NCBI RefSeq assembly: GCF_010731715.1
Contig: NZ_AP022587.1
Span: 1,674,001-1,738,000 of the forward strand
Reading direction: 5' to 3'
Source of the DNA: Mycobacterium stomatepiae
GTDB taxonomy: Bacteria > Actinomycetota > Actinomycetes > Mycobacteriales > Mycobacteriaceae
DNA length: 64,000 nt
The position numbers were made by a program, and so were the translations under genes. Under the pieces are notes generated by a model, which saw only the letters and a list, made by a program, of their open reading frames with translations, was not told where the DNA came from and made no database searches. Within the stretch, counting starts at the first letter, position 1, and every line of letters starts with the position of its first letter. Below are positions 1 through 64,000 of this stretch, piece by piece.

Positions 1-60
1 CAGGGCAGGCTGGATATCGGTGCGACGCGCCCAATCCCCGCCCGATATGCGTACGCTCGA

Positions 61-937
61 ATGAACACCAACGACGAAAGAATCACGACCATGAAGGCAA
101 CGGTCACGCCCGAAGCCGCCCCCGTGATCGCCGAGATCGCCCAGCGCCACGGACTATCCCAAGAAGCGGTGTTGTCCATGCTGTTCGCGCTGCGCGCCGG
201 CGGCGGCACCATGGCCCAGTTCTCGATTCCCGAGCTCGGCGGCAGCGGGCAATGGATGCGCGGCGGGATGACGATGGTCGGCGACATGTTCGACAACGCG
301 CTGAAGGCGCGCGTCGACGCGCTGTGCAACGAGCTGGTTGCGCTGCTGGCCACGACCACGGTATTTCCGCCCTCGGCGGCGCACTCCGAGGCGGGGATGC
401 TTGCGTCGAACAACTGGTGGCCCGCCGACCTCGGGGTGCCCAGCGCGGCGGGCGCCCAAAACGACGTGCGCTATGCGTTCTTCCCCGGCACTCGGCGGCT
501 GGCGATCCAGATCGGCGGTGTTACATGGGTTTTCGACACCGGGGAGCACCAGATCGGCGGCGTGCAACAGCAGCAGGGCGGCGGCTACGGCTCGGTGGTT
601 TTCACCAGCCAGTTGGGCACCTTCGGCGTATCGAGTTTGCGTGACCTCGGGGCGCCGCCGACGACGCAAGCCCAGTCCGCCGCACCCCCGCCGGCTCCCG
701 CTCCACCCGCTCCGCAGTATCAGTCGCAGCAGTCCGGCCTGCCGCTGCAGTTCACACCCGAGCCGCCGCGGGCCGCGGCCGGCCGCACCCGAGCCGTCCA
801 AGCCCACTTCCGGTCAGTCCGAGGATGCCGCGGCCATCGTCGCGGCCATCGAGTCGCTCGCCGGATTGCATCAGCGCGGCATCCTCTCCGACGAGGAGTT
901 CGCCACGAAAAAGGCGGAACTGCTCAGCCGGCTCTGA
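61..937 (+). pseudogene. SHOCT-domain protein, frameshifted
   Basis: The first part reads in one frame from ATG 61 (an internal ATG at 91 is an alternative start) and gives an alanine-rich mycobacterial protein with a long Pro/Ala/Gln linker. At about 765-787, in a run of GC-rich repeats, the continuation moves to the next frame. That frame encodes a typical C-terminal SHOCT module (AAIESLAGLHQRGILSDEEF, then TKKAELLSRL) ending at 937. The combined length is 877 bp, one base too many, which fits a 1-base insertion. Without the shift the first frame runs on to 945 as arginine-rich nonsense. SHOCT modules are short oligomerisation/binding helices; the specific function is unknown. It converges on truB, four bases away. 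Confidence 0.7.
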
Positions 938-941
938 CGGC

Positions 942-1835
942 CTAGAGGGTCGCGGGGCGAATCACCACGACGGACTTGGTCCGCGAACCCTCGTCGCGCA
1001 GCAGCGCGATCACCCGGCCGGCGTCGTCGCTGGCGGCATACACACCGTCGATTCCGGCCGGTGACAACGGCCGGCCGTGGCCGGTCGCCTGCGCCTCGTC
1101 GGGGGTCAGCACCCGGCGCGGGAACACCAGCAGGCAAGCGTCGTCCAGGGTCCAGCTCAGCCGCGGCTGCGCGACGAGTTCCTCGAGTGTGCGCGCCTGG
1201 TCGAGCCCGAAGCGCCCGACGCGGGTGCGCCGCAACGACGTCAGATGCCCGCCCACCCCGAGCGCGTTGCCCAGGTCGCGGGCCAGTGCACGGATGTAGG
1301 TGCCCGACGAGCAGTCGACGTCGACGTCGAGGTCGATCAGCGAGCCGGGCCGCCGCGTAGCCGACACCTCGAACCGGTCGATGCGCACCGGGCGGGCCTT
1401 GAGGTCGACGGCCTCCCCCTCGCGGACTAATTGATAGGCGCGACGGCCGCCGACCTTGATCGCACTGACCGCCGACGGCACCTGCTCGATGTCGCCGCGC
1501 AGCGCGGCAACGGCCGTCGCGATCACCTCGTCGGTCAAATGCGAGGCCGAAATACTGTGCAGCAGTTCACCTTCGGCATCTTCGGTGGAGGTGGTCTGGC
1601 CCAGGCGGATTGTGGCGGCGTACGACTTGCCCGACGCCGTCAACAGGCCGAGGATCTTGGTGGCCCGGTCGATTCCGAGCACCAGCACGCCGGTGGCCAT
1701 CGGGTCCAGGGTGCCGGCGTGGCCCACCCGCCGGGTGGAAAAGATTCGCCGGCAGCGCCCCACCACGTCGTGGCTGGTCATACCGGCCGGCTTGTCGACG
1801 ACGAGAATGCCTGGGCCGGTGGGGCTTTCGGTCAT
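942..1835 (-). CDS. truB: tRNA pseudouridine(55) synthase TruB
   Basis: 297-residue TruB, which isomerises U55 in the T-loop of tRNAs. The N-terminus has the family motif [17 protein letters not shown], followed by [17 protein letters not shown], which contains the catalytic aspartate. A C-terminal PUA-like region ends at the stop. The start ATG at 1835 overlaps the pptT stop as ATGA, so the two are translationally coupled. The order pptH-pptT-truB is the conserved mycobacterial arrangement (Rv2795c-Rv2793c). Length matches the family; no lesion seen. Confidence 0.97.
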
Positions 1836-2518
1836 AGCACGATCGCGGTGAGCACGATCCCGCGGTCGACCGACCAGCGACCGCGCAGCGCGGTCAGCGG
1901 CGGACCCGACAGCGCCTCCGGATCGATCAGAATCTGCGAGACAAACGTGCCGCCCGCCGGTCCGTCGGCCTCGAAACTGATGCGGGCGTCTTCGAAGCCC
2001 AGCCATCGCTTGGTCAGTGGGAACCACGCCTTGTACGTTGCTTCCTTGGCGCAGAACAGGATTCGATCCCAATGCAGACCGCCGGGCATTGCCTGGGGAA
2101 TTTCGTTGCGCTCGGCGGGCAGGCTGATCGCATCCAGCACGCCGCTGGGCAACACGTCGTGCGGTTCGGCGTCGATGCCCACCGAGCGCACCACGGCGCT
2201 GCGCCCCACCACCGCGCCGCGATACCCCGTGCAGTGAGTGAGGCTGCCGACCACGCCGTCGGGCCAGCAGGGTTCTCCCTTGTCGCCCTTGAGGATTGGC
2301 ACCGGCGGTAGGCCCAGCTCGCCCAGCGCGATGCGCGCGCAGTACCGGACGGTGATGAACTCGTTGCGCCGCTTGGCAACCGACTTGGCGACCAACGGCT
2401 CCTCTTCGGGTAACGGCGCCAGACCGGGCGGGTCGGAGTACAGCTCCGAATACGCCATCGAATGCGCCACTTCGGAGGTCGCCGGCAACACCGACGACAC
2501 CAGCGTGTCCGCGGTCAT
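1832..2518 (-). CDS. pptT: 4'-phosphopantetheinyl transferase PptT
   Basis: 228-residue Sfp-type phosphopantetheinyl transferase. In mycobacteria PptT transfers phosphopantetheine from CoA to the carrier domains of polyketide and nonribosomal peptide synthases and the mycolic-acid condensing enzymes, and is essential. The Mg/CoA-binding motif VGIDAEPHD and the downstream [13 protein letters not shown] helix are present. The GTGYRGA-like stretch ([10 protein letters not shown]) precedes them. Start ATG 2518 overlaps the pptH stop by ATGA and the gene's own TGA overlaps the truB ATG, giving one tightly packed operon. Confidence 0.96.
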
Positions 2519-3489
2519 CGCGATTGCCGCTGCCGCAATTTCTCCCGGAACTGCGCGGCCTGCGCCTTCATCTCGGGAGTGATCACGAAGTGCCCGCCGA
2601 AGTCGTTGAGGTAGCCCGGCGCGTACTGCGGGTCCGGCAGCACCTGACGCAGCCAGGTGTACGGCTTGCGGCGCCGCCATTCGCGCGGGTAGCCGACCGA
2701 GACTTCTTCGAAACGCACGTCGTCGTACCAGGTGGTCCGCGGGATGTGCAGGTGGCCGTAGACCGAGCAGATGGCGTTGTAGCGGGTGTGCCAGTCGGCG
2801 GTCTTGGTGGTCCCGCACCACAGCGAGAACTCCGGATAGAACAGCGCGTCGCAGGGCTCGCGCACCAGCGGGAAATGGTTCACCAGGACGGTCGGTGTCA
2901 TCCAGTCGAGTTGCTCCAACCGCGCCCGGGTGATGTCCACCCGCTCGCGACACCACGCGTCGCGGGTGGGGTACGGCTCCGACGAGAGCAGGAATTCGTC
3001 GGTGGCCACCACGTTTTGCTGGCGTGCGATTTCCAGGCCTTCGGCTTTGCTCCGCGCCCCCTCTGGCAAGAAGGTGTAGTCGTAGAGCAGAAACATCGGC
3101 ACGATCGTGGCCGGGCCACCGCGTTCGGTCCACACCGGGTAAGGATGATCCGGCGTGATCACGCCCATCTCGTCGCAGATGTTGACCAGGTAGTCGTAGC
3201 GCGCCTTGCCGAACACCTGCATCGGATCGCGATTGGTGGTCCACAGCTCGTGGTTGCCCGGCACCCAGATCACCTTGGCGAACCGGCGTCGCAGCAGGTC
3301 AAGGGCCCAGCGGATCTCGTCGGTGCGCTCGGCGACGTCTCCGGCGACGATCAGCCAGTCCTCAGGCGAGGACGGATGCAGCGATTCGGTGATCGGCTTA
3401 TTACCCAAGTGACCTGTGTGCAAGTCGGATACCGCCCACAGTGTCGGTTGGGGGGTCGGCTGCGCACCGTTAGTCGAGTCCCGTGTCAC
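2515..3489 (-). CDS. pptH: phosphopantetheinyl hydrolase PptH (metallophosphoesterase)
   Basis: 324-residue calcineurin-like phosphoesterase, the Rv2795c orthologue. In M. tuberculosis PptH removes phosphopantetheine from carrier proteins and so opposes PptT. Metal-binding motifs are visible in order: SDLHTGH near the N-terminus, GDVAER, GNHELW, then VNHFP and YGHLHIPR. The start chosen is GTG 3489 (VTRDSTNG), which gives exactly the M. tuberculosis length; longer in-frame extensions have no family support. First gene of the pptH-pptT-truB operon. Confidence 0.94.
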
Positions 3490-3661
3490 CACGAGTAACC
3501 AGCCTAACGACCGCTGGTGGCCCCCCCGCTGCGCCGCGGCTTTCGGCCGGCCCTTCGGCGTTTGCCGCCGACCGATTAGAGCAAGTTTAGGCTTGACTGT
3601 GACCTTTCGCACGTGACTTGTAAACTCCCGGCAAAAGGGACGGCCGAGGGTAGGGGGTGTC

Positions 3662-4243
3662 ATGTTCAGCAAGGTGCGCCTGCTCGGGGCGCTCGGTGCG
3701 GTGATGACAGCGGTCATAGCGGGCACCGTGGGCTTGCACAGCGCGCCGCCGCCTGCCAGCGGCAAGACCGTGGATCTGCGGTCCACCGCGCAGCCGATGG
3801 AAACCACTATGAAGAGCCCGATCATCGCGACCACCGATCCGAGCCCGTTCGATCCGTGCCGGGACATCCCGTTCGACGCTTTGCAGCGGCTAGGGCTGGC
3901 GTTCACCCCGCCGGAGCCCCAGGACGGGCTGCGCTGCCAGCTCGATGCGGGTAACTACCAGCTGGCCGTCGAGCCCATCATCTGGCGCACCTATGAGCAG
4001 TCCCTGCCGGCGGACGCCCTCGAGACCACGATCCAGGGACACCGCGCCGCCACGTACTGGGTGCTCAAGCCAACCTACCACAACAGCTACTGGTTCTTCT
4101 CCTGCATGGTGGGCTTCAAGACCAGCTACGGGGTGCTGCAGCAGGCGCTGTTCTACTCGACGGTTTACTCCAACCCCGAGGTCGACTGCCCGTCCACCAA
4201 CCTGCAACGGGCCAACGACCTCACGCCGTACTACAAGTTCTAG
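3662..4243 (+). CDS. secreted or membrane-anchored protein, Rv2799-like
   Basis: 193 residues. A basic N-terminus followed by a hydrophobic segment (about residues 5-28) indicates a signal peptide or membrane anchor. There is no lipobox cysteine. The mature part contains SPFDPCRDIPFDALQRLGLA and paired cysteines, resembling the DUF3558-type exported proteins of actinobacteria. Position next to the S15-type hydrolase matches the Rv2799-Rv2800 pair. ATG 3662 is preceded by a G-rich Shine-Dalgarno stretch (GAGGGTAGGGGG, 3645-3656). Function unknown; an extracytoplasmic location is the only firm inference. Confidence 0.8.
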   Translation: MFSKVRLLGALGAVMTAVIAGTVGLHSAPPPASGKTVDLRSTAQPMETTMKSPIIATTDPSPFDPCRDIPFDALQRLGLAFTPPEPQDGLRCQLDAGNYQLAVEPIIWRTYEQSLPADALETTIQGHRAATYWVLKPTYHNSYWFFSCMVGFKTSYGVLQQALFYSTVYSNPEVDCPSTNLQRANDLTPYYKF

Positions 4244-4322
4244 CGCCGTCTTTGTGGCCGAAATGAATTCGCGCCGGCGTCAATTTTGATTGCCGGCCGG
4301 CCTTACCCTGGTGGACGTGAGC

Positions 4323-6020
4323 ATGACATCGACCCGACCCGCCGAGCCCGCGCTGCACAGCCTGACCCAGGCCGGCGTCAGTGCCGCGGGCCGGCTCCTG
4401 GGTCTGCGGCCGGCCACCACCGGCTACACCGTGAATCGAATCGAAGTCCCGATGCGCGACGGGGCGCGGCTGGTGGCCGATCACTACGCACCGGCCACGT
4501 CCACGCCGGCCGGCAGCGTGCTGGTCCGCGGACCCTACGGGCGTGCGTTTCCGTTCTCGTCGGTGTTCGCCCGGCCCTATGCCGCCCGCGGTTACCACGT
4601 GGTGCTGCAGAGTGTGCGTGGCACGTTCGGGTCCGCGGATGATTTCGAGCCGATGGTCAACGAGGCCGCCGACGGCGCCGATACCGCCGCCTGGCTGGTC
4701 AAGCAGCCCTGGTTCACCGGCCGCTTCGCCACCATCGGGCTGTCGTATCTGGGTTTCACGCAGTGGGCGTTGCTGCAAGACCCGCCGCCGGAGCTGGCCG
4801 CGGCCGTCGTCTCCGTGGGCCCGCACGACTTCCACGCCGCGATATGGGATACCGGCTCGTTCACCACTGACTTTCTCGCGTGGAGCTACATGGTGTCCCG
4901 GCAGGAGGACCCCAGTCGCCTCCGGGCCGGAATCCGCCAGCTGCAGGCTCCCCGCAAGCTCACGCAGGCTGCCGCCGGGCGGCCGTTCGGTGAGTCGGCA
5001 CGCGCACTGCTCGGCACCCGGGCACCGTGGTTCGAATCCTGGGTGGAGCACCGCGATCAGGACGACGCGTTCTGGGAGCGAATGCGGTGCGACGCCGCGC
5101 TGGATCGCGTCCAGGTGCCGGTGCTGCTGACCGGTGGCTGGCAAGACGTCTTCATTGGCCAGACGTTGCAGCAGTACGCGCACCTGCGCCGCCGCGGCGT
5201 GGACGTGGCGCTCACGGTCGGGCCCTGGACCCACACCCAGATGCTCACCAAGGGGTTGGCGACCAACGTCCGCGAGACCTTGGAGTGGCTGGACATCCAT
5301 TTGGGGGGCAGCACGACAGCGAGCCGGTCCAGCAGGGTTCGGGTCTGCGTCACCGGCCAGGGCTGGCACAACCTGCCCGACTGGCCGCCGGTCACTTCGC
5401 CGCGCGCGCTGTATCTGCGGCCCGGCCGCTACCTGGACGACACGTCGCCGACCGACCTGCCGAAGCTGCCGCCGGCGACGTTCCGCTACGATCCCGCCGA
5501 CCCGACACCGACGATCGGCGGTCCGCTGTTGTCCATAGCCGGCGGTTACCGCGACGACAGCCGCCTCGCGCTGCGCGACGACGTCCTGACGTTCAACAGC
5601 GCGACCCTGCTGCACGATCTGGGCGTGTACGGCAGTCCGGTCGTCGAGCTGGCACACCACGCCGACAATCCGCACGTCGACCTGTTCGTCCGGGTCAGCG
5701 AGGTCGACGCGAAGGGCCGGTCGCGCAACGTCAGCGACGGTTACCGGCGGCTGAGCGCGCCCGCGAAGACCGTCAAGATCGAACTCGACCCGATCGCGCA
5801 CCGCTTCCGCGCCGGCTCGCGCATCCGGCTGCTGATCACCGGCAGCTGGTTTCCGCGCTACGCGCCCAACCCGGGCACCGGCGAACCGACGCTGACGGCC
5901 CGGCAATCGAAGCCGGCCACCCACACCATCGCCTATGGACGCTCCCGGCTGCTGCTTCCGGTCGGCCCGCTCGACCCCTCAGCCAACGGCGTCGCGAACC
6001 CGGGCGGCGACCGCGGCTAG
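4323..6020 (+). CDS. CocE/NonD (S15-type) hydrolase, Rv2800-like
   Basis: About 565-residue alpha/beta hydrolase of the X-Pro dipeptidyl-peptidase/CocE family. The nucleophile motif is GLSYLGF; the acid lies in GGWQDVF and the histidine in GPWTHTQM. A C-terminal jelly-roll domain (VELAHHADNPHVDLFVRVSE) is typical. Start choice is uncertain: ATG 4323 has GGTGGA about 8 bases upstream; GTG 4317, GTG 4311 or TTG 4290 would add 2, 4 or 11 residues. Substrate unknown; esters or amides are usual for the family. The 3' end overlaps the oppositely transcribed DUF1802 gene by 42 bases. Confidence 0.88.
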   Translation: MTSTRPAEPALHSLTQAGVSAAGRLLGLRPATTGYTVNRIEVPMRDGARLVADHYAPATSTPAGSVLVRGPYGRAFPFSSVFARPYAARGYHVVLQSVRGTFGSADDFEPMVNEAADGADTAAWLVKQPWFTGRFATIGLSYLGFTQWALLQDPPPELAAAVVSVGPHDFHAAIWDTGSFTTDFLAWSYMVSRQEDPSRLRAGIRQLQAPRKLTQAAAGRPFGESARALLGTRAPWFESWVEHRDQDDAFWERMRCDAALDRVQVPVLLTGGWQDVFIGQTLQQYAHLRRRGVDVALTVGPWTHTQMLTKGLATNVRETLEWLDIHLGGSTTASRSSRVRVCVTGQGWHNLPDWPPVTSPRALYLRPGRYLDDTSPTDLPKLPPATFRYDPADPTPTIGGPLLSIAGGYRDDSRLALRDDVLTFNSATLLHDLGVYGSPVVELAHHADNPHVDLFVRVSEVDAKGRSRNVSDGYRRLSAPAKTVKIELDPIAHRFRAGSRIRLLITGSWFPRYAPNPGTGEPTLTARQSKPATHTIAYGRSRLLLPVGPLDPSANGVANPGGDRG

Positions 6021-6551
6021 CGAGGCTTGGTCATGAACGGGGTCGTGGACCGGCGCCGCCACGGCCGGCAGCACGGGCAGCTGCACCCAGCTGGTGCAGC
6101 CCCCGTACTCGGGCGTGCGGGTCAGACGGATAGGCTCGAGCAGCGGACTCACCGACACCACCAGCGCGGCGAGTTTGTGCTTGGGCCGGAAGTCGAGCCG
6201 GTCGGCGCGCACCGACTCGGCGGTCCAGATGTGCAAGTCTTCGATCTCCGAGAGCCGCTCGGGTCGGTTGACCGCGAGTACCGCAACCACTTTCGCGGCC
6301 ACCCGGACCACCAGCCGATCCTCGGTGCTGTCGGCCGCCGCGGCGGCAAGCAGGTCGCGATGCTCGGGCCTGACGCGCTCGGCGTGGCTGTGCGCGATCG
6401 TCGGGAACAGCAGGAACTCGTTGGATGCGACCTGGAACCGCTTCTCCCCGATGCCGCCCTTGCGCAGCAACACATACTGGCGGCCATCGAGCAGTGCATG
6501 CACGGCCGCGCTCCACTCCTTGAGCGCGGGCGTCGTTGCGGTCAGCGTCAT
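5979..6551 (-). CDS. DUF1802 family protein
   Basis: 190-residue protein with the DUF1802 signature: an N-terminal ALKEWSAAVHALLDGRQYVL helix followed by LLRKGGIGEKRF and FLLFPTIAHSHAERV. Function unknown. It starts at ATG 6551, overlapping the stop of the upstream DUF2277 gene by four bases, so the two form a coupled pair. Its 3' end runs 42 bases into the convergent hydrolase gene. Confidence 0.85.
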   Translation of the reverse strand: MTLTATTPALKEWSAAVHALLDGRQYVLLRKGGIGEKRFQVASNEFLLFPTIAHSHAERVRPEHRDLLAAAAADSTEDRLVVRVAAKVVAVLAVNRPERLSEIEDLHIWTAESVRADRLDFRPKHKLAALVVSVSPLLEPIRLTRTPEYGGCTSWVQLPVLPAVAAPVHDPVHDQASLAAVAARVRDAVG

Positions 6552-6817
6552 TTCGTCGCGGCGAGGCGGGCGATGACCTCGGGCCGGCGCAACGGCGGGA
6601 CGGTTTTGGGTGGTTGGCGGCGCGGAGGCAGGGACTCCAACAGGCGCGTCGTCGTCTGTGTCACCTCGGTCACGGCGGCCTCAAACGCCTCGAGGTTGGC
6701 CGCCGACGGGCGGCTGACGCCACTGACTTTGCGCACATACTGCCGCGCGGCCGCGGCGATTTCCTCGACCGTGGCCGACGGCTGCAGACCACGCAGTTCG
6801 GTGATGTTTCGGCACAT
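6548..6817 (-). CDS. DUF2277 family protein
   Basis: 89 residues beginning MCRNITELRGLQPSAT, the hallmark opening of DUF2277, followed by EEIAAAARQYVRKVSG and a C-terminal basic tail. Small helical proteins of this family have no assigned function. It is the first gene of a two-gene operon with the DUF1802 gene and is divergent from the PPE gene. Operator A lies between the two starts, so it could also answer to the island regulator. Confidence 0.87.
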   Translation of the reverse strand: MCRNITELRGLQPSATVEEIAAAARQYVRKVSGVSRPSAANLEAFEAAVTEVTQTTTRLLESLPPRRQPPKTVPPLRRPEVIARLAATK

Positions 6818-7044
6818 CCCTCAAACATAGGCGGCGTTTGGCCGCTCAGCGGCAGCAATCGGCTCGACGTTCGCCTGACGACGATGGCACCCGCGACCAG
6901 CAACACACGAATTTCGGATTTTGTTGGCGCCGGAGCTATCGGAACCGGATGAATACTGTATACAGTAGTCCTTTCGCGAGCTTCGCACACCGGCTCCCGC
7001 ACCGCCGACCACGGCAGCGGACCGACGGCAAGACGAGGGAACCA
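6818..7044. other. divergent intergenic region DUF2277/PPE
   Basis: 227 bp between the DUF2277 and PPE starts. Its only clear element is the perfect palindrome at 6954-6967. No open frame here has coding character. It marks the left edge of the oxalate/glyoxylate island. Confidence 0.6.
6954..6967. promoter_or_regulatory. operator A of the ACTGTAT regulon
   Basis: Perfect 14-bp palindrome TACTGTATACAGTA, 77 bp upstream of the PPE start. It is the most symmetric of six related sites in the island (others at 18295, 22704, 26607, 26861 and 32609). The TGTATACA core is the kind of sequence bound by FadR/FCD-subfamily GntR regulators, and one such regulator is encoded at 22773. Confidence 0.7.
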
Positions 7045-8316
7045 ATGGATTTTGGGGCGTTGCCACCCGAAGTGAATTCAGGCCGAATGTATTCGGGCCC
7101 CGGACCCGCGACCCTGCTGGCCGCCTCCGCGGAGTGGGAGGAATTGGCCGCAGAGATGCACCTCGCCGCCAGTCAGTGCGAGTCGGTGGTTGCCCAACTG
7201 ATCGGTGAGTCGTGGCGGGGCTCGTCGGCGACGGCGATGACGCAGGCGGTTTTGCCGTACGCCGGATGGGTCAGGAGCACGGCCGCACGATGCGAGGACG
7301 TGGCCACCAAGGCCACCGTCGCAGCGTCGGCGTACGAAACCGCCTACGCGATGATGGTGCCACCACCGGTCATCGTGGCCAACCGCGCTCGCCTTGCGGC
7401 ATTGATTGCGAGCAACCTCGTCGGGCAGAACACGCCCGCCATCATGGTTGCTGAGGCCGAGTACAGCGAAATGTGGGCCCAAGATGCGGCGGCAATGTAC
7501 AGCTATGCGGCCAATTCTGCTGGTGTGTCCGGACTTTCATCCTTTGCTCCTCCGCCGAGCACAACCGATCCCGGTGAGGGGGCTTCGGCCAAATTGTTGA
7601 ACTCGGCGGCATCGACACTGCGAGGACTCGCCGGCCCCGGAAACGGCGCATCGATCGCGATGGGTGCCGGGGCGCCGCTGGCATCGTCGGGGATTTCTTC
7701 CTCCCTGACGATGCTGTCGCGGCTGGCCAAGACCTCCGCCAAAAGCCCGGGTACAAGTACCACCGCCGGAATGCAGGCGGCCGCCCAACTCGCCACCTCC
7801 GCGATTACCGCCCTGCTCGACATCCCCAGTAGCACCGCGCCCGAGATCGGCACCAGCGCGCTGGGTTTCGGCTCGGACGGCTTGGGCTTGGGCACCGACA
7901 TCAGCGGGTTCGCTCTCGACCTGGCCGGCTCCGGCCTCGAATTGGTCGGCGGTGACTCGCTTTTGGGTGCCGAAGAGGCGGTGCCCGCCGAACTCGGTGC
8001 GATCGGTCCGCTGGACCTGCTCAACCCATTGGCCGACCCCTGGTCGGCGGGGTTGAGCGGCGAGCCGTCGGCGGCCCTCAGTCATGCGTCCCAACTGGGA
8101 ACCCTGTCGGTGCCGCCCGGCTGGGCCGATGCGCTATCGAAGGACGCGGGCAGCCAAGGCATGCACGGTGCCGCTTCGGCGGGCTACCACGGCCCGGCAC
8201 ATCGACACGCCGGCAAGCTCCCCGTCGGTGGCATGGTGGGCCACGACGGCGGCCGACCGGCGCACCGAGTGGGCGTGCAAACCTCCCTCATTCCACGTTC
8301 ACCGATAGGAGGCTAG
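7045..8316 (+). CDS. PPE family protein (SVP subgroup)
   Basis: 423 residues. The N-terminal PPE domain (about 1-180) shows MDFGALPPEVNS with PPE at 7-9 and the W57 turn in SWRGS. The long Ala/Gly/Ser-rich C-terminal part carries GTLSVPPGWA (about 352-361), the SVP-subgroup motif. PPE proteins are exported by type VII secretion, usually as a dimer with a PE protein, and several act as substrate-selective channels of the mycobacterial outer membrane. A PE gene lies in the same island at 15694-16002, not adjacent. Operator A sits just upstream, so this gene is probably co-regulated with oxalate metabolism. Start ATG 7045 is set by the conserved MDFGALPPE. Confidence 0.95.
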   Translation: MDFGALPPEVNSGRMYSGPGPATLLAASAEWEELAAEMHLAASQCESVVAQLIGESWRGSSATAMTQAVLPYAGWVRSTAARCEDVATKATVAASAYETAYAMMVPPPVIVANRARLAALIASNLVGQNTPAIMVAEAEYSEMWAQDAAAMYSYAANSAGVSGLSSFAPPPSTTDPGEGASAKLLNSAASTLRGLAGPGNGASIAMGAGAPLASSGISSSLTMLSRLAKTSAKSPGTSTTAGMQAAAQLATSAITALLDIPSSTAPEIGTSALGFGSDGLGLGTDISGFALDLAGSGLELVGGDSLLGAEEAVPAELGAIGPLDLLNPLADPWSAGLSGEPSAALSHASQLGTLSVPPGWADALSKDAGSQGMHGAASAGYHGPAHRHAGKLPVGGMVGHDGGRPAHRVGVQTSLIPRSPIGG

Positions 8317-8438
8317 CCAAGTGCCATCGGCCAATGTGATGACCCACTTCACTTTTCGTCATAGCGGGCCACCCCACAGACCATGACAATGGGTACATCG
8401 GCGAGTCCTGACCCGATTACGCGACGGGAGGAGATCCG

Positions 8439-8843
8439 TTGATCCGACCATCGTTCGGTGACGCGTTGCGGGAATTGCTGTTCTGCACCCACCGCACCGT
8501 CGATGATGTGATGGACGCCTTCTTCGATCAGGCCTACCAGCATCGCGACAACGGAAAGTCTTACACGCGGGACGAGTTCGCCGTCCTCGCCGCGACCGCG
8601 CGCTCGGATATCGCCCACGGCGACGTGTACACGCTCGAAGAATTCCGTTTCTGGAATCGCTATGCCGCACGATTGGTCGTCGAGGTCACCAAAACCGGTG
8701 GTTCGGCCCACCATGTCGAGGTCCACGTGATCGGCCAATACTCGATCGACGGCAGATTCCTGAGGCTAAGTCAAGCTCGCATGTCGGTGCCCAGCGTGGA
8801 ATTCGTTGTGGGAGACAAGCTCCGAGCCCAACCGGTTGCCTAA
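8439..8843 (+). CDS. SnoaL-like (NTF2-fold) protein
   Basis: 134 residues; starts at TTG 8439 after a strong Shine-Dalgarno stretch GGGAGGAG (8426-8433). The pattern of a helical N-terminus (MDAFFDQAYQHRDNGKSYTRDEF) and paired beta strands with aromatic residues resembles the NTF2/SnoaL fold. That fold can be an isomerase, a hydrolase or a non-catalytic binding protein; no catalytic residues can be named. It follows the PPE gene on the same strand after 122 bp and overlaps the convergent HDAC-like gene by four bases. Confidence 0.65.
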   Translation: MIRPSFGDALRELLFCTHRTVDDVMDAFFDQAYQHRDNGKSYTRDEFAVLAATARSDIAHGDVYTLEEFRFWNRYAARLVVEVTKTGGSAHHVEVHVIGQYSIDGRFLRLSQARMSVPSVEFVVGDKLRAQPVA

Positions 8844-9769
8844 CCCTTGATCAGCTCGCCGACGTGGGCGGCGACGGAATCCGCCAGTCCCTGCAGGTCG
8901 TAGCCGCCCTCCAGCACCGCCACCAGCCGGCCGTCACAAAGCCTCTCGGCCGAGTCCATCAGCTCGCGAGTCACCCAACCGAAGTCGTCGGCAGTCATCG
9001 TCAGCGAGCCGAGGGGGTCACGCTCGTGTGCGTCGAACCCCGCGGACACCAGAATCAACTCCGGAGCGAACTTGTCGAGCGCGGGCAGTATCCGTTGCCG
9101 AAATGCCTCGCGTAACTCGTCCCCGCCGTCGCCCGGCTTGAGCGGTGAGTTGAAGATATTGCCGACCCCGGCTTCTCCTATGGCGCCCGTCCCCGGAAAG
9201 AGTGGCATCTGATGGGTGGACGCGTACAACACGTCGGAATCGGAGTAGAAGATCTGCTGCGTGCCGTTGCCATGGTGAACGTCGAAATCGACGATCGCGA
9301 CCCGCGTCAGTCCGTATTTCCGCTGCGCATGCCGCGCTCCGATGCTGATGTTGTTGAACAGGCAAAAGCCCATCGCTCGTTCGGTTTCGGCATGGTGGCC
9401 CGGCGGCCGGCAGGCCACGAAGGCGTTCTGGACCTGCCCGGTCAGCACGCTGTCGATCGCCTGCAGGGTGCCGCCCACCCCCCGCAAGACCACTTCCCAC
9501 GTCGACGGCTCCATCATCGTGTCACCGCCGTCGAGGTACACATAACCGTGCTCCGGACGGGCGGCTTCCAGGTCGTCGACGTAGCGGTTCGTATGCACGT
9601 AGCGGGCCGTGGCGAGGTCGGCCGGCTCGGCGTGCTCGCGCACCAGTGAGTCGAATTGCGGCGCACTGAGTACCGCTTCCACGATGCGGTAGCGGTCCGG
9701 CCGTTCCGGATGACCGGCGGCAGTCCTGTGGTTGGCGAAACTGGGATGGTGCAGCAGCAGGGTGGACAT
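8840..9769 (-). CDS. histone-deacetylase/AcuC-family deacetylase
   Basis: 309-residue zinc-dependent deacetylase of the HDAC/AcuC/acetylpolyamine amidohydrolase superfamily. Visible catalytic elements are RPPGHHAE (tandem histidines), FDVHHGNGTQ (zinc ligands Asp and His) and AGFDAHERDPLG (third zinc ligand), with EGGYD near the C-terminus. Bacterial members deacetylate acetyl-lysine, for example on acetyl-CoA synthetase, or small amines. It lies 120 bp downstream of glycerate kinase on the same strand and may be cotranscribed. A Shine-Dalgarno AAAGAGG precedes ATG 9769. Role in the island unknown; control of a CoA-dependent enzyme by acetylation is possible. Confidence 0.88.
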   Translation of the reverse strand: MSTLLLHHPSFANHRTAAGHPERPDRYRIVEAVLSAPQFDSLVREHAEPADLATARYVHTNRYVDDLEAARPEHGYVYLDGGDTMMEPSTWEVVLRGVGGTLQAIDSVLTGQVQNAFVACRPPGHHAETERAMGFCLFNNISIGARHAQRKYGLTRVAIVDFDVHHGNGTQQIFYSDSDVLYASTHQMPLFPGTGAIGEAGVGNIFNSPLKPGDGGDELREAFRQRILPALDKFAPELILVSAGFDAHERDPLGSLTMTADDFGWVTRELMDSAERLCDGRLVAVLEGGYDLQGLADSVAAHVGELIKG

Positions 9770-9889
9770 GGCGGCGAACCTCTTTCAGGGTCATGGGCAA
9801 CCAGACCGAATGATGATCTTCTGCCTGAACACCGTATGCCCCCAATTGCAGTACCGCCGAGGAGCCGGATCGCTGATCGATTTTCGGTA

Positions 9890-11026
9890 TCAGCCAAAAG
9901 ACGATTCGGTGCTTTCGCGGATCAACCGTTCGGTGACCACGGTCAGTAGCCTGGCGGCGTATTTCGTGCAGCGCGAAAGATCGGGCTCGAGTTCATTGAG
10001 GGTGCGCACCGCGCCGAAGCCGGCGGTCTGGGCCTGGGCGCGCGTCAACGTCGATACTCCGGCGATGGCGAAGGTCGGTACGCCGTGTGGTCGCGCGCAT
10101 CGTGAAACGCCCACCGGGGCTTTGCCGCGCAATGACTGGCCGTCGAGGGATCCCTCGCCGGTGACGACCATCCTGGCGTCCAACAGCTTTCGGTCGAGGT
10201 CGACGAGGTCGAGGATCATTTCGATGCCCGGTCTCATTCGTGCTTGCAGCACGGCGAGCGCGGCAAATCCCACCCCTCCCGCGGCACCGGCACCCCGCGC
10301 ATCACGGTAATCGGCACCGACAGCTTCTTCCACCAGGTCCGCCCATTTGGACAGGCTGCTGTCCACTTCGTCGATCTGGTCGTCGAGAATCCCTTTTTGC
10401 GGTCCGTAGACCGCGGCCGCACCAAGTGGCCCGCACAGCGGGCTGTCCACGTCGGCGGCCAGCGTGACCGTGGCCCTGCCGAGGCCGGGATGCAGCCCGC
10501 CGAGATCGAGGTGAGCGGCGTCGGCCAGACCCCGGGCACCGTGTGCGATCGGACGGCCGTAGCGGTCGAGTATCTCGACGCCCAGCGCCATCAGCATTCC
10601 CGCGCCGCCGTCGGTGCTCGCGCTGCCGCCGACACCGACGACGATGTCCCGGCAACCGTCGTCCAGCGCCTGGGCGATGACGCTGCCCAGCCCATAGCTC
10701 GTCGCCGTCACCGGGGCCGGCGTTGCCGACGGAAGCCGTTGCAGGCCACAGATATCGGCTAACTCGACGACCGCACGGCTGCCCTTGCGGGCGTATGCGG
10801 TATGGACCAGCGCACCGGTCGGCCCACACGCGGCGGCGTCGACGGGTTCGAAGCCGGCCGCCAGCACGGCCTCCAGGGTGCCCTCTCCCCCGTCCGCGAC
10901 GGGGCAGAGGATCGGAGTGATCCTCGGGTCCGCGCGGCACACGCCTTGCGCCATTGCCCGCGCAGCCTGCTCGGCCGTCAACGAGCCCTTGAACTTGTCC
11001 GGCGCCAATACGACGTTGCCCTTCAT
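9890..11026 (-). CDS. glxK: glycerate kinase (GarK/GlxK family)
   Basis: 378-residue glycerate kinase, phosphorylating D-glycerate to 2-phosphoglycerate with ATP. Family motifs: VLAPDKFKGSLTA at the N-terminus, PVADGGEGTLEA, GVGGSASTDGGAGML, and TGEGSLDGQSLRGKAPVGV. It completes the glyoxylate-to-glycolysis branch fed by gcl and glxR, which are transcribed divergently from the shared 347-bp control region. Length is usual for the family; no lesion seen. Confidence 0.95.
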   Translation of the reverse strand: MKGNVVLAPDKFKGSLTAEQAARAMAQGVCRADPRITPILCPVADGGEGTLEAVLAAGFEPVDAAACGPTGALVHTAYARKGSRAVVELADICGLQRLPSATPAPVTATSYGLGSVIAQALDDGCRDIVVGVGGSASTDGGAGMLMALGVEILDRYGRPIAHGARGLADAAHLDLGGLHPGLGRATVTLAADVDSPLCGPLGAAAVYGPQKGILDDQIDEVDSSLSKWADLVEEAVGADYRDARGAGAAGGVGFAALAVLQARMRPGIEMILDLVDLDRKLLDARMVVTGEGSLDGQSLRGKAPVGVSRCARPHGVPTFAIAGVSTLTRAQAQTAGFGAVRTLNELEPDLSRCTKYAARLLTVVTERLIRESTESSFG

Positions 11027-11124
11027 GAGCAGACCATCCCATCAAGGTCGAGTCGCACACTTGCTGCGAAGGGTTGTCCGGCGGACGGTGCGGGAATCAG
11101 GCAGGGAATCAGGCAAGGGCGGGT

Positions 11125-11141
11125 ATTCCGGTACGCGGAAT
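11125..11141. promoter_or_regulatory. candidate IclR-family operator 1
   Basis: Inverted repeat ATTCCG-N5-CGGAAT with perfect 6-bp arms, 99 bp upstream of the glxK start. A second copy lies at 11321. Short TTCC/GGAA palindromes of this size are usual for IclR-family regulators, and an iclR gene ends the divergent operon. Confidence 0.55.
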
Positions 11142-11320
11142 GCCGCTTTCTCAACACGCTGACACGCCCGGCGCGCGGTTGTCAAAGGCTGGGCCCACGA
11201 CATCCGCTGTGGTCATCGAATCCGCTTATCAAGTCTGACAATTCGGGTTGTACGACTCTCGCCGATTCTTGACAGGCATTGCGAACATCGCATTGACTCG
11301 TTTCGTATTTCGATGCGGCA

Positions 11321-11337
11321 ATTCCGCGATACGGAAG
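11321..11337. promoter_or_regulatory. candidate IclR-family operator 2
   Basis: ATTCCG-N5-CGGAAG, the same spacing as the repeat at 11125 with one mismatch in the outer base. It lies 36 bp upstream of the hyi ATG, overlapping the expected promoter or leader, which would suit repression. Confidence 0.5.
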
Positions 11338-11373
11338 ACGGATCCGCGGCCAGGCGAAAATGGAAGGACAGCG

Positions 11374-12234
11374 ATGGCTGGTGCGACCTATACGGTGAAC
11401 TGCTCGATCCTTTTCACCGACCTGCCCGTGCTGGAGCGGCCGGGCGCGGCTCGAACGGCAGGCTTTGAAGCGGTGGAGTTCTGGTGGCCGTTCATCGAAG
11501 CGACGCCCCCGGAGCCCGACATCAAGGCCTTCGTCCGCGCCATCGAGCAGGCCGGGGTGCAGTTGTCCGGACTGAACTTCTTCGCCGGCTACATGGCCGG
11601 CGGCGACCGGGGAATCCTGTCGGATCCCGCACTGACGACCAAGTTTCGCGAAAATGTGCAAGTAGCCATCGAGATCGGCGAAAGCCTAGGTACCCGGGCC
11701 TTCAACGCCCTGTACGGCAACCGCATCGACGGCATCGCGCCGGCGGTGCAAGACGAGGTCGCGGCCAAGAATCTTGCCTACGCGGCGCAAGCCGCACAGC
11801 GCATCGGCGCGACCGTGCTCGTCGAGCCGGTCAGCGGCGCGCCCCGCTATCCCCTCGAGACGGCGGCCGATGCGGTTCGCGTCATCGACCACGTGCAAGC
11901 CGAGGCGGGTGCCAACAACTTGCGCCTGTTGGCGGATCGGTATCACCTGTACGTCAACAACGACGATGTGACCGCGGCCCTGCTGTCCAATTACGAACGG
12001 ATCGGGCATATTCAGATCGCCGATGCGCCCGGGCGCGGGGAGCCGGGCACGGGTGAGATTCCGCTGGGAGAATATCTCGCCATCTTGCTGGGGCGTGACT
12101 ACAGCGGCTACATCGGCTTGGAATACAAGGCTTCTCGGCCCGACACCTTCGACTGGTTGCCGCTGGCCGAACGAGGTCGCGGAGCGGTCAACATCGAATC
12201 CCTGAAGACACTGACAGGAACGAGGAATCAGTGA
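11374..12234 (+). CDS. hyi: hydroxypyruvate isomerase
   Basis: 286-residue TIM-barrel isomerase of the Hyi family, interconverting hydroxypyruvate and tartronate semialdehyde. Visible landmarks: TVNCSILFTDLPVLER, FEAVEFWWPF, LSGLNFFAGYMAGGDRG, LVEPVS, YHLYVNNDDV and HIQIADAPGRGEPGTGEI, which contain the usual Glu/Asp/His metal and acid/base residues. The start ATG 11374 has GGAAGGA upstream and matches the family N-terminus. First gene of the hyi-glxR-gcl-iclR operon; its TGA overlaps the glxR GTG. Confidence 0.93.
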   Translation: MAGATYTVNCSILFTDLPVLERPGAARTAGFEAVEFWWPFIEATPPEPDIKAFVRAIEQAGVQLSGLNFFAGYMAGGDRGILSDPALTTKFRENVQVAIEIGESLGTRAFNALYGNRIDGIAPAVQDEVAAKNLAYAAQAAQRIGATVLVEPVSGAPRYPLETAADAVRVIDHVQAEAGANNLRLLADRYHLYVNNDDVTAALLSNYERIGHIQIADAPGRGEPGTGEIPLGEYLAILLGRDYSGYIGLEYKASRPDTFDWLPLAERGRGAVNIESLKTLTGTRNQ

Positions 12235-13124
12235 GCACGATCGCCTTTATCGGCCTGGGCATCATGGGCAGCCCGATGGCCTGTCACCTCGCCCGCGCCG
12301 GCCACAGCGTGATCGGTTACAACCGCTCGCCGGGTCGCGCCGCGGAGCTGATCGACGCGGGCGGGACGGAAGCGGAATCCATTGCCGACGCCGTGCAGAA
12401 CGCCGACGTGGTGGCCGTGATGGTGCCCGACTCCCCCGACGTGCAAAACGTGTTGCTCTCGGAGGGTGGTGTTTTCGCCCACACCCGGCCCTCGACGCTG
12501 GTGATCGATTTCTCCTCCATCCGCCCCGATGTCACCGCCGAGCTGGCCACGCAAGCCTCCCAGCGCGGCCTGCGGCTCATCGACGCCCCGGTGTCCGGCG
12601 GTGAGCCCGGCGCCCGGAACGCGACGCTGTCGATCATGGTCGGCGCCGCCGATGACGACTTCGCCGCTGCCAAGCCGCTTCTCGAGATCGTCGGTAAGAC
12701 CATCGTTCATGTCGGCCCCAACGGGGCGGGGCAAACCGTCAAGGCCGCCAATCAGCTGATCGTCGCGGGCAATATCGAACTCCTCGCCGAGGCAATCACG
12801 TTCCTGCGTGCCTACGGCGTCGACCTGGACGCGGCCGTCAAGGTGCTCGGTGGAGGCCTGGCGGGCTCGGCGGTGCTGGATCAAAAGGCCCCGAAGATGC
12901 TGGCACGCAACTTCGATCCCGGCTTCCGGATCGAACTGCACCACAAAGATTTGGGCATCGTCACCAGCGCCGCCCGCGAAGCCGGGGTGGTCATCCCGCT
13001 CGGCGCGGTCGTCGCGCAGCTGATGGCCTCCGCGCTGGCCAACGGGGACGGTTCTCTCGACCACTCCGGCCTGCTGCGCGGTGTCGAACGCCTGTCCGGA
13101 CAAAAGGAAGGTGGGATCCAGTGA
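12231..13124 (+). CDS. glxR: 2-hydroxy-3-oxopropionate (tartronate semialdehyde) reductase
   Basis: 297-residue beta-hydroxyacid dehydrogenase that reduces tartronate semialdehyde to D-glycerate with NAD(P)H. It shows the Rossmann motif [20 protein letters not shown], the substrate motif [13 protein letters not shown], and the catalytic-lysine helix [14 protein letters not shown]-terminal helical domain is complete. It starts at GTG 12231 overlapping the hyi stop, and its stop overlaps the gcl GTG, indicating coupled translation of three consecutive pathway steps. Confidence 0.95.
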
Positions 13125-14913
13125 CCCGGATGCGTACGGTCGACGCGGCCGTCAAGATCCTCGAAATCGAGGGCGCTACACAGACATTCGACCTGCCCGG
13201 CGCGGCGATCAATCCGTTTTACTCGGCGATGCGGGCCCACGGCGGAATTCGGCACCTACTGGCCCGCTACGTCGAGGGCGCCAGCCACATGGCCGAGGGC
13301 TACACTCGTGCCGCGCCGGGCAACATCGGCGTGTGCATCGGCACCTCGGGCCCGGCCGGGACCGACATGGTGACTGGATTGTATTCAGCCAGTGCCGATT
13401 CCATTCCCATCCTGGCGATCACGGGTCAGGCGCCCGTCGACAAGCTGCACAAGGAGGACTTTCAGGCAGTCGACATCGCGGCGATCGCGGCACCCGTGAC
13501 GAAGATGGCCATGACAGTGTTGGAACCCGGGCAGGTCCCCGGCGCCTTCGCCAAGGCGTTTCACCTGATGCGCTCGGGCCGGCCCGGCCCCGTCCTGATC
13601 GATCTGCCCATCGACGTCCAGCTCGCCGAAATCGATTTCGTCCCGGCGGCGTACGCTCCGCTGCCGGTCTACAAGCCCGCGGCGACGCACACGCAGATCG
13701 CCAAGGCGCTCGACATGCTGGTCACCGCCCAACGCCCGGTGATCATCGCCGGTGGCGGGATTATCAACGCCGACGCCGCCGAACTACTCGTCGAGCTGGC
13801 CGAGGTGCTCGATGTCCCGGTGGTGCCCACCCTGATGGGCTGGGGCACGATTCCCGACGACCACCGGCTGGCCGCCGGCATGGTCGGGTTGCAGACCGCC
13901 CACCGCTACGGCAACGCCACCCTGCTCGAATCGGATTTCGTGCTGGGCATCGGCAACCGTTGGGCCAACCGGCACACCGGCGGACTCGACACCTACCGGC
14001 GGGGCCGCCGCTTCGTCCATATCGATATCGAACCCACCCAGATCGGCCGGGTCTTCGCGCCCGATCTCGGCATCGTGTCCGATGCCAAGGCGGCGCTGGA
14101 ACTCCTGGTGGCCGCGGCGTCCAAGCGGCGGGCAGCGGGCGATCTCCCCGATTGGGCCGGCTGGGTCCACGACTGCCAAGAGCGCAAACGGACGATGCAC
14201 CGCAAGACTCACTTCGACGACATTCCGATCAAGCCGCAGCGTGTGTACGAGGAGATGAACCGGGCGTTCGGCCGTAATGCACGCTACGTCACCGCGATTG
14301 GACTCTCACAGATCGCCGGCGGTCAATTTCTGCAGGTCTTCAAACCTCGGCACTGGATCAACTGCGGACAAGCCGGGCCGCTGGGATGGACGGTTCCCGC
14401 CGCGCTGGGCGTGGTCGCCGCGGACCCCACCGCGACGGTCGTGGGTTGTCGGGTGACTACGACTTCCAGTTCCTCATCGAAGAACTCGCCGTCGGCGCGC
14501 AATTCAACCTGCCCTACGTCCATGTCGTGGTCAACAACTCCTACCTCGGGCTGATCCGGCAAGCGCAGCTCAACTTCGACATGAACTACTTCGTCTCCCT
14601 GGCATTCGACAACATCAACGCCCAGGAATCCGGTGACCATGATCTGCCCAAGGGCTACGGTGTCGACCATCGTCGGGTAGCGGAAGGATTGGGCTGCAAG
14701 GCGATCCAGGTCAGTGACCCCGCGCTGATCGCGCCGGCGCTCACACGCGCCCAGCAACTAACCCGCGAACACAAGGTGCCCGTGGTGGTCGAGATCTTCC
14801 TGGAACGAATCACTAACATCGCGATGGGCACCGACATCGACAAGGTCGTCGAACACAACGAGCTGGCGACCACCATCGACGATTCACCCACCGCCGCACT
14901 GCTATTCGACTGA
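13121..14913 (+). pseudogene. gcl: glyoxylate carboligase, frameshifted
   Basis: Gcl condenses two glyoxylates to tartronate semialdehyde and CO2 with thiamine diphosphate. The sequence aligns closely with E. coli Gcl from the first residues, including Val51 ([17 protein letters not shown]), the diagnostic replacement of the usual ThDP glutamate. Near residue 441 (14441-14449) one base is missing. The rest, with the ThDP motif [12 protein letters not shown] and [10 protein letters not shown], continues in another frame to 14913. Restoring one base gives 598 codons, the normal length. As read, translation ends at 14554 and loses the cofactor-binding domain. A real inactivating deletion or a sequencing error are both possible. 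Confidence 0.88.
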
Positions 14914-14926
14914 CCCGTCGCCTGCC

Positions 14927-15697
14927 GTGCCCTGCCCCGCCGACCGTACCAACGGTGTCCAGTCGGTGGAACGCGCGTTCGGCGTGCTGGAGATCCTGTC
15001 CGCGATGGGCGGCACGGGCTCGCTCGGTGAGCTCGCCGCACGCGCGGACCTCCCCCAACCCACGATGCACCGGCTGGCCCGAACGTTGCTCGGCATGGGG
15101 TACCTGCGGCAGCTGCCCAACCGGCACTATTCACTGGGGCCCAGGCTGATTCGCTTGGGCGAGAGCGCGGCTGCGCTCATCGGCATGTGGTCGCGTGTGC
15201 ATCTGAGCGAGTTGGTCCACCGCACCGGGGAGACCGCGAACATGGCGGTGATGGACAATGACATGGCCGTCTACGTTGCTCAGGTCCCCTCCCCGCATTC
15301 CATGCGGATGTTCACCGAGGTCGGGCGGCGGGTCTATCCGCATTGCACCGGAGTAGGCAAGGCGCTGCTGATGCAGCTCCCCGACGAAGCCCTGCGGGCG
15401 CTGGTGGCGCGAACCGGGATGCCCGCGGCGACCGAGAATTCGCATACGACGGCCGGCGGGTTACTGCAAGACATCACGTTGTGTCGTGCCCGGGGCTACG
15501 CGGTCGACGAGGGTGAGCAGGAAATCGGCGTGCGGTGCTTTGCCGTGCCGGTGCCCAACGCACCGTCCCTGACGGCCATTTCGATCTCCGGTCCCGCGGT
15601 CCGGGTCACGTTGAACTCGGCGCCGATGATTACGCCGCTGTTGAAGCGGGTAGCCCGCGACATCGCCGCCGAGTTCGACAAGGGTGCCGCCGACTAG
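14927..15697 (+). CDS. IclR-family transcriptional regulator
   Basis: 256 residues starting at GTG 14927. An N-terminal winged helix (VQSVERAFGVLEILSAMGG, then LPQPTMHRLARTLLGMGYL) is followed by the IclR effector domain with HCTGVGKALL and GYAVDEGEQEIGVRCFAVPV. It is last in the hyi-glxR-gcl operon, the arrangement expected of a local regulator such as AllR, whose ligand is glyoxylate. Two ATTCCG-N5-CGGAAT repeats in the divergent control region at 11125 and 11321 are its likely targets. Its 3' end overlaps the convergent PE gene by four bases. Confidence 0.92.
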   Translation: MPCPADRTNGVQSVERAFGVLEILSAMGGTGSLGELAARADLPQPTMHRLARTLLGMGYLRQLPNRHYSLGPRLIRLGESAAALIGMWSRVHLSELVHRTGETANMAVMDNDMAVYVAQVPSPHSMRMFTEVGRRVYPHCTGVGKALLMQLPDEALRALVARTGMPAATENSHTTAGGLLQDITLCRARGYAVDEGEQEIGVRCFAVPVPNAPSLTAISISGPAVRVTLNSAPMITPLLKRVARDIAAEFDKGAAD

Positions 15698-16002
15698 ACC
15701 CCGCGCCCGGCGGCCGCGGCGTTGCCGGCCTCGGTCACCGCGTACGAATCCGCGCTTTGCGCCATTGCTTTCACCAGCATCTCGTGGATCGCCGCGGCCT
15801 GGGCGCTGACCGACCGATACATCTGGGCGTGCACCATGAATTGCGCTGCGACAAGCGCGGATACCTCATCCGAAGCCGCGGGGAGAACGCCGCTGGTGAC
15901 GCCGGCCGCGGCCGCGTTGTGGGCGTTCATCGCACCGCCGATGGCACCCAGCTGTGCGGCCGCTCCGGCCAGCGCTTCGGGGTGGACATTGACGAATGAC
16001 AT
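15694..16002 (-). CDS. PE family protein
   Basis: 102 residues, a PE domain without a long C-terminal extension: MSFVNVHPEALAGAAAQLG at the start, and the central helix pair. The C-terminal type VII secretion signal YxxxD/E is represented by YAVTE. PE proteins are secreted as heterodimers with PPE proteins. ATG 16002 is preceded by a good Shine-Dalgarno (GAGGAG). It is third in a same-strand run with the PanE-like reductase and pyruvate kinase, only 12 bp after pyk, so it is likely part of a metabolic operon whose promoter carries operator B. Confidence 0.93.
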   Translation of the reverse strand: MSFVNVHPEALAGAAAQLGAIGGAMNAHNAAAAGVTSGVLPAASDEVSALVAAQFMVHAQMYRSVSAQAAAIHEMLVKAMAQSADSYAVTEAGNAAAAGRGV

Positions 16003-16014
16003 GTGCTGTTCTCC

Positions 16015-17196
16015 TCAACGCTTGGCGGCCGACAGGCCCAACGCCGCGGTCCCGCCCGCAATGGCGTAGCGCATCGCGACCGCCCTCAGCCGCCGCCGCA
16101 CCACACGGGCCGCCGCCGAGACGAACTCACCCGGGAAGTCGCGCCGGCCGTCCCCACGGCCGGCCCAGTACGGCGGTTCGCCGCGGTGGATCGCCGCCTC
16201 GGCCTCTTCCACGATGCGCGCCATCGTGGTCACGGTATGCGCCGGATAGGCGCCGACGCTGGTCTCCGCGGACAGCATCACCGCGTCGGCGCCGTCGAGC
16301 ACCGCGTTGGCCACATCGGAGACCTCGGCCCGGGTCGGGCGCAGGTCGGAGACCATCGAGTCGAGCATGTGCGTGGCCACGATCACCGGCTTGTCTGCAT
16401 CGCGGCACAGCCGGATGACTCGCTTTTGGACCAGCGGTATCTGTTCCAACGGCATCTCGACACCGAGGTCACCGCGGGCCACCATCAATCCATCGAAAGC
16501 CTCGACGATCGCCGGCAGGCACGAGACCGCCTCGGGTTTCTCTAATTTGGCGATGACGGGCACTCGCCTGCCGACCTCACCCATTACGGCGTGGGCCGGC
16601 TTCGCCTCCTCGGGTGCGCGCACGAACGACATGGCGATCATGTCCACGCCGAGCTCGAGCGCGAATTTCAGGTCGTCAATGTCTTTGTCGGACAACGTGG
16701 GAGCGCTGACGGCGACACCAGGCAATGAGATGCCTTTGTTGTCGCTGACTCGTCCGCCGTGAATCACCTCACAGCCGACGTCCGTGCCGTTGATCTCCAC
16801 CACCGCCAAGTCGATTCTGCCGTCATCGACCAGCAGCCGGTCGCCGGTTTTCACATCCGAGGCCAGACCGCCGTAGGTGGTGGACACCCGGTCGTGATCG
16901 CCCGGGCAGGCGTCGGTGGTGATCGCGACCTTCTCGCCGAGGCTCCAGACCACCGGCCCGTTGGCGAACCGGCCCAGCCGAATCTTGGGACCCTGCAGGT
17001 CGGCGAGCACCTGAACCGGCCGTCGGCCTCGATCGGCGATCTGACGGACCAGGTCGTAGCAGGCCGAATGCTCGGCATGCGTGCCGTGACTGAAATTCAG
17101 TCGCGCCACATCCATTCCGGCCTCGACGAGTTCGGTCAGGCGCGGCGCGGTGGCGGTTGCGGGGCCCAGCGTGCAGACGATCTTCGTGGTGCGCAT
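16015..17196 (-). CDS. pyruvate kinase lacking the C-terminal domain
   Basis: 393 residues against about 470 for the usual enzyme, which converts phosphoenolpyruvate and ADP to pyruvate and ATP. The catalytic barrel and B domain look complete: TKIVCTLGPATATAPRL, DVARLNFSHGTHAEH, DLQGPKIRLG, MVARGDLGVEMPLEQIP, and ATHMLDSMV with ETSVGAYP. After about residue 340 only some 50 residues follow (EFVSAAARVVRRRLRAVAMR), which look like the beginning of the allosteric C domain, and then the stop. The PE gene begins 12 bp downstream. It may be a second, unregulated isozyme dedicated to the island, or a truncated remnant. Confidence 0.85.
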   Translation of the reverse strand: MRTTKIVCTLGPATATAPRLTELVEAGMDVARLNFSHGTHAEHSACYDLVRQIADRGRRPVQVLADLQGPKIRLGRFANGPVVWSLGEKVAITTDACPGDHDRVSTTYGGLASDVKTGDRLLVDDGRIDLAVVEINGTDVGCEVIHGGRVSDNKGISLPGVAVSAPTLSDKDIDDLKFALELGVDMIAMSFVRAPEEAKPAHAVMGEVGRRVPVIAKLEKPEAVSCLPAIVEAFDGLMVARGDLGVEMPLEQIPLVQKRVIRLCRDADKPVIVATHMLDSMVSDLRPTRAEVSDVANAVLDGADAVMLSAETSVGAYPAHTVTTMARIVEEAEAAIHRGEPPYWAGRGDGRRDFPGEFVSAAARVVRRRLRAVAMRYAIAGGTAALGLSAAKR

Positions 17197-17214
17197 CCCA
17201 GGTGTCCTTTCCTC

Positions 17215-18240
17215 TTAACGCAGGGCGGCTTGTGGTTGTCGTGGCGAAATCTCGGCACTGAGGGACGGCGCCAATCCGGTGCTACGGGCGAGCAGGCTGG
17301 TGGCGGCGTGGACCGTGCGCAGGGTCGGCGCACCGGCTCCGGTCAGGTCGGCGAGCTCGACGACCGCGAATACGATAGCATCCAACTCCAGCTCCTTGCC
17401 CGCTTCCAGGTCCTGCAGCATGGAAGTCTTGTGGTGGCCGATGTTTTCGGCACCGCGCAACCGCTTCTCGATCGAAATCTCCGGTTTGCTACCCAATCTC
17501 GCGGCGATGTCCAGGGTCTCCTCCATCAGTTGGATCACGACCCGCCGCGTGTTCGGGTCCTGGCACATCTGCACCATCGTCGCTCTGGTCAGCGCGCTGA
17601 GCGGGATGAACGCCACGTTGCCCATCAACTTGATCCAGATGTCGTCGCGCAAATCAGGCTCCACGGGACACTTCAGCCCACCGGCGATCATCGCTTCGCT
17701 CAACGCCTTACAGCGCGCGGAGAGCTCTCCCGAGGGCTCCCCGATGGAAAAGCGAGTCCCCTCCAGGTGACGAACCACGCCGGGTGCCTCCAGCACCGTC
17801 GCCGGATACACCACGCAACCGATCGCGCGCTCCGGCGACAGCAGGGCGCTCGTCGCTCCACCGGGATCGACGGCCTCGATGCGGTGTCCCTGATACGGAC
17901 CCGGCAGCTGGTGGAAATACCACCAGGGAATGCCGTTCTGCGCGGCGACAATCGCCGTGTTCGGGCCCAGTAGCGGCTCGATCAGCGGACCCGACGTCGG
18001 ATAGCTGTGCGCCTTGAGGCCCAGGAAGACATAGTCGACCGGCCCGATCTCGGCCGGAGAGTCCGTCGCGCGCGGATTCGCGACGAAGTCGCCGCGCGGA
18101 CTGAGCACGCGGACACCATTTTGCTGGATGGCCCGCAGGTTGTCGTTTCGCGCAATCAAATGAACGTCGGCGCCGCCGCGGTGCAACGCCGCTCCCCAAT
18201 AGGCACCGATGGCTCCGGCACCGACGACCGCAATCCTCAC
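17215..18240 (-). CDS. PanE/ApbA-family reductase, candidate oxalyl-CoA reductase
   Basis: 341 residues. The N-terminal Rossmann motif is VRIAVVGAGAIGAYWGAAL; the catalytic lysine and asparagine lie in the helix DDIWIKLMGNVAFIPLSALT. By family this would be a ketopantoate reductase (NADPH-dependent). In Methylobacterium extorquens, however, a PanE-like protein (PanE2) reduces oxalyl-CoA to glyoxylate during oxalate assimilation. Here the gene sits between glyoxylate and oxalate genes, heads an operon with pyk and PE, and is divergent from the transhydrogenase genes with operator B between them. The start is GTG 18240 after GAGGGGA. The specific substrate is inferred from context. Confidence 0.8.
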   Translation of the reverse strand: MRIAVVGAGAIGAYWGAALHRGGADVHLIARNDNLRAIQQNGVRVLSPRGDFVANPRATDSPAEIGPVDYVFLGLKAHSYPTSGPLIEPLLGPNTAIVAAQNGIPWWYFHQLPGPYQGHRIEAVDPGGATSALLSPERAIGCVVYPATVLEAPGVVRHLEGTRFSIGEPSGELSARCKALSEAMIAGGLKCPVEPDLRDDIWIKLMGNVAFIPLSALTRATMVQMCQDPNTRRVVIQLMEETLDIAARLGSKPEISIEKRLRGAENIGHHKTSMLQDLEAGKELELDAIVFAVVELADLTGAGAPTLRTVHAATSLLARSTGLAPSLSAEISPRQPQAALR

Positions 18241-18294
18241 AGAGTCCCCTCTCGCATCCCGCATGCACAGAGCCGTCCGGCGACTCGGCTTCAT

Positions 18295-18308
18295 TATTGC
18301 ATACAGTA
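18295..18308 (-). promoter_or_regulatory. operator B of the ACTGTAT regulon
   Basis: On the minus strand it reads TACTGTATGCAATA; on either strand it includes the odd-centred palindrome GCATAC-A-GTATGC (18299-18311). It sits in the 176-bp divergent region between the PanE-like gene and pntAA, so one site could control both operons, including pyk and PE on one side and fdh on the other. Confidence 0.65.
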
Positions 18309-18416
18309 TGCGCTCCGTGTATGTTGAAGCCAACGCGCTCTCGTCGAGACGTCGCGGACCGTCACCCACGCCGGATCGCGCTGAGCGCGCCCTTAGACCA
18401 GCCAAGAAAGAGGAAT

Positions 18417-19508
18417 ATGCCTGCGATCGGAGTGCCTCGCGAAACCGTCTCGGGCGAAAGCCGAGTCGCATTGGTACCCGGCGTCGTCCAACGCCTACGC
18501 TCCGCCGGCCACCATCTCGTCGTCGAGACGGGTGCGGGAGACGGCGCGTTGATCCGCGACGAGGACTATCGAAAGGCCGGGGCCGTGATCGGTGACCCCT
18601 GGTCGGCCGACGTGGTGGTCAAGGTGAGCCCGCCGACCGCGGTGGAGATCGGCCGGTTGAGGCAGGGTGCCCGCCTGATCGGCTTCCTCGCCCCCCGCAC
18701 CCGACCGGAGCTCAGCGAACAGCTGCGCCGAGCGGGTGTAACCGGTTTCGCGATGGAGGCCGTGCCCAGGATTTCGCGTGCGCAGACCATGGATGCGCTT
18801 TCCTCGCAGGCCAACGTCGCGGGATACAAGGCGGTGTTGTGCGCCGCGGAATGCTCGACGCGCTTTTTTCCGATGATGACCACAGCCGCCGGAACAGTGA
18901 AGCCGGCAACGGTTTTGGTGCTCGGTGTCGGTGTTGCCGGGCTTCAGGCGCTCGCTACGGCAAAGCGACTGGGCGCGCGCACCACCGGATTCGATGTCCG
19001 CCCCGAGGTCGCCGAGCAAGTCCGCTCGTTGGGAGCCAAGTGGCTCGACGTCGGTGTCACCGCGGCGGGCGAAGGCGGCTACGCCCGCGCTCTGACGCCC
19101 AGCGAGCAGGCCGAGCAGCAAGGCCGGCTGACCCAGGCGATCCAGGGCTTCGACGTGGTCATCACCACCGCCCTCGTGCCCGGCCGCCCGGCACCCAAAC
19201 TGGTCACCGCCGAGGCGGTGCGCCTGATGCGCAGCGGCAGCGTGGTCGTCGACCTCGCCGGAGAAGCCGGGGGCAACTGCGAACTCACCGTACCGGGAGA
19301 GACGGTGCGCCGGCACGACGTCACGATCGCGGCGCCGCTGAACCTTCCGGCCAGCATGCCCGAGCACGCCAGCGAGCTCTACGCGCGCAATGTCGCGGCG
19401 CTGCTGGAACACATGCTCGACGGGGCGGACCTGCGCGACTTGTCCGACGAGATCCTCGACGCGTGCTGCGTCACCAAATCCGACAACGAATTGACGGGAA
19501 TCCGATGA
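18417..19508 (+). CDS. pntAA: NAD(P) transhydrogenase subunit alpha part 1
   Basis: 363-residue NAD(H)-binding domain I of the proton-translocating transhydrogenase: IGVPRETVSGESRVALVPG, and the nucleotide-binding VLVLGVGVAGLQALATAKRLGA, with DLAGEAGGNCELT near the C-terminus. The enzyme passes hydride from NADH to NADP+ driven by the proton gradient. The start ATG 18417 is preceded by AAAGAGG. Its TGA overlaps the pntAB ATG. As mycobacteria carry another pnt set elsewhere (Rv0155-Rv0157 in H37Rv), this would be an island-specific copy. Confidence 0.95.
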   Translation: MPAIGVPRETVSGESRVALVPGVVQRLRSAGHHLVVETGAGDGALIRDEDYRKAGAVIGDPWSADVVVKVSPPTAVEIGRLRQGARLIGFLAPRTRPELSEQLRRAGVTGFAMEAVPRISRAQTMDALSSQANVAGYKAVLCAAECSTRFFPMMTTAAGTVKPATVLVLGVGVAGLQALATAKRLGARTTGFDVRPEVAEQVRSLGAKWLDVGVTAAGEGGYARALTPSEQAEQQGRLTQAIQGFDVVITTALVPGRPAPKLVTAEAVRLMRSGSVVVDLAGEAGGNCELTVPGETVRRHDVTIAAPLNLPASMPEHASELYARNVAALLEHMLDGADLRDLSDEILDACCVTKSDNELTGIR

Positions 19509-19819
19509 CGCTGATCGCCAACCTGGCAATCCTGACGCTGGCCGGGTTTGTCGGCTTCGCGGTGATCTCCAAGGTGCCCAACACGCTGCACACCCCACTG
19601 ATGTCCGGTACCAACGCAATTCACGGCATCGTGTTGCTTGCCGGCCTGGTACTCGTCGGCCGGTCGAGCACCGACGCCTTCGACCGGCTGTTGCTGGTGA
19701 TCGCCATCGCCTTCGGGGCGATCAACGTCGTGGGCGGCTTCCTGGTGACCGATCGCATGCTCGGCATGTTCAAGAAGAAGCCCAGTGTTCCGACCGGAAA
19801 GGTTGCGTCGGCGAAGTGA
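19505..19819 (+). CDS. pntAB: NAD(P) transhydrogenase subunit alpha part 2 (membrane)
   Basis: 104 residues with about three hydrophobic helices (residues 5-25, 38-55, 60-82) and the family signature VPNTLHTPLMSGTNAIHGIV. It forms part of the membrane domain II that couples proton movement to hydride transfer. ATGA overlap with pntAA and GTGA overlap with pntB make a coupled three-gene unit. Confidence 0.95.
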   Translation: MTLIANLAILTLAGFVGFAVISKVPNTLHTPLMSGTNAIHGIVLLAGLVLVGRSSTDAFDRLLLVIAIAFGAINVVGGFLVTDRMLGMFKKKPSVPTGKVASAK

Positions 19820-21204
19820 ATGAACTCATCGCGGTTCTATACATTGTCGCGTTCGCGCTGTTCATCCTCGGCCTGTCCGGTCTGACTGGCCCGCGCACCG
19901 CGGCGCGCGGCAATCTGATTGCCGGCGTGGGCATGACGATCGCGATCGTGGCCACGCTGCTGACTCCCGGCACCAGTAACTGGTTGCTGATCGTGTTCGG
20001 GCTACTCCTCGGGTCGGTGATCGGTGTGCCGGCGGCGAAGCGGGTCAAGATGACCGCGATGCCTCAGATGGTGGCGCTGTTCAACGGCGTCGGCGGCGGC
20101 GCGGTGGCGCTGGTGTCGTGGGTGGAGTTTCGCGACACCCACGGCTACTCCTGGGCTCCGGTCTATGTGGCGATCGCCTCGCTGTTCGCCGCCATCGTCG
20201 GCTCGCTCTCGTTCTGGGGATCGCTGATCGCATTCGGAAAATTGCAAGAAGTGTTGCCAGGCAGGCCAATCGGACTGGGACGAGCCCAGCAGCCGCTCAA
20301 CTTGGTACTGCTGCTCGCGGCCGTCGCCTGCGCCGGCGCCATCGGAGCCGGCCAGCGCGCACCGGTCGTCTTCATCGGTGTGCTCGTCTTCGCCGCGGTG
20401 CTCGGCGTGATGGTGGTGTTGCCCATCGGCGGTGCCGACATGCCGGTGGTGATCTCGCTCCTCAACGCGCTGACCGGACTCTCGGCCGCGGCGACCGGAC
20501 TGGCGCTGGACAACACGGCGATGATCGTCGCGGGGATGATCGTTGGAGCCTCGGGAACCATCTTGACCAACCTGATGGCAAAGGCGATGAACCGTTCCAT
20601 CCCCGCTATTGTCGCCGGCGGGTTCGGTGGCACCGGCGCCGGCGCGGTCGGCCCGGACGGGGGCGCCGACCAGACCGTGCGCCAGACCAGTGCCGCCGAT
20701 GTGGCGTTGCAGATGGGTTATGCCAGCCAGGTGATCATCGTGCCCGGCTACGGAATGGCCGTGGCACAGGCCCAGCACGTGGTGCGTGAAATGGCCGGTC
20801 TGCTGGAGGGGCGCGGCGTCGAGGTCCGGCATGCCATCCATCCGGTAGCCGGTCGCATGCCCGGCCATATGAACGTCTTGCTCGCCGAGGCCGATGTCCC
20901 TTACGAGCAGCTCAAAGAGATGGACGAAATCAACGGCGAGTTCAGCCGCACCGACGTGGCCCTGGTGATCGGCGCCAACGATGTGACAAACCCTGCGGCA
21001 CGGTCGAATCCGGCATCCCCGATCTTCGGCATGCCGATTCTCGACGTCGACCAGGCCAGGTCCGTCATCGTGCTGAAGCGTTCGATGAATCCCGGATTCG
21101 CCGGAATCGAGAACGAGCTGTACTTCAACGAGAAGACCTCGATGCTGTTCGGCGACGCGAAGGCGTCCGTCGCCGAAATCACCGAGGAACTCAAGGTTTT
21201 GTGA
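19816..21204 (+). CDS. pntB: NAD(P) transhydrogenase subunit beta
   Basis: 462 residues. The N-terminal half has eight or nine membrane helices; the C-terminal NADP(H)-binding domain III shows IIVPGYGMAVAQAQHVV, HPVAGRMPGHMNVLLAEADV, VIGANDVTNPAA and SMNPGFAGIENELY. Start GTG 19816 overlaps the pntAB stop. Together the three genes could turn NADH from formate oxidation into NADPH for the reductive steps of the island. fdh follows 105 bp downstream on the same strand. Confidence 0.96.
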   Translation: MNELIAVLYIVAFALFILGLSGLTGPRTAARGNLIAGVGMTIAIVATLLTPGTSNWLLIVFGLLLGSVIGVPAAKRVKMTAMPQMVALFNGVGGGAVALVSWVEFRDTHGYSWAPVYVAIASLFAAIVGSLSFWGSLIAFGKLQEVLPGRPIGLGRAQQPLNLVLLLAAVACAGAIGAGQRAPVVFIGVLVFAAVLGVMVVLPIGGADMPVVISLLNALTGLSAAATGLALDNTAMIVAGMIVGASGTILTNLMAKAMNRSIPAIVAGGFGGTGAGAVGPDGGADQTVRQTSAADVALQMGYASQVIIVPGYGMAVAQAQHVVREMAGLLEGRGVEVRHAIHPVAGRMPGHMNVLLAEADVPYEQLKEMDEINGEFSRTDVALVIGANDVTNPAARSNPASPIFGMPILDVDQARSVIVLKRSMNPGFAGIENELYFNEKTSMLFGDAKASVAEITEELKVL

Positions 21205-21309
21205 CATCGCGGCGAGACGGGCCGCGCGAGAAGAACACGCTTGACCGCCACATCAGCGCGGCGGCAGGAAAGCGCCGAAGATCGGCGGTTAGAAAGGAAT
21301 CGAGATTCA

Positions 21310-22477
21310 ATGTCAAAAGTGGTTTGCGTCCTCTACGACGACCCGGTAACCGGATATCCCAGCGAATTCCCGCGCGATGGCCTGCCCCACCTGGACAGCT
21401 ACCCGGACGGGCAAACGCTGCCCACCCCGTCGGCCATCGACTTCGCCCCGGGCGCACTACTGGGCAGCGTCTCCGGTGAACTGGGCCTGCGGCGCTACCT
21501 GGAGGGTCTCGGTCACGAGTTGATCGCGACCTCCGACAAGGAAGGCGCCGACTCGGAATTCGACCGCCACCTCGCCGACGCCGAAGTGGTTATCTCACAA
21601 CCATTTTGGCCGGCATATCTGACCGCCGAGCGGATCGCGCGCGCCCCCAACTCAAGTTGGCGGTCACGGCGGGCATCGGGTCGGATCACACCGACCTGGA
21701 CGCGGCGATCGACGCCGGGATCACGGTCGCCGAGGTCACATTCTGCAACAGCATCAGCGTCGCCGAGCACGTGGTGATGATGATTCTGTCGCAGGTCCGC
21801 AACTACCTGCCCTCCTACCAGTGGGTCATCGACGGCGGTTGGAACATCGCCGACTGCGTGCAGCGTTCCTACGACCTCGAGGGAATGCACGTCGGCACCG
21901 TCGCGTCGGGCCGAATCGGGCTCGCCGTGCTGCGCCGCTTGGCGCCGTTCGACGTGCACCTGCACTACACCGACAAGCACCGGCTCCCGCCGAGGTCGAA
22001 AAGGAACTGAACCTGACCTATCACCCCAGCGTGCAAGCCATGGTGCCGCACCTCGACGTCGTGACGATCAACGCTCCGCTGCACCCGGAGACCCGTGGGC
22101 TGTTCGACGACAAGCTGCTCGCGACGATGAAACGCGGTGCCTACTTGATAAATACGGCCCGAGCCCTGATCTGCGACCAGGATGCGATTGTGCGTGCGCT
22201 GGAGAGCGGTCAATTGGCGGGCTATGCCGGCGATGTGTGGTACCCACATCCGGCGCCGGCCGATCACCCGTGGCGCACCATGCCCCATCACGGCATGACA
22301 CCGCACATCTCCGGCTCGTCGCTGTCGGCGCAGGCTCGGTATGCGGCCGGCACCAGGGAGATCCTGGAGTGCTACTTCGGCGGCAAGCCGATCCGTGACG
22401 AATACCTGATCGTCGACGGGGGCGCGCTGGCCGGCGTCGGGGCGCGGTCGTACACCGCGACCGCCAAATCCGCCTAG
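21310..22477 (+). pseudogene. fdh: NAD-dependent formate dehydrogenase, two frameshifts
   Basis: Pseudomonas/M. vaccae-type FDH (formate + NAD+ to CO2 + NADH). The N-terminus MSKVVCVLYDDPVTGYPSEF, QTLPTPSAIDFAPG, and DAEVVISQPFWPAYLT are in the first frame. One base is missing at 21641-21650, after which GIGSDHTDLDAAI, CNSISVAEHVVMMILS and VASGRIGLAVLRRL follow. A second base is missing at 21984-21992, then VEKELNLTYH, NTAR and MTPHISGSSLSAQARYAAGT follow. Restoring both bases gives 390 codons, the normal length. The position equal to Pseudomonas Gln313 (WFPQPAP) reads His (WYPHPAP). ATG 21310 is preceded by AAAGGA. Confidence 0.88.
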
Positions 22478-22511
22478 CGGCGGATCGGTTGCCGCGCTGA
22501 GCTGAAAAGCC

Positions 22512-22563
22512 CACGGGGCTGGCGAGCAGATCGATATTCTGCTCGCCAGCCCCGTGATTTTTT
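22512..22563 (+). terminator. intrinsic terminator after fdh
   Basis: Perfect 18-bp inverted repeat (22512-22529 with 22539-22556) around a 9-base loop, followed directly by A and six T residues (22558-22563). It is the textbook Rho-independent form, which is uncommon in mycobacteria. It separates the pnt-fdh transcript from gntR. Confidence 0.85.
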
Positions 22564-22703
22564 CTTGACCGTGTAAGTGCCACGAATCACGTCGCAATGT
22601 TTGCGATCTGGCATTTACCAACTCAGCCCGGCCGCATCCTGTATAAAACCTTGAGAATCGCTGCACATTTCGCGGTGCCGTAGCGGCCCAGTTGGATGTT
22701 GTG

Positions 22704-22717
22704 GACTGTATGCTACG
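22704..22717 (+). promoter_or_regulatory. operator C of the ACTGTAT regulon (gntR promoter)
   Basis: GACTGTATGCTACG keeps the left half ACTGTATGC of the repeated palindrome; the right half is degenerate. It lies 55 bp upstream of the gntR ATG, consistent with autoregulation. Confidence 0.5.
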
Positions 22718-22772
22718 TACGCAATTCTCGAGTAAACCTCGATTAACCAGGACGGGAGTGAGGGAAGACTTC

Positions 22773-23483
22773 ATGGCCACCACCGGCGCGCCGAGCCAAG
22801 CTGGGTCGCGAATGAGGTTGGAGCGACCGGCGCCGTTGCGCGAGGCCGCCTACGAGGCGCTGATGGAGCTGATCATCACCCGTGAGCTGCGACCCGGGCA
22901 GCACTTGGTGGAGAACGAGTTGGCGGCCCAGCTCGGTGTCAGCCGCCAACCCATTCGAGAGGCGTTGCAGCGCTTGCAAAGCGAGGGCTGGGTCGACCTG
23001 CGCCCGGCCCTGGGCGCATTCGTGCACGTGCCCACCGACGCCGAGGCCGATGAGCTGTTGGGAGTGCGCACCCTGCTCGAGGCCGAGTCGGCCAGGCTGG
23101 CCGCTCGCGCCGCCAAACCGCCCCAGGTGGAACGCCTCTGGGAGCTGCACCGGACTGGAGAAAAGGCACTCGCCGGCGGCGACAAAGAGGGTCTTGTCAC
23201 CGCCAACGATGCCTTCCACTCTTATATCGTTGCGATGTCGGCCAACAGCGTGCTGGCCAACCTGATCGGACAGGTCGGGCGCCGGGTGCGGTGGTATTAC
23301 GAGCCCATCGCATTAGCCCGTGGCAAGGATGCCTGGGACGAACATGCCGAGCTGATCGAGGCCATCGCCGGACGCAGTGGCAAGCGGGCCGGAGACCTGA
23401 TGCGCCGTCACACCGAACGCACCCGCGAGATCTACCACCAGCGGCGTCAGGAAGCCGCCGAAGGCGCCGAGGGCGTGGCCTGA
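22773..23483 (+). CDS. GntR-family regulator, FCD (FadR) subfamily
   Basis: 236 residues. The winged-helix domain (about 20-85) shows REAAYEALMELIITRELRPG, LAAQLGVSRQPIREALQRLQ and GWVDLRPALGAFV. The FCD effector domain follows with the ligand/metal-type motif NDAFHSYIV and later EHAELIEAI and LMRRHTERT. FCD regulators commonly sense small organic acids and bind TGTATACA-like palindromes, matching the six island sites, one of which is in its own promoter. Start ATG 22773 follows GAGGGAAG. The 3' end overlaps the convergent MFS gene by 37 bp. Likely master regulator of the island (inference). Confidence 0.92.
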   Translation: MATTGAPSQAGSRMRLERPAPLREAAYEALMELIITRELRPGQHLVENELAAQLGVSRQPIREALQRLQSEGWVDLRPALGAFVHVPTDAEADELLGVRTLLEAESARLAARAAKPPQVERLWELHRTGEKALAGGDKEGLVTANDAFHSYIVAMSANSVLANLIGQVGRRVRWYYEPIALARGKDAWDEHAELIEAIAGRSGKRAGDLMRRHTERTREIYHQRRQEAAEGAEGVA

Positions 23484-24841
23484 CCGACCGGCGCCGGAGC
23501 CGTCACATCCTTGTTTCTCCGCCGTCCCGGCTGCCGCAAAAACGCCGCGGTTACCGCTGAGAGCAGCGCGCTTGCCGCCGCCAGCCAGTAGGCACCGGTG
23601 TAGCCCCAGGCGTCAATCACGCTGGCGCCCACGCCAATTCCCAGGATCGAGCCAACCAGCTTGGCGCTGTAGACGATGCCGTAATTGCTGGCGTTGTTGT
23701 TTTCGCCGAAGTAGTCGGTGGTTAGCGTCGCGAACAGCGGATAGAAAGCACCGCCGCCGAACCCGACGAGGACCGCGAAGAAGATGAAGGCGATCTCGTT
23801 CTTGGCCAGCCCGGTGTAGAGCAGACCGATCAGGGCGACGACCGACACCAGCAGCACGACCAGCAGCGTCTGCTTGCGACCGATCCGGTCCGAGACATAG
23901 CCGGTCGCCGTGCGGCCGACGCCATTGATGATCGACAGCGCGCCCGCCGATGAGGCCACGATCATCGCGCCGAAGCCGAGGTGTTTGGCGAGCGGAACCA
24001 TGTAGCTGATGCCGAACAGCGAGACACCGGTCGTGATCCCCAACGACAGCCAGATCAGCGGCAACATGCCCGTCTTGATCGCCTCCAGCGGGCTGTACTG
24101 GCGCACCGCCGGGGGATTTTTCTGCAGGCTTCTGACGTTGGCGTTGGCGTCGGCGTGCTGCAGCGGGTCGACATCGGCCGGCCACCAGTTCTTGGGCGGG
24201 TCCTGGAAATACAGGCCGCATACCGTGAGAACGATCAGCATGAATGCGCCTACCAGGTCGAGCACCCACTCGTAGGTGTTCGGGTGCAGCGCATAACTGA
24301 AGATGAAGATGAAAGGTACTGCGCCGTAGGCGAACCCGCCGCACACGAACCCGGTCTTGGCGCCGCGCCGCTCGGGATACCACTTACCGACAATGGTGAT
24401 TCCCGTCGAGTACACCAACCCGACGCCGCAGCCACCGCATACCGCGAATCCGAGGAAGGCCACGACCAGATTGCTGCTGTGCGCGACGGTGACGAAACCC
24501 AGCGCGGACAACACGGCGGCGGCCAGCATGGTGGACCTGGCCGAGGTGATTCCCTTCTCCCTCAGCCGGCCGGCGGGATAGGCGACGGCCGCCTGAAACA
24601 CCGCCCACACCGAGAGCAGCCAGAAGGTTTCGGACAGAGTCCAGCCGTGGGCGTGGCGCAGGATGTCGGCGGCGGCGCCGTAACCGTATTCAAAAACGCT
24701 GACTGCCATCATCGCGATCCACGGCAGCCAGACCATCGAAGCCCGGGATCTGCCGAGCAGGTCGCGATCGGTTTCGCCGACGCGATAGACGCGACCGTTC
24801 GCGTCGATCACCTCGCGATAGGAGGTGAGAGTTGAAGACAT
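23447..24841 (-). CDS. MFS transporter, oxalate/formate antiporter type (copy 1)
   Basis: 464 residues with about 12 hydrophobic helices. It resembles the OFA (oxalate:formate antiporter) branch of the major facilitator superfamily; landmarks are WYPERRGAKTGFVCGGFAYG, the loop FQDPPKNWWPADVDP, and RTATGYVSDRIGRKQTLLVV. A paralogue lies at 26882. Oxalate uptake in exchange for formate is the expected role given frc and oxc nearby, but other small carboxylates are possible. The start ATG 24841 has only a weak ribosome site. It is downstream of frc copy 1 on the same strand. Confidence 0.85.
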   Translation of the reverse strand: MSSTLTSYREVIDANGRVYRVGETDRDLLGRSRASMVWLPWIAMMAVSVFEYGYGAAADILRHAHGWTLSETFWLLSVWAVFQAAVAYPAGRLREKGITSARSTMLAAAVLSALGFVTVAHSSNLVVAFLGFAVCGGCGVGLVYSTGITIVGKWYPERRGAKTGFVCGGFAYGAVPFIFIFSYALHPNTYEWVLDLVGAFMLIVLTVCGLYFQDPPKNWWPADVDPLQHADANANVRSLQKNPPAVRQYSPLEAIKTGMLPLIWLSLGITTGVSLFGISYMVPLAKHLGFGAMIVASSAGALSIINGVGRTATGYVSDRIGRKQTLLVVLLVSVVALIGLLYTGLAKNEIAFIFFAVLVGFGGGAFYPLFATLTTDYFGENNNASNYGIVYSAKLVGSILGIGVGASVIDAWGYTGAYWLAAASALLSAVTAAFLRQPGRRRNKDVTAPAPVGQATPSAPSAAS

Positions 24842-25158
24842 CGTTGACTCACTTTCGGAAAAGGGCATGACGGGGTGGCTCGATGACTGCTCGCGTCCGA
24901 CGACGCGGCAACCATCGAGTTGACGGTTTGGTTTCTGGCTTCGGGGGAAGTTCGGATCCGTAGTGTCTAAGGCGGTGCACGGCCGGCGATTTCGCCCGCA
25001 CATCGCAGCCCGTTGGCCACGCCCGACATCTGAAGCCGTGGCCGGCCAGTCATGATCCGCCTCGGTCGTTCACCGAGTTGCGCGCGGCCCTCTCCCACAA
25101 CCGGGTCCTTCTCCACCGAGCCGAGGGGTCTCTAGACGAGTCTCATGCCAGTGCCAGT
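24842..25158. other. intergenic region frc1/MFS1
   Basis: 317 bp between the frc1 stop and the MFS1 start. No ACTGTAT palindrome, terminator with T-tract, or coding frame was recognised. It probably contains a promoter or leader for the transporter. Confidence 0.4.
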
Positions 25159-26388
25159 TCAGATCACGCCGGCGCTTCTGAAGCGCTGCAACTCATCTGG
25201 CGAATAACCGAGTTCCTCGCAGATCTCCTCGGTGTGCTCGCCGAGCAGCGGTGAACGCACCACATCGACGGGTGAGTCGGACAGCCGTAGCGGGCTGCCG
25301 ACGGTCTTGAACGCACCGCGCTCGGGGTGCTCGACGGTCACGATCGCGTCCAGATCAGCCAGTGTCTGGTCCTCGATCAGCTCCTTGGTGCTGAGCACCG
25401 GGCCGCAGGGCACGTTGAGAGCATTGAGCGCCTCCATGGCCTCCCATTTGGTGTGCCGTTGACTCCAGTCCTCGATCAGAGCAAAGACCTTGTCCAGCTT
25501 GGGTAGCCGGTCTTCCTGCCGGGCCCAGTCCGGATGATCGGCGAGGTCGGGCCGTCCGATCAGCTCGGCGAGCGGCGCCCATCCGGCGGGCTGAACGATG
25601 ACGTAGATGTAGTCGTTGGGGCCACCGCCTTTGGTGCGAACGGCCCAACCGGGTTGGCCTCCCCCGGACGCGTTGCCCGACCGCGGCACCTCGTCGCCGA
25701 AGCGCTCATTGGGGTATTCGTGTAGCGGGCCATGCGCCAGCTGCTGCTGATCGCGCAACTTCACCCGACATAGGTTGAGCACGGCGGCCTGCATCGCGAC
25801 CTCGACACGCTGGCCACGGCCGGTGTTGGTGCGCTGGAACAGCGCGGCCAGGATGGCGGCGACGAGTTGAATCCCGGTGCCGGAGTCGCCGATTTGTGCG
25901 CCCGTGGCAGTGGGCGGCCCGTCCTCGAAACCCGTGGTGGCCATGGCTCCACCCACCGCCTGGGCGATGATTTCGTAGGCCTTGAAGTCGACGTACTTGC
26001 CCGGGCCGAATCCCTTGATCGACGCATAGATCAACCGTGGGTTGATCTGCTGCAGCCGAGCCCAACTGAAACCGAACCGGTCGACGACGCCGGGGCCGAA
26101 GTTCTCCACCAACACATCGGAGCGCGCTACCAGTCTGCTGAAGATCTCCTGACCGTCTTCGCTTTTCATGTTCACCGTCACACTGCGTTTGTTGCAGTTC
26201 AGCATTGTGAAATAGAGACTGTCCACCTCGGGGAGGTCGCGCAGCTGGCCCCGAGTGACGTCTCCGCCGTTTGGTGTCTCGAGCTTGACGACGTCGGCGG
26301 CCAACCAGGCCAGCATCTGCGTCGCAGAGGGACCCGACTGCACGTGAGTCATATCGAGCACCCGAACGCCGTCTAATGCCTTACCCAT
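25159..26388 (-). CDS. frc: formyl-CoA:oxalate CoA-transferase (copy 1, intact)
   Basis: 409-residue class III CoA-transferase moving CoA from formyl-CoA to oxalate. It shows GVRVLDMTHVQSGPSATQML, VVKLETPNGGDVTRGQLRDL, VLVENFGPGVVDRFGFSW, IGDSGTGIQLVAAIL (catalytic Asp) and the glycine-rich loop GGGQPGW, which separates Frc from other CaiB-type enzymes. It is about 55-60% similar by eye to the copy at 28327, so it is not a recent duplicate. The ATG 26388 follows GGGGAGA. The divergent promoter region holds operators D and E. Confidence 0.92.
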   Translation of the reverse strand: MGKALDGVRVLDMTHVQSGPSATQMLAWLAADVVKLETPNGGDVTRGQLRDLPEVDSLYFTMLNCNKRSVTVNMKSEDGQEIFSRLVARSDVLVENFGPGVVDRFGFSWARLQQINPRLIYASIKGFGPGKYVDFKAYEIIAQAVGGAMATTGFEDGPPTATGAQIGDSGTGIQLVAAILAALFQRTNTGRGQRVEVAMQAAVLNLCRVKLRDQQQLAHGPLHEYPNERFGDEVPRSGNASGGGQPGWAVRTKGGGPNDYIYVIVQPAGWAPLAELIGRPDLADHPDWARQEDRLPKLDKVFALIEDWSQRHTKWEAMEALNALNVPCGPVLSTKELIEDQTLADLDAIVTVEHPERGAFKTVGSPLRLSDSPVDVVRSPLLGEHTEEICEELGYSPDELQRFRSAGVI

Positions 26389-26606
26389 GAGATCTCCCCT
26401 GAGGTGTGTCGTTATGCCTGAAAGGTCGCGTCGTGCCGGGCACCGAGAGCTCCACTGCCCGTGTGGATTCGGATCAATGGCCGGGAGGCGATGCCCACCA
26501 CTACCTCAGCTTTCTGCGCCTGCTGCCCGTCCGCTTCGCCGCACAGCAGGAGACCGCGAAGCAGCGGATGTGGCTGCAACGGCCGGAGCGTTCGTTGCCT
26601 TCTGCA

Positions 26607-26620
26607 GACTGTATACCGTA
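26607..26620 (+). promoter_or_regulatory. operator D of the ACTGTAT regulon
   Basis: GACTGTATACCGTA, 12 of 14 positions as in operator A. It also contains the short palindrome ATACCGTAT (26613-26621). It sits 219 bp upstream of frc1 and 262 bp upstream of MFS2. Confidence 0.62.
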
Positions 26621-26860
26621 TACGAACAGTGTCCCCAATCACAGGCGAATTGTCTAGCGCCGTACCTTCGCCAATACCTATCAGACACCGGCACCGATGG
26701 AATGGACGTCGCCAAGCCCCGGCGGGCAACGAATTAGCCGAACAAAGTTGTTTGCCGAATAATGTTGCGCCAGCTCCGCTCACGAGCCGAAAGCCCCTCA
26801 TTCTCGAGGTCGCTCCCCTGCCCCTGGACACACAGTGTGATCAGTAGTACAACAAATGCA

Positions 26861-26874
26861 TACTGTATGTATAG
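26861..26874 (+). promoter_or_regulatory. operator E of the ACTGTAT regulon
   Basis: TACTGTATGTATAG, part of ATACTGTAT (26860-26868). It ends seven bases before the MFS2 ATG and touches the Shine-Dalgarno sequence, so a bound protein would block transcription at the start of the mRNA or the leader itself. Confidence 0.6.
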
Positions 26875-26881
26875 GAGAGTT

Positions 26882-28228
26882 ATGATATCCGGCGGTGAGG
26901 GAAACTCGGGCCTACAAATTCGAGCACATGGCTGCTCGTACCGTGTCGGCGAACGCCCGCACGACATCATGGCGCGCTCGAGAAGCTGGATGCTGTGGCT
27001 GCCATGGACGGCGATGGCCGGTATCAGCGTGCTCCAATTCGGCTACGGTGTCGCGGTTATCGCCGTTCAGCAGCCGCATCACCCGCTTTCCCCCGGCGCC
27101 TTCTGGGTACTGGCGTTGTGGGTGCTCTTCCAGGCGGGCGCCACCGCGGCCACGCCACCGCTGAGACGGCGGTGGAAAATTCACCCGTCGGCCGCGATGT
27201 CGATCGGCGCTGTCTTGTCCGCCCTTGGCCCGCTGACGCTTTCGTGCACGGGCAATCTCGCACTCGCGGTGCTGGGCTACTCCGCGTTGTGCGGTATCGG
27301 CGCCGGGATGGTTTACGCCACTTGCCTTTCCACTGTTGCCCATTGGTATCCCGAGCAACGGGGTGCGAAAGTCTCGCTGGTGTCAGGCGGGTTCGGTTGC
27401 GGCGCGGTCCCGTTCGTCGTGTTGTTCGCTTTCGCACTCCACCCCCACAACATCGGGCCGGTGTTCACCGCGGTCGGGGTGTGTGTCCTCGTCGTAGTGA
27501 CGTTGTGCGGCGCCCTTTTTCGCGACCCACCCGCAGACTGGTGGCCGGCTGAGGTCGACCCTCGACTGTGGGGCTTCGACAAGCGGATAAACCGCAGCCT
27601 ATGGGGCAATGCGCCGGCGATACGCCAGTATTGGCCCAGTGAGGCCGCACGCACCTCGGCCTTTTGTGTCGTCTACGCCATTGCGGTGGTGGCATCGGCC
27701 GCGGCGCTGTTGAGCATCGTCTACGTGCCGGCCATCGCCATAACCCATGGCTTGTCGCTGGCCGTCGGCGCGATCGCCGTTGCGGTGCTGGCACTGGTCA
27801 ACGGCGGGGGACGTATCATCGCGAGCCGGTTCTCGGACCGATACGACAGACGTCAAACGTTGAGTCCCGCACTCGGAGTCGAGGTTTTGGCGCTGGTGGG
27901 CCTGGCGTACTCGGCCTCGGCGGGCTCCACCGTCGGATTCGTCACCTTTGCCGCGCTCGGCGGGCTGGCCGGCGGCGCCTTCTATTCGCTGTTCATCAAT
28001 CTCGTCGCCGACTACTTCGGCGAGCGCAGCGCGGTCGGGAACTTCGGGCTGCTCTACAGCGCCAAGGTCTTCGGCGGTCTGATCGGGGTGGGCCTGCCCG
28101 CGCTGTCGCTGCCTGCCGGACGGCTGGGAGCGGCCTTCGTCGCCGTCGGCTTGCTCTGCTGGTGCGCCGCCATCGCACCACGGTGGCTTCGGCGCCCCGG
28201 TTATCCCGTTTGCCGCCTGTCGAATTGA
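26882..28228 (+). CDS. MFS transporter, oxalate/formate antiporter type (copy 2)
   Basis: 448 residues, about 12 hydrophobic helices, paralogous to the transporter at 23447. Shared landmarks: YRVGERPHDIMARSRSWMLW near the N-terminus, HWYPEQRGAKVSLVSGGFG, FRDPPADWWPAEVDP, and DRYDRRQTLSPALG. The homology of the two N-termini supports the ATG at 26882, which has AGGAGAG three to four bases upstream. Substrate by context oxalate or formate. A hairpin follows the stop, before the convergent frc2. Confidence 0.83.
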   Translation: MISGGEGNSGLQIRAHGCSYRVGERPHDIMARSRSWMLWLPWTAMAGISVLQFGYGVAVIAVQQPHHPLSPGAFWVLALWVLFQAGATAATPPLRRRWKIHPSAAMSIGAVLSALGPLTLSCTGNLALAVLGYSALCGIGAGMVYATCLSTVAHWYPEQRGAKVSLVSGGFGCGAVPFVVLFAFALHPHNIGPVFTAVGVCVLVVVTLCGALFRDPPADWWPAEVDPRLWGFDKRINRSLWGNAPAIRQYWPSEAARTSAFCVVYAIAVVASAAALLSIVYVPAIAITHGLSLAVGAIAVAVLALVNGGGRIIASRFSDRYDRRQTLSPALGVEVLALVGLAYSASAGSTVGFVTFAALGGLAGGAFYSLFINLVADYFGERSAVGNFGLLYSAKVFGGLIGVGLPALSLPAGRLGAAFVAVGLLCWCAAIAPRWLRRPGYPVCRLSN

Positions 28229-28250
28229 CACATTCGGCACGTGGCAACGA

Positions 28251-28283
28251 AATGGCCCCAGGGAACGAATCCCTGGGGCCATT
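28251..28283. terminator. hairpin between convergent MFS2 and frc2
   Basis: 14-bp perfect inverted repeat (28251-28264 with 28270-28283) and a 5-base loop, with no T-tract on either side. It is placed between two convergent stops, so it may terminate both transcripts in the tract-less manner often proposed for mycobacteria. Confidence 0.55.
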
Positions 28284-28326
28284 CCCGCCGTGACCCGGCG
28301 ATTTGAGGGGCTCGGCCCGCCCCTCA

Positions 28327-29583
28327 CTAGATGACTATCGCTTCCTTCCGCCATCCGGCGATGGTGTCCGAGTCATAACCCAATTCGGCCAACACCTCGT
28401 CGGTGTGCTCACCCAGCAGCGGTGCACCCTTGATCTCGGGCTTGAAGGAGGAGAACTTGATCGGGCTGCCGACCGTCAAGAACGTGCCGCGCCCCTTCTG
28501 CTCGACCTCGACAATGGTCCCGCTCTTGCGCAGATCCTTGTCCTCGGCGAGATCCTTCATGGACATCACAGGCGCGCACGGCACCTCCCACTCGCGCAGG
28601 ATGTCGACTGCTTCCCACTTCGTCTTGTCCGCCAGCCACTTCTCGATCTCGGCGAAGATGTCGAAGAGTTTGTCCTGACGGGCCCGCGCGGTGCTGTAGC
28701 CCGGGTCGTCGACCCACTAGGGGCGACCGATGGCCTCGGCAGTGCGCTTCCAGTTCTGCTCTTGGATGGTGAAGTAGATGTAGGCGTTGGGGTCGGTCTC
28801 CCAGCCCTTGCACTTGACCACCCAGCCGGGCTGGCCGCCACCGCCGGCGTTGCCGCCGCGCGGCACCGCGTCGCCGAACGTGCCATTGGGGTACTGCGGG
28901 TACTCCTCCAGGTAGCCCACCCGCTCCAGGCGCTGTTGGTCGCGCAGCTTGACCCGGCACAGGTTGAGCACGGAGTCCTGCATGGACGCAGACACCTTCT
29001 GGCCCTTGCCGGTCTTGTCGCGCGCGATCAGTGCGGTCAAGATGCCGATCAGGAGGTGCATACCGGTGTTGCTGTCGCCGAGGGCGCCCCCGGCCACGGT
29101 CGGCGGCCCATCCCAGAAGCCGGTGGTGGAAGCGTTGCCGCCGGCGCACTGCGCGACGTTCTCATAGACCTTGAGGTCGTTCCACGACGAGTCGTCGTTA
29201 AAGCCCTTGACCGAACCGAAGATCAGCCGCGGGTTCCACTCCTGGATCTTGTCCCAGGACAACCCCATTCGGTCCATCGCCCCTGGAGCGAAGTTCTCCA
29301 CCAGCACATCGGCCTGGCGGATCAGCTTCTCCATCACCTCGACACCTTGCGGAGATTTCGTGTTGATCGCCAGCGAACGCTTGTTGCTGTTGAGCATCGT
29401 GAAGTACAACGCGTCGACATCCGGTATGTCGCGCAACTGATTACGCGTCACATCGCCACCAGTGGTCCGCTCGACCTTCAGGACGTCCGCTCCGAACCAG
29501 GCGAGCATCTGGGTGCAGGCGGGCCCCGCCTGCACCCCGGTGAAGTCGATGACCTTGATGCCAGACAACGGCAGTTCGCTCAT
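28327..29583 (-). pseudogene. frc: formyl-CoA:oxalate CoA-transferase (copy 2), in-frame TAG
   Basis: Full-length Frc frame of 419 codons interrupted by TAG at codon 289 (28717-28719). Before it: [68 protein letters not shown] and the loop GGGGQPGW. After it the same frame continues WVDDPGYSTARARQDKLFD and ends in GAPLLGEHTDEVLAELGYD. The interruption falls where homologues have a charged residue (GRPxWVDDPGYS), so GAG to TAG is the simplest change. It is the second gene of oxc-frc, 81 bp after oxc. ATG 29583 is preceded by AAAGGAAA. Inactive unless TAG is read through or is a sequencing error; copy 1 is intact. Confidence 0.87.
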
Positions 29584-29664
29584 CACAGATTTCCTTTCTT
29601 TCTCGTGCTTTCGAGTTGTCTTATATCGACGTCTTGCCTGGTAAGCAGGCATCCCAGCGCACTT

Positions 29665-31389
29665 TCAGCCCGGGTTGGTGATCCCCTTGGGATTGAGGTG
29701 AGCGATGTTGCCACTCTCGGTCCCGTCCGACGGATCGATCAGGCAATCGATCAGTGCCGGCCGCCCCGACGCCAGGGCCTCCCGCAGCGCCGCGGCGACC
29801 TCGTCGGGCGTTTCGGCCCGGTAACCCGCACCGCCGAAGGCCTTGATCATGAACTCGTGGTGGGCCTCCAGCGCCGTCGGCGCCGGGTCGTCTGATCCCG
29901 AGTTCTCGTCACCGCGATACACACCGCTGTTGTTGAGGATGACGGTGACGATCGGCAGCTTGTAGCGGCAGATTGTCTCCAATTCCATTCCGCTGAAACC
30001 GAAGGCGCTGTCACCTTCGATCGCCACCACGGGTTCACCGGTCTCCACGGCGGCCGCGATCGCATACCCCATCCCGATGCCCATCACGCCCCAGGTCCCG
30101 CTGTCAAGGCGCCGGCGCGGCCGGTACATCGCGATCGTGCTGCGCGCCAGGTCGAGTGCGTTAGCCCCCTCGTTGACCACACATACTTGCGAATTGTCTT
30201 GCAACACATCGCGGATCGCCTGCAGTGCGCCAAGGAATTTCATTGGCGCAGCAACGCGGGCGGCGGCCAGACGGTCCGCCATCTTGGCGACATTTTGCGC
30301 CGCCTTGGCTGCCAGTTCCGCACGCCATTGTGCCGACGCGCTGATCTGACCCGGCTTGGCGCGGTCCACCAGTGCCTGCATCACCGAACCGATATCGCCG
30401 ACCAGCGGGGCCGCGATCGGCTGATTGCTGTCCATCTCGCTGGCTTCGATGTCGATCTGGATGAACTTGGCGCCCGAATTCCACTGCGGCGCATCGCCAT
30501 GTCCGAGTAACCAGTTCAGCCGCGCCCCCACCAGCAGGACGACATCGGCGCGGCGCAGCGCCAGCGATCGGGTCGTGGCCACCGACTGCGGGTGATCGTC
30601 GGGCAGCAGCCCTTTGGCCATCGACATCGGCAAGTAGGGCACCCCGGTGCTTTCCACGAATTCTTTGATCTGCTCGTCCGCCTGTGCGTATGCAGCGCCT
30701 TTGCCCAGGACGATCAACGGTCGCTGGGCGGTGGCGAGCAATTCGATCGCCGCATCTACCGAGTCGAGGTCGGGCAGTTGGCGTGGCGCCGGATCGACCA
30801 CGCGCCAGAGCGTTTCGGCAGCGGACTCGGCGTCGAGAACCTCGCCCAACACGGCTGCCGGGATGTCTAGGTAGACCCCACCGGGACGCCCGGAAGCCGC
30901 CGTGCGAATTGCCCGCGCCACACCACGGCCGATGTCCTGGGCCCGAGACACCCGGTAAGCCGCTTTGACGAAGGGTCGGGCCGCGGCAAGCTGATCCATT
31001 TCCTCATAGTCGCCACGCTGCAGATCGACGAGATGGCGCTCACTTGAGCCCGAAATCTGCACCATTGGAAAGCAATTGGTCGTCGCATTGGCCAGCGCCA
31101 CGAGTCCGCTGAGAAATCCGGGTGCTGATACCGTCAAGCAGATGCCGGGCTTCTGGATCAGGAAACCGGCGGCCGCCGCGGCGTGTCCCGCGGCGCTCTC
31201 GTGACGAAAACCGATGTAGCGGATACCCGAGGCCTGCGCGGTCCGCGCCAAGTCGGTGATGGGAATGCCCACCAGCCCGTAAATGGTGTGCACATCGTTG
31301 AGCCGGAGCGCGTCGACCACCAGATGTATCCCATCGGTGAGGGCCCCGGCGTCTCCAGCCTCGGTGTCTTCGATGGGAGCGGCGGTCAT
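29665..31389 (-). CDS. oxc: oxalyl-CoA decarboxylase
   Basis: 574-residue ThDP enzyme converting oxalyl-CoA to formyl-CoA and CO2. Visible: GFRHESAAGHAAAAAGFL (ThDP glutamate), NCFPMVQISGSSERHLVDLQ, GDYEEMDQLAAARPFVKAAY, a central domain with LGKGAAYAQAD, and the C-terminal ThDP-Mg motif GDSAFGFSGMELETICRYKL ending in NNSGVYRG. These are characteristic of Oxc, not generic acetolactate synthases. Start ATG 31389 (MTAAPIEDTE) follows AAAGAGAAG. It is first in an operon with frc copy 2. A LysR-type palindrome lies about 105 bp upstream. Confidence 0.93.
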   Translation of the reverse strand: MTAAPIEDTEAGDAGALTDGIHLVVDALRLNDVHTIYGLVGIPITDLARTAQASGIRYIGFRHESAAGHAAAAAGFLIQKPGICLTVSAPGFLSGLVALANATTNCFPMVQISGSSERHLVDLQRGDYEEMDQLAAARPFVKAAYRVSRAQDIGRGVARAIRTAASGRPGGVYLDIPAAVLGEVLDAESAAETLWRVVDPAPRQLPDLDSVDAAIELLATAQRPLIVLGKGAAYAQADEQIKEFVESTGVPYLPMSMAKGLLPDDHPQSVATTRSLALRRADVVLLVGARLNWLLGHGDAPQWNSGAKFIQIDIEASEMDSNQPIAAPLVGDIGSVMQALVDRAKPGQISASAQWRAELAAKAAQNVAKMADRLAAARVAAPMKFLGALQAIRDVLQDNSQVCVVNEGANALDLARSTIAMYRPRRRLDSGTWGVMGIGMGYAIAAAVETGEPVVAIEGDSAFGFSGMELETICRYKLPIVTVILNNSGVYRGDENSGSDDPAPTALEAHHEFMIKAFGGAGYRAETPDEVAAALREALASGRPALIDCLIDPSDGTESGNIAHLNPKGITNPG

Positions 31390-31493
31390 TACAACTTCTC
31401 TTTCCGGCGGTAGACGCCTTGGTCGAATTTCTTTCTCGCTCTTCACTTTTCCTCAATCTCAAAGCCACGTCCAAGACCTGATGGCACTCATCA

Positions 31494-31510
31494 GATAACT
31501 GGGAGTTATC
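31494..31510. promoter_or_regulatory. candidate LysR box upstream of oxc
   Basis: Perfect inverted repeat GATAACT-GGG-AGTTATC containing TAACTGGGAGTTA, a T-N11-A sequence as bound by LysR-type regulators. It lies 105 bp upstream of the oxc ATG and just after the LysR gene. A direct repeat CGGTCCG follows at about 31512-31530. Confidence 0.5.
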
Positions 31511-31561
31511 ACGGTCCGCTGCGGTCCGGAGTTTCAGACAACTCGGTTATTCGCGAAGCGA

Positions 31562-32548
31562 TCAGGCCACAAAAGATCCCCTCACCGCGGTACTCGCGAC
31601 GGTCGCGCCCGCATCGAATTCACCGTCCACGTCTTGGCCCGGGTAGGTAAAATCCTCGCGGCCAAGGGGTGCGCCCACCGCCACGTTCAAAAATGCCCTT
31701 GCCGCAGCAGAACCCGGAGCAGAGGCATGGATCGCGATCGCGATCGGCGCCCGTTGATCCGGCTCGACCAAGCGCAAACCCCGCATTGCGCCGGTCATCG
31801 GCATCGAACGAAACCACGTGTGCGGCACCACGCTTGCCCACGCACCCGTGGCGACGTGAGCGTAAAGCGATGCCATCGAGTCGGTCTCGATCTGCGGTAC
31901 CACCGCGGCGCCGACGTCGGCGAAAGCATTGTCGATGAATTGCCGAAATCCGACGTCCGGCGCCAGGAGCGCAAGCGGCAGCTGGGCCGCTTCCGACCAG
32001 GTAATGCTGGTCGCCGCCGACACCAGCTGCTTTCCCGCCACCAGCAGCACGCACTGTTCCTCGTAGAGCGGCACCACTTCCAGGTCCGAGCGCTCGTGCG
32101 CATCGAAATGCGCAATGGCGGCGTCGAGCTCGAAAGAGCGCAGCTGGCGCACCAATTCTGTGGTCGGAAAATGGGATGTGACCTTCACCCGGGCCAGTGG
32201 GTGCAACGAACAAAAGGCCGCGATCGGCAGCGCCGTCATCGTCGATACCGCCCGCCCGGACCCCAATCGCAACACGCCCGAAATGCCCGACCGCAATGCG
32301 GCCGCTTCGGCTACCAGACCGTCGTGAACCGCGAGAACCCTTTTGGCCCACACGACAAGCCGTTCACCCTCCACCGTGAGACCCTCGAAGTTTCGTCCGC
32401 GATTGATCAACATGACGTTGAGTTCGCGTTCCAGCTTCGCAATGGATGCCGACAGCGCCGGCTGGGAGACGTAGCACGCCTCGGCCGCGCGCGCGAAGTG
32501 TCGCTCCCTCGCCACCGCAACGAAGTACTCGAGTTGACGTAGCAGCAT
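31562..32548 (-). CDS. LysR-family transcriptional regulator
   Basis: 328 residues. N-terminal helix-turn-helix MLLRQLEYFVAVARERHFAR, CYVSQPALSASIAKLERELN, then the effector-binding domain with ISGVLRLGSGRAVSTMTALP and LAPDVGFRQFIDNAF. It lies upstream of oxc-frc2 on the same strand, with a T-N11-A palindrome between it and oxc. A role as co-inducer-dependent activator of oxalate genes is inferred from position. Its own promoter region carries operator F. Confidence 0.92.
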   Translation of the reverse strand: MLLRQLEYFVAVARERHFARAAEACYVSQPALSASIAKLERELNVMLINRGRNFEGLTVEGERLVVWAKRVLAVHDGLVAEAAALRSGISGVLRLGSGRAVSTMTALPIAAFCSLHPLARVKVTSHFPTTELVRQLRSFELDAAIAHFDAHERSDLEVVPLYEEQCVLLVAGKQLVSAATSITWSEAAQLPLALLAPDVGFRQFIDNAFADVGAAVVPQIETDSMASLYAHVATGAWASVVPHTWFRSMPMTGAMRGLRLVEPDQRAPIAIAIHASAPGSAAARAFLNVAVGAPLGREDFTYPGQDVDGEFDAGATVASTAVRGSFVA

Positions 32549-32608
32549 GAAGGCTCCTCCTCGCCGGCCGACCCAGCCCGCTGATGGCCAGTCGTAAACG
32601 ACTCAGCA

Positions 32609-32622
32609 GACTGTATGCAGTA
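32609..32622 (+). promoter_or_regulatory. operator F of the ACTGTAT regulon
   Basis: GACTGTATGCAGTA, with inner arms ACTG/CAGT, 12 of 14 positions as in operator A. It is 61 bp upstream of the lysR start and 91 bp upstream of the divergent PAS gene. It marks the right edge of the island. Confidence 0.65.
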
Positions 32623-32712
32623 TGCATTATTCATTAGACTACTCGCCAGTAGGAACCCCGTTCAGCGATGAGGCTCACTCATCGCGGTTCGCGACATAGA
32701 AAGGGAACAAAT

Positions 32713-33210
32713 GTGAACAGCCCGGATTCACGCGTGGCACCGCACGCCGCGGACACCGACATGAGTGCGGAATGGCTTGCCCAGGCGGTCGTAGCCGCGA
32801 CGCCGGAGGCGCTCGTGGTGTGCGACGCGAGCGGGACGATCCGGTTGTGGAACAACGGGGCGCAGCGCGTTTTCGGCTACTCCCCGTCCGAGGCGATGGG
32901 ACAGAGCCTCGACATCATCATCCCGGCAAAGCTGCGGAAACGACACTGGGACGGCTATCACCAAACGATGGCCACCGGGCAAACCCGTTACGGCGAGCAA
33001 CTGCTGAGCGTGCCCGCTACGCACCGGGACGGGCGCCGGCTGTCGATCGAATTCAGCGTCGCCCTGCTGCACCACGACGACGGTCGCATCGTCGGAATAT
33101 CCGCGATCATGCGCGAGGTGACCGAGCGCCGCGACGCGGAGCGGGCGCTGCGCGGCCGGCTTGCCGAACTCGAGGCGCGCCTGGTCGACCTCGAGAGCGC
33201 GACCACTTGA
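32713..33210 (+). CDS. single PAS-domain protein
   Basis: 165 residues. One PAS fold (about 18-140) is recognised by AVVAATPEALVVCDASGTIR, LWNNGAQRVFGYSPSEAMGQ, and a C-terminal PAC-like strand IVGISAIMREVTERRDAERA. A coiled-coil tail follows (ALRGRLAELEARLVDLES). No kinase, cyclase or DNA-binding domain is attached, so it would act through a partner. The chosen start is GTG 32713 with AAGGGA at 32701; ATG 32668 would add 15 residues. Divergent from lysR across operator F. Confidence 0.8.
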   Translation: MNSPDSRVAPHAADTDMSAEWLAQAVVAATPEALVVCDASGTIRLWNNGAQRVFGYSPSEAMGQSLDIIIPAKLRKRHWDGYHQTMATGQTRYGEQLLSVPATHRDGRRLSIEFSVALLHHDDGRIVGISAIMREVTERRDAERALRGRLAELEARLVDLESATT

Positions 33211-33266
33211 TCTCCGGTGCCCGGCCGACCGCATCGGTGTCCGTCGCGACCCTCTACGGTGATGCC

Positions 33267-34016
33267 ATGAGCGACGACATTCTGTTGGTCAGCACCGACG
33301 AGCGGGTGCGCACCCTGACCCTGAACCGGCCGCAGTCGCGCAACGCGCTGTCCTCGGCGCTGCGGGATCGGTTCTTCGCGGCGCTGGCCGAGGCCGAAAC
33401 CGACGACGACGTGGACGTCGTGATCCTGACCGGGGCCGATCCGGTGTTCTGCGCCGGACTGGATCTCAAGGAGCTGGGTGATTCGACGGCTCTGCCCGAC
33501 ATCTCGCCGCGGTGGCCGCCGATGACCAAGCCGGTGATCGGCGCGATCAACGGAGCCGCGGTCACCGGCGGGCTGGAGCTGGTGCTGTACTGCGACGTCG
33601 TGATCGCCTCGGAGCAGGCACGCTTCGCCGACACCCATGCCCGGGTCGGCCTGCTGCCGACCTGGGGACTGAGCGTGCGGCTGCCGCAAAAGGTGGGTGT
33701 CGGCCTGGCCCGGCGCATGAGCCTCACCGGCGATTACCTGTCCGCCGCCGACGCGCTGCGGGCCGGGCTGGCCACCGAGGTGGTGCCGCACGACCAGCTG
33801 CTACCCGCCGCCCGCCGCGTGGCCGCGTCGATCGTCGGCAACAACCAGGACGCGGTGCGCGCACTGCTGAGCTCCTACCATCGCATCGACGAGTCCCAGA
33901 CCAGCGAGGGCCTGTGGCTGGAAGCCATGGCGGCCCGGCAGTTTCGGACCACCGGCGACGACATCGCCGCCAATCGCGAGGCGGTGCTGCAGCGCGGTCG
34001 GGCGCAAGTCCGCTGA
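33267..34016 (+). CDS. echA16: enoyl-CoA hydratase EchA16
   Basis: 249 residues, same length as the M. tuberculosis EchA16. Crotonase-fold motifs: TLNRPQSRNALSSALRD, the oxyanion segment DPVFCAGLDLKELGD, and GAINGAAVTGGLELVLYCDV. The usual first catalytic glutamate position (NGAAVTGGLEL) and the second region HARVGLLPTWGLS differ from classic hydratases, so the reaction may not be simple hydration. It resumes the conserved core gene order after the island. Confidence 0.88.
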   Translation: MSDDILLVSTDERVRTLTLNRPQSRNALSSALRDRFFAALAEAETDDDVDVVILTGADPVFCAGLDLKELGDSTALPDISPRWPPMTKPVIGAINGAAVTGGLELVLYCDVVIASEQARFADTHARVGLLPTWGLSVRLPQKVGVGLARRMSLTGDYLSAADALRAGLATEVVPHDQLLPAARRVAASIVGNNQDAVRALLSSYHRIDESQTSEGLWLEAMAARQFRTTGDDIAANREAVLQRGRAQVR

Positions 34017-34222
34017 CGGCGGTCCGCGCAATCACCGCGATGACGGAATTCAGCCGGCGCCGGGCAAATGGAAATGGCCCGGCCGCGGACCGGCCATCGC
34101 GCCGCAATTTCGCTTTATATGCCGTTGACCTGTACCGCGAAAATTTTTGATCGCCAGCCGCGCCAATAGACAATACGATCCCAAGAACGACCCGAAACTA
34201 TTCACCAGAGCAGGAGGAATCG

Positions 34223-34804
34223 ATGCGCATTATCGTCGACCTCACGATGCGGGTTCTCGGCGTCCTGGCCCTGGTCACCGCGTCGGCGATGGTATCCGGG
34301 CAGCACGCGGCCGCACAGCCGCCGCCGCGTTTTCCCAATCTCGACGGATTTACCGCGGTTGCGGCCGACGGATATCTGACGACGTCGCTGCCGGGCAGCT
34401 CGCCCCGGATTAGTTTCTCGGCACCGAACTCGGTGGTGTGCGACTTCTATGGCGGGCCGGCGCCCGTGCCGCAACCATCACAAGACATTAAGTGCAATGG
34501 CGAAGTGCCCGGAATAGACGACGTTCTCTTTCCCGGCGGCGGGCACCCGAGACCGGGCGACTGCGTGGAGGGCGCGGTGAATTTCAAGGGGCCCGGCTAC
34601 GAATTGAGCCGGATGTCCTACAGCGGATGCGGCGGCAACCCGGCCGCATTGCCCTATGCCGGTAAACCATTGGCCGCCGGGCAGAAATTGTCCTACCTCA
34701 ACGTCACCTGCGCGGTGGGCGCCGACAACCTGATCGCCTGCCTGGATACCACCAGCGGGGACCACGGATTCGTCCTGCAGTCGGTGGGAAGCTGGGCGTT
34801 CTAG
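34223..34804 (+). CDS. secreted protein of unknown function
   Basis: 193 residues with a clear signal peptide (about 1-31: RVLGVLALVTASAMVSGQHAA, cleavage after AAA or AAQ). The mature part has six cysteines (VVCDFY, IKCNGE, GDCVEG, SGCGGN, VTCAVG, IACLDT), suggesting disulfide bonds, and the repeated idea of a small beta-rich exported mycobacterial protein. A GAGCAGGAGG Shine-Dalgarno precedes ATG 34223. No functional family is recognised. It ends eight bases before the convergent cnpB stop. Confidence 0.8.
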   Translation: MRIIVDLTMRVLGVLALVTASAMVSGQHAAAQPPPRFPNLDGFTAVAADGYLTTSLPGSSPRISFSAPNSVVCDFYGGPAPVPQPSQDIKCNGEVPGIDDVLFPGGGHPRPGDCVEGAVNFKGPGYELSRMSYSGCGGNPAALPYAGKPLAAGQKLSYLNVTCAVGADNLIACLDTTSGDHGFVLQSVGSWAF

Positions 34805-34811
34805 CCCAGCG

Positions 34812-36284
<1,473 letters not shown>

Positions 36285-36285
<1 letters not shown>

Positions 36286-39080
36286 CAGACGCGCTCTTTC
36301 TCGACGCGTTCGAAGGACTCGATGACGTCGCCTTCCTTGATATCGGAATAGGTCAGCGTCATACCGCATTCGAAGCCGTCGCGAACCTCGGTGACGTCGT
36401 CCTTCTCGCGGCGCAGCGAGGAGATCGTCAGGTTGTCGGCGACCACGATGTTGTCGCGCAGCAGTCGGGCCTTGGCGTTGCGGCGCACGATTCCGGAGGT
36501 AATCAGGCAACCGGCGATGACACCGACCTTCGAGGACCGGAAGATCGCCCGAATCTCGGCGCGGCCCAGCTGGTTCTCCTCGTAGATCGGCTTGAGCATG
36601 CCGCGCAGGGCCTTCTCGATCTCGTCGATGGCCTGGTAGATCACCGAGTAGTACCGGATGTCCACGCCTTCGCGGTTGGCCAGCTCCGTCGCCTTGCCTT
36701 CGGCACGCACGTTGAAGCCGATGATCACCGCGTCCGAGGCCGACGCCAGGTTGACGTTGGTCTCGGTGATGCCACCGACACCGCGGTCGATGACGCGCAG
36801 CTCCACCTCGTCGTCGATCTCGATTCCCATCAGGGCCTCTTCGAGCGCCTCGACGGTACCGGCGTTGTCGCCCTTGAGGATCAGGTTCAGCTGGCTGGTT
36901 TCCTTCAGCGCCGAGTCCAGGTCCTCCAGGCTGATCCGCTTGCGCGACCGTGCCGCCAGCGCGTTGCGCTTGCGGGCGCTGCGCCGGTCGGCGATCTGGC
37001 GGGCGATGCGGTCCTCGTCGACGACCAGCAGGTTGTCCCCCGCACCGGGCACCGAGGTGAAACCGATGACCTGCACCGGCCGCGACGGCAGCGCCTCGTG
37101 GACGTCCTCGCCGTGCTCGTCGACCATCCGCCGGACGCGGCCGTACGCATCGCCGGCGACGATCGAGTCACCGACGCGCAGCGTGCCGCGCTGGATCAGC
37201 ACGGTGGCAACCGGTCCGCGACCGCGGTCCAGGTGCGCCTCGATCGCCACACCCTGGGCCTCCATGTCGGGGTTGGCCCGCAGGTCCAGCGCGGCATCGG
37301 CGGTCAGCAGCACCGCCTCCTCGAGCGCCTCGATGTTGGTGCCCTGCTTGGCCGAGATATCGACGAACATCGTGTCGCCGCCGAAATCCTCTGCCACCAA
37401 ACCATATTCGGTAAGCTGGCCGCGGATCTTGGCCGGGTCGGCGCCTTCCTTGTCGATCTTGTTGACTGCCACCACAATCGGCACGTCGGCCGCCTGCGCG
37501 TGGTTGATCGCCTCCACCGTCTGCGGCATCACGCCGTCGTCGGCGGCGACCACCAGGATCGCGATGTCGGTGGCCTTGGCACCGCGGGCACGCATGGCGG
37601 TGAACGCCTCGTGACCCGGGGTGTCGATGAAGGTGATCAGCCGCTCGCTGCCCTCGAAGTCGACGGCGACCTGGTAGGCACCGATGTGCTGGGTGATGCC
37701 ACCGGCCTCGCCCTCACGGACGCTGGCGTTGCGGATGGTATCCAGCAACCGGGTTTTACCGTGGTCGACGTGACCCATCACGGTCACCACCGGCGGACGG
37801 GTCTGCAGATCGTCCTCGCCGCCCTCGTCCTCGCCGTAGGTGAGGTCGAACGACTCCAGCAGCTCACGGTCTTCGTCCTCGGGACTGACGACCTGGACGA
37901 CGTAGTTCATCTCGCTGCCCAGCAGCTCGAGCGTCTCGTCGCCGACCGACTGGGTGGCGGTCACCATCTCGCCGAGGTTGAACAGCGCCTGCACCAGCGA
38001 GGCCGGGTTGGCGTTGATCTTGTCGGCGAAGTCGCTCAGCGATGCGCCACGGGCCAGCCGGATGGTTTCGCCGTTGCCGTGCGGCAACCGCACCCCACCG
38101 ACGACCGGGGCCTGCATGTTCTCGTACTCGGCGCGTTTCGCCCGCTTCGACTTGCGACCACGGCGCGGCGCGCCACCGGGACGGCCGAACGCACCGGCCG
38201 CACCGCCGCGCTGGCCGGGACGGCCCTGGAAGCCGCCGCCACCGCCGGGCGCGGCACCGACGCCGCCACCGCCGCGGTAGTTACCGCCGCCGCCACCGCC
38301 GCCGGGACCACCGGGGCGGCCACCACCGCCGGGACGGGGACCGCCGCCGGGACGGGGGCCGCCGCCGCCGGGACGCGCCGATCGTTGGAAGCCACCGGCG
38401 CCGCCGGGACGCGGCGGCATGCTGCCGGGCGATGCACCGCCGCCCGGTCGGGGCGCGCCGGGCCGGGGCGCACCCGGGCGTGGCGCCTGCGGACGCGGAA
38501 TGGGCCGGTCAACGGGCTGCGCCGACGAGAACGGGTTGTTGCCGACGCGCGGGGTGCGTGCCGCCGGCTTCGGGATCGGGCCGGGCCGCGGGCCGGGCGT
38601 CGCACCGGGCGACGGCGGCTGCTGGCCGGGCGCCTGACCACCGGGTGCCGGCGGTTTCGGTTGCCCGGGGGACGGAGCCGAGGGACGCGCGGGCGACGGC
38701 GCGGGCCGTCGGGGCGCGGGCGTCGGCTCCACGGGCGTGGGGGTCCCGGCTGCCGGGGCAGGCTTGGCGACGGGCGCCGGGGCGGCGGTTTCGGCGGGTT
38801 TCGCCGGGGCGGCGGTCGCCTCACCGTTGCCGGAGGGCTTCTGAATCGCCTTGTCCAGGGCCCGGTCGAGCGCGCGGTCCGGGCTCTTCGGGGCGCTCTT
38901 GGCGCCGGCCGCGGGCTTGCCGCCACCGAACGACTCGCGCAGCCGGCGAGCAACCGGGGCCTCTACGGTCGACGATGCGGATTTGACGAATTCGCCCTGT
39001 TCATTCAGTCGGGCGAGAACTTCCTTGCTGGTGACACCGAGTTCCTTAGCCAACTCGTGTACGCGGGCCTTACCTGCCAC
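36285..39080 (-). CDS. infB: translation initiation factor IF-2
   Basis: 931 residues. IF-2 is the GTPase that places initiator tRNA on the 30S subunit. N-terminal IF2_N module [22 protein letters not shown], then a long Pro/Gly/Ala linker (about residues 50-320) with repeated RPGGG units, then the G domain from about residue 436 ([26 protein letters not shown]) and domains II-IV. No lesion in 2.8 kb. The linker gives strong G/C strand asymmetry at 38,150-38,900, which creates long meaningless frames on the other strand. Confidence 0.98.
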
Positions 39081-39143
39081 TACATCTCCTGTCTATGAGG
39101 CGACAGCAGCGGGCCGCGCCTCGGGTTTAGCTATGACGCATGG

Positions 39144-39515
39144 TCATCGGGACTTCACGGTGTGCTCATGTTCTTCGCTACCTGTTCTGTTGCCGGGCGA
39201 GTCGAGCACCTTTAAGTGCTCGACCAACGCGGATGTGTCCGGTGGACGGTCGATGCGCAGCGCTTTGGTGAAAGCCCGCCGCCGAATCGCTTCGTGTACG
39301 CACCGCGACGCGGGATGCAACCACGCACCCCGCCCCGGCAGAGGCGTCGCCGTGTCAACGAGTACGGCGTATTCGCCGTTCCCGGTAGACACCGCCACCA
39401 CTCGGAGCAGTCCGACGGCCAACTCTCGCTTTCGACACCCGACACACGTCCGCACAGGTCCACTCGTTCTGTCCCGGTGAGGGTGCGCCGCGCCCGAAGG
39501 CTCGCGCTGGATCAC
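39144..39515 (-). CDS. YlxR family protein
   Basis: 123 residues as called from GTG 39515; a start at GTG 39455 (VRTCVGCRKRE) would give 103 residues, closer to the M. tuberculosis Rv2840c length, so the start is uncertain. YlxR signature: RTCVGCRKRE, then PGRGAWLHPASRCVHEAIRR. These small proteins lie between nusA and infB throughout bacteria and bind RNA. It sits in the conserved rimP-nusA-ylxR-infB-rbfA order. Confidence 0.88.
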   Translation of the reverse strand: MIQREPSGAAHPHRDRTSGPVRTCVGCRKRELAVGLLRVVAVSTGNGEYAVLVDTATPLPGRGAWLHPASRCVHEAIRRRAFTKALRIDRPPDTSALVEHLKVLDSPGNRTGSEEHEHTVKSR

Positions 39516-39645
39516 GGCTCAGTCTAGCGTCACGGAACCGATGGTCAGAACCACCCGCAACCGCACTGTAACGTGCGCGCCCGATCGCGCTTGCGGCCGC
39601 GAAAAACCGGCTTCGCCAAACTCAAAGCGCACCGGTGACGTCGGG

Positions 39646-40701
39646 CTAGTGATCGTGGGCCACCGGATGGCTGGCGCCGTGCTCCGGGTGGTCCTCGGAC
39701 GGCCCCCCGGAACCGGTGGGCGAATCGCCGCGAATGTCGATGCGCCACCCGGTCAGCCGGGCGGCCAGCCGCGCATTCTGCCCCTCCTTGCCGATGGCCA
39801 GGGACAACTGGAAGTCGGGCACCACCACGCGGGCGGCGCGGGCGGTCTGGTCGATGACCGACACCGACACCACCTTCGCCGGCGACAACGCATTGGCGAC
39901 GAACCGGGCCGGGTCCTCGTCGTAGTCGATGATGTCGATCTTCTCGCCGGACAGCTCGCTCATCACATTGCGGACCCGCTGCCCCATCGGACCGATGCAG
40001 GCACCCTTGGCGTTCAGGCCTTGCACCCGGGACGCGACCGCGATCTTGGAGCGGTGACCCGCCTCGCGCGCCACGGCCACGATCTCCACCGACCCGTCGG
40101 CGATCTCCGGGACTTCCAGCGAGAACAGCTTGCGGACCAGATTGGGGTGGGTGCGCGACAGCGTGATCATGGGCTCGCGCGAGCCTCGCGTCACGCCGAC
40201 CACGTAGCAGCGCACCCGGTTGCCGTGCTCGTAGCTCTCGCCGGGGACCTGTTCGGCCGCCGGGATGACGCCCTCGGAGGCCTTGGTTTCGCTGCCCATC
40301 CGCACCACGACCAGACCGCGGGCATTCGCGCGGCTGTCACGCTGGATCACGCCGGCAACGATTTCGCCCTCGCGGGTGGAGAACTCGCCGTAGGTGCGCT
40401 CGTTCTCCGCGTCCCGGAAGCGCTGCAGCATGACCTGACGTGCGGTGGTCGCCGCGATGCGGCCGAAACCCTCGGGGGTGTCGTCCCATTCGCTGATGAC
40501 GTTGCCGTCCTCGTCGACCTCGCGGGCCATCACCTTCACCACGCCGGTCTTGCGGTCGATCTCGATCCGCGCGTCGTTCTGGTGACCCTGGGTGTGCCGG
40601 TAGGCGGTCAGCAACGCGGACTTGATCGTCTCGAGCAGCTCGTTGACCGAGATGCCCCGGTCCACCTCGATCGCGTGCAACGCGGCCATGTCGATGTTCA
40701 T
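39646..40701 (-). CDS. nusA: transcription termination/antitermination factor NusA
   Basis: 351 residues. NusA binds RNA polymerase and modulates pausing, termination and antitermination. N-terminal domain [21 protein letters not shown]1 domain ([20 protein letters not shown]), then KH domains with [18 protein letters not shown] and [20 protein letters not shown]. Lacks the C-terminal acidic repeats of E. coli, as usual in actinobacteria. ATG 40701 overlaps the rimP stop. Confidence 0.97.
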
Positions 40702-41231
40702 GTTCCGGCCTCCGCTCCCCGGGCCTCACCCGCACCCGCCAAATCCAGCTCGGCCGCCGAAGGCGACGAAAATTCCACCTGGACAACAGCTTTCGCAATC
40801 TCCGCGAGCGGGACCTCGCGCACCGCCCAGCCGCGGCCGTCACGGACCACCAGTGCCACCGCGTCCGCGCGGGTCTCCCCCACCCGGCCGGTCAATTGTG
40901 AACCGTCCGACAATGACAGCTCGACCTTGCGGCCGCGCGCCCGGCGGAAGTGCTTCTCGGTGGTGAGCGGGCGATCCACGCCGGGCGAGGAGACCTCGAG
41001 GACGTAGCTGTCGCCGACGCTGTCCAGGCCGTCCAGCAAAGCCGAGGCCGAACGTGAGAGGGTCGCTACGGTGTCCAAGTCCAGTGCGGTATCGCCATCG
41101 GCAATCACTTTGATTCGGGGCGGACGCGCCCGGGAATCGATCACCACGTCTTCGATTTCATAGCCAGCGCGCGCGAACTCACCACCGAGTAGCTCGATCA
41201 CCTGCGTCTGCGACGGTAGGCCGGTGGTCAC
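40698..41231 (-). CDS. rimP: ribosome maturation factor RimP
   Basis: 177 residues. Family features: [38 protein letters not shown], and [20 protein letters not shown], then an SH3-like C-terminal domain. RimP is needed for 30S maturation. The GTG start 41231 is preceded by GAGGAG. First gene of the rimP-nusA unit; divergent from the lipoprotein-like gene. Confidence 0.94.
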
Positions 41232-41446
41232 GGCGAGCTCCTCATCTTGAGTTGTCCGGTCATCTGGCTGATGTTGCCGCCCAGCCATCTTGGGGCGGCT
41301 TCCCGCGTCCCGGTGGAACACATAGCTGCCGTTCCGCCAGAACCAGCTACTAACGATACGCCAGGAATCGGGTCTGACGAGGTGATCGCGTAGGTCGAGG
41401 TCCACCGCGACAGGCCCGGCCTGCGGCCAATGGCAGGATGTTGTGC

Positions 41447-41980
41447 GTGCCTAGCGCTGTACCCGTCACCAGCAGGCGGGGTGTGCTCGCCGGGGGTGCC
41501 GCGCTCGCCGCGCTCGGGGTGGTCGCATCCGCCTGCGGTGAGTCCCCGCCGAAACCCCCCGCGGTCGAACAGCTGCTGGGTCCGTTAGACCAGGCCAGAC
41601 ACGACAGCGTGCTTGCGGGTGCCGCCGCCGCGGCCGTCGGCGTCGCGCCGCAGATCGCGGCCGCACTGTCGGTGGTCGCGAACCAGCGCGCCGCACACGC
41701 CCGCGCACTGTCCACCGAGATCGCTCGGGCGGCCGGCAAGCTCACCGCCTCATCGAGCGAAACGACCAGCCCCAGCCCCAGCCCGGCCGCGCCCGCGGGG
41801 CCAGCGCCGCCGCCTCCCCCGGTGTCCGACGTGATCAGTGCGCTGCGCGTCTCGGCGGACAATGCCACCCGCCTGGTCTCCTCCGAGTCGGGCTACCGCG
41901 CGGGGCTGCTCGCCTCGATCGCCGCCTCGTGCACGGCGTCCTACCTGGTTGCGCTGGTACCCGGGGGGCCGTCGATATGA
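41447..41980 (+). CDS. exported alanine-rich protein, Rv2843-like
   Basis: 177 residues from GTG 41447 (AGGA about 8 bases upstream; ATG 41438 adds three residues). A twin-arginine-like SRRGVLAG, a hydrophobic segment and VASAC suggest export and possibly lipid attachment, although the lipobox is not ideal. The rest is Ala-rich with a Ser/Pro linker ([16 protein letters not shown]). Function unknown. It overlaps the next gene by ATGA; both match Rv2843-Rv2844. Confidence 0.78.
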
Positions 41981-42423
41981 CCTCGGGCCAAGACGCCGAC
42001 AACGCGGCGCTCTGCGACGCGCTGGCCGTCGAGCACTCGACCGTCTACGGCTACGGCATCGTCTCGGCGTTGTCACCGCCCAGCGTCAACAACCTCGTGT
42101 TGGAGGCGCTGCTGCAACACCGCCAGCGCCGCGACGACGTGATCGCGATGCTGGCCGCCCGCAAGGTCACCCCGCCGCCCGCCGCCGCCGGTTATCAGCT
42201 ACCGCTGCTGGTGGGTAGTCCGGCCGACGCGGCGCGCCTGGCGGTGCGGATGGAGAACGACGGCGCGACGGCATGGCGCGCGGTCACCGAGCACGCCGAG
42301 ACCGCCGAGGACCGCGCGTTCGCCGCGACGGCCCTGACGCAGAGCGCGGTGATGGGTGCGCGATGGAGCCGCGTCCTGGGCGCCTGGCCGATCACGACCA
42401 GCTTCCCGGGCGGCAACGAGTAG
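41977..42423 (+). CDS. DUF4439 ferritin-like protein, Rv2844-like
   Basis: 148 residues, all-helical. The segment DALAVEHSTVYGYGIVSALS and later RRDDVIAMLAAR and ENDGATAWRAVTEHAE resemble the ferritin-like DUF4439 fold, with Glu/His residues at helix positions that could bind metal. Translationally coupled to the exported protein upstream, suggesting the two work together. Function unknown. Confidence 0.82.
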   Translation: MTSGQDADNAALCDALAVEHSTVYGYGIVSALSPPSVNNLVLEALLQHRQRRDDVIAMLAARKVTPPPAAAGYQLPLLVGSPADAARLAVRMENDGATAWRAVTEHAETAEDRAFAATALTQSAVMGARWSRVLGAWPITTSFPGGNE

Positions 42424-42482
42424 CGGCGTGGCGATCGCAAACGCGGCGAAGCCGGGTATAGCGGGTCGCCACCATCGAACAC

Positions 42483-44231
42483 CTAGCCGGTCAGCGCCGC
42501 CACGATGTCGGTGGCCAGCGAGGTGCCGGCCACCAGCTCTCGAGTCTGCCCGCCGAACCGGTCGCGCAGCTCCACCACGCCGTCGGCCCAGCCCCGCCCG
42601 ACCACGACGACCCAGGGCATCCCGAGCAGCTCGGCGTCCTTGAACTTGACCCCGGGCGAGGCGGTGCGGTCGTCGAGCAGCACCTCGAGCCCCAACCGAT
42701 CCAGGTCGGCGGCCAGCGCCGTCGCTCCCTCGCGCGCCTGCGCGTCCTTGTTGGCGATCACCAGGTGCACGTCGAACGGCGCGATGGACGCCGGCCAGCG
42801 CAGGCCCAGCTCGTCGTGCTGCTGCTCGGCGACGACGGCGACCAGTCGCGACACCCCGATGCCGTACGAACCCATCGTCAGTCGCACCGGCTTGCCATCC
42901 TCGCCGAGCACGTCGGCGGTGAACGCGTCGGTGTACTTGCGGCCCAGCTGGAAGATGTGCCCGATCTCGATGCCGCGCGCCATCACCAGCGGGCCGGCCC
43001 CGTCGGGAGACAGGTCGCCTTCGCGCACCTCGGCGGCCTCGATGGTGCCGTCGGCGGTGAAGTCGCGTCCGGCGACCAGGCCGACCACGTGGCGGCCCGG
43101 CTCGTCGGCGCCGGTGATCCAGCTGGTGCCGTCCACCACCCGCGGATCGACGAGGTAGCGAACCTCGTTGTCGCGCAATGCTTTCGGACCGATGTAGCCC
43201 TTGACGAGGAATGGGTACTTGGCGAAGTCCGCGTCGTCGAGCAACGCGTATTCGGCCGGCTCCAGCGCAGCGCCGAGCCGTTTGTCGTCAACCTCGCGAT
43301 CTCCGGGCACCCCGATGGCCAGCAGCTCCCACTCGCCGCCGGGCTGGCGGATCTTGAGCAGCACGTTCTTCAGCGTGTCGGCCGCGGTGACGGTGCGGCC
43401 GAGACCGGCGCCGTTGGCCCACTGGACCAGGGTGGCGATGGTCGGGGTGTCACCGGTGTCGTGCATGACGGCCTCGGGCTGCCCGTCGATGGGCGTGGCC
43501 TCGGGCTGGGCGGTGATCACCGCCTCGACGTTGGCGGCGTAGCCGGATTCCACGCACCGGACGAAGGTGTCCTCACCGATCGGACTCTCCGCCAGGAACT
43601 CCTCGGACGCGCTGCCACCCATCGCGCCCGACACCGCCGACACGATGACGTAGCGGACCGCCAGCCGGTCGAAGATGCGCTGGTAGGCCTCGCGGTGCGC
43701 GTGGTAGGCCGCTTTGAGGCCGGCCGCGTCGGTGTCGAAGGAATAGGAGTCCTTCATGACGAACTCGCGAGCCCGCAGGATGCCGGCCCGCGGCCGCGCC
43801 TCGTCGCGGTACTTGATCTGGATTTGGTACAGCGTCAGCGGGAAGTCCTTGTAGGAGCTGTACTCCCCCTTGACGGCCAGGGTGAAGAACTCTTCGTGGG
43901 TGGGGGCGAGCATGTAGTCGTTTCCGCGACGGTCCTGCACGCGGAACACCCCGTCGCCGTATTCGGTCCAGCGATTCGTCGTCTCGTACGGCCCACGCGG
44001 CAGCAGCCCGGGAAAGAGGATCTCCTGGCCACCGATCGCGTTCATCTCCTCGCGGACAACGCGTTCGATGTTGCGCAGGACCCGCAGCCCCAGCGGCATC
44101 CAGCTGTACAGGCCGGGCGCCACCTGACGGATGTATCCGGCCCGCACCAGCAGCTTGTGGCTGGGCACTTCGGCGTCGGCGGGGTCGTCGCGCAGCGTGC
44201 GCAGGAACAGCTCGGACATCCGGGTGATCAC
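42483..44231 (-). CDS. proS: prolyl-tRNA synthetase
   Basis: 582 residues, identical in length to the M. tuberculosis enzyme. Class II motifs: [20 protein letters not shown] (motif 1 region), [20 protein letters not shown] (motif 2), and [17 protein letters not shown] (motif 3). An editing insertion (about 225-390) and a C-terminal anticodon-binding domain ([18 protein letters not shown]) are present: the bacterial ProS type. Complete. Confidence 0.97.
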
Positions 44232-44363
44232 AGCGGGCCAGCCTAGTAGGTCTGTGGCGCGCGGCCGGTTCGCGGCTTGCGCCGAGGCTGAAGATTCGCA
44301 GGCAAAGTACGAATACAGGCCTGCAGAACTACAGGCTCGGTGCGATGCGACCGCCGCCGGGAG

Positions 44364-45968
44364 CTACAGCTCGCCGGCGTCGATGGCTTCCTTGACCTCT
44401 TGGGCGTGCGCGACCTGTTCCGGGGTGTACCCGATGAACAGGGCGGCGGCGCCGACGATGACGGCCGTTCCGGCCACCCACAGCAGTCCGTAGGTGTAGC
44501 CGTGGTCGAGCGCCTGCAATTGCGCGTCGTTCATCACCTTCACCGGGCCGGTGGTGCCGCCCAGGTACAGCGTGCGCGAGGTGATGACGGCCTGGATCAC
44601 GGCCAGCACCAGCGGCCCGCCCAGGCTCTGCAGCATCAGCGTCATGGCCGACACCGGACCGATCTGGTCGAACCCGACCCCCGCGATCGCGGCGAGCGTG
44701 AGCGGGACGACGACCATGCCGATGCCGATTCCGCCGACGACGATCGGCAGCACCAGGTTCGGGAAGTAGGGCACCCCGCGGTGCATGAATGCCCAGCCGT
44801 AGATCATCGCGAGCAGCAGCAGCCACCCGCCGCCGATCGTCAGCACCCGCGGCGAGAACCGCGACACCAGTTGCGAGGAGATGCCGAGGCCGATTCCCAT
44901 CGCGATGACGAACGGGATGAATCCGACGCCGGCGCGCAGCGCGCTGTAGCCCAGGATGTCCTGGACGTACAGGCCGATGCAGACGGTGAGGCTGAACATC
45001 ACGCCGCCGGCCAGCAGGATCGCGGCGAACGTGACCAGGCGGTTGCGGTCGCGGAACAGCTGGAACGGCACGACGGGATTTTCGGCGGTGCGCTCCACGA
45101 TCGCGAACGCGATCGCGGCGGCCACGGCCACCGCGCCCGAACCGAGGGTGATCGCCGACATCCAGCCCTTTTCCGGGCCCATCGAGAAGGCGAAAACCGC
45201 GGCGGTGCAGGCCAGAGTGGCCAGCATGGCCCCGGTGGCGTCGAGCTTCATCCGTTCCCGGTTGGTCTCGCGCAGCGCGGTGCGGGCCAGGTAGATCATC
45301 ACCAGCCCGATCGGCACGTTGACCAGGAACGCGAGCCGCCACGACCACTCGGTCAGCGCGCCGCCGACGACCAGACCCATCACCGAACCGATCGCGGTCA
45401 TCGCGGCGAACACCGCCGTGGCCGCGTTGCGCGCCGGACCCTTGGCGAACGTCGTGGCGACCAGGGCCAGACCGGTCGGCGACGCGATGGCCGAGCCGAC
45501 ACCCTGCGACAGCCGGGCGATGACCAGCGTCACCTCGTCCCAGGCCACCGCGCACAGCACCGAGGAGATCGTGAACAGCGTGACGCCGACGATGAAGGTG
45601 CGTTTGCGCCCAATGGTGTCGCCGAGGCGCCCGCCCAGCAGCATCAGCCCGCCGAAGGTGAGCACGTAGGCGGTGATCACCCAGCTACGGCCGGCATCGG
45701 AGAGGCTCAACTCGTTTTGAATCTTAGGAAGCGCGACGATCGCGACGGTGCTGTCCATCGTTGCCAGCAGCTGCATACCACCGATGGCGATCACGGCCGC
45801 GATGAAGCGGCGCGACGGCAACCAGGCCGGGTAATACCTGCTAGTGCGGGTGGCGGCGGTCGCGGAAGCAGTCTCAGACGGGCGCTCGGTGCGCTCCGAT
45901 GCCGGACGATCGGCGCGCGCGGCGGTCCAATTCCGGGCCGCGCGCTCGGTCTCGTTGAGGGCCGTCAT
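44364..45968 (-). CDS. efpA: MFS efflux transporter EfpA
   Basis: 534 residues, 14-helix DHA2/QacA-type drug:H+ antiporter. The N-terminal cytoplasmic tail (about 1-50) is rich in Ala/Thr/Arg as in mycobacterial EfpA. Landmarks: LLATMDSTVAIVALPKIQNE, GRLGDTIGRKRTFIVG (motif A), and GSAIASPTGLALVATTF. EfpA is linked to lipid transport and tolerance to isoniazid and other drugs. It begins 33 bp after the cysG stop, in the conserved order. Confidence 0.95.
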   Translation of the reverse strand: MTALNETERAARNWTAARADRPASERTERPSETASATAATRTSRYYPAWLPSRRFIAAVIAIGGMQLLATMDSTVAIVALPKIQNELSLSDAGRSWVITAYVLTFGGLMLLGGRLGDTIGRKRTFIVGVTLFTISSVLCAVAWDEVTLVIARLSQGVGSAIASPTGLALVATTFAKGPARNAATAVFAAMTAIGSVMGLVVGGALTEWSWRLAFLVNVPIGLVMIYLARTALRETNRERMKLDATGAMLATLACTAAVFAFSMGPEKGWMSAITLGSGAVAVAAAIAFAIVERTAENPVVPFQLFRDRNRLVTFAAILLAGGVMFSLTVCIGLYVQDILGYSALRAGVGFIPFVIAMGIGLGISSQLVSRFSPRVLTIGGGWLLLLAMIYGWAFMHRGVPYFPNLVLPIVVGGIGIGMVVVPLTLAAIAGVGFDQIGPVSAMTLMLQSLGGPLVLAVIQAVITSRTLYLGGTTGPVKVMNDAQLQALDHGYTYGLLWVAGTAVIVGAAALFIGYTPEQVAHAQEVKEAIDAGEL

Positions 45969-46001
45969 AACGGGTTACCTTACAGTAATCTTAAGAATCG
46001 T

Positions 46002-47207
46002 TTAAACCGCGAATGCCGCCACGGGCCCGATCACGATGATCGCGGGAGGTCTGATCCCCTCCGCCCGAACCTTCTGCGGCGTGTCGGCAAGCGTGGCACG
46101 CAACGTATGTTGCGCCGGCGTCGTCCCGTGCTGAACCACCAATACCGGCGTATCCGCAGGTCGGCCGCCTTTTAGCAGTTCGTCGACGAACAGCTCGATG
46201 CGTTCGACGGCCATCAGCAAAACGATCGTGCCCGACAATGAGGCCAGTGCATTCCAATTCACTAACGATTCGGGATGCCCGGGTGCCAGGTGGCCGCTGA
46301 CCACCACGAACTCGTGATTTACCGCCCGATGAGTGACCGGAACACCGGCCAGTGCGGGCACCGCTATGGCGCTCGTCACACCGGGGACCACGGTGACCGG
46401 AATGCCGGCGTCGGCGCACGCGATCACTTCCTCATAACCGCGGGCGAACACGAACGGGTCGCCGCCCTTGAGGCGAACCACGAAGCGTCCGGCGCGGGCC
46501 CGCTCGATCATGACGTCGTTGATCGCGTCCTGGGCCATCGCGCGGCCGTACGGGATCTTGGCGGCGTCGATGACCTCGACATGCGGCGCCAGCTCGGCGA
46601 GCAGTTCGGGCGGGGCCAGGCGATCGGCGACCACGACGTCGGCCTGGGCGAGCAGCCGGCGGCCACGGACGGTGATCAGCTCGGGGTCGCCGGGACCGCC
46701 GCCGATCAGCGCGACCCCGCCGCGCACCACATCGGAACTCACCGGGCTTTCCGGTGTGATCAGCCCCTGCTGCAGCGCCTCGCGGATAGCCGACCGGATC
46801 GCCGCCGACCTGCGGTGCTCACCGCCGGCCAGCACCCCGACCGACAGCCCGGCGTACTCGAACGACGCCGGGGTCACCGCGGTGCCCTCGATGGCGATGT
46901 CGGCGCGCACGCAGAAGACCTGACGACTGTCGGCCTCGGCGACGACGGCCTCGTTGACCGCGGCGTCGTTGGTGGCCGCGATCGCGTACCAGGCTCCGTC
47001 GAGGTCACCGTCGCGGTATTCGCGCACCGTCAAGGTGATTCCGCTCATCGCCTCGACGGCGGGCGTGGCGGTGCGGGTGATCACGTGGACGTCGGCGCCG
47101 CTGGAGATCAGCAGCGGCAGCCGGCGCTGGGCGACCGAGCCTCCGCCTACCACGACGACCTTCTTGCCGGTCAGCCGCAATCCGACGAGGTAGGGGCTCT
47201 CGGTCAC
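46002..47207 (-). CDS. cysG: siroheme synthase/uroporphyrinogen-III C-methyltransferase
   Basis: 401 residues. Two modules: an N-terminal Rossmann dehydrogenase/ferrochelatase-like part (KKVVVVGGGSVAQRRLPLLI) and a C-terminal SUMT methyltransferase (VALIGGGPGDPELITVRGRR, then VRLKGGDPFVFARGYEE). It makes precorrin-2 and siroheme for sulfite/nitrite reductases and cobalamin synthesis. Starts at GTG 47207. Confidence 0.95.
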   Translation of the reverse strand: MTESPYLVGLRLTGKKVVVVGGGSVAQRRLPLLISSGADVHVITRTATPAVEAMSGITLTVREYRDGDLDGAWYAIAATNDAAVNEAVVAEADSRQVFCVRADIAIEGTAVTPASFEYAGLSVGVLAGGEHRRSAAIRSAIREALQQGLITPESPVSSDVVRGGVALIGGGPGDPELITVRGRRLLAQADVVVADRLAPPELLAELAPHVEVIDAAKIPYGRAMAQDAINDVMIERARAGRFVVRLKGGDPFVFARGYEEVIACADAGIPVTVVPGVTSAIAVPALAGVPVTHRAVNHEFVVVSGHLAPGHPESLVNWNALASLSGTIVLLMAVERIELFVDELLKGGRPADTPVLVVQHGTTPAQHTLRATLADTPQKVRAEGIRPPAIIVIGPVAAFAV

Positions 47208-47326
47208 CCGGCAAGCCTAGTAGTCCCCACCCACGCGCCCCTTCCGCGACGCGAGTCTAGCCGCGCTGTGACTTTCCGTTCGATTTTTCGCAGAGGGGTT
47301 AGGCTCGCGAGCCCTCGGCACGGCGA

Positions 47327-48703
47327 TCATGCCGGGCCCGGCGAGCGCGCCGCTCGCGCCACGAAGCGCGCCACCGCATCCGGGACGGCGGCGGGGTGCG
47401 TGTGTAGATACGACGCGTGCACGCCGTTGTGCACGACGCCGTCGCGCATCGGCGCCGCATCGTGGTCGGCGCCCCGGTAGACCCAGGCGGGTTGGTAGCT
47501 CTCGGTGAAGGTGATCACGGTCCGGTGGAATTCGTGTCCGACCACCCGTGCCCCGGCGGGATACAACGCCGAGTCGGCCACCGCGACCGCGTCGCGATAC
47601 GCCAACTTCAGCCGTGGGGTGAACCGCGCCGATCCGCCCAACACCCCGCACATCGGGTACCCGTCGAGTTCGGAAGCCAGATAGATCAGGCCCGCGCACT
47701 CGGCATGCACCGGCGCACGCCCCGCCGCTAAGTCGTGAATCTGTTGTCGCACCACATCATTGGCGGACAGATCGGCGGTGAACTGTTCGGGGAAGCCGCC
47801 GGGCAGCAGCACCGCGTCGGTACGATCGGGCAACACGTCGGCCAGCGGGTCGAACTCGACCACCTCGGCCCCGGCGGCACGCAGCAACTCGGCGTGTTCG
47901 GCATAGCCGAAGCTGAAGGCCTTGCCGGCCGCCATCGCGACCGTGGCACGACCCGCCGTTTCCCCCACCGCTTCCATCGGATCCCACGGCGCGACGTTGA
48001 CGCCGCTTCGTGCCACCGCCAGCACAGCGGCCAGGTCGACGTGCCGCGCGACCAGGGCGGTCATCGCCTCGACCGCCAGCCGGGCCCGCCGTCCGTATTC
48101 GACCGCGGTGACCAGGCCCAAATACCTTGTCGGCAGCTCTAATTCGGCGGCCCGCGGAATAGCGCCCAGCACCGGGACGCCGGTATGCTCGCAAGCCTGT
48201 CGCAGCACCTGCTCGTGCCGGGCCGATCCCACCCGGTTGAGAATCACGCCGGCGATCCGGGTTGCCGTGTCGAACGTCGAAAAGCCGTGCAGGAGTGCGG
48301 CAATGCTGTGACTTTGACCGCGCGCATCGACCACCAGGATCACCGGCGCGCCCACCAGGGCGGCGACGTGGGCGGTGGACCCCGGTGGCGGGGACGACGC
48401 TTCGGGCCCGATCCGCCCGTCGAACAGTCCCATCACACCCTCGATCACCGCGATGTCTGCACCGGCGGCGCCGTGCGCGTAGAGGGGACCGACGAGCGCT
48501 TCGCCCACCATCACCGGATCGAGGTTGCGTCCGGGCCGGCCCGCGGCCAGCCCGTGATAGCCGGGGTCGATGAAGTCCGGGCCCACCTTGAACGGCGCGA
48601 CGGTATGCCCCGCCTGGCGCAACGCGCCGATCAAACCCGTTGCGATCGTGGTCTTTCCGCTGCCCGAGGCGGGCGCGGCGACGACGACCGCGGGGGCATT
48701 CAC
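47327..48703 (-). CDS. cobB: cobyrinic/hydrogenobyrinic acid a,c-diamide synthase
   Basis: 458 residues. The N-terminal ATPase-like domain shows VVVAAPASGSGKTTIATGLI and VGPDFIDPGYH; the C-terminal glutaminase-type domain has LLPGGFPEQF and the nucleophile cysteine in APVHAECAGLIYL. It amidates the a and c side chains in cobalamin synthesis. Start is GTG 48703, forming GTGA with the cobO stop. Confidence 0.94.
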   Translation of the reverse strand: MNAPAVVVAAPASGSGKTTIATGLIGALRQAGHTVAPFKVGPDFIDPGYHGLAAGRPGRNLDPVMVGEALVGPLYAHGAAGADIAVIEGVMGLFDGRIGPEASSPPPGSTAHVAALVGAPVILVVDARGQSHSIAALLHGFSTFDTATRIAGVILNRVGSARHEQVLRQACEHTGVPVLGAIPRAAELELPTRYLGLVTAVEYGRRARLAVEAMTALVARHVDLAAVLAVARSGVNVAPWDPMEAVGETAGRATVAMAAGKAFSFGYAEHAELLRAAGAEVVEFDPLADVLPDRTDAVLLPGGFPEQFTADLSANDVVRQQIHDLAAGRAPVHAECAGLIYLASELDGYPMCGVLGGSARFTPRLKLAYRDAVAVADSALYPAGARVVGHEFHRTVITFTESYQPAWVYRGADHDAAPMRDGVVHNGVHASYLHTHPAAVPDAVARFVARAARSPGPA

Positions 48704-49314
48704 CACTCGATGCCCTTCTGGCCCTTGCGCCCCGCATCCATCGGATGCTTGACCTTGGCCATCTCGGTGACCAGGTCGGCGGCCTCGACCAGCCGCGGCG
48801 GGGCGGCGCGTCCGGTGATCACCATGTGCTGATGACCGGGCCGGGCCGCCAACACCTCCACCACCTCGTCGGCGTCGACCCAGCCCCACTTCAGCGGGTA
48901 GGTGAACTCGTCGAGCACATAGAAGTCGTGACGCTGCTCGGCGAGCCGGCGCGAGATCTCCGCCCAGCCGTCGGCGGCCGCGGCCGCGTGATCGTCCTCG
49001 CTGCCGGATTTACGCGACCAGGACCAGCCGCTGCCCATCTTGTGCCATTCGACCGCGCCCCCGACGCCGTGTTCGTCGTGCAGCTCGCCGAGCCGGCGAA
49101 AGACGGCTTCCTCCCCCACCTTCCACTTCGCGCTCTTGACGAACTGAAACACCGCGACGTCCAGGCCCGCGTTCCACGCGCGCAACGCCATTCCGAACGC
49201 GGCCGTCGACTTCCCCTTGCCGTCGCCGGTGTGCACCGCCAGCAGCGGCAGGTTGCGCCGGGCCCGGGTGCTCAGTCCGTCGTCCGGAATCTGTACTGGG
49301 GTTCCCTGCGGCAT
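48700..49314 (-). CDS. cobO: cob(I)yrinic acid a,c-diamide adenosyltransferase
   Basis: 204 residues of the CobA/CobO type. P-loop VHTGDGKGKSTAAFGMALRA, then DFYVLDEFTYPLKWGWVD and [19 protein letters not shown]. It attaches the adenosyl group to the corrin cobalt. ATG 49314 lies 14 bp after the chelatase stop, so cobO, cobB and the chelatase are one operon. Confidence 0.95.
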   Translation of the reverse strand: MPQGTPVQIPDDGLSTRARRNLPLLAVHTGDGKGKSTAAFGMALRAWNAGLDVAVFQFVKSAKWKVGEEAVFRRLGELHDEHGVGGAVEWHKMGSGWSWSRKSGSEDDHAAAAADGWAEISRRLAEQRHDFYVLDEFTYPLKWGWVDADEVVEVLAARPGHQHMVITGRAAPPRLVEAADLVTEMAKVKHPMDAGRKGQKGIEW

Positions 49315-49328
49315 CGGCGTCTCCTCGA

Positions 49329-51185
49329 TCAGGCCACGCTGCGGACGGCTCGCGTCAGATGGTCGGCGTGCAGTTGCTCCAGCCGCACGGCCGGTGCGCC
49401 GAGTTGGCCGGCCAGCTGCGCGGCCAATCCCAGTCGTACATAGGACGTTTCGCAGTCCACCACCACCGCAGCGGCGCCCTCGGCGACCAGTCGCGACGCC
49501 GCGATTCGGCTGCGGCCCAACGGGTCCGGGCCCGCGGTGGCCCGGCCGTCGGTGAGCACCACCACCAGCGGACGCCGCGCCCGGTCGCGTGCCCGTTCCC
49601 GGACGATCAGCTCGCGCGCGGCCAGCAGGCCCTCGGCCAGCGGGGTCTTGCCGCCGGTGTCGAACCGGGCCAACCGCCGGGCCGCGATGTGCGCAGACGA
49701 CGTCGGCGGCAGCAACAACCGCGCTTGCTGCTGCCGGAAGGTGATCACCGCGACCTTGTCGCGCCGTTGATAGGCGTCGCGCAGCAGCGACAGGGTGGCA
49801 CCGCTGACCGCGGCCATCCGGTCGCGGGCGGCCATCGACCCGGACGCGTCCACCACGAAGATCACCAGGTTGCCTTCGCGTCCCTCGCGGACCGCGCGGC
49901 GCATGTCGTCGGGGCACGGGCGCAGCGGCCCGGCCCCGGCGCGCTCGGCGGCCGACAGCAGGGTGGCGAACAGGTGCAGTCCGTGCGCCGCGGGATCGTT
50001 GACGTCGGCGGCGGCCACCACACTTCCGGCGCGGTTGCGGGCTCGCGAGCGTCGTCCGGGCGCTCCTTCGCCGACGCCGGGCACCGTCAGCGCCCGGGTG
50101 CGAAAGGTTTTCGACGGCGGGGCGCTGGGTCGCGTCGCAGGCGGGCGCATCTTCGCAGCAGGAGGTGAATCCTGTTGTGAGGCAGCATCGTTGACGGACT
50201 GACCGCCGCCGGGCGGATCCGGCTGGCCGCCGCCGGGCGGATCGGGCTCGGGCTCGTTGCCCGCCCGCTCCAGCGCCTGATCCAGCTGCTCGCGGTCGAT
50301 ACCCGGGTCGTCGAATGGGTCGCGGCGGCGCCGATGCGGCAGCGCCAGTTCGGCCGCCACCCGAATGTCGCGCTCCTCAACCGTGAGCGCATCCCGCCAC
50401 GCGGCGTGGGCGACCGCGGTGCGGGCCACCACCAGGTCGGCTCGCATCCCGTCGACGTCGAACGCTGCACACAATGCCGCGATGCGCCGTAACTCATCGT
50501 CCGGCAACACCACATCGTCGACGAGCGCGCGCGCCGCCGCGATCCGCTGGGCCAGCTCAGCGTCGGCGGCGGCATAACGCGTGGCGAACCCGTCCGGGTC
50601 GGCCTCGTAGGCCATCCGCTGCCGGATCACCTCCACCCGTACGTCGACGTCACGCGAGGCATGCACATCGACCGTCAGACCGAACCGGTCGAGCAGCTGC
50701 GGGCGCAGTTCGCCTTCCTCCGGATTCATCGTGCCGATCAGGACGAACCGGGCCTCATGCGAATGCGAGATGCCATCGCGCTCGATGTGCACCCTCCCCA
50801 TCGCGGCGGCGTCGAGCAGCACGTCGACCAGGTGATCGTGCAGCAGGTTGACCTCGTCGACGTACAACACGCCGCCGTGGGCACGCGCGAGCAATCCGGG
50901 CGAAAAAGCATGCTCGCCGTCGCGCAACACTCGCTGCAGATCCAGCGAGCCGATCACCCGGTCTTCGGTTGCGCCGAGCGGCATTTCGACGAGGCCCGAT
51001 CCGTCGCCGTTACTTCCGGTCGCCGCCGACAGCAGCGCGGCCAAGCCGCGGACGGCCGTCGACTTGGCGGTGCCCTTCTCGCCGCGGATCAGCGCGCCAC
51101 CGATTTCCGGGCGCACCGCACACAGCAGCAGCGCCAGCCGCAACTGATCGTGACCGACGATCGCGCTGAACGGATAGGGCTTCAC
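49329..51185 (-). CDS. magnesium/cobalt chelatase (ChlI-ChlD fusion)
   Basis: 618 residues. N-terminal AAA+ ATPase like BchI/ChlI ([49 protein letters not shown]), a Pro/Asp-rich linker (about 330-420), and a C-terminal von Willebrand A domain like BchD ([20 protein letters not shown], a MIDAS DxSxS). In cobalamin-producing actinobacteria such fusions are thought to assist cobalt insertion. Start GTG 51185 overlaps the GNAT stop. Confidence 0.9.
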
Positions 51186-51652
51186 GGCTTCGCCGTGACG
51201 CCGGAGCCGGGCCGCAGCATCGGGACGTGCGGAACGCCGTCGTCCAGGAAGTCGTCGCCCTCGCGGACAAAACCGTGCTGCGCGTACATCTCGGCCAGAT
51301 AGGTCTGCGCGTTGATCCGGCACGGATAGTCGCCGACCTCGGCGAGCGCCGCCCGCAACAGCCGGTTGGTTTGGCCCTGCCCGCGGACGGCCCGTTTGGT
51401 GCACAGCCGCCCGATCCGGAACACCTTCTCGCCCCCGGCATGCTCCTCCATCAGCCGCAGCGTGGAGATCACCTCGCCGTCATGCGTTTCCAGCCAGAAG
51501 TGCCGGGTCTCGGCGAGCAAATCGCGCCCGTCCAGCTCCGGATAAGGGATGGCCTGCTCGACGACGAATACCTCGACACGCAGCTTGAGCAACTCGTAAA
51601 GAGTTTGCGCGTCAAGGTCTTTGGCCCAGATGCGGCTTAGCGCTTCGGTCAT
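51182..51652 (-). CDS. GNAT N-acetyltransferase, ElaA type
   Basis: 156 residues, same length as Rv2851c. ElaA-like opening ([20 protein letters not shown]) and the acetyl-CoA loop [20 protein letters not shown], followed by [20 protein letters not shown]. Acceptor substrate unknown. First gene of the chelatase-cobO-cobB unit by its GTGA overlap. Confidence 0.92.
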
Positions 51653-51778
51653 GGGCGCCGCTCCTCCTCATCGCTTCGTCCCCCGCACACGGGCGGTACC
51701 CGCACTGGATCGTCGACGTCGCACGCTATTGGGCGCCGCTTCCTGCTGATCACTGTTCGCATCGCTGCCCGGCCCGGT

Positions 51779-53266
51779 TCATGAGGCGTTCAACTGTAAT
51801 ACCTTGGCGCTCCACGTTCTCACCTCGTCGTAGAGCGCCGGTTCGGTCGATAGCTGGGTTCCCAACGAGGGCACCATCTCTTTGAGCGTGGGCAGCCAGG
51901 ACTGGTAGCGGTCGGCAAAGCAACTCGCCAGCACGTCGAGCATGATCGGCACGGCAGTCGAGGCGCCGGGCGAACCACCGAGCAATCCGGCGATGCTGCC
52001 GTCGCCAGCGCACAGGACGGTGGTGCCGAATTCGAGCGCTCCGCCCTTTCCCTTGGCCCGCCGGATCACCTGCACCCGCTGACCGGCCACCGTCAGCTGC
52101 CAGTCCGAAGGCCGGGCAGCGGGCGCGAATTCGTGCAGCGCCTGCATCCGGTCGCGTTCGCTGAGTCGCAGTTGACGGATCAGGTAATCGAGCAGCGTCA
52201 TCTCGGTGATGCCGACCCCCAGCATCGACACCACGTTGTCCCGCCTGACCGATCGGGGCAAGTCGCTGAGGTGACCATGCTTCAAGAATTTAGGCGACCA
52301 GCCGGCATACGGCCCGAAGACCAGCCACGACTTGCCGTCGACGAACCGCAGGTCCAGATGCAGCGCCCCCAGCGGCGGTGCCCCCGGCGCGGGGGTGCCG
52401 TAGACCTTGGCCCGGTGCGCGGCGATCAGGTCGGGGTTGTCGGTGCGCAGGAACCGCCCGCCGATCGGGAAGCCGGCGAAACCCTTGACCTCGTCGATGC
52501 CGGATTTCTGCAGCAACGGCAGCGCGTCACCGCCGGCGCCGACGAGCACGAATTTTGCATTCAGCTTGCGTTTTTCGCCGGTGCGGCGATTCGCGATCCG
52601 TAGCGTCCAGCCGCCGTCGGATGCCCGGGTCAGGTTGCGGACCTCGTGACCGAACAGCGCGGTGGCACCACCCTGCACGCAGTAGCCGATCAGTTGCTTG
52701 GTCAGCGAACCGAAGTCGACGTCGGTGCCGTCGGGGGCCCAGTTGAGCGCGACCGGCTCGGCGAAGTCGCGTTCGGCGGCCATGAACGGCAGCCGGCGGG
52801 CGAATTCGTCCGGGTCGTCGATCAATTCCGTTCCGGCGAACAGCGGGTTGGGTGCCAGCGCCTGCTGGCGCCGCCGCAGATAGTCGACCCGCTGCGCGCC
52901 GTGCACGAAGCTGACGTGCGGGACGGGGTTGAGGAACCGTCGATCGGTGAGGATGCCGTTCTCGACCGCATAGGCCCAGAACTGGCGGGTCACCTGGAAT
53001 TGCTCGTTGATCGACACCGCCTTGGCGATGTCGATCGAACCCTGCGAGCCGGGGCGCTCCGGGGTGTAATTCATCTCGCATAGCCCGGCGTGCCCGGTGC
53101 CGGCGTTGTTCCAGGGGCTGCTGCTTTCGGCGGCGACGGCGTCGAGGCGCTCGATCACGGTGATCGACCAGTCCGGCTCCAGCCGCCGCAGCAGTGCGGC
53201 CAGGGTGGCGCTCATGATGCCGGCGCCGACCAGCACGACGTCGGTGCGCGCCGTTGTGTCTGACAC
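51779..53266 (-). CDS. mqo: malate:quinone oxidoreductase
   Basis: 495 residues. FAD-binding N-terminus [20 protein letters not shown], then [35 protein letters not shown], and near the C-terminus [20 protein letters not shown]. It oxidises malate to oxaloacetate at the membrane, passing electrons to menaquinone. Starts at GTG 53266. Complete. Confidence 0.96.
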
Positions 53267-53419
53267 CGAAATGCCGGCCCTTTCTGGTCCTTACCGGGTT
53301 CCTACTTGGCCCTTCTGCGTCTTTTCCGGGCCGGTTATTCAGGCTATCCCGACCGGCGCGACCGCACCGACCTGAAGCAGCGGCGATCAGCAAAAGGTGC
53401 GTCACGCTAAGCTGACCTG

Positions 53420-54445
53420 GTGACTGGCTGGGTGCCCGATGTCCTGCCTGGCTACTGGCAGTACACCATCGCACTGGGACCCGATCCCGCCGGCGAGGGC
53501 GACATCGTCGCAACCCTGATCCGGCGTGGCCCCGAAGCCAGTGCGGCCGGCGGTCTCGAACACGCGGTGCTGACGGTGCACGGTTACACCGACTATTTCT
53601 TCAACACCGCGCTGGCCGATCACTTCGCCAACCGCGGTTTCACCTTCTACGCGTTGGACCTGCAGAAGTGCGGCCGGTCGCGGCGCGACGGCCAGACCCC
53701 GCACTTCATCACCGATCTCGCGCAGTACGACACCGAACTCGAACGCGCCCTGGCCGTCATCCGCGAGGCGGCGCACGACGTCCGGGTCCTGATGTACGGC
53801 CATTCCGCCGGCGGCCTGATCGTGCCGCTGTGGCTGGATCGGTTGCGACGGCGAAACGCCATGGCGCACGCGGGCATCGGCGGCTTGGTCCTGAATAGCC
53901 CGTTCCTGGATCTGCATGGCCCGGCGGTGCTGCGCCTGGGAATGACGTCGGCGATGATCGCCGGCCTGTCGCGGGTGCGGTCCAAGGTCGTGTTGCGCGG
54001 CACCCGCAAGGGCGGATACGGCACCTCGCTGCACCGCGACTACGACGGCGAGTTCGACTACAACCTGGAATGGAAACCGTTGGGCGGCTTCCCGATCACC
54101 GCGGGCTGGCTGAACGCCGTGCGCCGCGGCCAGGCCCGGCTGCACCGCGGCCTCGACGTCGGGATGCCGAACCTGATCCTGCGCTCGGACCACAGCGTGA
54201 CCGAAACCGAAAATCCGATCGACATGCAACGCGGCGACGCGGTCCTCGACGTCACCCAGATCGCAAGGTGGGCCGGCTGTATCGGGAATCGCAGCGCAGT
54301 CGTCCCGGTGATCGATGCCAAGCACGACGTGTTCCTGTCGCTGGAGGAGCCGCGTGCGGTCGCCTACCGGGAACTGGATCTGTGGCTGGACGGCTACCTG
54401 CGCACCACGAACACCGACGCCTCGGCATCGTTCGGAAAGGGGTGA
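53420..54445 (+). CDS. alpha/beta hydrolase, monoacylglycerol-lipase type (Rv2854-like)
   Basis: 341 residues from GTG 53420. Serine hydrolase 4 family: HGYTDYFFNTALADHFANRG, YALDLQKCGRSRRDGQ, nucleophile elbow VLMYGHSAGGLIVPLW, and a C-terminal IDAKHDVFLSLEEPRA carrying the catalytic His. Substrate likely a lysophospholipid or monoacylglycerol. It precedes mtr by four bases. The PE_PGRS gene found between mqo and this gene in H37Rv is absent here. Confidence 0.9.
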   Translation: MTGWVPDVLPGYWQYTIALGPDPAGEGDIVATLIRRGPEASAAGGLEHAVLTVHGYTDYFFNTALADHFANRGFTFYALDLQKCGRSRRDGQTPHFITDLAQYDTELERALAVIREAAHDVRVLMYGHSAGGLIVPLWLDRLRRRNAMAHAGIGGLVLNSPFLDLHGPAVLRLGMTSAMIAGLSRVRSKVVLRGTRKGGYGTSLHRDYDGEFDYNLEWKPLGGFPITAGWLNAVRRGQARLHRGLDVGMPNLILRSDHSVTETENPIDMQRGDAVLDVTQIARWAGCIGNRSAVVPVIDAKHDVFLSLEEPRAVAYRELDLWLDGYLRTTNTDASASFGKG

Positions 54446-54449
54446 CGGA

Positions 54450-55828
54450 GTGGAGACCTACGACATCGCGATCATCGGAACCGGTTCGGGCAATACCATT
54501 CTCGACGACCGCTTCAACGCCAAGCGAGTGGCGATCTGCGAGCAGGGCACCTTCGGTGGGACCTGCCTGAACGTCGGATGCATCCCGACCAAGATGTTCG
54601 TCTACGCCGCCGAGGTCGCCCAATCGATCCGGGAGGCGTCGCGCTACGGCGTCGACGCGCACATCGATCGGGTGCGCTGGGACGACATCGTCTCGCGCGT
54701 CTTCGGGCGCATCGATCCGATCGGCGTTGGCGGCGAGGACACCGCAACTCCGAACCCAACATCGATGTGTACAAGCAGCACACCCGATTCGGTCCGGTCC
54801 AGTCCCACGGGCGCTACCTGCTGCGCACCGACGCCGGCGACGAGTTCACCGCCGATCAGGTGGTGATCGCCGCGGGGGCACGGGCGATCATTCCCCCGGC
54901 GATCCTCGAGTGCGGCGCCCGGTACTACACTAGCGACACGATCATGCGAATCTCGGAATTCCCAGAGCATCTGGTGATCGTCGGGGGTGGTTTCGTGTCG
55001 ACCGAATTCGCCCATATCTTCTCCGCGCTGGGCTCGCGGGTCACGCTGGTGGTCCGGGGCTCTGCCCTGCTGCGGCACTGCGACGACACCCTGTGCAAAC
55101 GCTTCACCCGCATCGCGTCCAACAAATGGGAACTGCACACCCACTGTAATGTGATGAGCGCCGAGAACCGGGGCTCGGGCATCGCGGTGCGACTCGACAA
55201 CGGTCACACCATCGACGCCGACGCCCTGCTGGTCGCGACCGGCCGGGTCTCCAACGCCGATCAGCTCGACCTCGAGCAGGCCGGTATCGCCGTCGAGGAC
55301 GGCCTGGTGGTTGTCGACGAGTACCAGCGCACCACGGCGCGTGGGGTTTTCGCGCTCGGCGACGTCTCGTCGAAGTATCAGCTCAAGCACGTCGCCAACC
55401 ACGAGGCGCGGGTGGTGCAGCACAATCTGCTCTGCGACTGGGACGACACCGCGGCGATGACCGTCACCGACCATCGTTACGTGCCGTCCGCGGTGTTCAC
55501 CGATCCCCAGATCGCCTCCGTCGGGCTCACCGAGAACGAAGCCATCGCACAGGGTTTCAAGGTTTGGGTGAAGGTGCAGGACTACGGCGACGTCGCCTAC
55601 GGCTGGGCGATGGAGGACACCACCGGGATCGTGAAGCTCATCGCCGAACGCGAGAGCGGGCGCCTGCTGGGGGCGCACATCATGGGGCATCAGGCCTCGT
55701 CGATCATCCAGCCGCTGATCCAGGCGATGAGCTTCGGGCTGACCGCCCCGGAGATGGCCCGCGGGCAGTACTGGATCCATCCGGCACTGCCCGAAGTGGT
55801 GGAGAACGCGCTACTGGGCCTGCGCTGA
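54450..55828 (+). pseudogene. mtr: mycothione reductase, frameshifted
   Basis: Mtr reduces mycothiol disulfide with NADPH. The N-terminal part is intact: VETYDIAIIGTGSGNTILDD and the redox centre GGTCLNVGCIPTKMFVYAAE. At 54738-54743 one base is missing (GEDYRNSEPNIDVY is expected); thereafter DVYKQHTRFGPVQSHGRYLL and the NADPH and dimer domains to WIHPALPEVVENALLGLR lie in another frame. Length 1379 bp is one short of the 1380 needed for the normal 459 residues. As read the protein ends within about 40 residues of the shift. It may be a sequencing error, since mycothiol recycling is important though not always essential. Confidence 0.88.
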
Positions 55829-56302
55829 GGCGGCGGGCTCGCCGGCCTGGCACTGCGGGCAAAGTCCACGCAACGTCAGACCGGCCCGCTCCGACAGGGC
55901 GAACGCACTGCCCTCCATCGCGTGTTCGAGCGCGGAGCTGAGCTGCCGCGCGGGCACTTCGATGATCGCGCCGCACCGCGTGCAGACCGCGTGGTGATGC
56001 GGGGCGGTGGCCAGCCCGTAGGTCGTGACGCCGCCGTCGAGGGTCAGCGCGTGCAGCACCCCCTGTTCAACCAGGGTGGTCACCGTGCGGTAGATGGTGG
56101 CCACGTCGGGTGGCTGACCGCCGACGGGCAGCGTGTCCCGTACCCGCTGGTGGATCTCCGCGACGGACAGATGTCCACTGACGGGTTCGAGCACCGCCAG
56201 CACCTGAATCCGCGACGTCATCCTGCGCAATCCGCGGGAGCGCAGGAAGTCGCCGATGCGTTCGGTGACCGCGGGGTCGAGGGCCGACGGATTGGACGTC
56301 AC
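55811..56302 (-). CDS. nur: Fur-family metalloregulator, probable nickel regulator Nur
   Basis: 163 residues. Winged helix (RIGDFLRSRGLRRMTSRIQV, then PPDVATIYRTVTTLVEQGVL), the metal-site segment YGLATAPHHHAVC, and structural zinc cysteines CTRC and CPQC. Fur-family members sense iron, zinc, peroxide or nickel. Its place beside a [NiFe]-hydrogenase cluster and two nearby matches to the Streptomyces Nur box (TTGCAA-N5-TTGCAA) point to nickel. It starts at GTG 56302; its end overlaps mtr by 18 bases. Zur or Fur remains an alternative. Confidence 0.82.
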   Translation of the reverse strand: MTSNPSALDPAVTERIGDFLRSRGLRRMTSRIQVLAVLEPVSGHLSVAEIHQRVRDTLPVGGQPPDVATIYRTVTTLVEQGVLHALTLDGGVTTYGLATAPHHHAVCTRCGAIIEVPARQLSSALEHAMEGSAFALSERAGLTLRGLCPQCQAGEPAASAQAQ

Positions 56303-56368
56303 CCACTCAGTCTTGCGCCGGACATCCCGGATTGCCAGTCGCGTCCGTCACCCAGCGGGTAGGCCGTC

Positions 56369-56385
56369 CTGCGAATCACTTGCAT
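56369..56385. promoter_or_regulatory. candidate Nur box 1 (nur/hypA)
   Basis: CTGCGA-ATCAC-TTGCAT, a partial match to the Nur consensus tTGCaa-N5-ttGCAA, with a spacer almost identical to that of the better site at 57068. It lies in the 264-bp divergent region between nur and hypA. Confidence 0.45.
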
Positions 56386-56566
56386 CCAGTTCGCGCCGGA
56401 ACTTAAGGTCTAGGCGATGGCCAGTACTGTGTTCCGGGTGCCACGGACCAGATTGAGCTTCCCGACTCCCGAGAGCACGCCCTAACCCGGTTCCACGGGT
56501 ATTCGTCGCGGCCGCGCGGGTGTAGAAACGAATTCATGGGCCCACGCCCGACGCCGGTGACCGGCG

Positions 56567-56902
56567 ATGCATGAGCTTTCGCTGTGCGAGGCGATCGCCG
56601 GCCTGGTCAAGACACACGCTGACGGGCGGCACGTCGACGTGGTCCGGGTCCGCATCGGCGCGCTTCGCCAGGTGGTTCCCGATTCGTTGTCGTTCTGCTG
56701 GACCCTGGTTCGGGAATCGGAGAACATGCCCGACGCCGAGCTGGAACTCGAGTGCATCGGCGCCGAGGTGCGCTGCCGCGCCTGCGGCCGGGACTCGGAG
56801 ATCACCTCGGCCTGGTCGATTTGGTGTCCGCGCTGCGACAGCTCCGACGTCGAGGTACTGCACGGCAACGAGTTCCTGGTGACGTCGCTGGACGTCTCGT
56901 GA
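56567..56902 (+). CDS. hypA: hydrogenase nickel-incorporation protein HypA
   Basis: 111 residues. Starts MHELSLCEAIAGLV, with His2 and Glu3 of the conserved nickel site. The zinc ribbon is CRACG and CPRCD. HypA with HypB inserts nickel into the large subunit of [NiFe]-hydrogenase. First gene of the hydrogenase cluster, divergent from nur. Confidence 0.95.
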   Translation: MHELSLCEAIAGLVKTHADGRHVDVVRVRIGALRQVVPDSLSFCWTLVRESENMPDAELELECIGAEVRCRACGRDSEITSAWSIWCPRCDSSDVEVLHGNEFLVTSLDVS

Positions 56903-57366
56903 ATAGGGGGCCTCGGAGCTGCTAGGCGTCGTGCGGCGCCACATCGAAAGATGTTGAGTATGGGTAGGTTTCATCGGCAGTGCGCGCACCGGCGCCGGCA
57001 TGGGCACCTGGCTCGGTTGGCTGAAACGATTCGCCGAAAGCGTCGTGGACCGAACCGCGGGACCGTCTTGCAGATCATTTGCAAGACAATACCGTTGCCC
57101 ATGGTGGGCCGGGCCTACTCCACCTCGTAGTACTTAGCCAAACTCAAAGCTTGGCGGGGTTGTCGTCGACATCTCGAAAGCTCTTGCCGCACAGCGTAAA
57201 TAGGTCAACGTGCCGGCAGGGAGAATGTTTGTTTTACTGCCGGTCAAGGGAGAAACGTTGACAACCCCGGAGGGCGGGAGTAGACCCAAAACCAGCGCTG
57301 CGCAAGTGGGCCGACGGTCGACTCCGGCGGCGCAGGGGCCCCAGCCCGGCCCCGGAAAGCTGCAGC
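56903..57366. other. intergenic control region upstream of hucS
   Basis: 464 bp between hypA and hucS, more AT-rich than the genes. It carries the perfect inverted repeat at 57065-57087. A short frame from TTG 57258 (after GGGAGAAACG) to 57443 encodes a Pro/Gly/Gln-rich sequence overlapping hucS in another frame; I could not support it as a gene. Confidence 0.6.
57065..57087. promoter_or_regulatory. Nur box 2 upstream of hucS
   Basis: Perfect 8-bp arms GTCTTGCA-N7-TGCAAGAC. The inner 17 bases TTGCAGATCATTTGCAA (57068-57084) match the Nur consensus tTGCaa-N5-ttGCAA at 11 of 12 positions. About 280 bp upstream of hucS. Predicts nickel-dependent control of the hydrogenase by the Fur-family protein at 55811. 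Confidence 0.7.
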
Positions 57367-58359
57367 ATGCCAACGGAAGCAGCAGTCAAAGCAGAAGAAA
57401 CGTTGATCCATGTTCTGTGGATCAACTCGGGCCTCAGTTGTGACGGTGACTCGGTGGCGTTGACTGCCGCCACCCAGCCCAGCGTCGAGGAGATCGCTCT
57501 CGGAGCTCTTCCCGGTCTCCCCAAGGTCGCCGTGCACTGGCCCTTGATCGACTTCGAGTGCGGGCCCAACGGAGGCGCGGACGACTTCCTCGAATGGTTC
57601 TTCAGGGCCGACCGCGGTGAGTTGGAACCGTTCGTGCTCGTCGTCGAGGGATCCATTCCCAACGAGAAGATCAAAGACGAAGGATATTGGTGCGGGTTCG
57701 GCAACGACCCGGCGACCGGCCAGCCGATGACCACCAGCGAATGGCTCGACCGGCTGACACCCAAGGCCACCGCGGTCGTCGCGGTCGGGACCTGCGCCAC
57801 CTACGGCGGCATCCACGCGATGGCCGGCATCCCGATCGTCTGTGTGCCCGGCTGCCCGATCCACCCGGACAACCTGTCCGAGACGCTGACCTACCTGCTG
57901 TACATGGCGACCGGCCAGGCGCCGATGATCCCGCTCGACGACGCGTTGCGTCCCAAGTGGCTATTCGGCAACACTGTGCACGAAGGCTGCGATCGCGCCG
58001 GCTATTACGAGCAGGGTGATTTCGCCACCGAGTACGGCTCGCCGAAATCCATTGTCAAACTTGGCTGTTGGGGCCCGGTCGTGAAATGCAACGTGCCCAA
58101 GCGCGGGTGGATCAACGGAATCGGTGGGTGCCCGAACGTCGGCGGGATCTGCATCGGGTGCACGATGCCGGGATTCCCCGACAAGTTCATGCCCTTCATG
58201 GACGAGCCGCCGGGCGGCAAGCTCTCCAGCACCGCGTCAGGGTTGTACGGGAGCGTGATTCGTAGTTTGAGGGGTATCACGGCCCGAACCGTCGACAAGG
58301 AACCGCGCTGGCGCCACAAGGGCACCGAGCTCGTCACCGGGGCCCGCCGCACCTGGTAG
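57367..58359 (+). CDS. hucS: [NiFe]-hydrogenase small subunit, group 2a (HucS)
   Basis: 330 residues. Group 2a hallmark WINSGLSCDGDSVALTAATQ, followed by HWPLIDFECGPNGGADDFLE, VAVGTCATYGG, IPIVCVPGCPIHPDNLSETL, TVHEGCDRAGYYEQGDFATE, KLGCWGPVVKCNVPKRGW and GGCPNVGGICIGCTMPGFPD, which hold the Fe-S cluster ligands. Huc oxidises H2, including atmospheric H2, and passes electrons to the quinone pool. Between CATYGG-IHAMAG and IPIVCVPGCP about 21 residues usually present in the family (an NPTGAMG loop) are missing, with AG repeated at both ends in homologues: an apparent in-frame deletion. Function may be impaired. Confidence 0.9.
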   Translation: MPTEAAVKAEETLIHVLWINSGLSCDGDSVALTAATQPSVEEIALGALPGLPKVAVHWPLIDFECGPNGGADDFLEWFFRADRGELEPFVLVVEGSIPNEKIKDEGYWCGFGNDPATGQPMTTSEWLDRLTPKATAVVAVGTCATYGGIHAMAGIPIVCVPGCPIHPDNLSETLTYLLYMATGQAPMIPLDDALRPKWLFGNTVHEGCDRAGYYEQGDFATEYGSPKSIVKLGCWGPVVKCNVPKRGWINGIGGCPNVGGICIGCTMPGFPDKFMPFMDEPPGGKLSSTASGLYGSVIRSLRGITARTVDKEPRWRHKGTELVTGARRTW

Positions 58360-58420
58360 GTAGCGGCGCGCTTCGCTCACACATCACGACTTAGCCCTTG
58401 GGGCAGAGAGCAGTAATGCG

Positions 58421-60220
58421 ATGACAACCATCATTCCCAAGCCGACGGAGGAAAAGAAGGAACCAGGCCAGCTCGTCGAGATGGCGTGGGACCCGATCAC
58501 CAGAATCGTTGGCAGCCTCGGTATTTACACCAAGATCGATTTCGAGAACAAGGAAGTCGTCGAGTGTCACAGCACATCGTCGATCTTCCGCGGCTACTCG
58601 ATCTTCATGAAGGGTAAGGACCCCCGCGACGCCCACTTCATCACCAGCCGAATCTGCGGCATCTGCGGCGACAACCACGCCACCTGCTCCTGCTACGCGC
58701 AGAACATGGCCTACGGCGTCAAGCCTCCACATCTGGGCGAGTGGATCGTCAACCTGGGTGAGGCCGCGGAATACATGTTCGACCACAACATCTTCCAGGA
58801 GAACCTGGTCGGCGTCGACTTCTGCGAGAAGATGGTCGCCGAGACCAACCCGAGCGTGCTGGCCCAGGCGGAGAAGACCGCCGCACCGCACGCCGACGCG
58901 CATGGCTACAAGACGATCGCCGACATCATGCGGTCGCTGAATCCGTTCAGCGGCGAGTTCTACCGCGAAGCGCTCGCGGTGAGCCGCTGGACACGGGAGA
59001 TGTTCTGCCTCATGGAAGGTCGCCACGTGCACCCGTCCACGCTGTACCCCGGCGGCGTCGGTACGGTCGCGACCATCCAGCTGATGACCGACTACATGAC
59101 CCGGCTGATGCGCTACGTCGAGTTCATGAAGAAGGTCGTGCCCATGCACGACGACCTGTTCGACTTCTTCTACACCGCACTGCCCGGTTACGAGAAGGTC
59201 GGGCTGCGCCGCACGCTGCTGGGTTGCTGGGGCTCCTTCCAAGATCCCGAGGTGTGCAACTTCGAATACAAGGACATGGAGCGCTGGGGTAACGCGATGT
59301 TCGTGACGCCGGGTGTGGTGGTCGACGGCAAGCTGGTCACCCACTCGCTGGTCGACATCAACCTCGCCATCCGGATCCTTTTGGGCAGTTCGTATTACGA
59401 CGACTGGACCGACCAGGAGATGTTCGTCAAGACCGATCCGCCGGGCAACGCGATCGACCGGCGGCACCCGTGGAACCAGCACACCAACCCGCATCCCCAG
59501 AAGCGGGACTTAGACGGCGGCAAGTACAGCTGGGTGATGTCGCCGCGCTGGTTCGACGGCAAGGACCACCTGGCGCTGGACACCGGCGGCGGCCCGCTGG
59601 CCCGGTTGTGGGCCACCGCGCTGGCCGGCCTGGTCGACATCGGCTATGTCAAGGCGACCGGGAACAGCGTCAAGATCAACCTCCCCAAGACCGCGCTGAA
59701 GGGTCCGGTCGAGTTCGAGTGGAAGATACCGCAGTACGGCAGCAACACGATCGAGCGGGACCGGGCCCGCACCTACTTCCAGGCCTACGCGGCGGCGTGC
59801 GCGCTGCATTTCGCCGAGAAGGCTTTGGAGGAGATCCGCGCCGGGCGCACCAAGACGTAGGAGCGCTTCGAGGTGCCCGACGAGGGCATCGGCTGCGGCT
59901 TCACCGAGGCGGTGCGCGGCGTGCTCAGCCACCACCTGGTGATCCGCGACGGCAAGATCGCGAACTACCACCCGTACCCGCCGACCCCGTGGAATGCCAA
60001 CCCGCGCGACAGCTTTGGTACGCCGGGCCCCTACGAGGACGCGGTCCAGGGGCAGCCGATTTTCGAGGAGAACGACCGGGAGAACTTCAAGGGAATCGAT
60101 GTCATGCGTACCGTGCGCAGCTTCGACCCCTGCCTGCCATGCGGCGTGCACATGTATCTGGGGAAGGGCAAGACCCTGGAGAGACTGCACACACCAACGC
60201 AATCACCCGCCGGGGAGTGA
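58421..60220 (+). pseudogene. hucL: [NiFe]-hydrogenase large subunit (HucL), in-frame TAG
   Basis: 600-codon frame with TAG at codon 480 (59858-59860). Before it: VEMAWDPITRIVGSLGIYTK and the first nickel motif RICGICGDNHATC (about 77-89). After it the same frame continues ERFEVPDEGIGCGFTEAVRG, NYHPYPPTPWN and the second nickel motif DPCLPCGVHMY (C571, C574, H577), then a 22-residue tail for the maturation protease. Homologues as remembered have Trp at this site (GRTKTWERFEVP), so TGG to TAG explains it. If real, the product lacks two of four nickel ligands. Readthrough or a base-call error are alternatives. Confidence 0.9.
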
Positions 60221-60221
60221 G

Positions 60222-61133
60222 ATGGCGGATCGCCCGGAGCAAGCCCGAGAAGCCTCCGAAAGCGAAGCGCAGTGGCGAACTGCGGGCGATCGGATCCAGA
60301 CACTCCTGGATTCCTGCGCGGCGGGTGGCACGGCCTCCTACGAGCGCGCACAGCAGCTGGTCCGTGAGGTGGTCGGGCTCTACGGAGCCGGACTGGAGCG
60401 GATCGTGCGATTGGGTGACCCAGGTTTGACCGAGCGGCTCGCCACCGACGACCTGGTGGCCAGTCTGCTCCTGGTTCACGGCCTGCACCCGCACGACGTG
60501 CATCGCCGGGTGTCCGACGCGCTGGACCGGGTGCGGCCGTACCTGGGCTCGCACGGCGGGGATGTCGACCTGCTCGAAATCGCCGATGGCCCTACCGTGC
60601 GGCTGGCGTTCACCGGCAGCTGCAAGAGCTGTCCGTCGTCGGCGGTGACGCTGGAGCTCGCCGTCGAGGACGCGGTGCGTGCCGCGGCGCCCGAGATTTC
60701 GGCGATCGAGGTGGTCACGGCCCAACCCGCGTCCGAGCCGAACGTGATTCCCGCGGAATCGCTGCTGACGCACGTGCATTCGAACGGATCGACGACGCAC
60801 GCGAACGGCTCCAGCTGGCATCCGCTGCCCGAATTGGCCGAGCTGGAGCCCGGCGACGTCGCGGGATTCCTGCTGCCGGGCACCACGGTGGTGGTGTGCC
60901 GGGTCGGCGATCTGCCACTGGCCTACGTCGACCATTGCCCGGTATGCGACGACTCGCTGGCGGGTGCGCAACTGCGTGAGACGCTGCTGGGCTGCCCGCG
61001 CTGCGGCACTCAGTTCGACATCGTGCATGCGGGCGCCGGCCCCGACGGAGCTCACCTCGAGCCGCTGCCCCTGCTGCTTCGCGATGGGGTGCCGTCGGTG
61101 GCACTGGCCGAATCGATGGGAGCCGGCGCATGA
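60222..61133 (+). CDS. NifU-like/Rieske-like fusion of the hydrogenase cluster
   Basis: 303 residues. The N-terminal helical region (1-95) is followed by a NifU C-terminal domain (about 98-165: DRVRPYLGSHGGDVDLLEIA, then GSCKSCPSSAVTLELAVEDA). After a linker comes a Rieske-like ferredoxin fold (about 205-295), but its ligand motifs read HCPVCDDS and GCPRCGTQFD, so the two histidines of a true Rieske site seem to be cysteines. It may carry an Fe-S or single-iron/zinc site and serve hydrogenase assembly or electron transfer. ATG 60222 is one base after the hucL stop. Confidence 0.78.
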   Translation: MADRPEQAREASESEAQWRTAGDRIQTLLDSCAAGGTASYERAQQLVREVVGLYGAGLERIVRLGDPGLTERLATDDLVASLLLVHGLHPHDVHRRVSDALDRVRPYLGSHGGDVDLLEIADGPTVRLAFTGSCKSCPSSAVTLELAVEDAVRAAAPEISAIEVVTAQPASEPNVIPAESLLTHVHSNGSTTHANGSSWHPLPELAELEPGDVAGFLLPGTTVVVCRVGDLPLAYVDHCPVCDDSLAGAQLRETLLGCPRCGTQFDIVHAGAGPDGAHLEPLPLLLRDGVPSVALAESMGAGA

Positions 61134-61771
61134 CAACCCCTTACGACGTGCTGGCTCGCATCACGAGCGCCCGGTCGGCTCCCGAGGCGGCTGGCGAGCG
61201 TTGCGAGATGTGCTCGGAGCGCATCGCTGACGAGCATCAGCACGTGGTCAATGTCGCCAGCCGGCAATTGCTGTGTGTATGCCGCGCCTGCTATCTACTG
61301 TTCACCGATACGAACGCCGAATTGCACTACCGCGCGGTGCCGGACCGATATCTGGCGTTCCCGAATTTCGCGCTGGACCGGCGCGCCTGGGATGCGTTGC
61401 AGATCCCGGTCGGCGTCGCGTTCTTCTTCACCAATTCCGCACTGCGGCGCACCGTGGCGTTTTACCCCGGCCCCGCCGGGGCCTGCGAGTCCGAGCTCGA
61501 CCTCGACGCCTGGAACGCCGTCCGCGCGGCCGACTCCCGAGTCGGGCTGCTCGCCGAGGACGTGGAGGCGCTGCTGGTCCGGGTCAGTGACGAATTCGCG
61601 CACCCGCAAAGCTATCTCGTCCCGATCGACGCCTGTTACGAATTCGTCGGCCGGCTGCGCATGCTCTGGCGCGGATTCGACGGCGGCCAGGAAGCGCGGC
61701 AGTTCATCGACGAGTTCTTCGCGAAGATCGCGGCCCGCGCCACCGAAACACTCCCGGGCGCGCCGTCATGA
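61130..61771 (+). CDS. DUF5947-type protein of the hydrogenase cluster
   Basis: 213 residues. An N-terminal pair CEMC and later CRAC could form a zinc ribbon (residues about 25-57); the rest is mixed alpha/beta with PIDACYEFVGRLRMLWRGFD near the C-terminus. Conserved next to actinobacterial group 2a hydrogenases; function unknown. ATGA overlap with the upstream gene and with the next one shows tight coupling. Confidence 0.78.
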   Translation: MTTPYDVLARITSARSAPEAAGERCEMCSERIADEHQHVVNVASRQLLCVCRACYLLFTDTNAELHYRAVPDRYLAFPNFALDRRAWDALQIPVGVAFFFTNSALRRTVAFYPGPAGACESELDLDAWNAVRAADSRVGLLAEDVEALLVRVSDEFAHPQSYLVPIDACYEFVGRLRMLWRGFDGGQEARQFIDEFFAKIAARATETLPGAPS

Positions 61772-62409
61772 CCGTCGAGGTGCGCTACGAAATCCTCGAC
61801 GTCGCACCCGAGCCGTACGCCGTCAGCCCGGTGCTCACCGCCCGCTTGAGCGTCAAAGCCGACGGGGACGACCCGGTGCACGCCATCGCGCTGCGCTGCC
61901 AGGTCCGCATCGAGCCGCCGCGACGGTCGTACTCCGACGACGAGGCGGCCGGGCTGATCGACTTGTTCGGGCCGCGCGAGCGCTGGGCCAGCACCCAGCA
62001 CAGCTTCCTCTGGCAGCACTGCACCGCGATGGTGCCCGGATTCGCCGGGCACACGACGGTGCCGCTGCCGCTGGATTGCACCTACGACTTCGAGGTCGCC
62101 GCCGCCAAGTATCTGCATGCGCTGCGCGACGGCACGGTTCCGCTGCAATTCCTGTTCAGCGGAACCATATTCGTCCAATCCGAACGGGGCTTCTCGGTCC
62201 AGCAAGTGCCGTGGGACCGCGAGCACCGCTACGACATGCCGATCGACGCCTGGCGGGCGCTGATCGCCCAGCACTACCCCAACACCGGTTGGGTGCGGCT
62301 GCGTCGCGAAACCATCGCCGCACTGGCCAACTACAAGTCGGCGCGCGGGATGCTCGACCTCGATGACGCGGTCACCTCGCTGCTGGATGCCGAGCGGACG
62401 ACGGCATGA
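61768..62409 (+). CDS. DUF6084-type protein of the hydrogenase cluster
   Basis: 213 residues, beta-rich opening (VEVRYEILDVAPEPYAVSPV) and FGPRERWASTQHSFLWQH. The C-terminus ends in an acidic helix (DLDDAVTSLLDAERTTA). No catalytic motif. Found with Huc-type hydrogenases; possibly an assembly factor. Overlaps both neighbours by four bases. Confidence 0.75.
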   Translation: MTVEVRYEILDVAPEPYAVSPVLTARLSVKADGDDPVHAIALRCQVRIEPPRRSYSDDEAAGLIDLFGPRERWASTQHSFLWQHCTAMVPGFAGHTTVPLPLDCTYDFEVAAAKYLHALRDGTVPLQFLFSGTIFVQSERGFSVQQVPWDREHRYDMPIDAWRALIAQHYPNTGWVRLRRETIAALANYKSARGMLDLDDAVTSLLDAERTTA

Positions 62410-63707
62410 CCACGTCAAGCTGGGACCGGGCCCGTGCCGTCGCCGACGCGGTGCTCTACGAGGGCTACCTGCTCTACCCGTACCGCGGCACCTCGAGCAA
62501 GAACCAATCACGCTGGCAGTTCGGCGTTCTGGGGCCGCCGGGCGCGGCCGACGCCGGCCTGGGCGAAGACGACGGAATAGCGGCGCAGTTCCTGGTCGAG
62601 GGGGCCGAGCGCGAACACGGCGGCCGATTCGAGCCCGTCGCCGAGCTCGCGACGCCGGCCGGATCCTGGCTGACCTGGGACGAAGCCGTCGAGTGCGAAA
62701 CATCTTTCGGCCCAATCGCATTCGATGACCTCCCGTTGACATTGCCGGTGTCGGCGCCGGACGCCACCGAAATCGAACGACTCGCCAGTGGCCGTCTGGT
62801 CCGCGAGCGCAAGCAGATCCGCGGCGAGCTGACCGTCTCGGCCGAACCCGACGGCGCCGTGCGCAGGGTCTCGGTACGGCTACACAACGTGGGACACGCC
62901 GCGGTGGACAAGGACGACGCGATCGCGCGGTCCATGATCGGCAGCCACCTGATCGCTGAAGTCATTGGCGGCCACTTCATCTCGATGCTCGAGCCGCCGC
63001 CCGCCGCGGCCGATGCGGTGACCCGGTGCGCCCAGCATCGCTGCTTCCCGGTTCTGGCCGGCTCGCCCGGCAGCCAGGATGTGCTGCTGATCTCGCCGAT
63101 CATTCTCTACGACCACCCCGAGGTCGCCGAGCAGAGCAACACCGCGCTGTACGACTGCACCGAGATCGACGAGATCCTGACACTGCGCGTGATCACGATG
63201 ACCGACGACGAGAAGGCGCAGGCGCGGGCCACCGATCCGCGGGCCGCGCGGATCATCGAACAGTGCGACGCGATGTCGCCCGACGCGATGTCTCGTCTGC
63301 ACGGCGTGCTGCGCGACCCGCACCGGCTCGACATTCCGGCCGGCCTGGTCCCGGAGATTCCCGAGGGCGTCGACTGGTGGGATCCACTGGCCGACAATGC
63401 CGTTCGGCCCGAGATCGACGCGGTGCTGGTGAACGGGATCCGGGTCGCCCGGGGCAGCCGGGTCCGGTTACGCCCGCGGCGCAACGCCGACGCCCAGGAT
63501 ATCTTCGTCGCCGGCAAGGCCGCCCGCGTCACGTCGGTGCACGAGGACGTCGAAGGCAACAAGCACGTCGGCGTGGTGGTCGGGGACGACCCGGCCGCCG
63601 AACTACACGACTGGTACGGCCGCTACCTGTACTTCTCTCCCGACGAAGTCGAGCCGCTGGAAGCAGAACACAACAGCAAGGAAAGGAGTTCGACATGGAG
63701 GTCGTAG
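62406..63707 (+). CDS. conserved hydrogenase-cluster protein of unknown function
   Basis: 433 residues. Begins with SSWDRARAVADAVLYEGYLL and YPYRGTSSKNQSRWQFGVL, which recur in proteins next to group 2a hydrogenases. The middle region contains DVLLISPIILYDHPEVAEQS and a C-terminal barrel-like part (RGSRVRLRPRRNADAQDIFV). No nucleotide or metal motif was recognised. Coupled by ATGA to the upstream gene; its 3' end overlaps the following small gene by 13 bases. Confidence 0.78.
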   Translation: MTTSSWDRARAVADAVLYEGYLLYPYRGTSSKNQSRWQFGVLGPPGAADAGLGEDDGIAAQFLVEGAEREHGGRFEPVAELATPAGSWLTWDEAVECETSFGPIAFDDLPLTLPVSAPDATEIERLASGRLVRERKQIRGELTVSAEPDGAVRRVSVRLHNVGHAAVDKDDAIARSMIGSHLIAEVIGGHFISMLEPPPAAADAVTRCAQHRCFPVLAGSPGSQDVLLISPIILYDHPEVAEQSNTALYDCTEIDEILTLRVITMTDDEKAQARATDPRAARIIEQCDAMSPDAMSRLHGVLRDPHRLDIPAGLVPEIPEGVDWWDPLADNAVRPEIDAVLVNGIRVARGSRVRLRPRRNADAQDIFVAGKAARVTSVHEDVEGNKHVGVVVGDDPAAELHDWYGRYLYFSPDEVEPLEAEHNSKERSSTWRS

Positions 63708-63814
63708 GTTGGATATTCATCGCCGTCATGGCCCTGGTGGTCGGGATCGCGGTGATCCTGGGAGTCGTGTCGCTGCCCGACGCCCGCCGCTACCTGAAAT
63801 TGAGGCGGATGTAG
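63695..63814 (+). CDS. 39-residue single-span membrane peptide
   Basis: 39 residues: a short N-terminus, one hydrophobic helix (about 5-26, WIFIAVMALVVGIAVILGVV) and a basic tail RRYLKLRRM. The ATG 63695 has a strong AAAGGAG (63682-63688) inside the end of the preceding gene. Similar small proteins (DUF6893 type) occur in this position in actinobacterial hydrogenase clusters. It could anchor or couple the hydrogenase to the membrane. Confidence 0.7.
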   Translation: MEVVGWIFIAVMALVVGIAVILGVVSLPDARRYLKLRRM

Positions 63815-63831
63815 CCGCATCGGACACCGCA

Positions 63832-64000
63832 ATGACCGCGCGCATCCTGGTGGCCGGGATCGGCAATATCTTCCTGGGCGATGACGGATTCGGTTCCGAA
63901 GTGGTCCGTCATGCCGCGCTGCCACAAGACAATCCCAGCGTCCGGGTCACCGACTACGGCATCGCCGGCATGCACCTGGCATACGACCTGCTCGAGGACT
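63832..64000 (+). CDS. hydrogenase maturation protease (partial, cut by window end)
   Basis: The first 56 residues: MTARILVAGIGNIFLGDDGF, then GSEVVRHAALPQDNPSVRV and DYGIAGMHLAYDLLED. GIGNxxxGDDGFG with the nickel-binding acidic residue is the HyaD/HupD/HycI family signature. The protease removes the C-terminal tail of HucL after nickel insertion. The 3' part lies beyond the window. Confidence 0.88.
   Translation, partial: MTARILVAGIGNIFLGDDGFGSEVVRHAALPQDNPSVRVTDYGIAGMHLAYDLLED

Follow-up and report, generated by a model that had tools for sequence, protein, structure and literature searches.

A conserved operator shared by oxalate genes and a PPE gene in a mycobacterial island, and its likely GntR-family regulator

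Main finding and layout of the island

Sequence comparison identifies a conserved operator in an oxalate/glyoxylate island of the window, the 64-kb stretch of mycobacterial DNA analysed here. The sites are very probably operators of one FCD-type GntR protein (22773-23483) that would control the genes for oxalate entry and breakdown. This gives oxalate use in Actinobacteria a conserved operator, island-specific in its own genome, together with a likely regulator. Among the titles and abstract openings listed in a literature search that covered few subscription papers, none describes such an oxalate regulator, and two papers on oxalate-using bacteria (PMC10192776, PMC12927642) gave 0 mentions of regulation, GntR or Mycobacter. 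Local catabolic regulators as such are already known; what is new here is the operator-bearing PPE gene in an oxalate regulon. The genes are as follows.

7045..8316, + strand: PPE gene, with PPE and PPE-SVP domains; predicted member of the regulon
8840..9769, - strand: histone-deacetylase-like gene, predicted regulon member
11248..14554, + strand: hyi-garR-gcl, in the island; gcl continues to 14910 in another frame
16015-17196: pyruvate kinase gene (pyk), after the panE-like gene
17215..18240, - strand: panE-like gene (2-dehydropantoate 2-reductase family), candidate oxalyl-CoA reductase
18417..21204, + strand: pntAA-pntAB-pntB transhydrogenase genes
21205..22474, + strand: 2-hydroxyacid/formate-dehydrogenase-like gene, whose reading frame is broken into two in the window
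22773..23483, + strand: gntR, regulator of the GntR family carrying an FCD domain (P0001); all sites are proposed to be bound by it
23447..25003, - strand: MFS transporter; matches carriers of oxalate/formate and of lactate below threshold
25159..26388, - strand: frc, formyl-CoA transferase (TIGR03253, 630.4 bits, cut-off 504.2)
26882..28228, + strand: mfs2, another MFS transporter, with an inferred start; also matches oxalate/formate and lactate carriers below threshold
29665..31446, - strand: oxc, oxalyl-CoA decarboxylase (TIGR03254, 981.9 bits, cut-off 739.4), downstream of lysR
31562..32548, - strand: LysR-type regulator
32713..33210, + strand: PAS-domain protein gene, predicted regulon member

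Both frc and oxc score above the NCBIfam equivalog cut-offs, as expected of frc/oxc oxalate catabolism; the difference here is that the operator is shared with the GntR gene, the transhydrogenase, the panE-like gene and the PPE gene. The island also encodes IclR and LysR regulators. An earlier sequence-only reading had labelled one gene PAS, correctly for the ORF at 32713-33210, after which an enoyl-CoA hydratase gene lies in a different frame. At the left end it had placed a site before PPE/DUF2277 genes. The PPE gene is there, DUF2277 was not found, and the neighbour is DUF1802; the small ORFs tested beside the PPE gene matched nothing in Pfam at E up to 1.

The operator is built from hexamers at 7-bp spacing

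The same reading had described six palindromic 14-mers sharing an invariant ACTGTAT. All six are present, with the positions and strands it gave. The heptamer occurs 7 times in the window against 1.13 expected, a count reached by 0 of 100 shuffles, and all 7 copies fall in these sites, one of which carries both strands' copies. The 14-mer as the unit needs correction, its register being slightly off. The sites align on ATAC-N-GTAT, and ACTGTAT is a junction inside a larger element of hexamers, GCATAC-N-GTATGC, at 7-bp spacing and often with a third hexamer. The full operator is thus GNATACNGTATNC plus further hexamers at the same spacing. The sites in the window are:

6951..6970, + strand: three hexamers, GAATACtGTATACaGTAGTC; exact 13-mer at 6951-6963, its end 81 bases 5' of the PPE start codon (7045)
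9827..9839, - strand: one mismatch; 57 bases 5' of the deacetylase-like gene
18299..18311, no strand assigned: GCATACAGTATGC, a perfect operator with the panE-like gene on one side and pntAA on the other
22634..22646, + strand: weak operator-like site, the upstream one of gntR; 2 mismatches
22701..22713, + strand: gntR operator-like site, also weak; 2 mismatches; 59 bases 5' of the start codon
26604..26623, no strand assigned: three hexamers, GCAGACtGTATACcGTATAC; exact match at 26611-26623; frc/mfs2 intergenic region
26858..26870, + strand: one mismatch; 11 bases 5' of the inferred mfs2 start codon (26882)
32606..32632, no strand assigned: GCAGACtGTATGCaGTATGCaTTATTC, a run of hexamers recurring every 7 bp, with lysR-oxc on one side and the PAS gene on the other

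The site at 9827-9839 had been missed; the deacetylase-like gene carries an exact operator upstream in four other genomes (G131, G143, G065 and G111). The absence of good copies from the core flanks holds, as all 9 sites in the window that carry one mismatch or none fall in the interval 6951-32625. The sites are AT-rich within a GC-rich genome.

A genome-wide scan bore out the specificity: all three exact GNATACNGTATNC matches in 6.2 Mb lie in the 25.7-kb island, so that equally good matches at random positions were not seen, and with at most one mismatch 9 of 52 matches lie inside it. The third hexamer was assessed in 148 sites picked by the exact ATACNGTAT core, after removal of sites with identical 45-base surroundings and of sites near locus ends. 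A directly oriented third hexamer follows at 7-bp spacing in 58% of them, compared with 1-7% at seven other offsets; read as inverted, it is present at the same offset in 30%. Information in these sites spans about 19 bp; the underlying table counts both strands, so symmetry is built into it, and it is the perfect palindromes that show symmetry directly.

The operator accompanies a GntR homologue within the genus

The protein encoded at 22773-23483 has an N-terminal GntR winged-helix domain (PF00392, 71.5 bits, cut-off 27) and a C-terminal FCD domain (PF07729, 91.2 bits, cut-off 24.3). Its structure model has a mean pLDDT of 88.8 with residues 89-234 helical, and its best fold matches are GntR regulators. 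H149, H191 and H213 are invariant in all 28 aligned sequences, and we take these to be the conserved histidines of the FCD metal pocket. Recognition-helix residues were also examined as a reason for the unusual operator and dropped as too uncertain.

Exact GCATACNGTATGC was found in 11 of 12 genus genomes with a GntR homologue of at least 58% identity vs 11 of 136 others (Fisher p 6e-10). The reversed control pattern showed no such link (4 of 12 vs 33 of 136), although it is the commoner of the two in the genus (37 of 148 genomes vs 22 of 148). Among the 11 palindrome-bearing genomes below 58%, one (G081) has a 44% homologue. The exact palindromes in these genomes lie mostly inside long ORFs; G063 and G023 share an intergenic one.

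Genus-mates carry the operator at orthologous promoters too. In G131, the closest relative, all five exact genome-wide sites are at such promoters. Of 34 exact sites in this comparison, 25 were matched to island genes or contigs, three (L068, L072, L074) proved on inspection to have no island homologue, and six had no locus. Within the 22701 site before gntR, TGTATGCT is invariant in all eight aligned sequences (window and seven relatives).

A PPE gene in the regulon

The PPE protein matches PF00823 (212.1 bits, cut-off 26) and PF12484 (32.3 bits, cut-off 23), placing it in the SVP subgroup. Full-protein searches of five genomes returned only G131 at E up to 1e-90 and were replaced by a start-codon pattern with the spacing set from the window, G131 and L079. 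By this pattern 6 genus genomes out of 396 have the operator ahead of PPE, and the GntR of each is at least 86% identical (6 of 10 such genomes vs 0 of 386 others; reversed control 0). The finds new to the pattern are only G526, G640 and G449, and the upstream sequence in G516 is identical to that in L079.

Here a PPE protein is tied by regulation to a defined catabolic pathway in several genomes, and the operator held in common with a known pathway yields a specific substrate prediction. From this regulatory evidence we infer a channel for oxalate or a related acid. The fuller proposal is tentative, and we regard it as more doubtful than probable: the PPE protein of one mycobacterial group may form a channel in the outer membrane that is devoted to oxalate (or formate/glyoxylate), is induced by its substrate and belongs to the oxalate regulon through a GntR operator, common across Actinobacteria, of hexamers repeating every 7 bp. 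If true, a catabolic operator before a PPE gene could assign substrates to other orphan PPE proteins.

It is a serious possibility, if a little short of an even one, that the operator is real and the PPE gene a bystander, or that its envelope role is unrelated to uptake. The PPE reading frame of L079 is interrupted, 4 of the 10 genomes with GntR at or above 86% lack the PPE pattern, and PPE51 is reported to affect membrane integrity besides uptake (PMC12607722). Against this, no long block upstream of PPE other than the operator is invariant in the six genus genomes, where it lies 40-84 bp from the start codon, and in L079 the PPE gene, though situated elsewhere in the island next to pyk, is again preceded by a perfect operator. 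A counterpart in proposed role is PPE51 of M. tuberculosis and M. marinum, a PPE protein that the cell needs to take up small carbon sources through its outer membrane; its substrates are glucose and glycerol (PMC12607722, PMC12977502).

GntR is the likely binder across Actinobacteria

In 79 actinobacterial loci centred on GntR homologues, which include close relatives and are not independent, 71 exact sites were found in 53 loci; the reversed pattern gave 0 and permuted palindromes 0.5 on average. This 13-base control is preferred, as the 9-base core control (mean 11.3) is too high because its permutations include the unchanged half-site. In 65 of the 79 loci (8.4 expected) the 500 bp preceding the gntR match contain a site within two mismatches, and in 23 (3.7 expected) an exact core, suggesting that GntR is probably self-regulating. 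Some of the pre-gntR sites sit between divergent genes.

GntR was present in all 11 frc-bearing genomes of one set and in all 23 other frc-bearing genomes found at class level. Since no frc genome without GntR was found among those examined, the associations with frc and with GntR are inseparable. In the class-level frc genomes, frc or gntR is no more than about 15 kb away from 22 of the 29 exact sites, against 5 sites for the reversed control; 7 of the 23 genomes with both genes have no exact site, five of them in family f18.

These patterns make GntR the likely binder, and it is improbable that the LysR or IclR protein, both encoded in the island, takes that place. LysR proteins can bind ATAC-N7-GTAT, and one operator stands directly before lysR, as in many Streptomyces loci. 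Yet the sites persist beside GntR homologues without an iclR or lysR match in most Amycolatopsis loci and in the Micromonosporaceae loci, exact ones in Amycolatopsis included (about 20 kb per locus was covered; such genes could be elsewhere), and operator-like sites precede gntR in the 65 loci above. A reading of the sites as common promoter elements (-10 boxes, for example TACTGT, which fits a loose TANNNT -10) or as copies spread by duplication is very improbable, for all their AT-richness, given the information over about 19 bp, the varying start-codon distances for PPE alone and the restriction of exact matches in 6.2 Mb to one pathway's island.

Proposed mechanism

The predicted target of GntR is GCATACTGTATGC with its ATAC-N-GTAT core, the unit being two hexamers, GCATAC and GTATGC, around one free base. 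GntR dimers would bind the hexamers, probably with more than one dimer per operator. GntR may act as a repressor rather than an activator, on the PPE gene, the deacetylase-like gene, panE-like/pnt, frc with its transporter, mfs2, lysR-oxc, the PAS gene and its own gene. Its release would be brought about by one of the pathway's small carboxylates, most likely oxalate or glyoxylate. In one mycobacterial group the circuit has taken in a PPE gene, whose product would serve as a surface channel passing the acid through the outer membrane.

A single, self-regulated GntR circuit had been proposed from the sequence, and the comparative evidence tying the motif to GntR supports it. The intergenic region upstream of hyi-garR-gcl holds no operator within two mismatches, which means that the circuit does not necessarily take in the entire island.

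Comparison with known regulators

The protein resembles the FadR/FCD subfamily in its winged helix plus FCD domain and in its predicted control over the use of oxidised carbon substrates. The operator had been expected to be of the usual FadR type, and here the expectation fails: the consensus is printed as NyGTM-N0-1-KACNy with TKGT/ACMA boxes (PMC4494728), whereas the island operator is no TKGT/ACMA palindrome and has an ATAC-N-GTAT core, with AC-N-GT the reverse of the GT..AC order and hexamers exactly 7 bp apart. Single hexamers (GTATAC, GTATGC) bear a partial resemblance to GT-N2-AC. Members of the family are described as having additional half-sites 7-12 nt away from the centre, and NanR and BioR are listed as exceptions (PMC4494728). 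As the consensus has listed exceptions, the misfit lowers the operator fit, not the protein's FCD membership.

E. coli NanR, which binds its (GGTATA)3 operator cooperatively as several dimers (PMC8012715), is likewise an FCD-type regulator on close direct hexamer repeats. It differs in its motif, TGGTATAW vs GTATGC/GTATAC at 7-bp spacing, and in governing sialic acid rather than oxalate genes; the NCBIfam NanR model is a second-best, sub-threshold match to the window protein (78.7 bits, cut-off 260). The nearest solved structures by sequence and fold are PmiR of Pseudomonas aeruginosa, Brucella 7u5q, Agrobacterium Atu1419 (VanR) and E. coli McbR, at 24-31% identity in the best fold matches. 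HypR of Streptomyces coelicolor differs in motif, CTNTGC(A/C)ATGTCAC, and in serving hydroxyproline use; it is similar as an actinobacterial FadR-type repressor whose own promoter is repressed more weakly than its targets (PMC6608401).

A Shared Operator in the Oxalate and Glyoxylate Island

The sequence-only reading proposed six related 14-mers, at promoters along a 25.7-kb stretch, as the regulon of its central GntR gene. All six were found in the window, confirming that a motif is shared. The heptamer ACTGTAT, taken there as their mark, occurs seven times in the 64 kb (1.13 expected), always at the claimed sites and at one of them on both strands; none of 100 shuffles reached seven. The heptamer is, however, the junction of two hexamers and part of a larger element, GCATAC-N-GTATGC. 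The list of sites was also incomplete, since it overlooked 9827–9839, ahead of a deacetylase-like gene.

The genome of M. stomatepiae is a single contig of 6,210,822 bases, of which the window covers 1,674,001–1,738,000. A genome-wide scan for equally good matches found exact GNATACNGTATNC three times, and all three lie inside the 25.7-kb island. With up to one mismatch there were 52 matches, as compared to 21 for the reversed pattern; in a scan of the window nine of the 52 fell there, all within the island. Assuming independent places, the probability of finding at least nine of the 52 matches in a stretch of 25.7 kb is ∼1e-12. There are overlapping pairs among the nine, and when the nine are counted as six separate operators the probability becomes ∼6e-8. 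The distances to the genes are listed below.

Operators ahead of island genes (bases between operator and start codon, window coordinates)
PPE gene: 81
deacetylase-like gene: 57
panE-like gene: 58
pntAA: 105
gntR: 59; a second weak site at 126
frc: 215
mfs2: 11 (start inferred; the longer ORF has a match spanning the operator in some relatives)
lysR: 57
PAS gene: 80

The gene content shows that the island serves oxalate and glyoxylate. The products of frc, oxc and gcl pass TIGR03253 (630.4 bits, cut-off 504.2), TIGR03254 (981.9, cut-off 739.4) and TIGR01504 (840.2, cut-off 711.2), respectively, and both MFS transporters have sub-cut-off matches to oxalate/formate and lactate carriers. Glycerate kinase, hydroxypyruvate-isomerase-like and tartronate-semialdehyde-reductase-like genes, named from their domains, are accompanied by pyruvate kinase, panE-like, transhydrogenase and 2-hydroxyacid/formate-dehydrogenase-like genes. 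As panE2 has been employed as an oxalyl-CoA reductase in engineering work (PMC12686821), the panE-like gene is a candidate for this activity. No site within two mismatches was seen upstream of hyi-garR-gcl in the window, and this operon may therefore be under the IclR regulator instead.

In the window two genes are each broken across two reading frames, through either real decay or sequencing error: gcl (13121–14910) and the 2-hydroxyacid/formate-dehydrogenase-like gene (21205–22474). The genus genome G131 has each of them as one uninterrupted ORF, of 602 and 413 aa. A 530-aa ORF at 28303–29895 overlaps the end of oxc; five genus genomes contain matches to it (59–68% identity), and it hits no Pfam family at E below 0.1.

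Operator Architecture

We collected 148 distinct sites by their exact ATACNGTAT core from the window, 20 genus stretches and 79 wider loci. Counting both strands, the extended consensus is AYTGCATAC-N-GTATGCART, with the outer two positions of GTATGC being 69% G and 79% C. A third hexamer, scored as at least four of six positions matching GTATGC on the better side, is present in direct orientation at the 7-bp spacing in 58% of the sites, and in 1–7% at seven other offsets tested. Read inverted, the figures are 30% at the 7-bp offset, which is to be expected from a hexamer that is nearly palindromic, and 19% at another offset. Three operators in the window clearly have three hexamers:

6951–6970
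26604–26623
32606–32632

For the FadR subfamily, the published sites have the form NyGTM-N0-1-KACNy with TKGT/ACMA boxes, many groups having a weaker extra box 7–12 nt from the centre, and NanR and BioR are named as exceptions (PMC4494728). The island operators differ from this subfamily in their order, AC-N-GT, and in having hexamers every 7 bp. The closest parallel we found in print is NanR, whose (GGTATA)3 operator is bound cooperatively by three dimers (PMC8012715). By analogy, a multi-dimer assembly resembling that of NanR could form on the island operators. Among the papers listed by a literature search, which was partly aimed at PPE or panE2 and had most subscription papers outside its scope, none was seen to describe a regulator of this kind. 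What seems to be new is the architecture of the operator, its breadth and the membership of a PPE gene, while the regulator is an ordinary kind of protein.

Conservation and the Likely Binding Protein

A homolog of the GntR protein (22773–23483) was found at E ≤ 1e-40 in 16 of 148 genus genomes, including that of M. stomatepiae, and 12 of these have it at ≥58% identity. Exact GCATACNGTATGC is present in 22 of the 148 genomes: 11 of the 12 with GntR at ≥58% versus 11 of the 136 others (Fisher p 6e-10). The reversed control is commoner in the genus (37/148) and not linked to GntR (4/12 versus 33/136, counted by hand). The single exception among the 12 is G088, a 3.2-Mb genome with the island in many broken pieces. 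Its gntR is still open, at 91% identity (loci L029 and L030).

In all 11 genomes for which the frc and mfs2 regions were seen, an operator with up to two mismatches precedes each of the two genes or lies at its start. Exact operators precede panE-like/pntAA in the window and in G131, G058, G143, G065, G108 and G069, and lysR-oxc has near-exact ones ahead of it in the window as well as in G131 and G143. The GntR of G131 is 97% identical, and all five exact genome-wide matches in that genome are at these island promoters; in G143 all four are on the contig of the island. A scan of 11 genomes gave 34 exact sites (reversed control, 7), of which 25 were assigned to island genes or contigs. The proposed GntR regulon is largely supported, with hyi-garR-gcl as an island operon left without a site.

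The overlooked site of the deacetylase-like gene has one mismatch in the window and is exact in G131, G143, G065 and G111; G076 has the gene and no site within two mismatches. With an operator in five of the six genus genomes seen, this histone-deacetylase-like gene (8840–9769) is a predicted conserved member of the regulon.

At the class level, frc of this type (E ≤ 1e-160) was found in 24 of 296 genomes, and all 23 other than the own genome have GntR (53–62% identity), as do all 11 genus genomes with frc (E ≤ 1e-150). As frc and GntR were never found apart, their contributions are inseparable. The 23 genomes contain 29 exact sites (reversed control, 5), 22 of them within ∼15 kb of frc or gntR; seven of the 23 have no exact site. 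LysR and IclR genes are present in some loci and absent from others, and GntR is the steady partner of the motif, suggesting from this association that GntR is the likely binder.

A scan of named genomes for GntR, listing the best 80 matches, gave at least 79 loci; these 79 include Micromonospora, Actinoplanes, Amycolatopsis, Streptomyces and Nocardiopsis. Exact GNATACNGTATNC occurs 71 times, in 53 of the 79 loci (1.42 Mb), as compared to none for the reversed pattern and a mean of 0.5 (largest 12) for permuted palindromes. In many of the loci, frc, oxc or panE-like genes are present without an iclR or lysR hit. In the 500 bp 5′ of gntR a site with up to two mismatches is found in 65 of 79 loci versus 8.4 in random 500-bp pieces from the same loci, and an exact core in 23 versus 3.7. 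Between the window and seven relatives the region upstream of gntR is poorly conserved, save for the TGTATGCT block and the start region.

The protein has a GntR winged helix and an FCD domain and reaches no NCBIfam cut-off. Its model is confident (mean pLDDT 88.8; residues 1–19 under 50), with fold matches to a Brucella GntR regulator, PmiR, McbR and VanR. H149, H191 and H213 are invariant in all 28 aligned sequences. Such histidines in FCD proteins coordinate a metal that aids binding of small carboxylates, and oxalate or glyoxylate would therefore be our first choice for the inducer.

Of the 37 genus genomes with GntR at E ≤ 1e-70, 10 carry it in two copies. G143, G069 and G065 (L032–L035) each have both copies, of 68–76% and 58–61% identity, within a single oxalate cluster in which MFS or frc genes are duplicated; the two regulators possibly share one operator.

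A PPE Gene Downstream of the Operator

The operator at 6951 precedes a gene with PPE and PPE-SVP domains. We searched 396 genus genomes for the core followed at 31–91 bp by a PPE-type start. Six have this pattern (G000, the own genome, and G131, G526, G640, G449 and G516), each within ∼16 kb of gntR; the reversed control gave none. GntR is present at E ≤ 1e-70 in 37 of the 396, and the six are all among the ten with ≥86% identity (one a partial match), with none among the other 27. The association (6/10 versus 0/386) has a Fisher p of 4e-11, the six being related and three of them having shaped the pattern. Among the six upstream regions, no long block apart from the operator is invariant, and the PPE proteins are 60–86% identical to that of the window. 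In locus L079 (Mycobacterium sp.) the PPE gene lies elsewhere, next to pyk; a perfect operator immediately precedes the PPE start codon, and the reading frame (1068–2313) is interrupted.

Two reports describe PPE51 as required to take up glycerol and glucose and as reaching the outer membrane via ESX-5; for growth on glycerol, the porin MspA can substitute for ESX-5 (PMC12607722, PMC12977502). By analogy, the PPE protein under the oxalate operator is a candidate oxalate channel, on the basis of regulation, which is not transport. Counting against this are the four of ten genomes with GntR at ≥86% identity that do not have the pattern, and the interrupted copy in L079. Relatives without such a PPE gene may be fast growers with porins.

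Related Sites Elsewhere in the Genus

Two genus genomes with no GntR hit at E ≤ 1e-40, G063 and G023, both carry a perfect GCATACAGTATGC (L053 and L055, position 1501) between methyltransferase-like and fmt-like ORFs, named by eye. In G052, a genome without a close GntR, two perfect sites overlap (GCATACGGTATGCATACTGTATGC; L052, 1501–1524) and lie outside long ORFs. For a paralogous GntR group of 44% identity in G098, G027 and G081 (L042, L043 and L044), related sites, for example GTATACAGTACAC and GTATACAACATAC, are found close to the regulator gene, and their arrangement is similar in all three genomes; L042 also has a solute-binding-protein-like ORF nearby, again named by eye.
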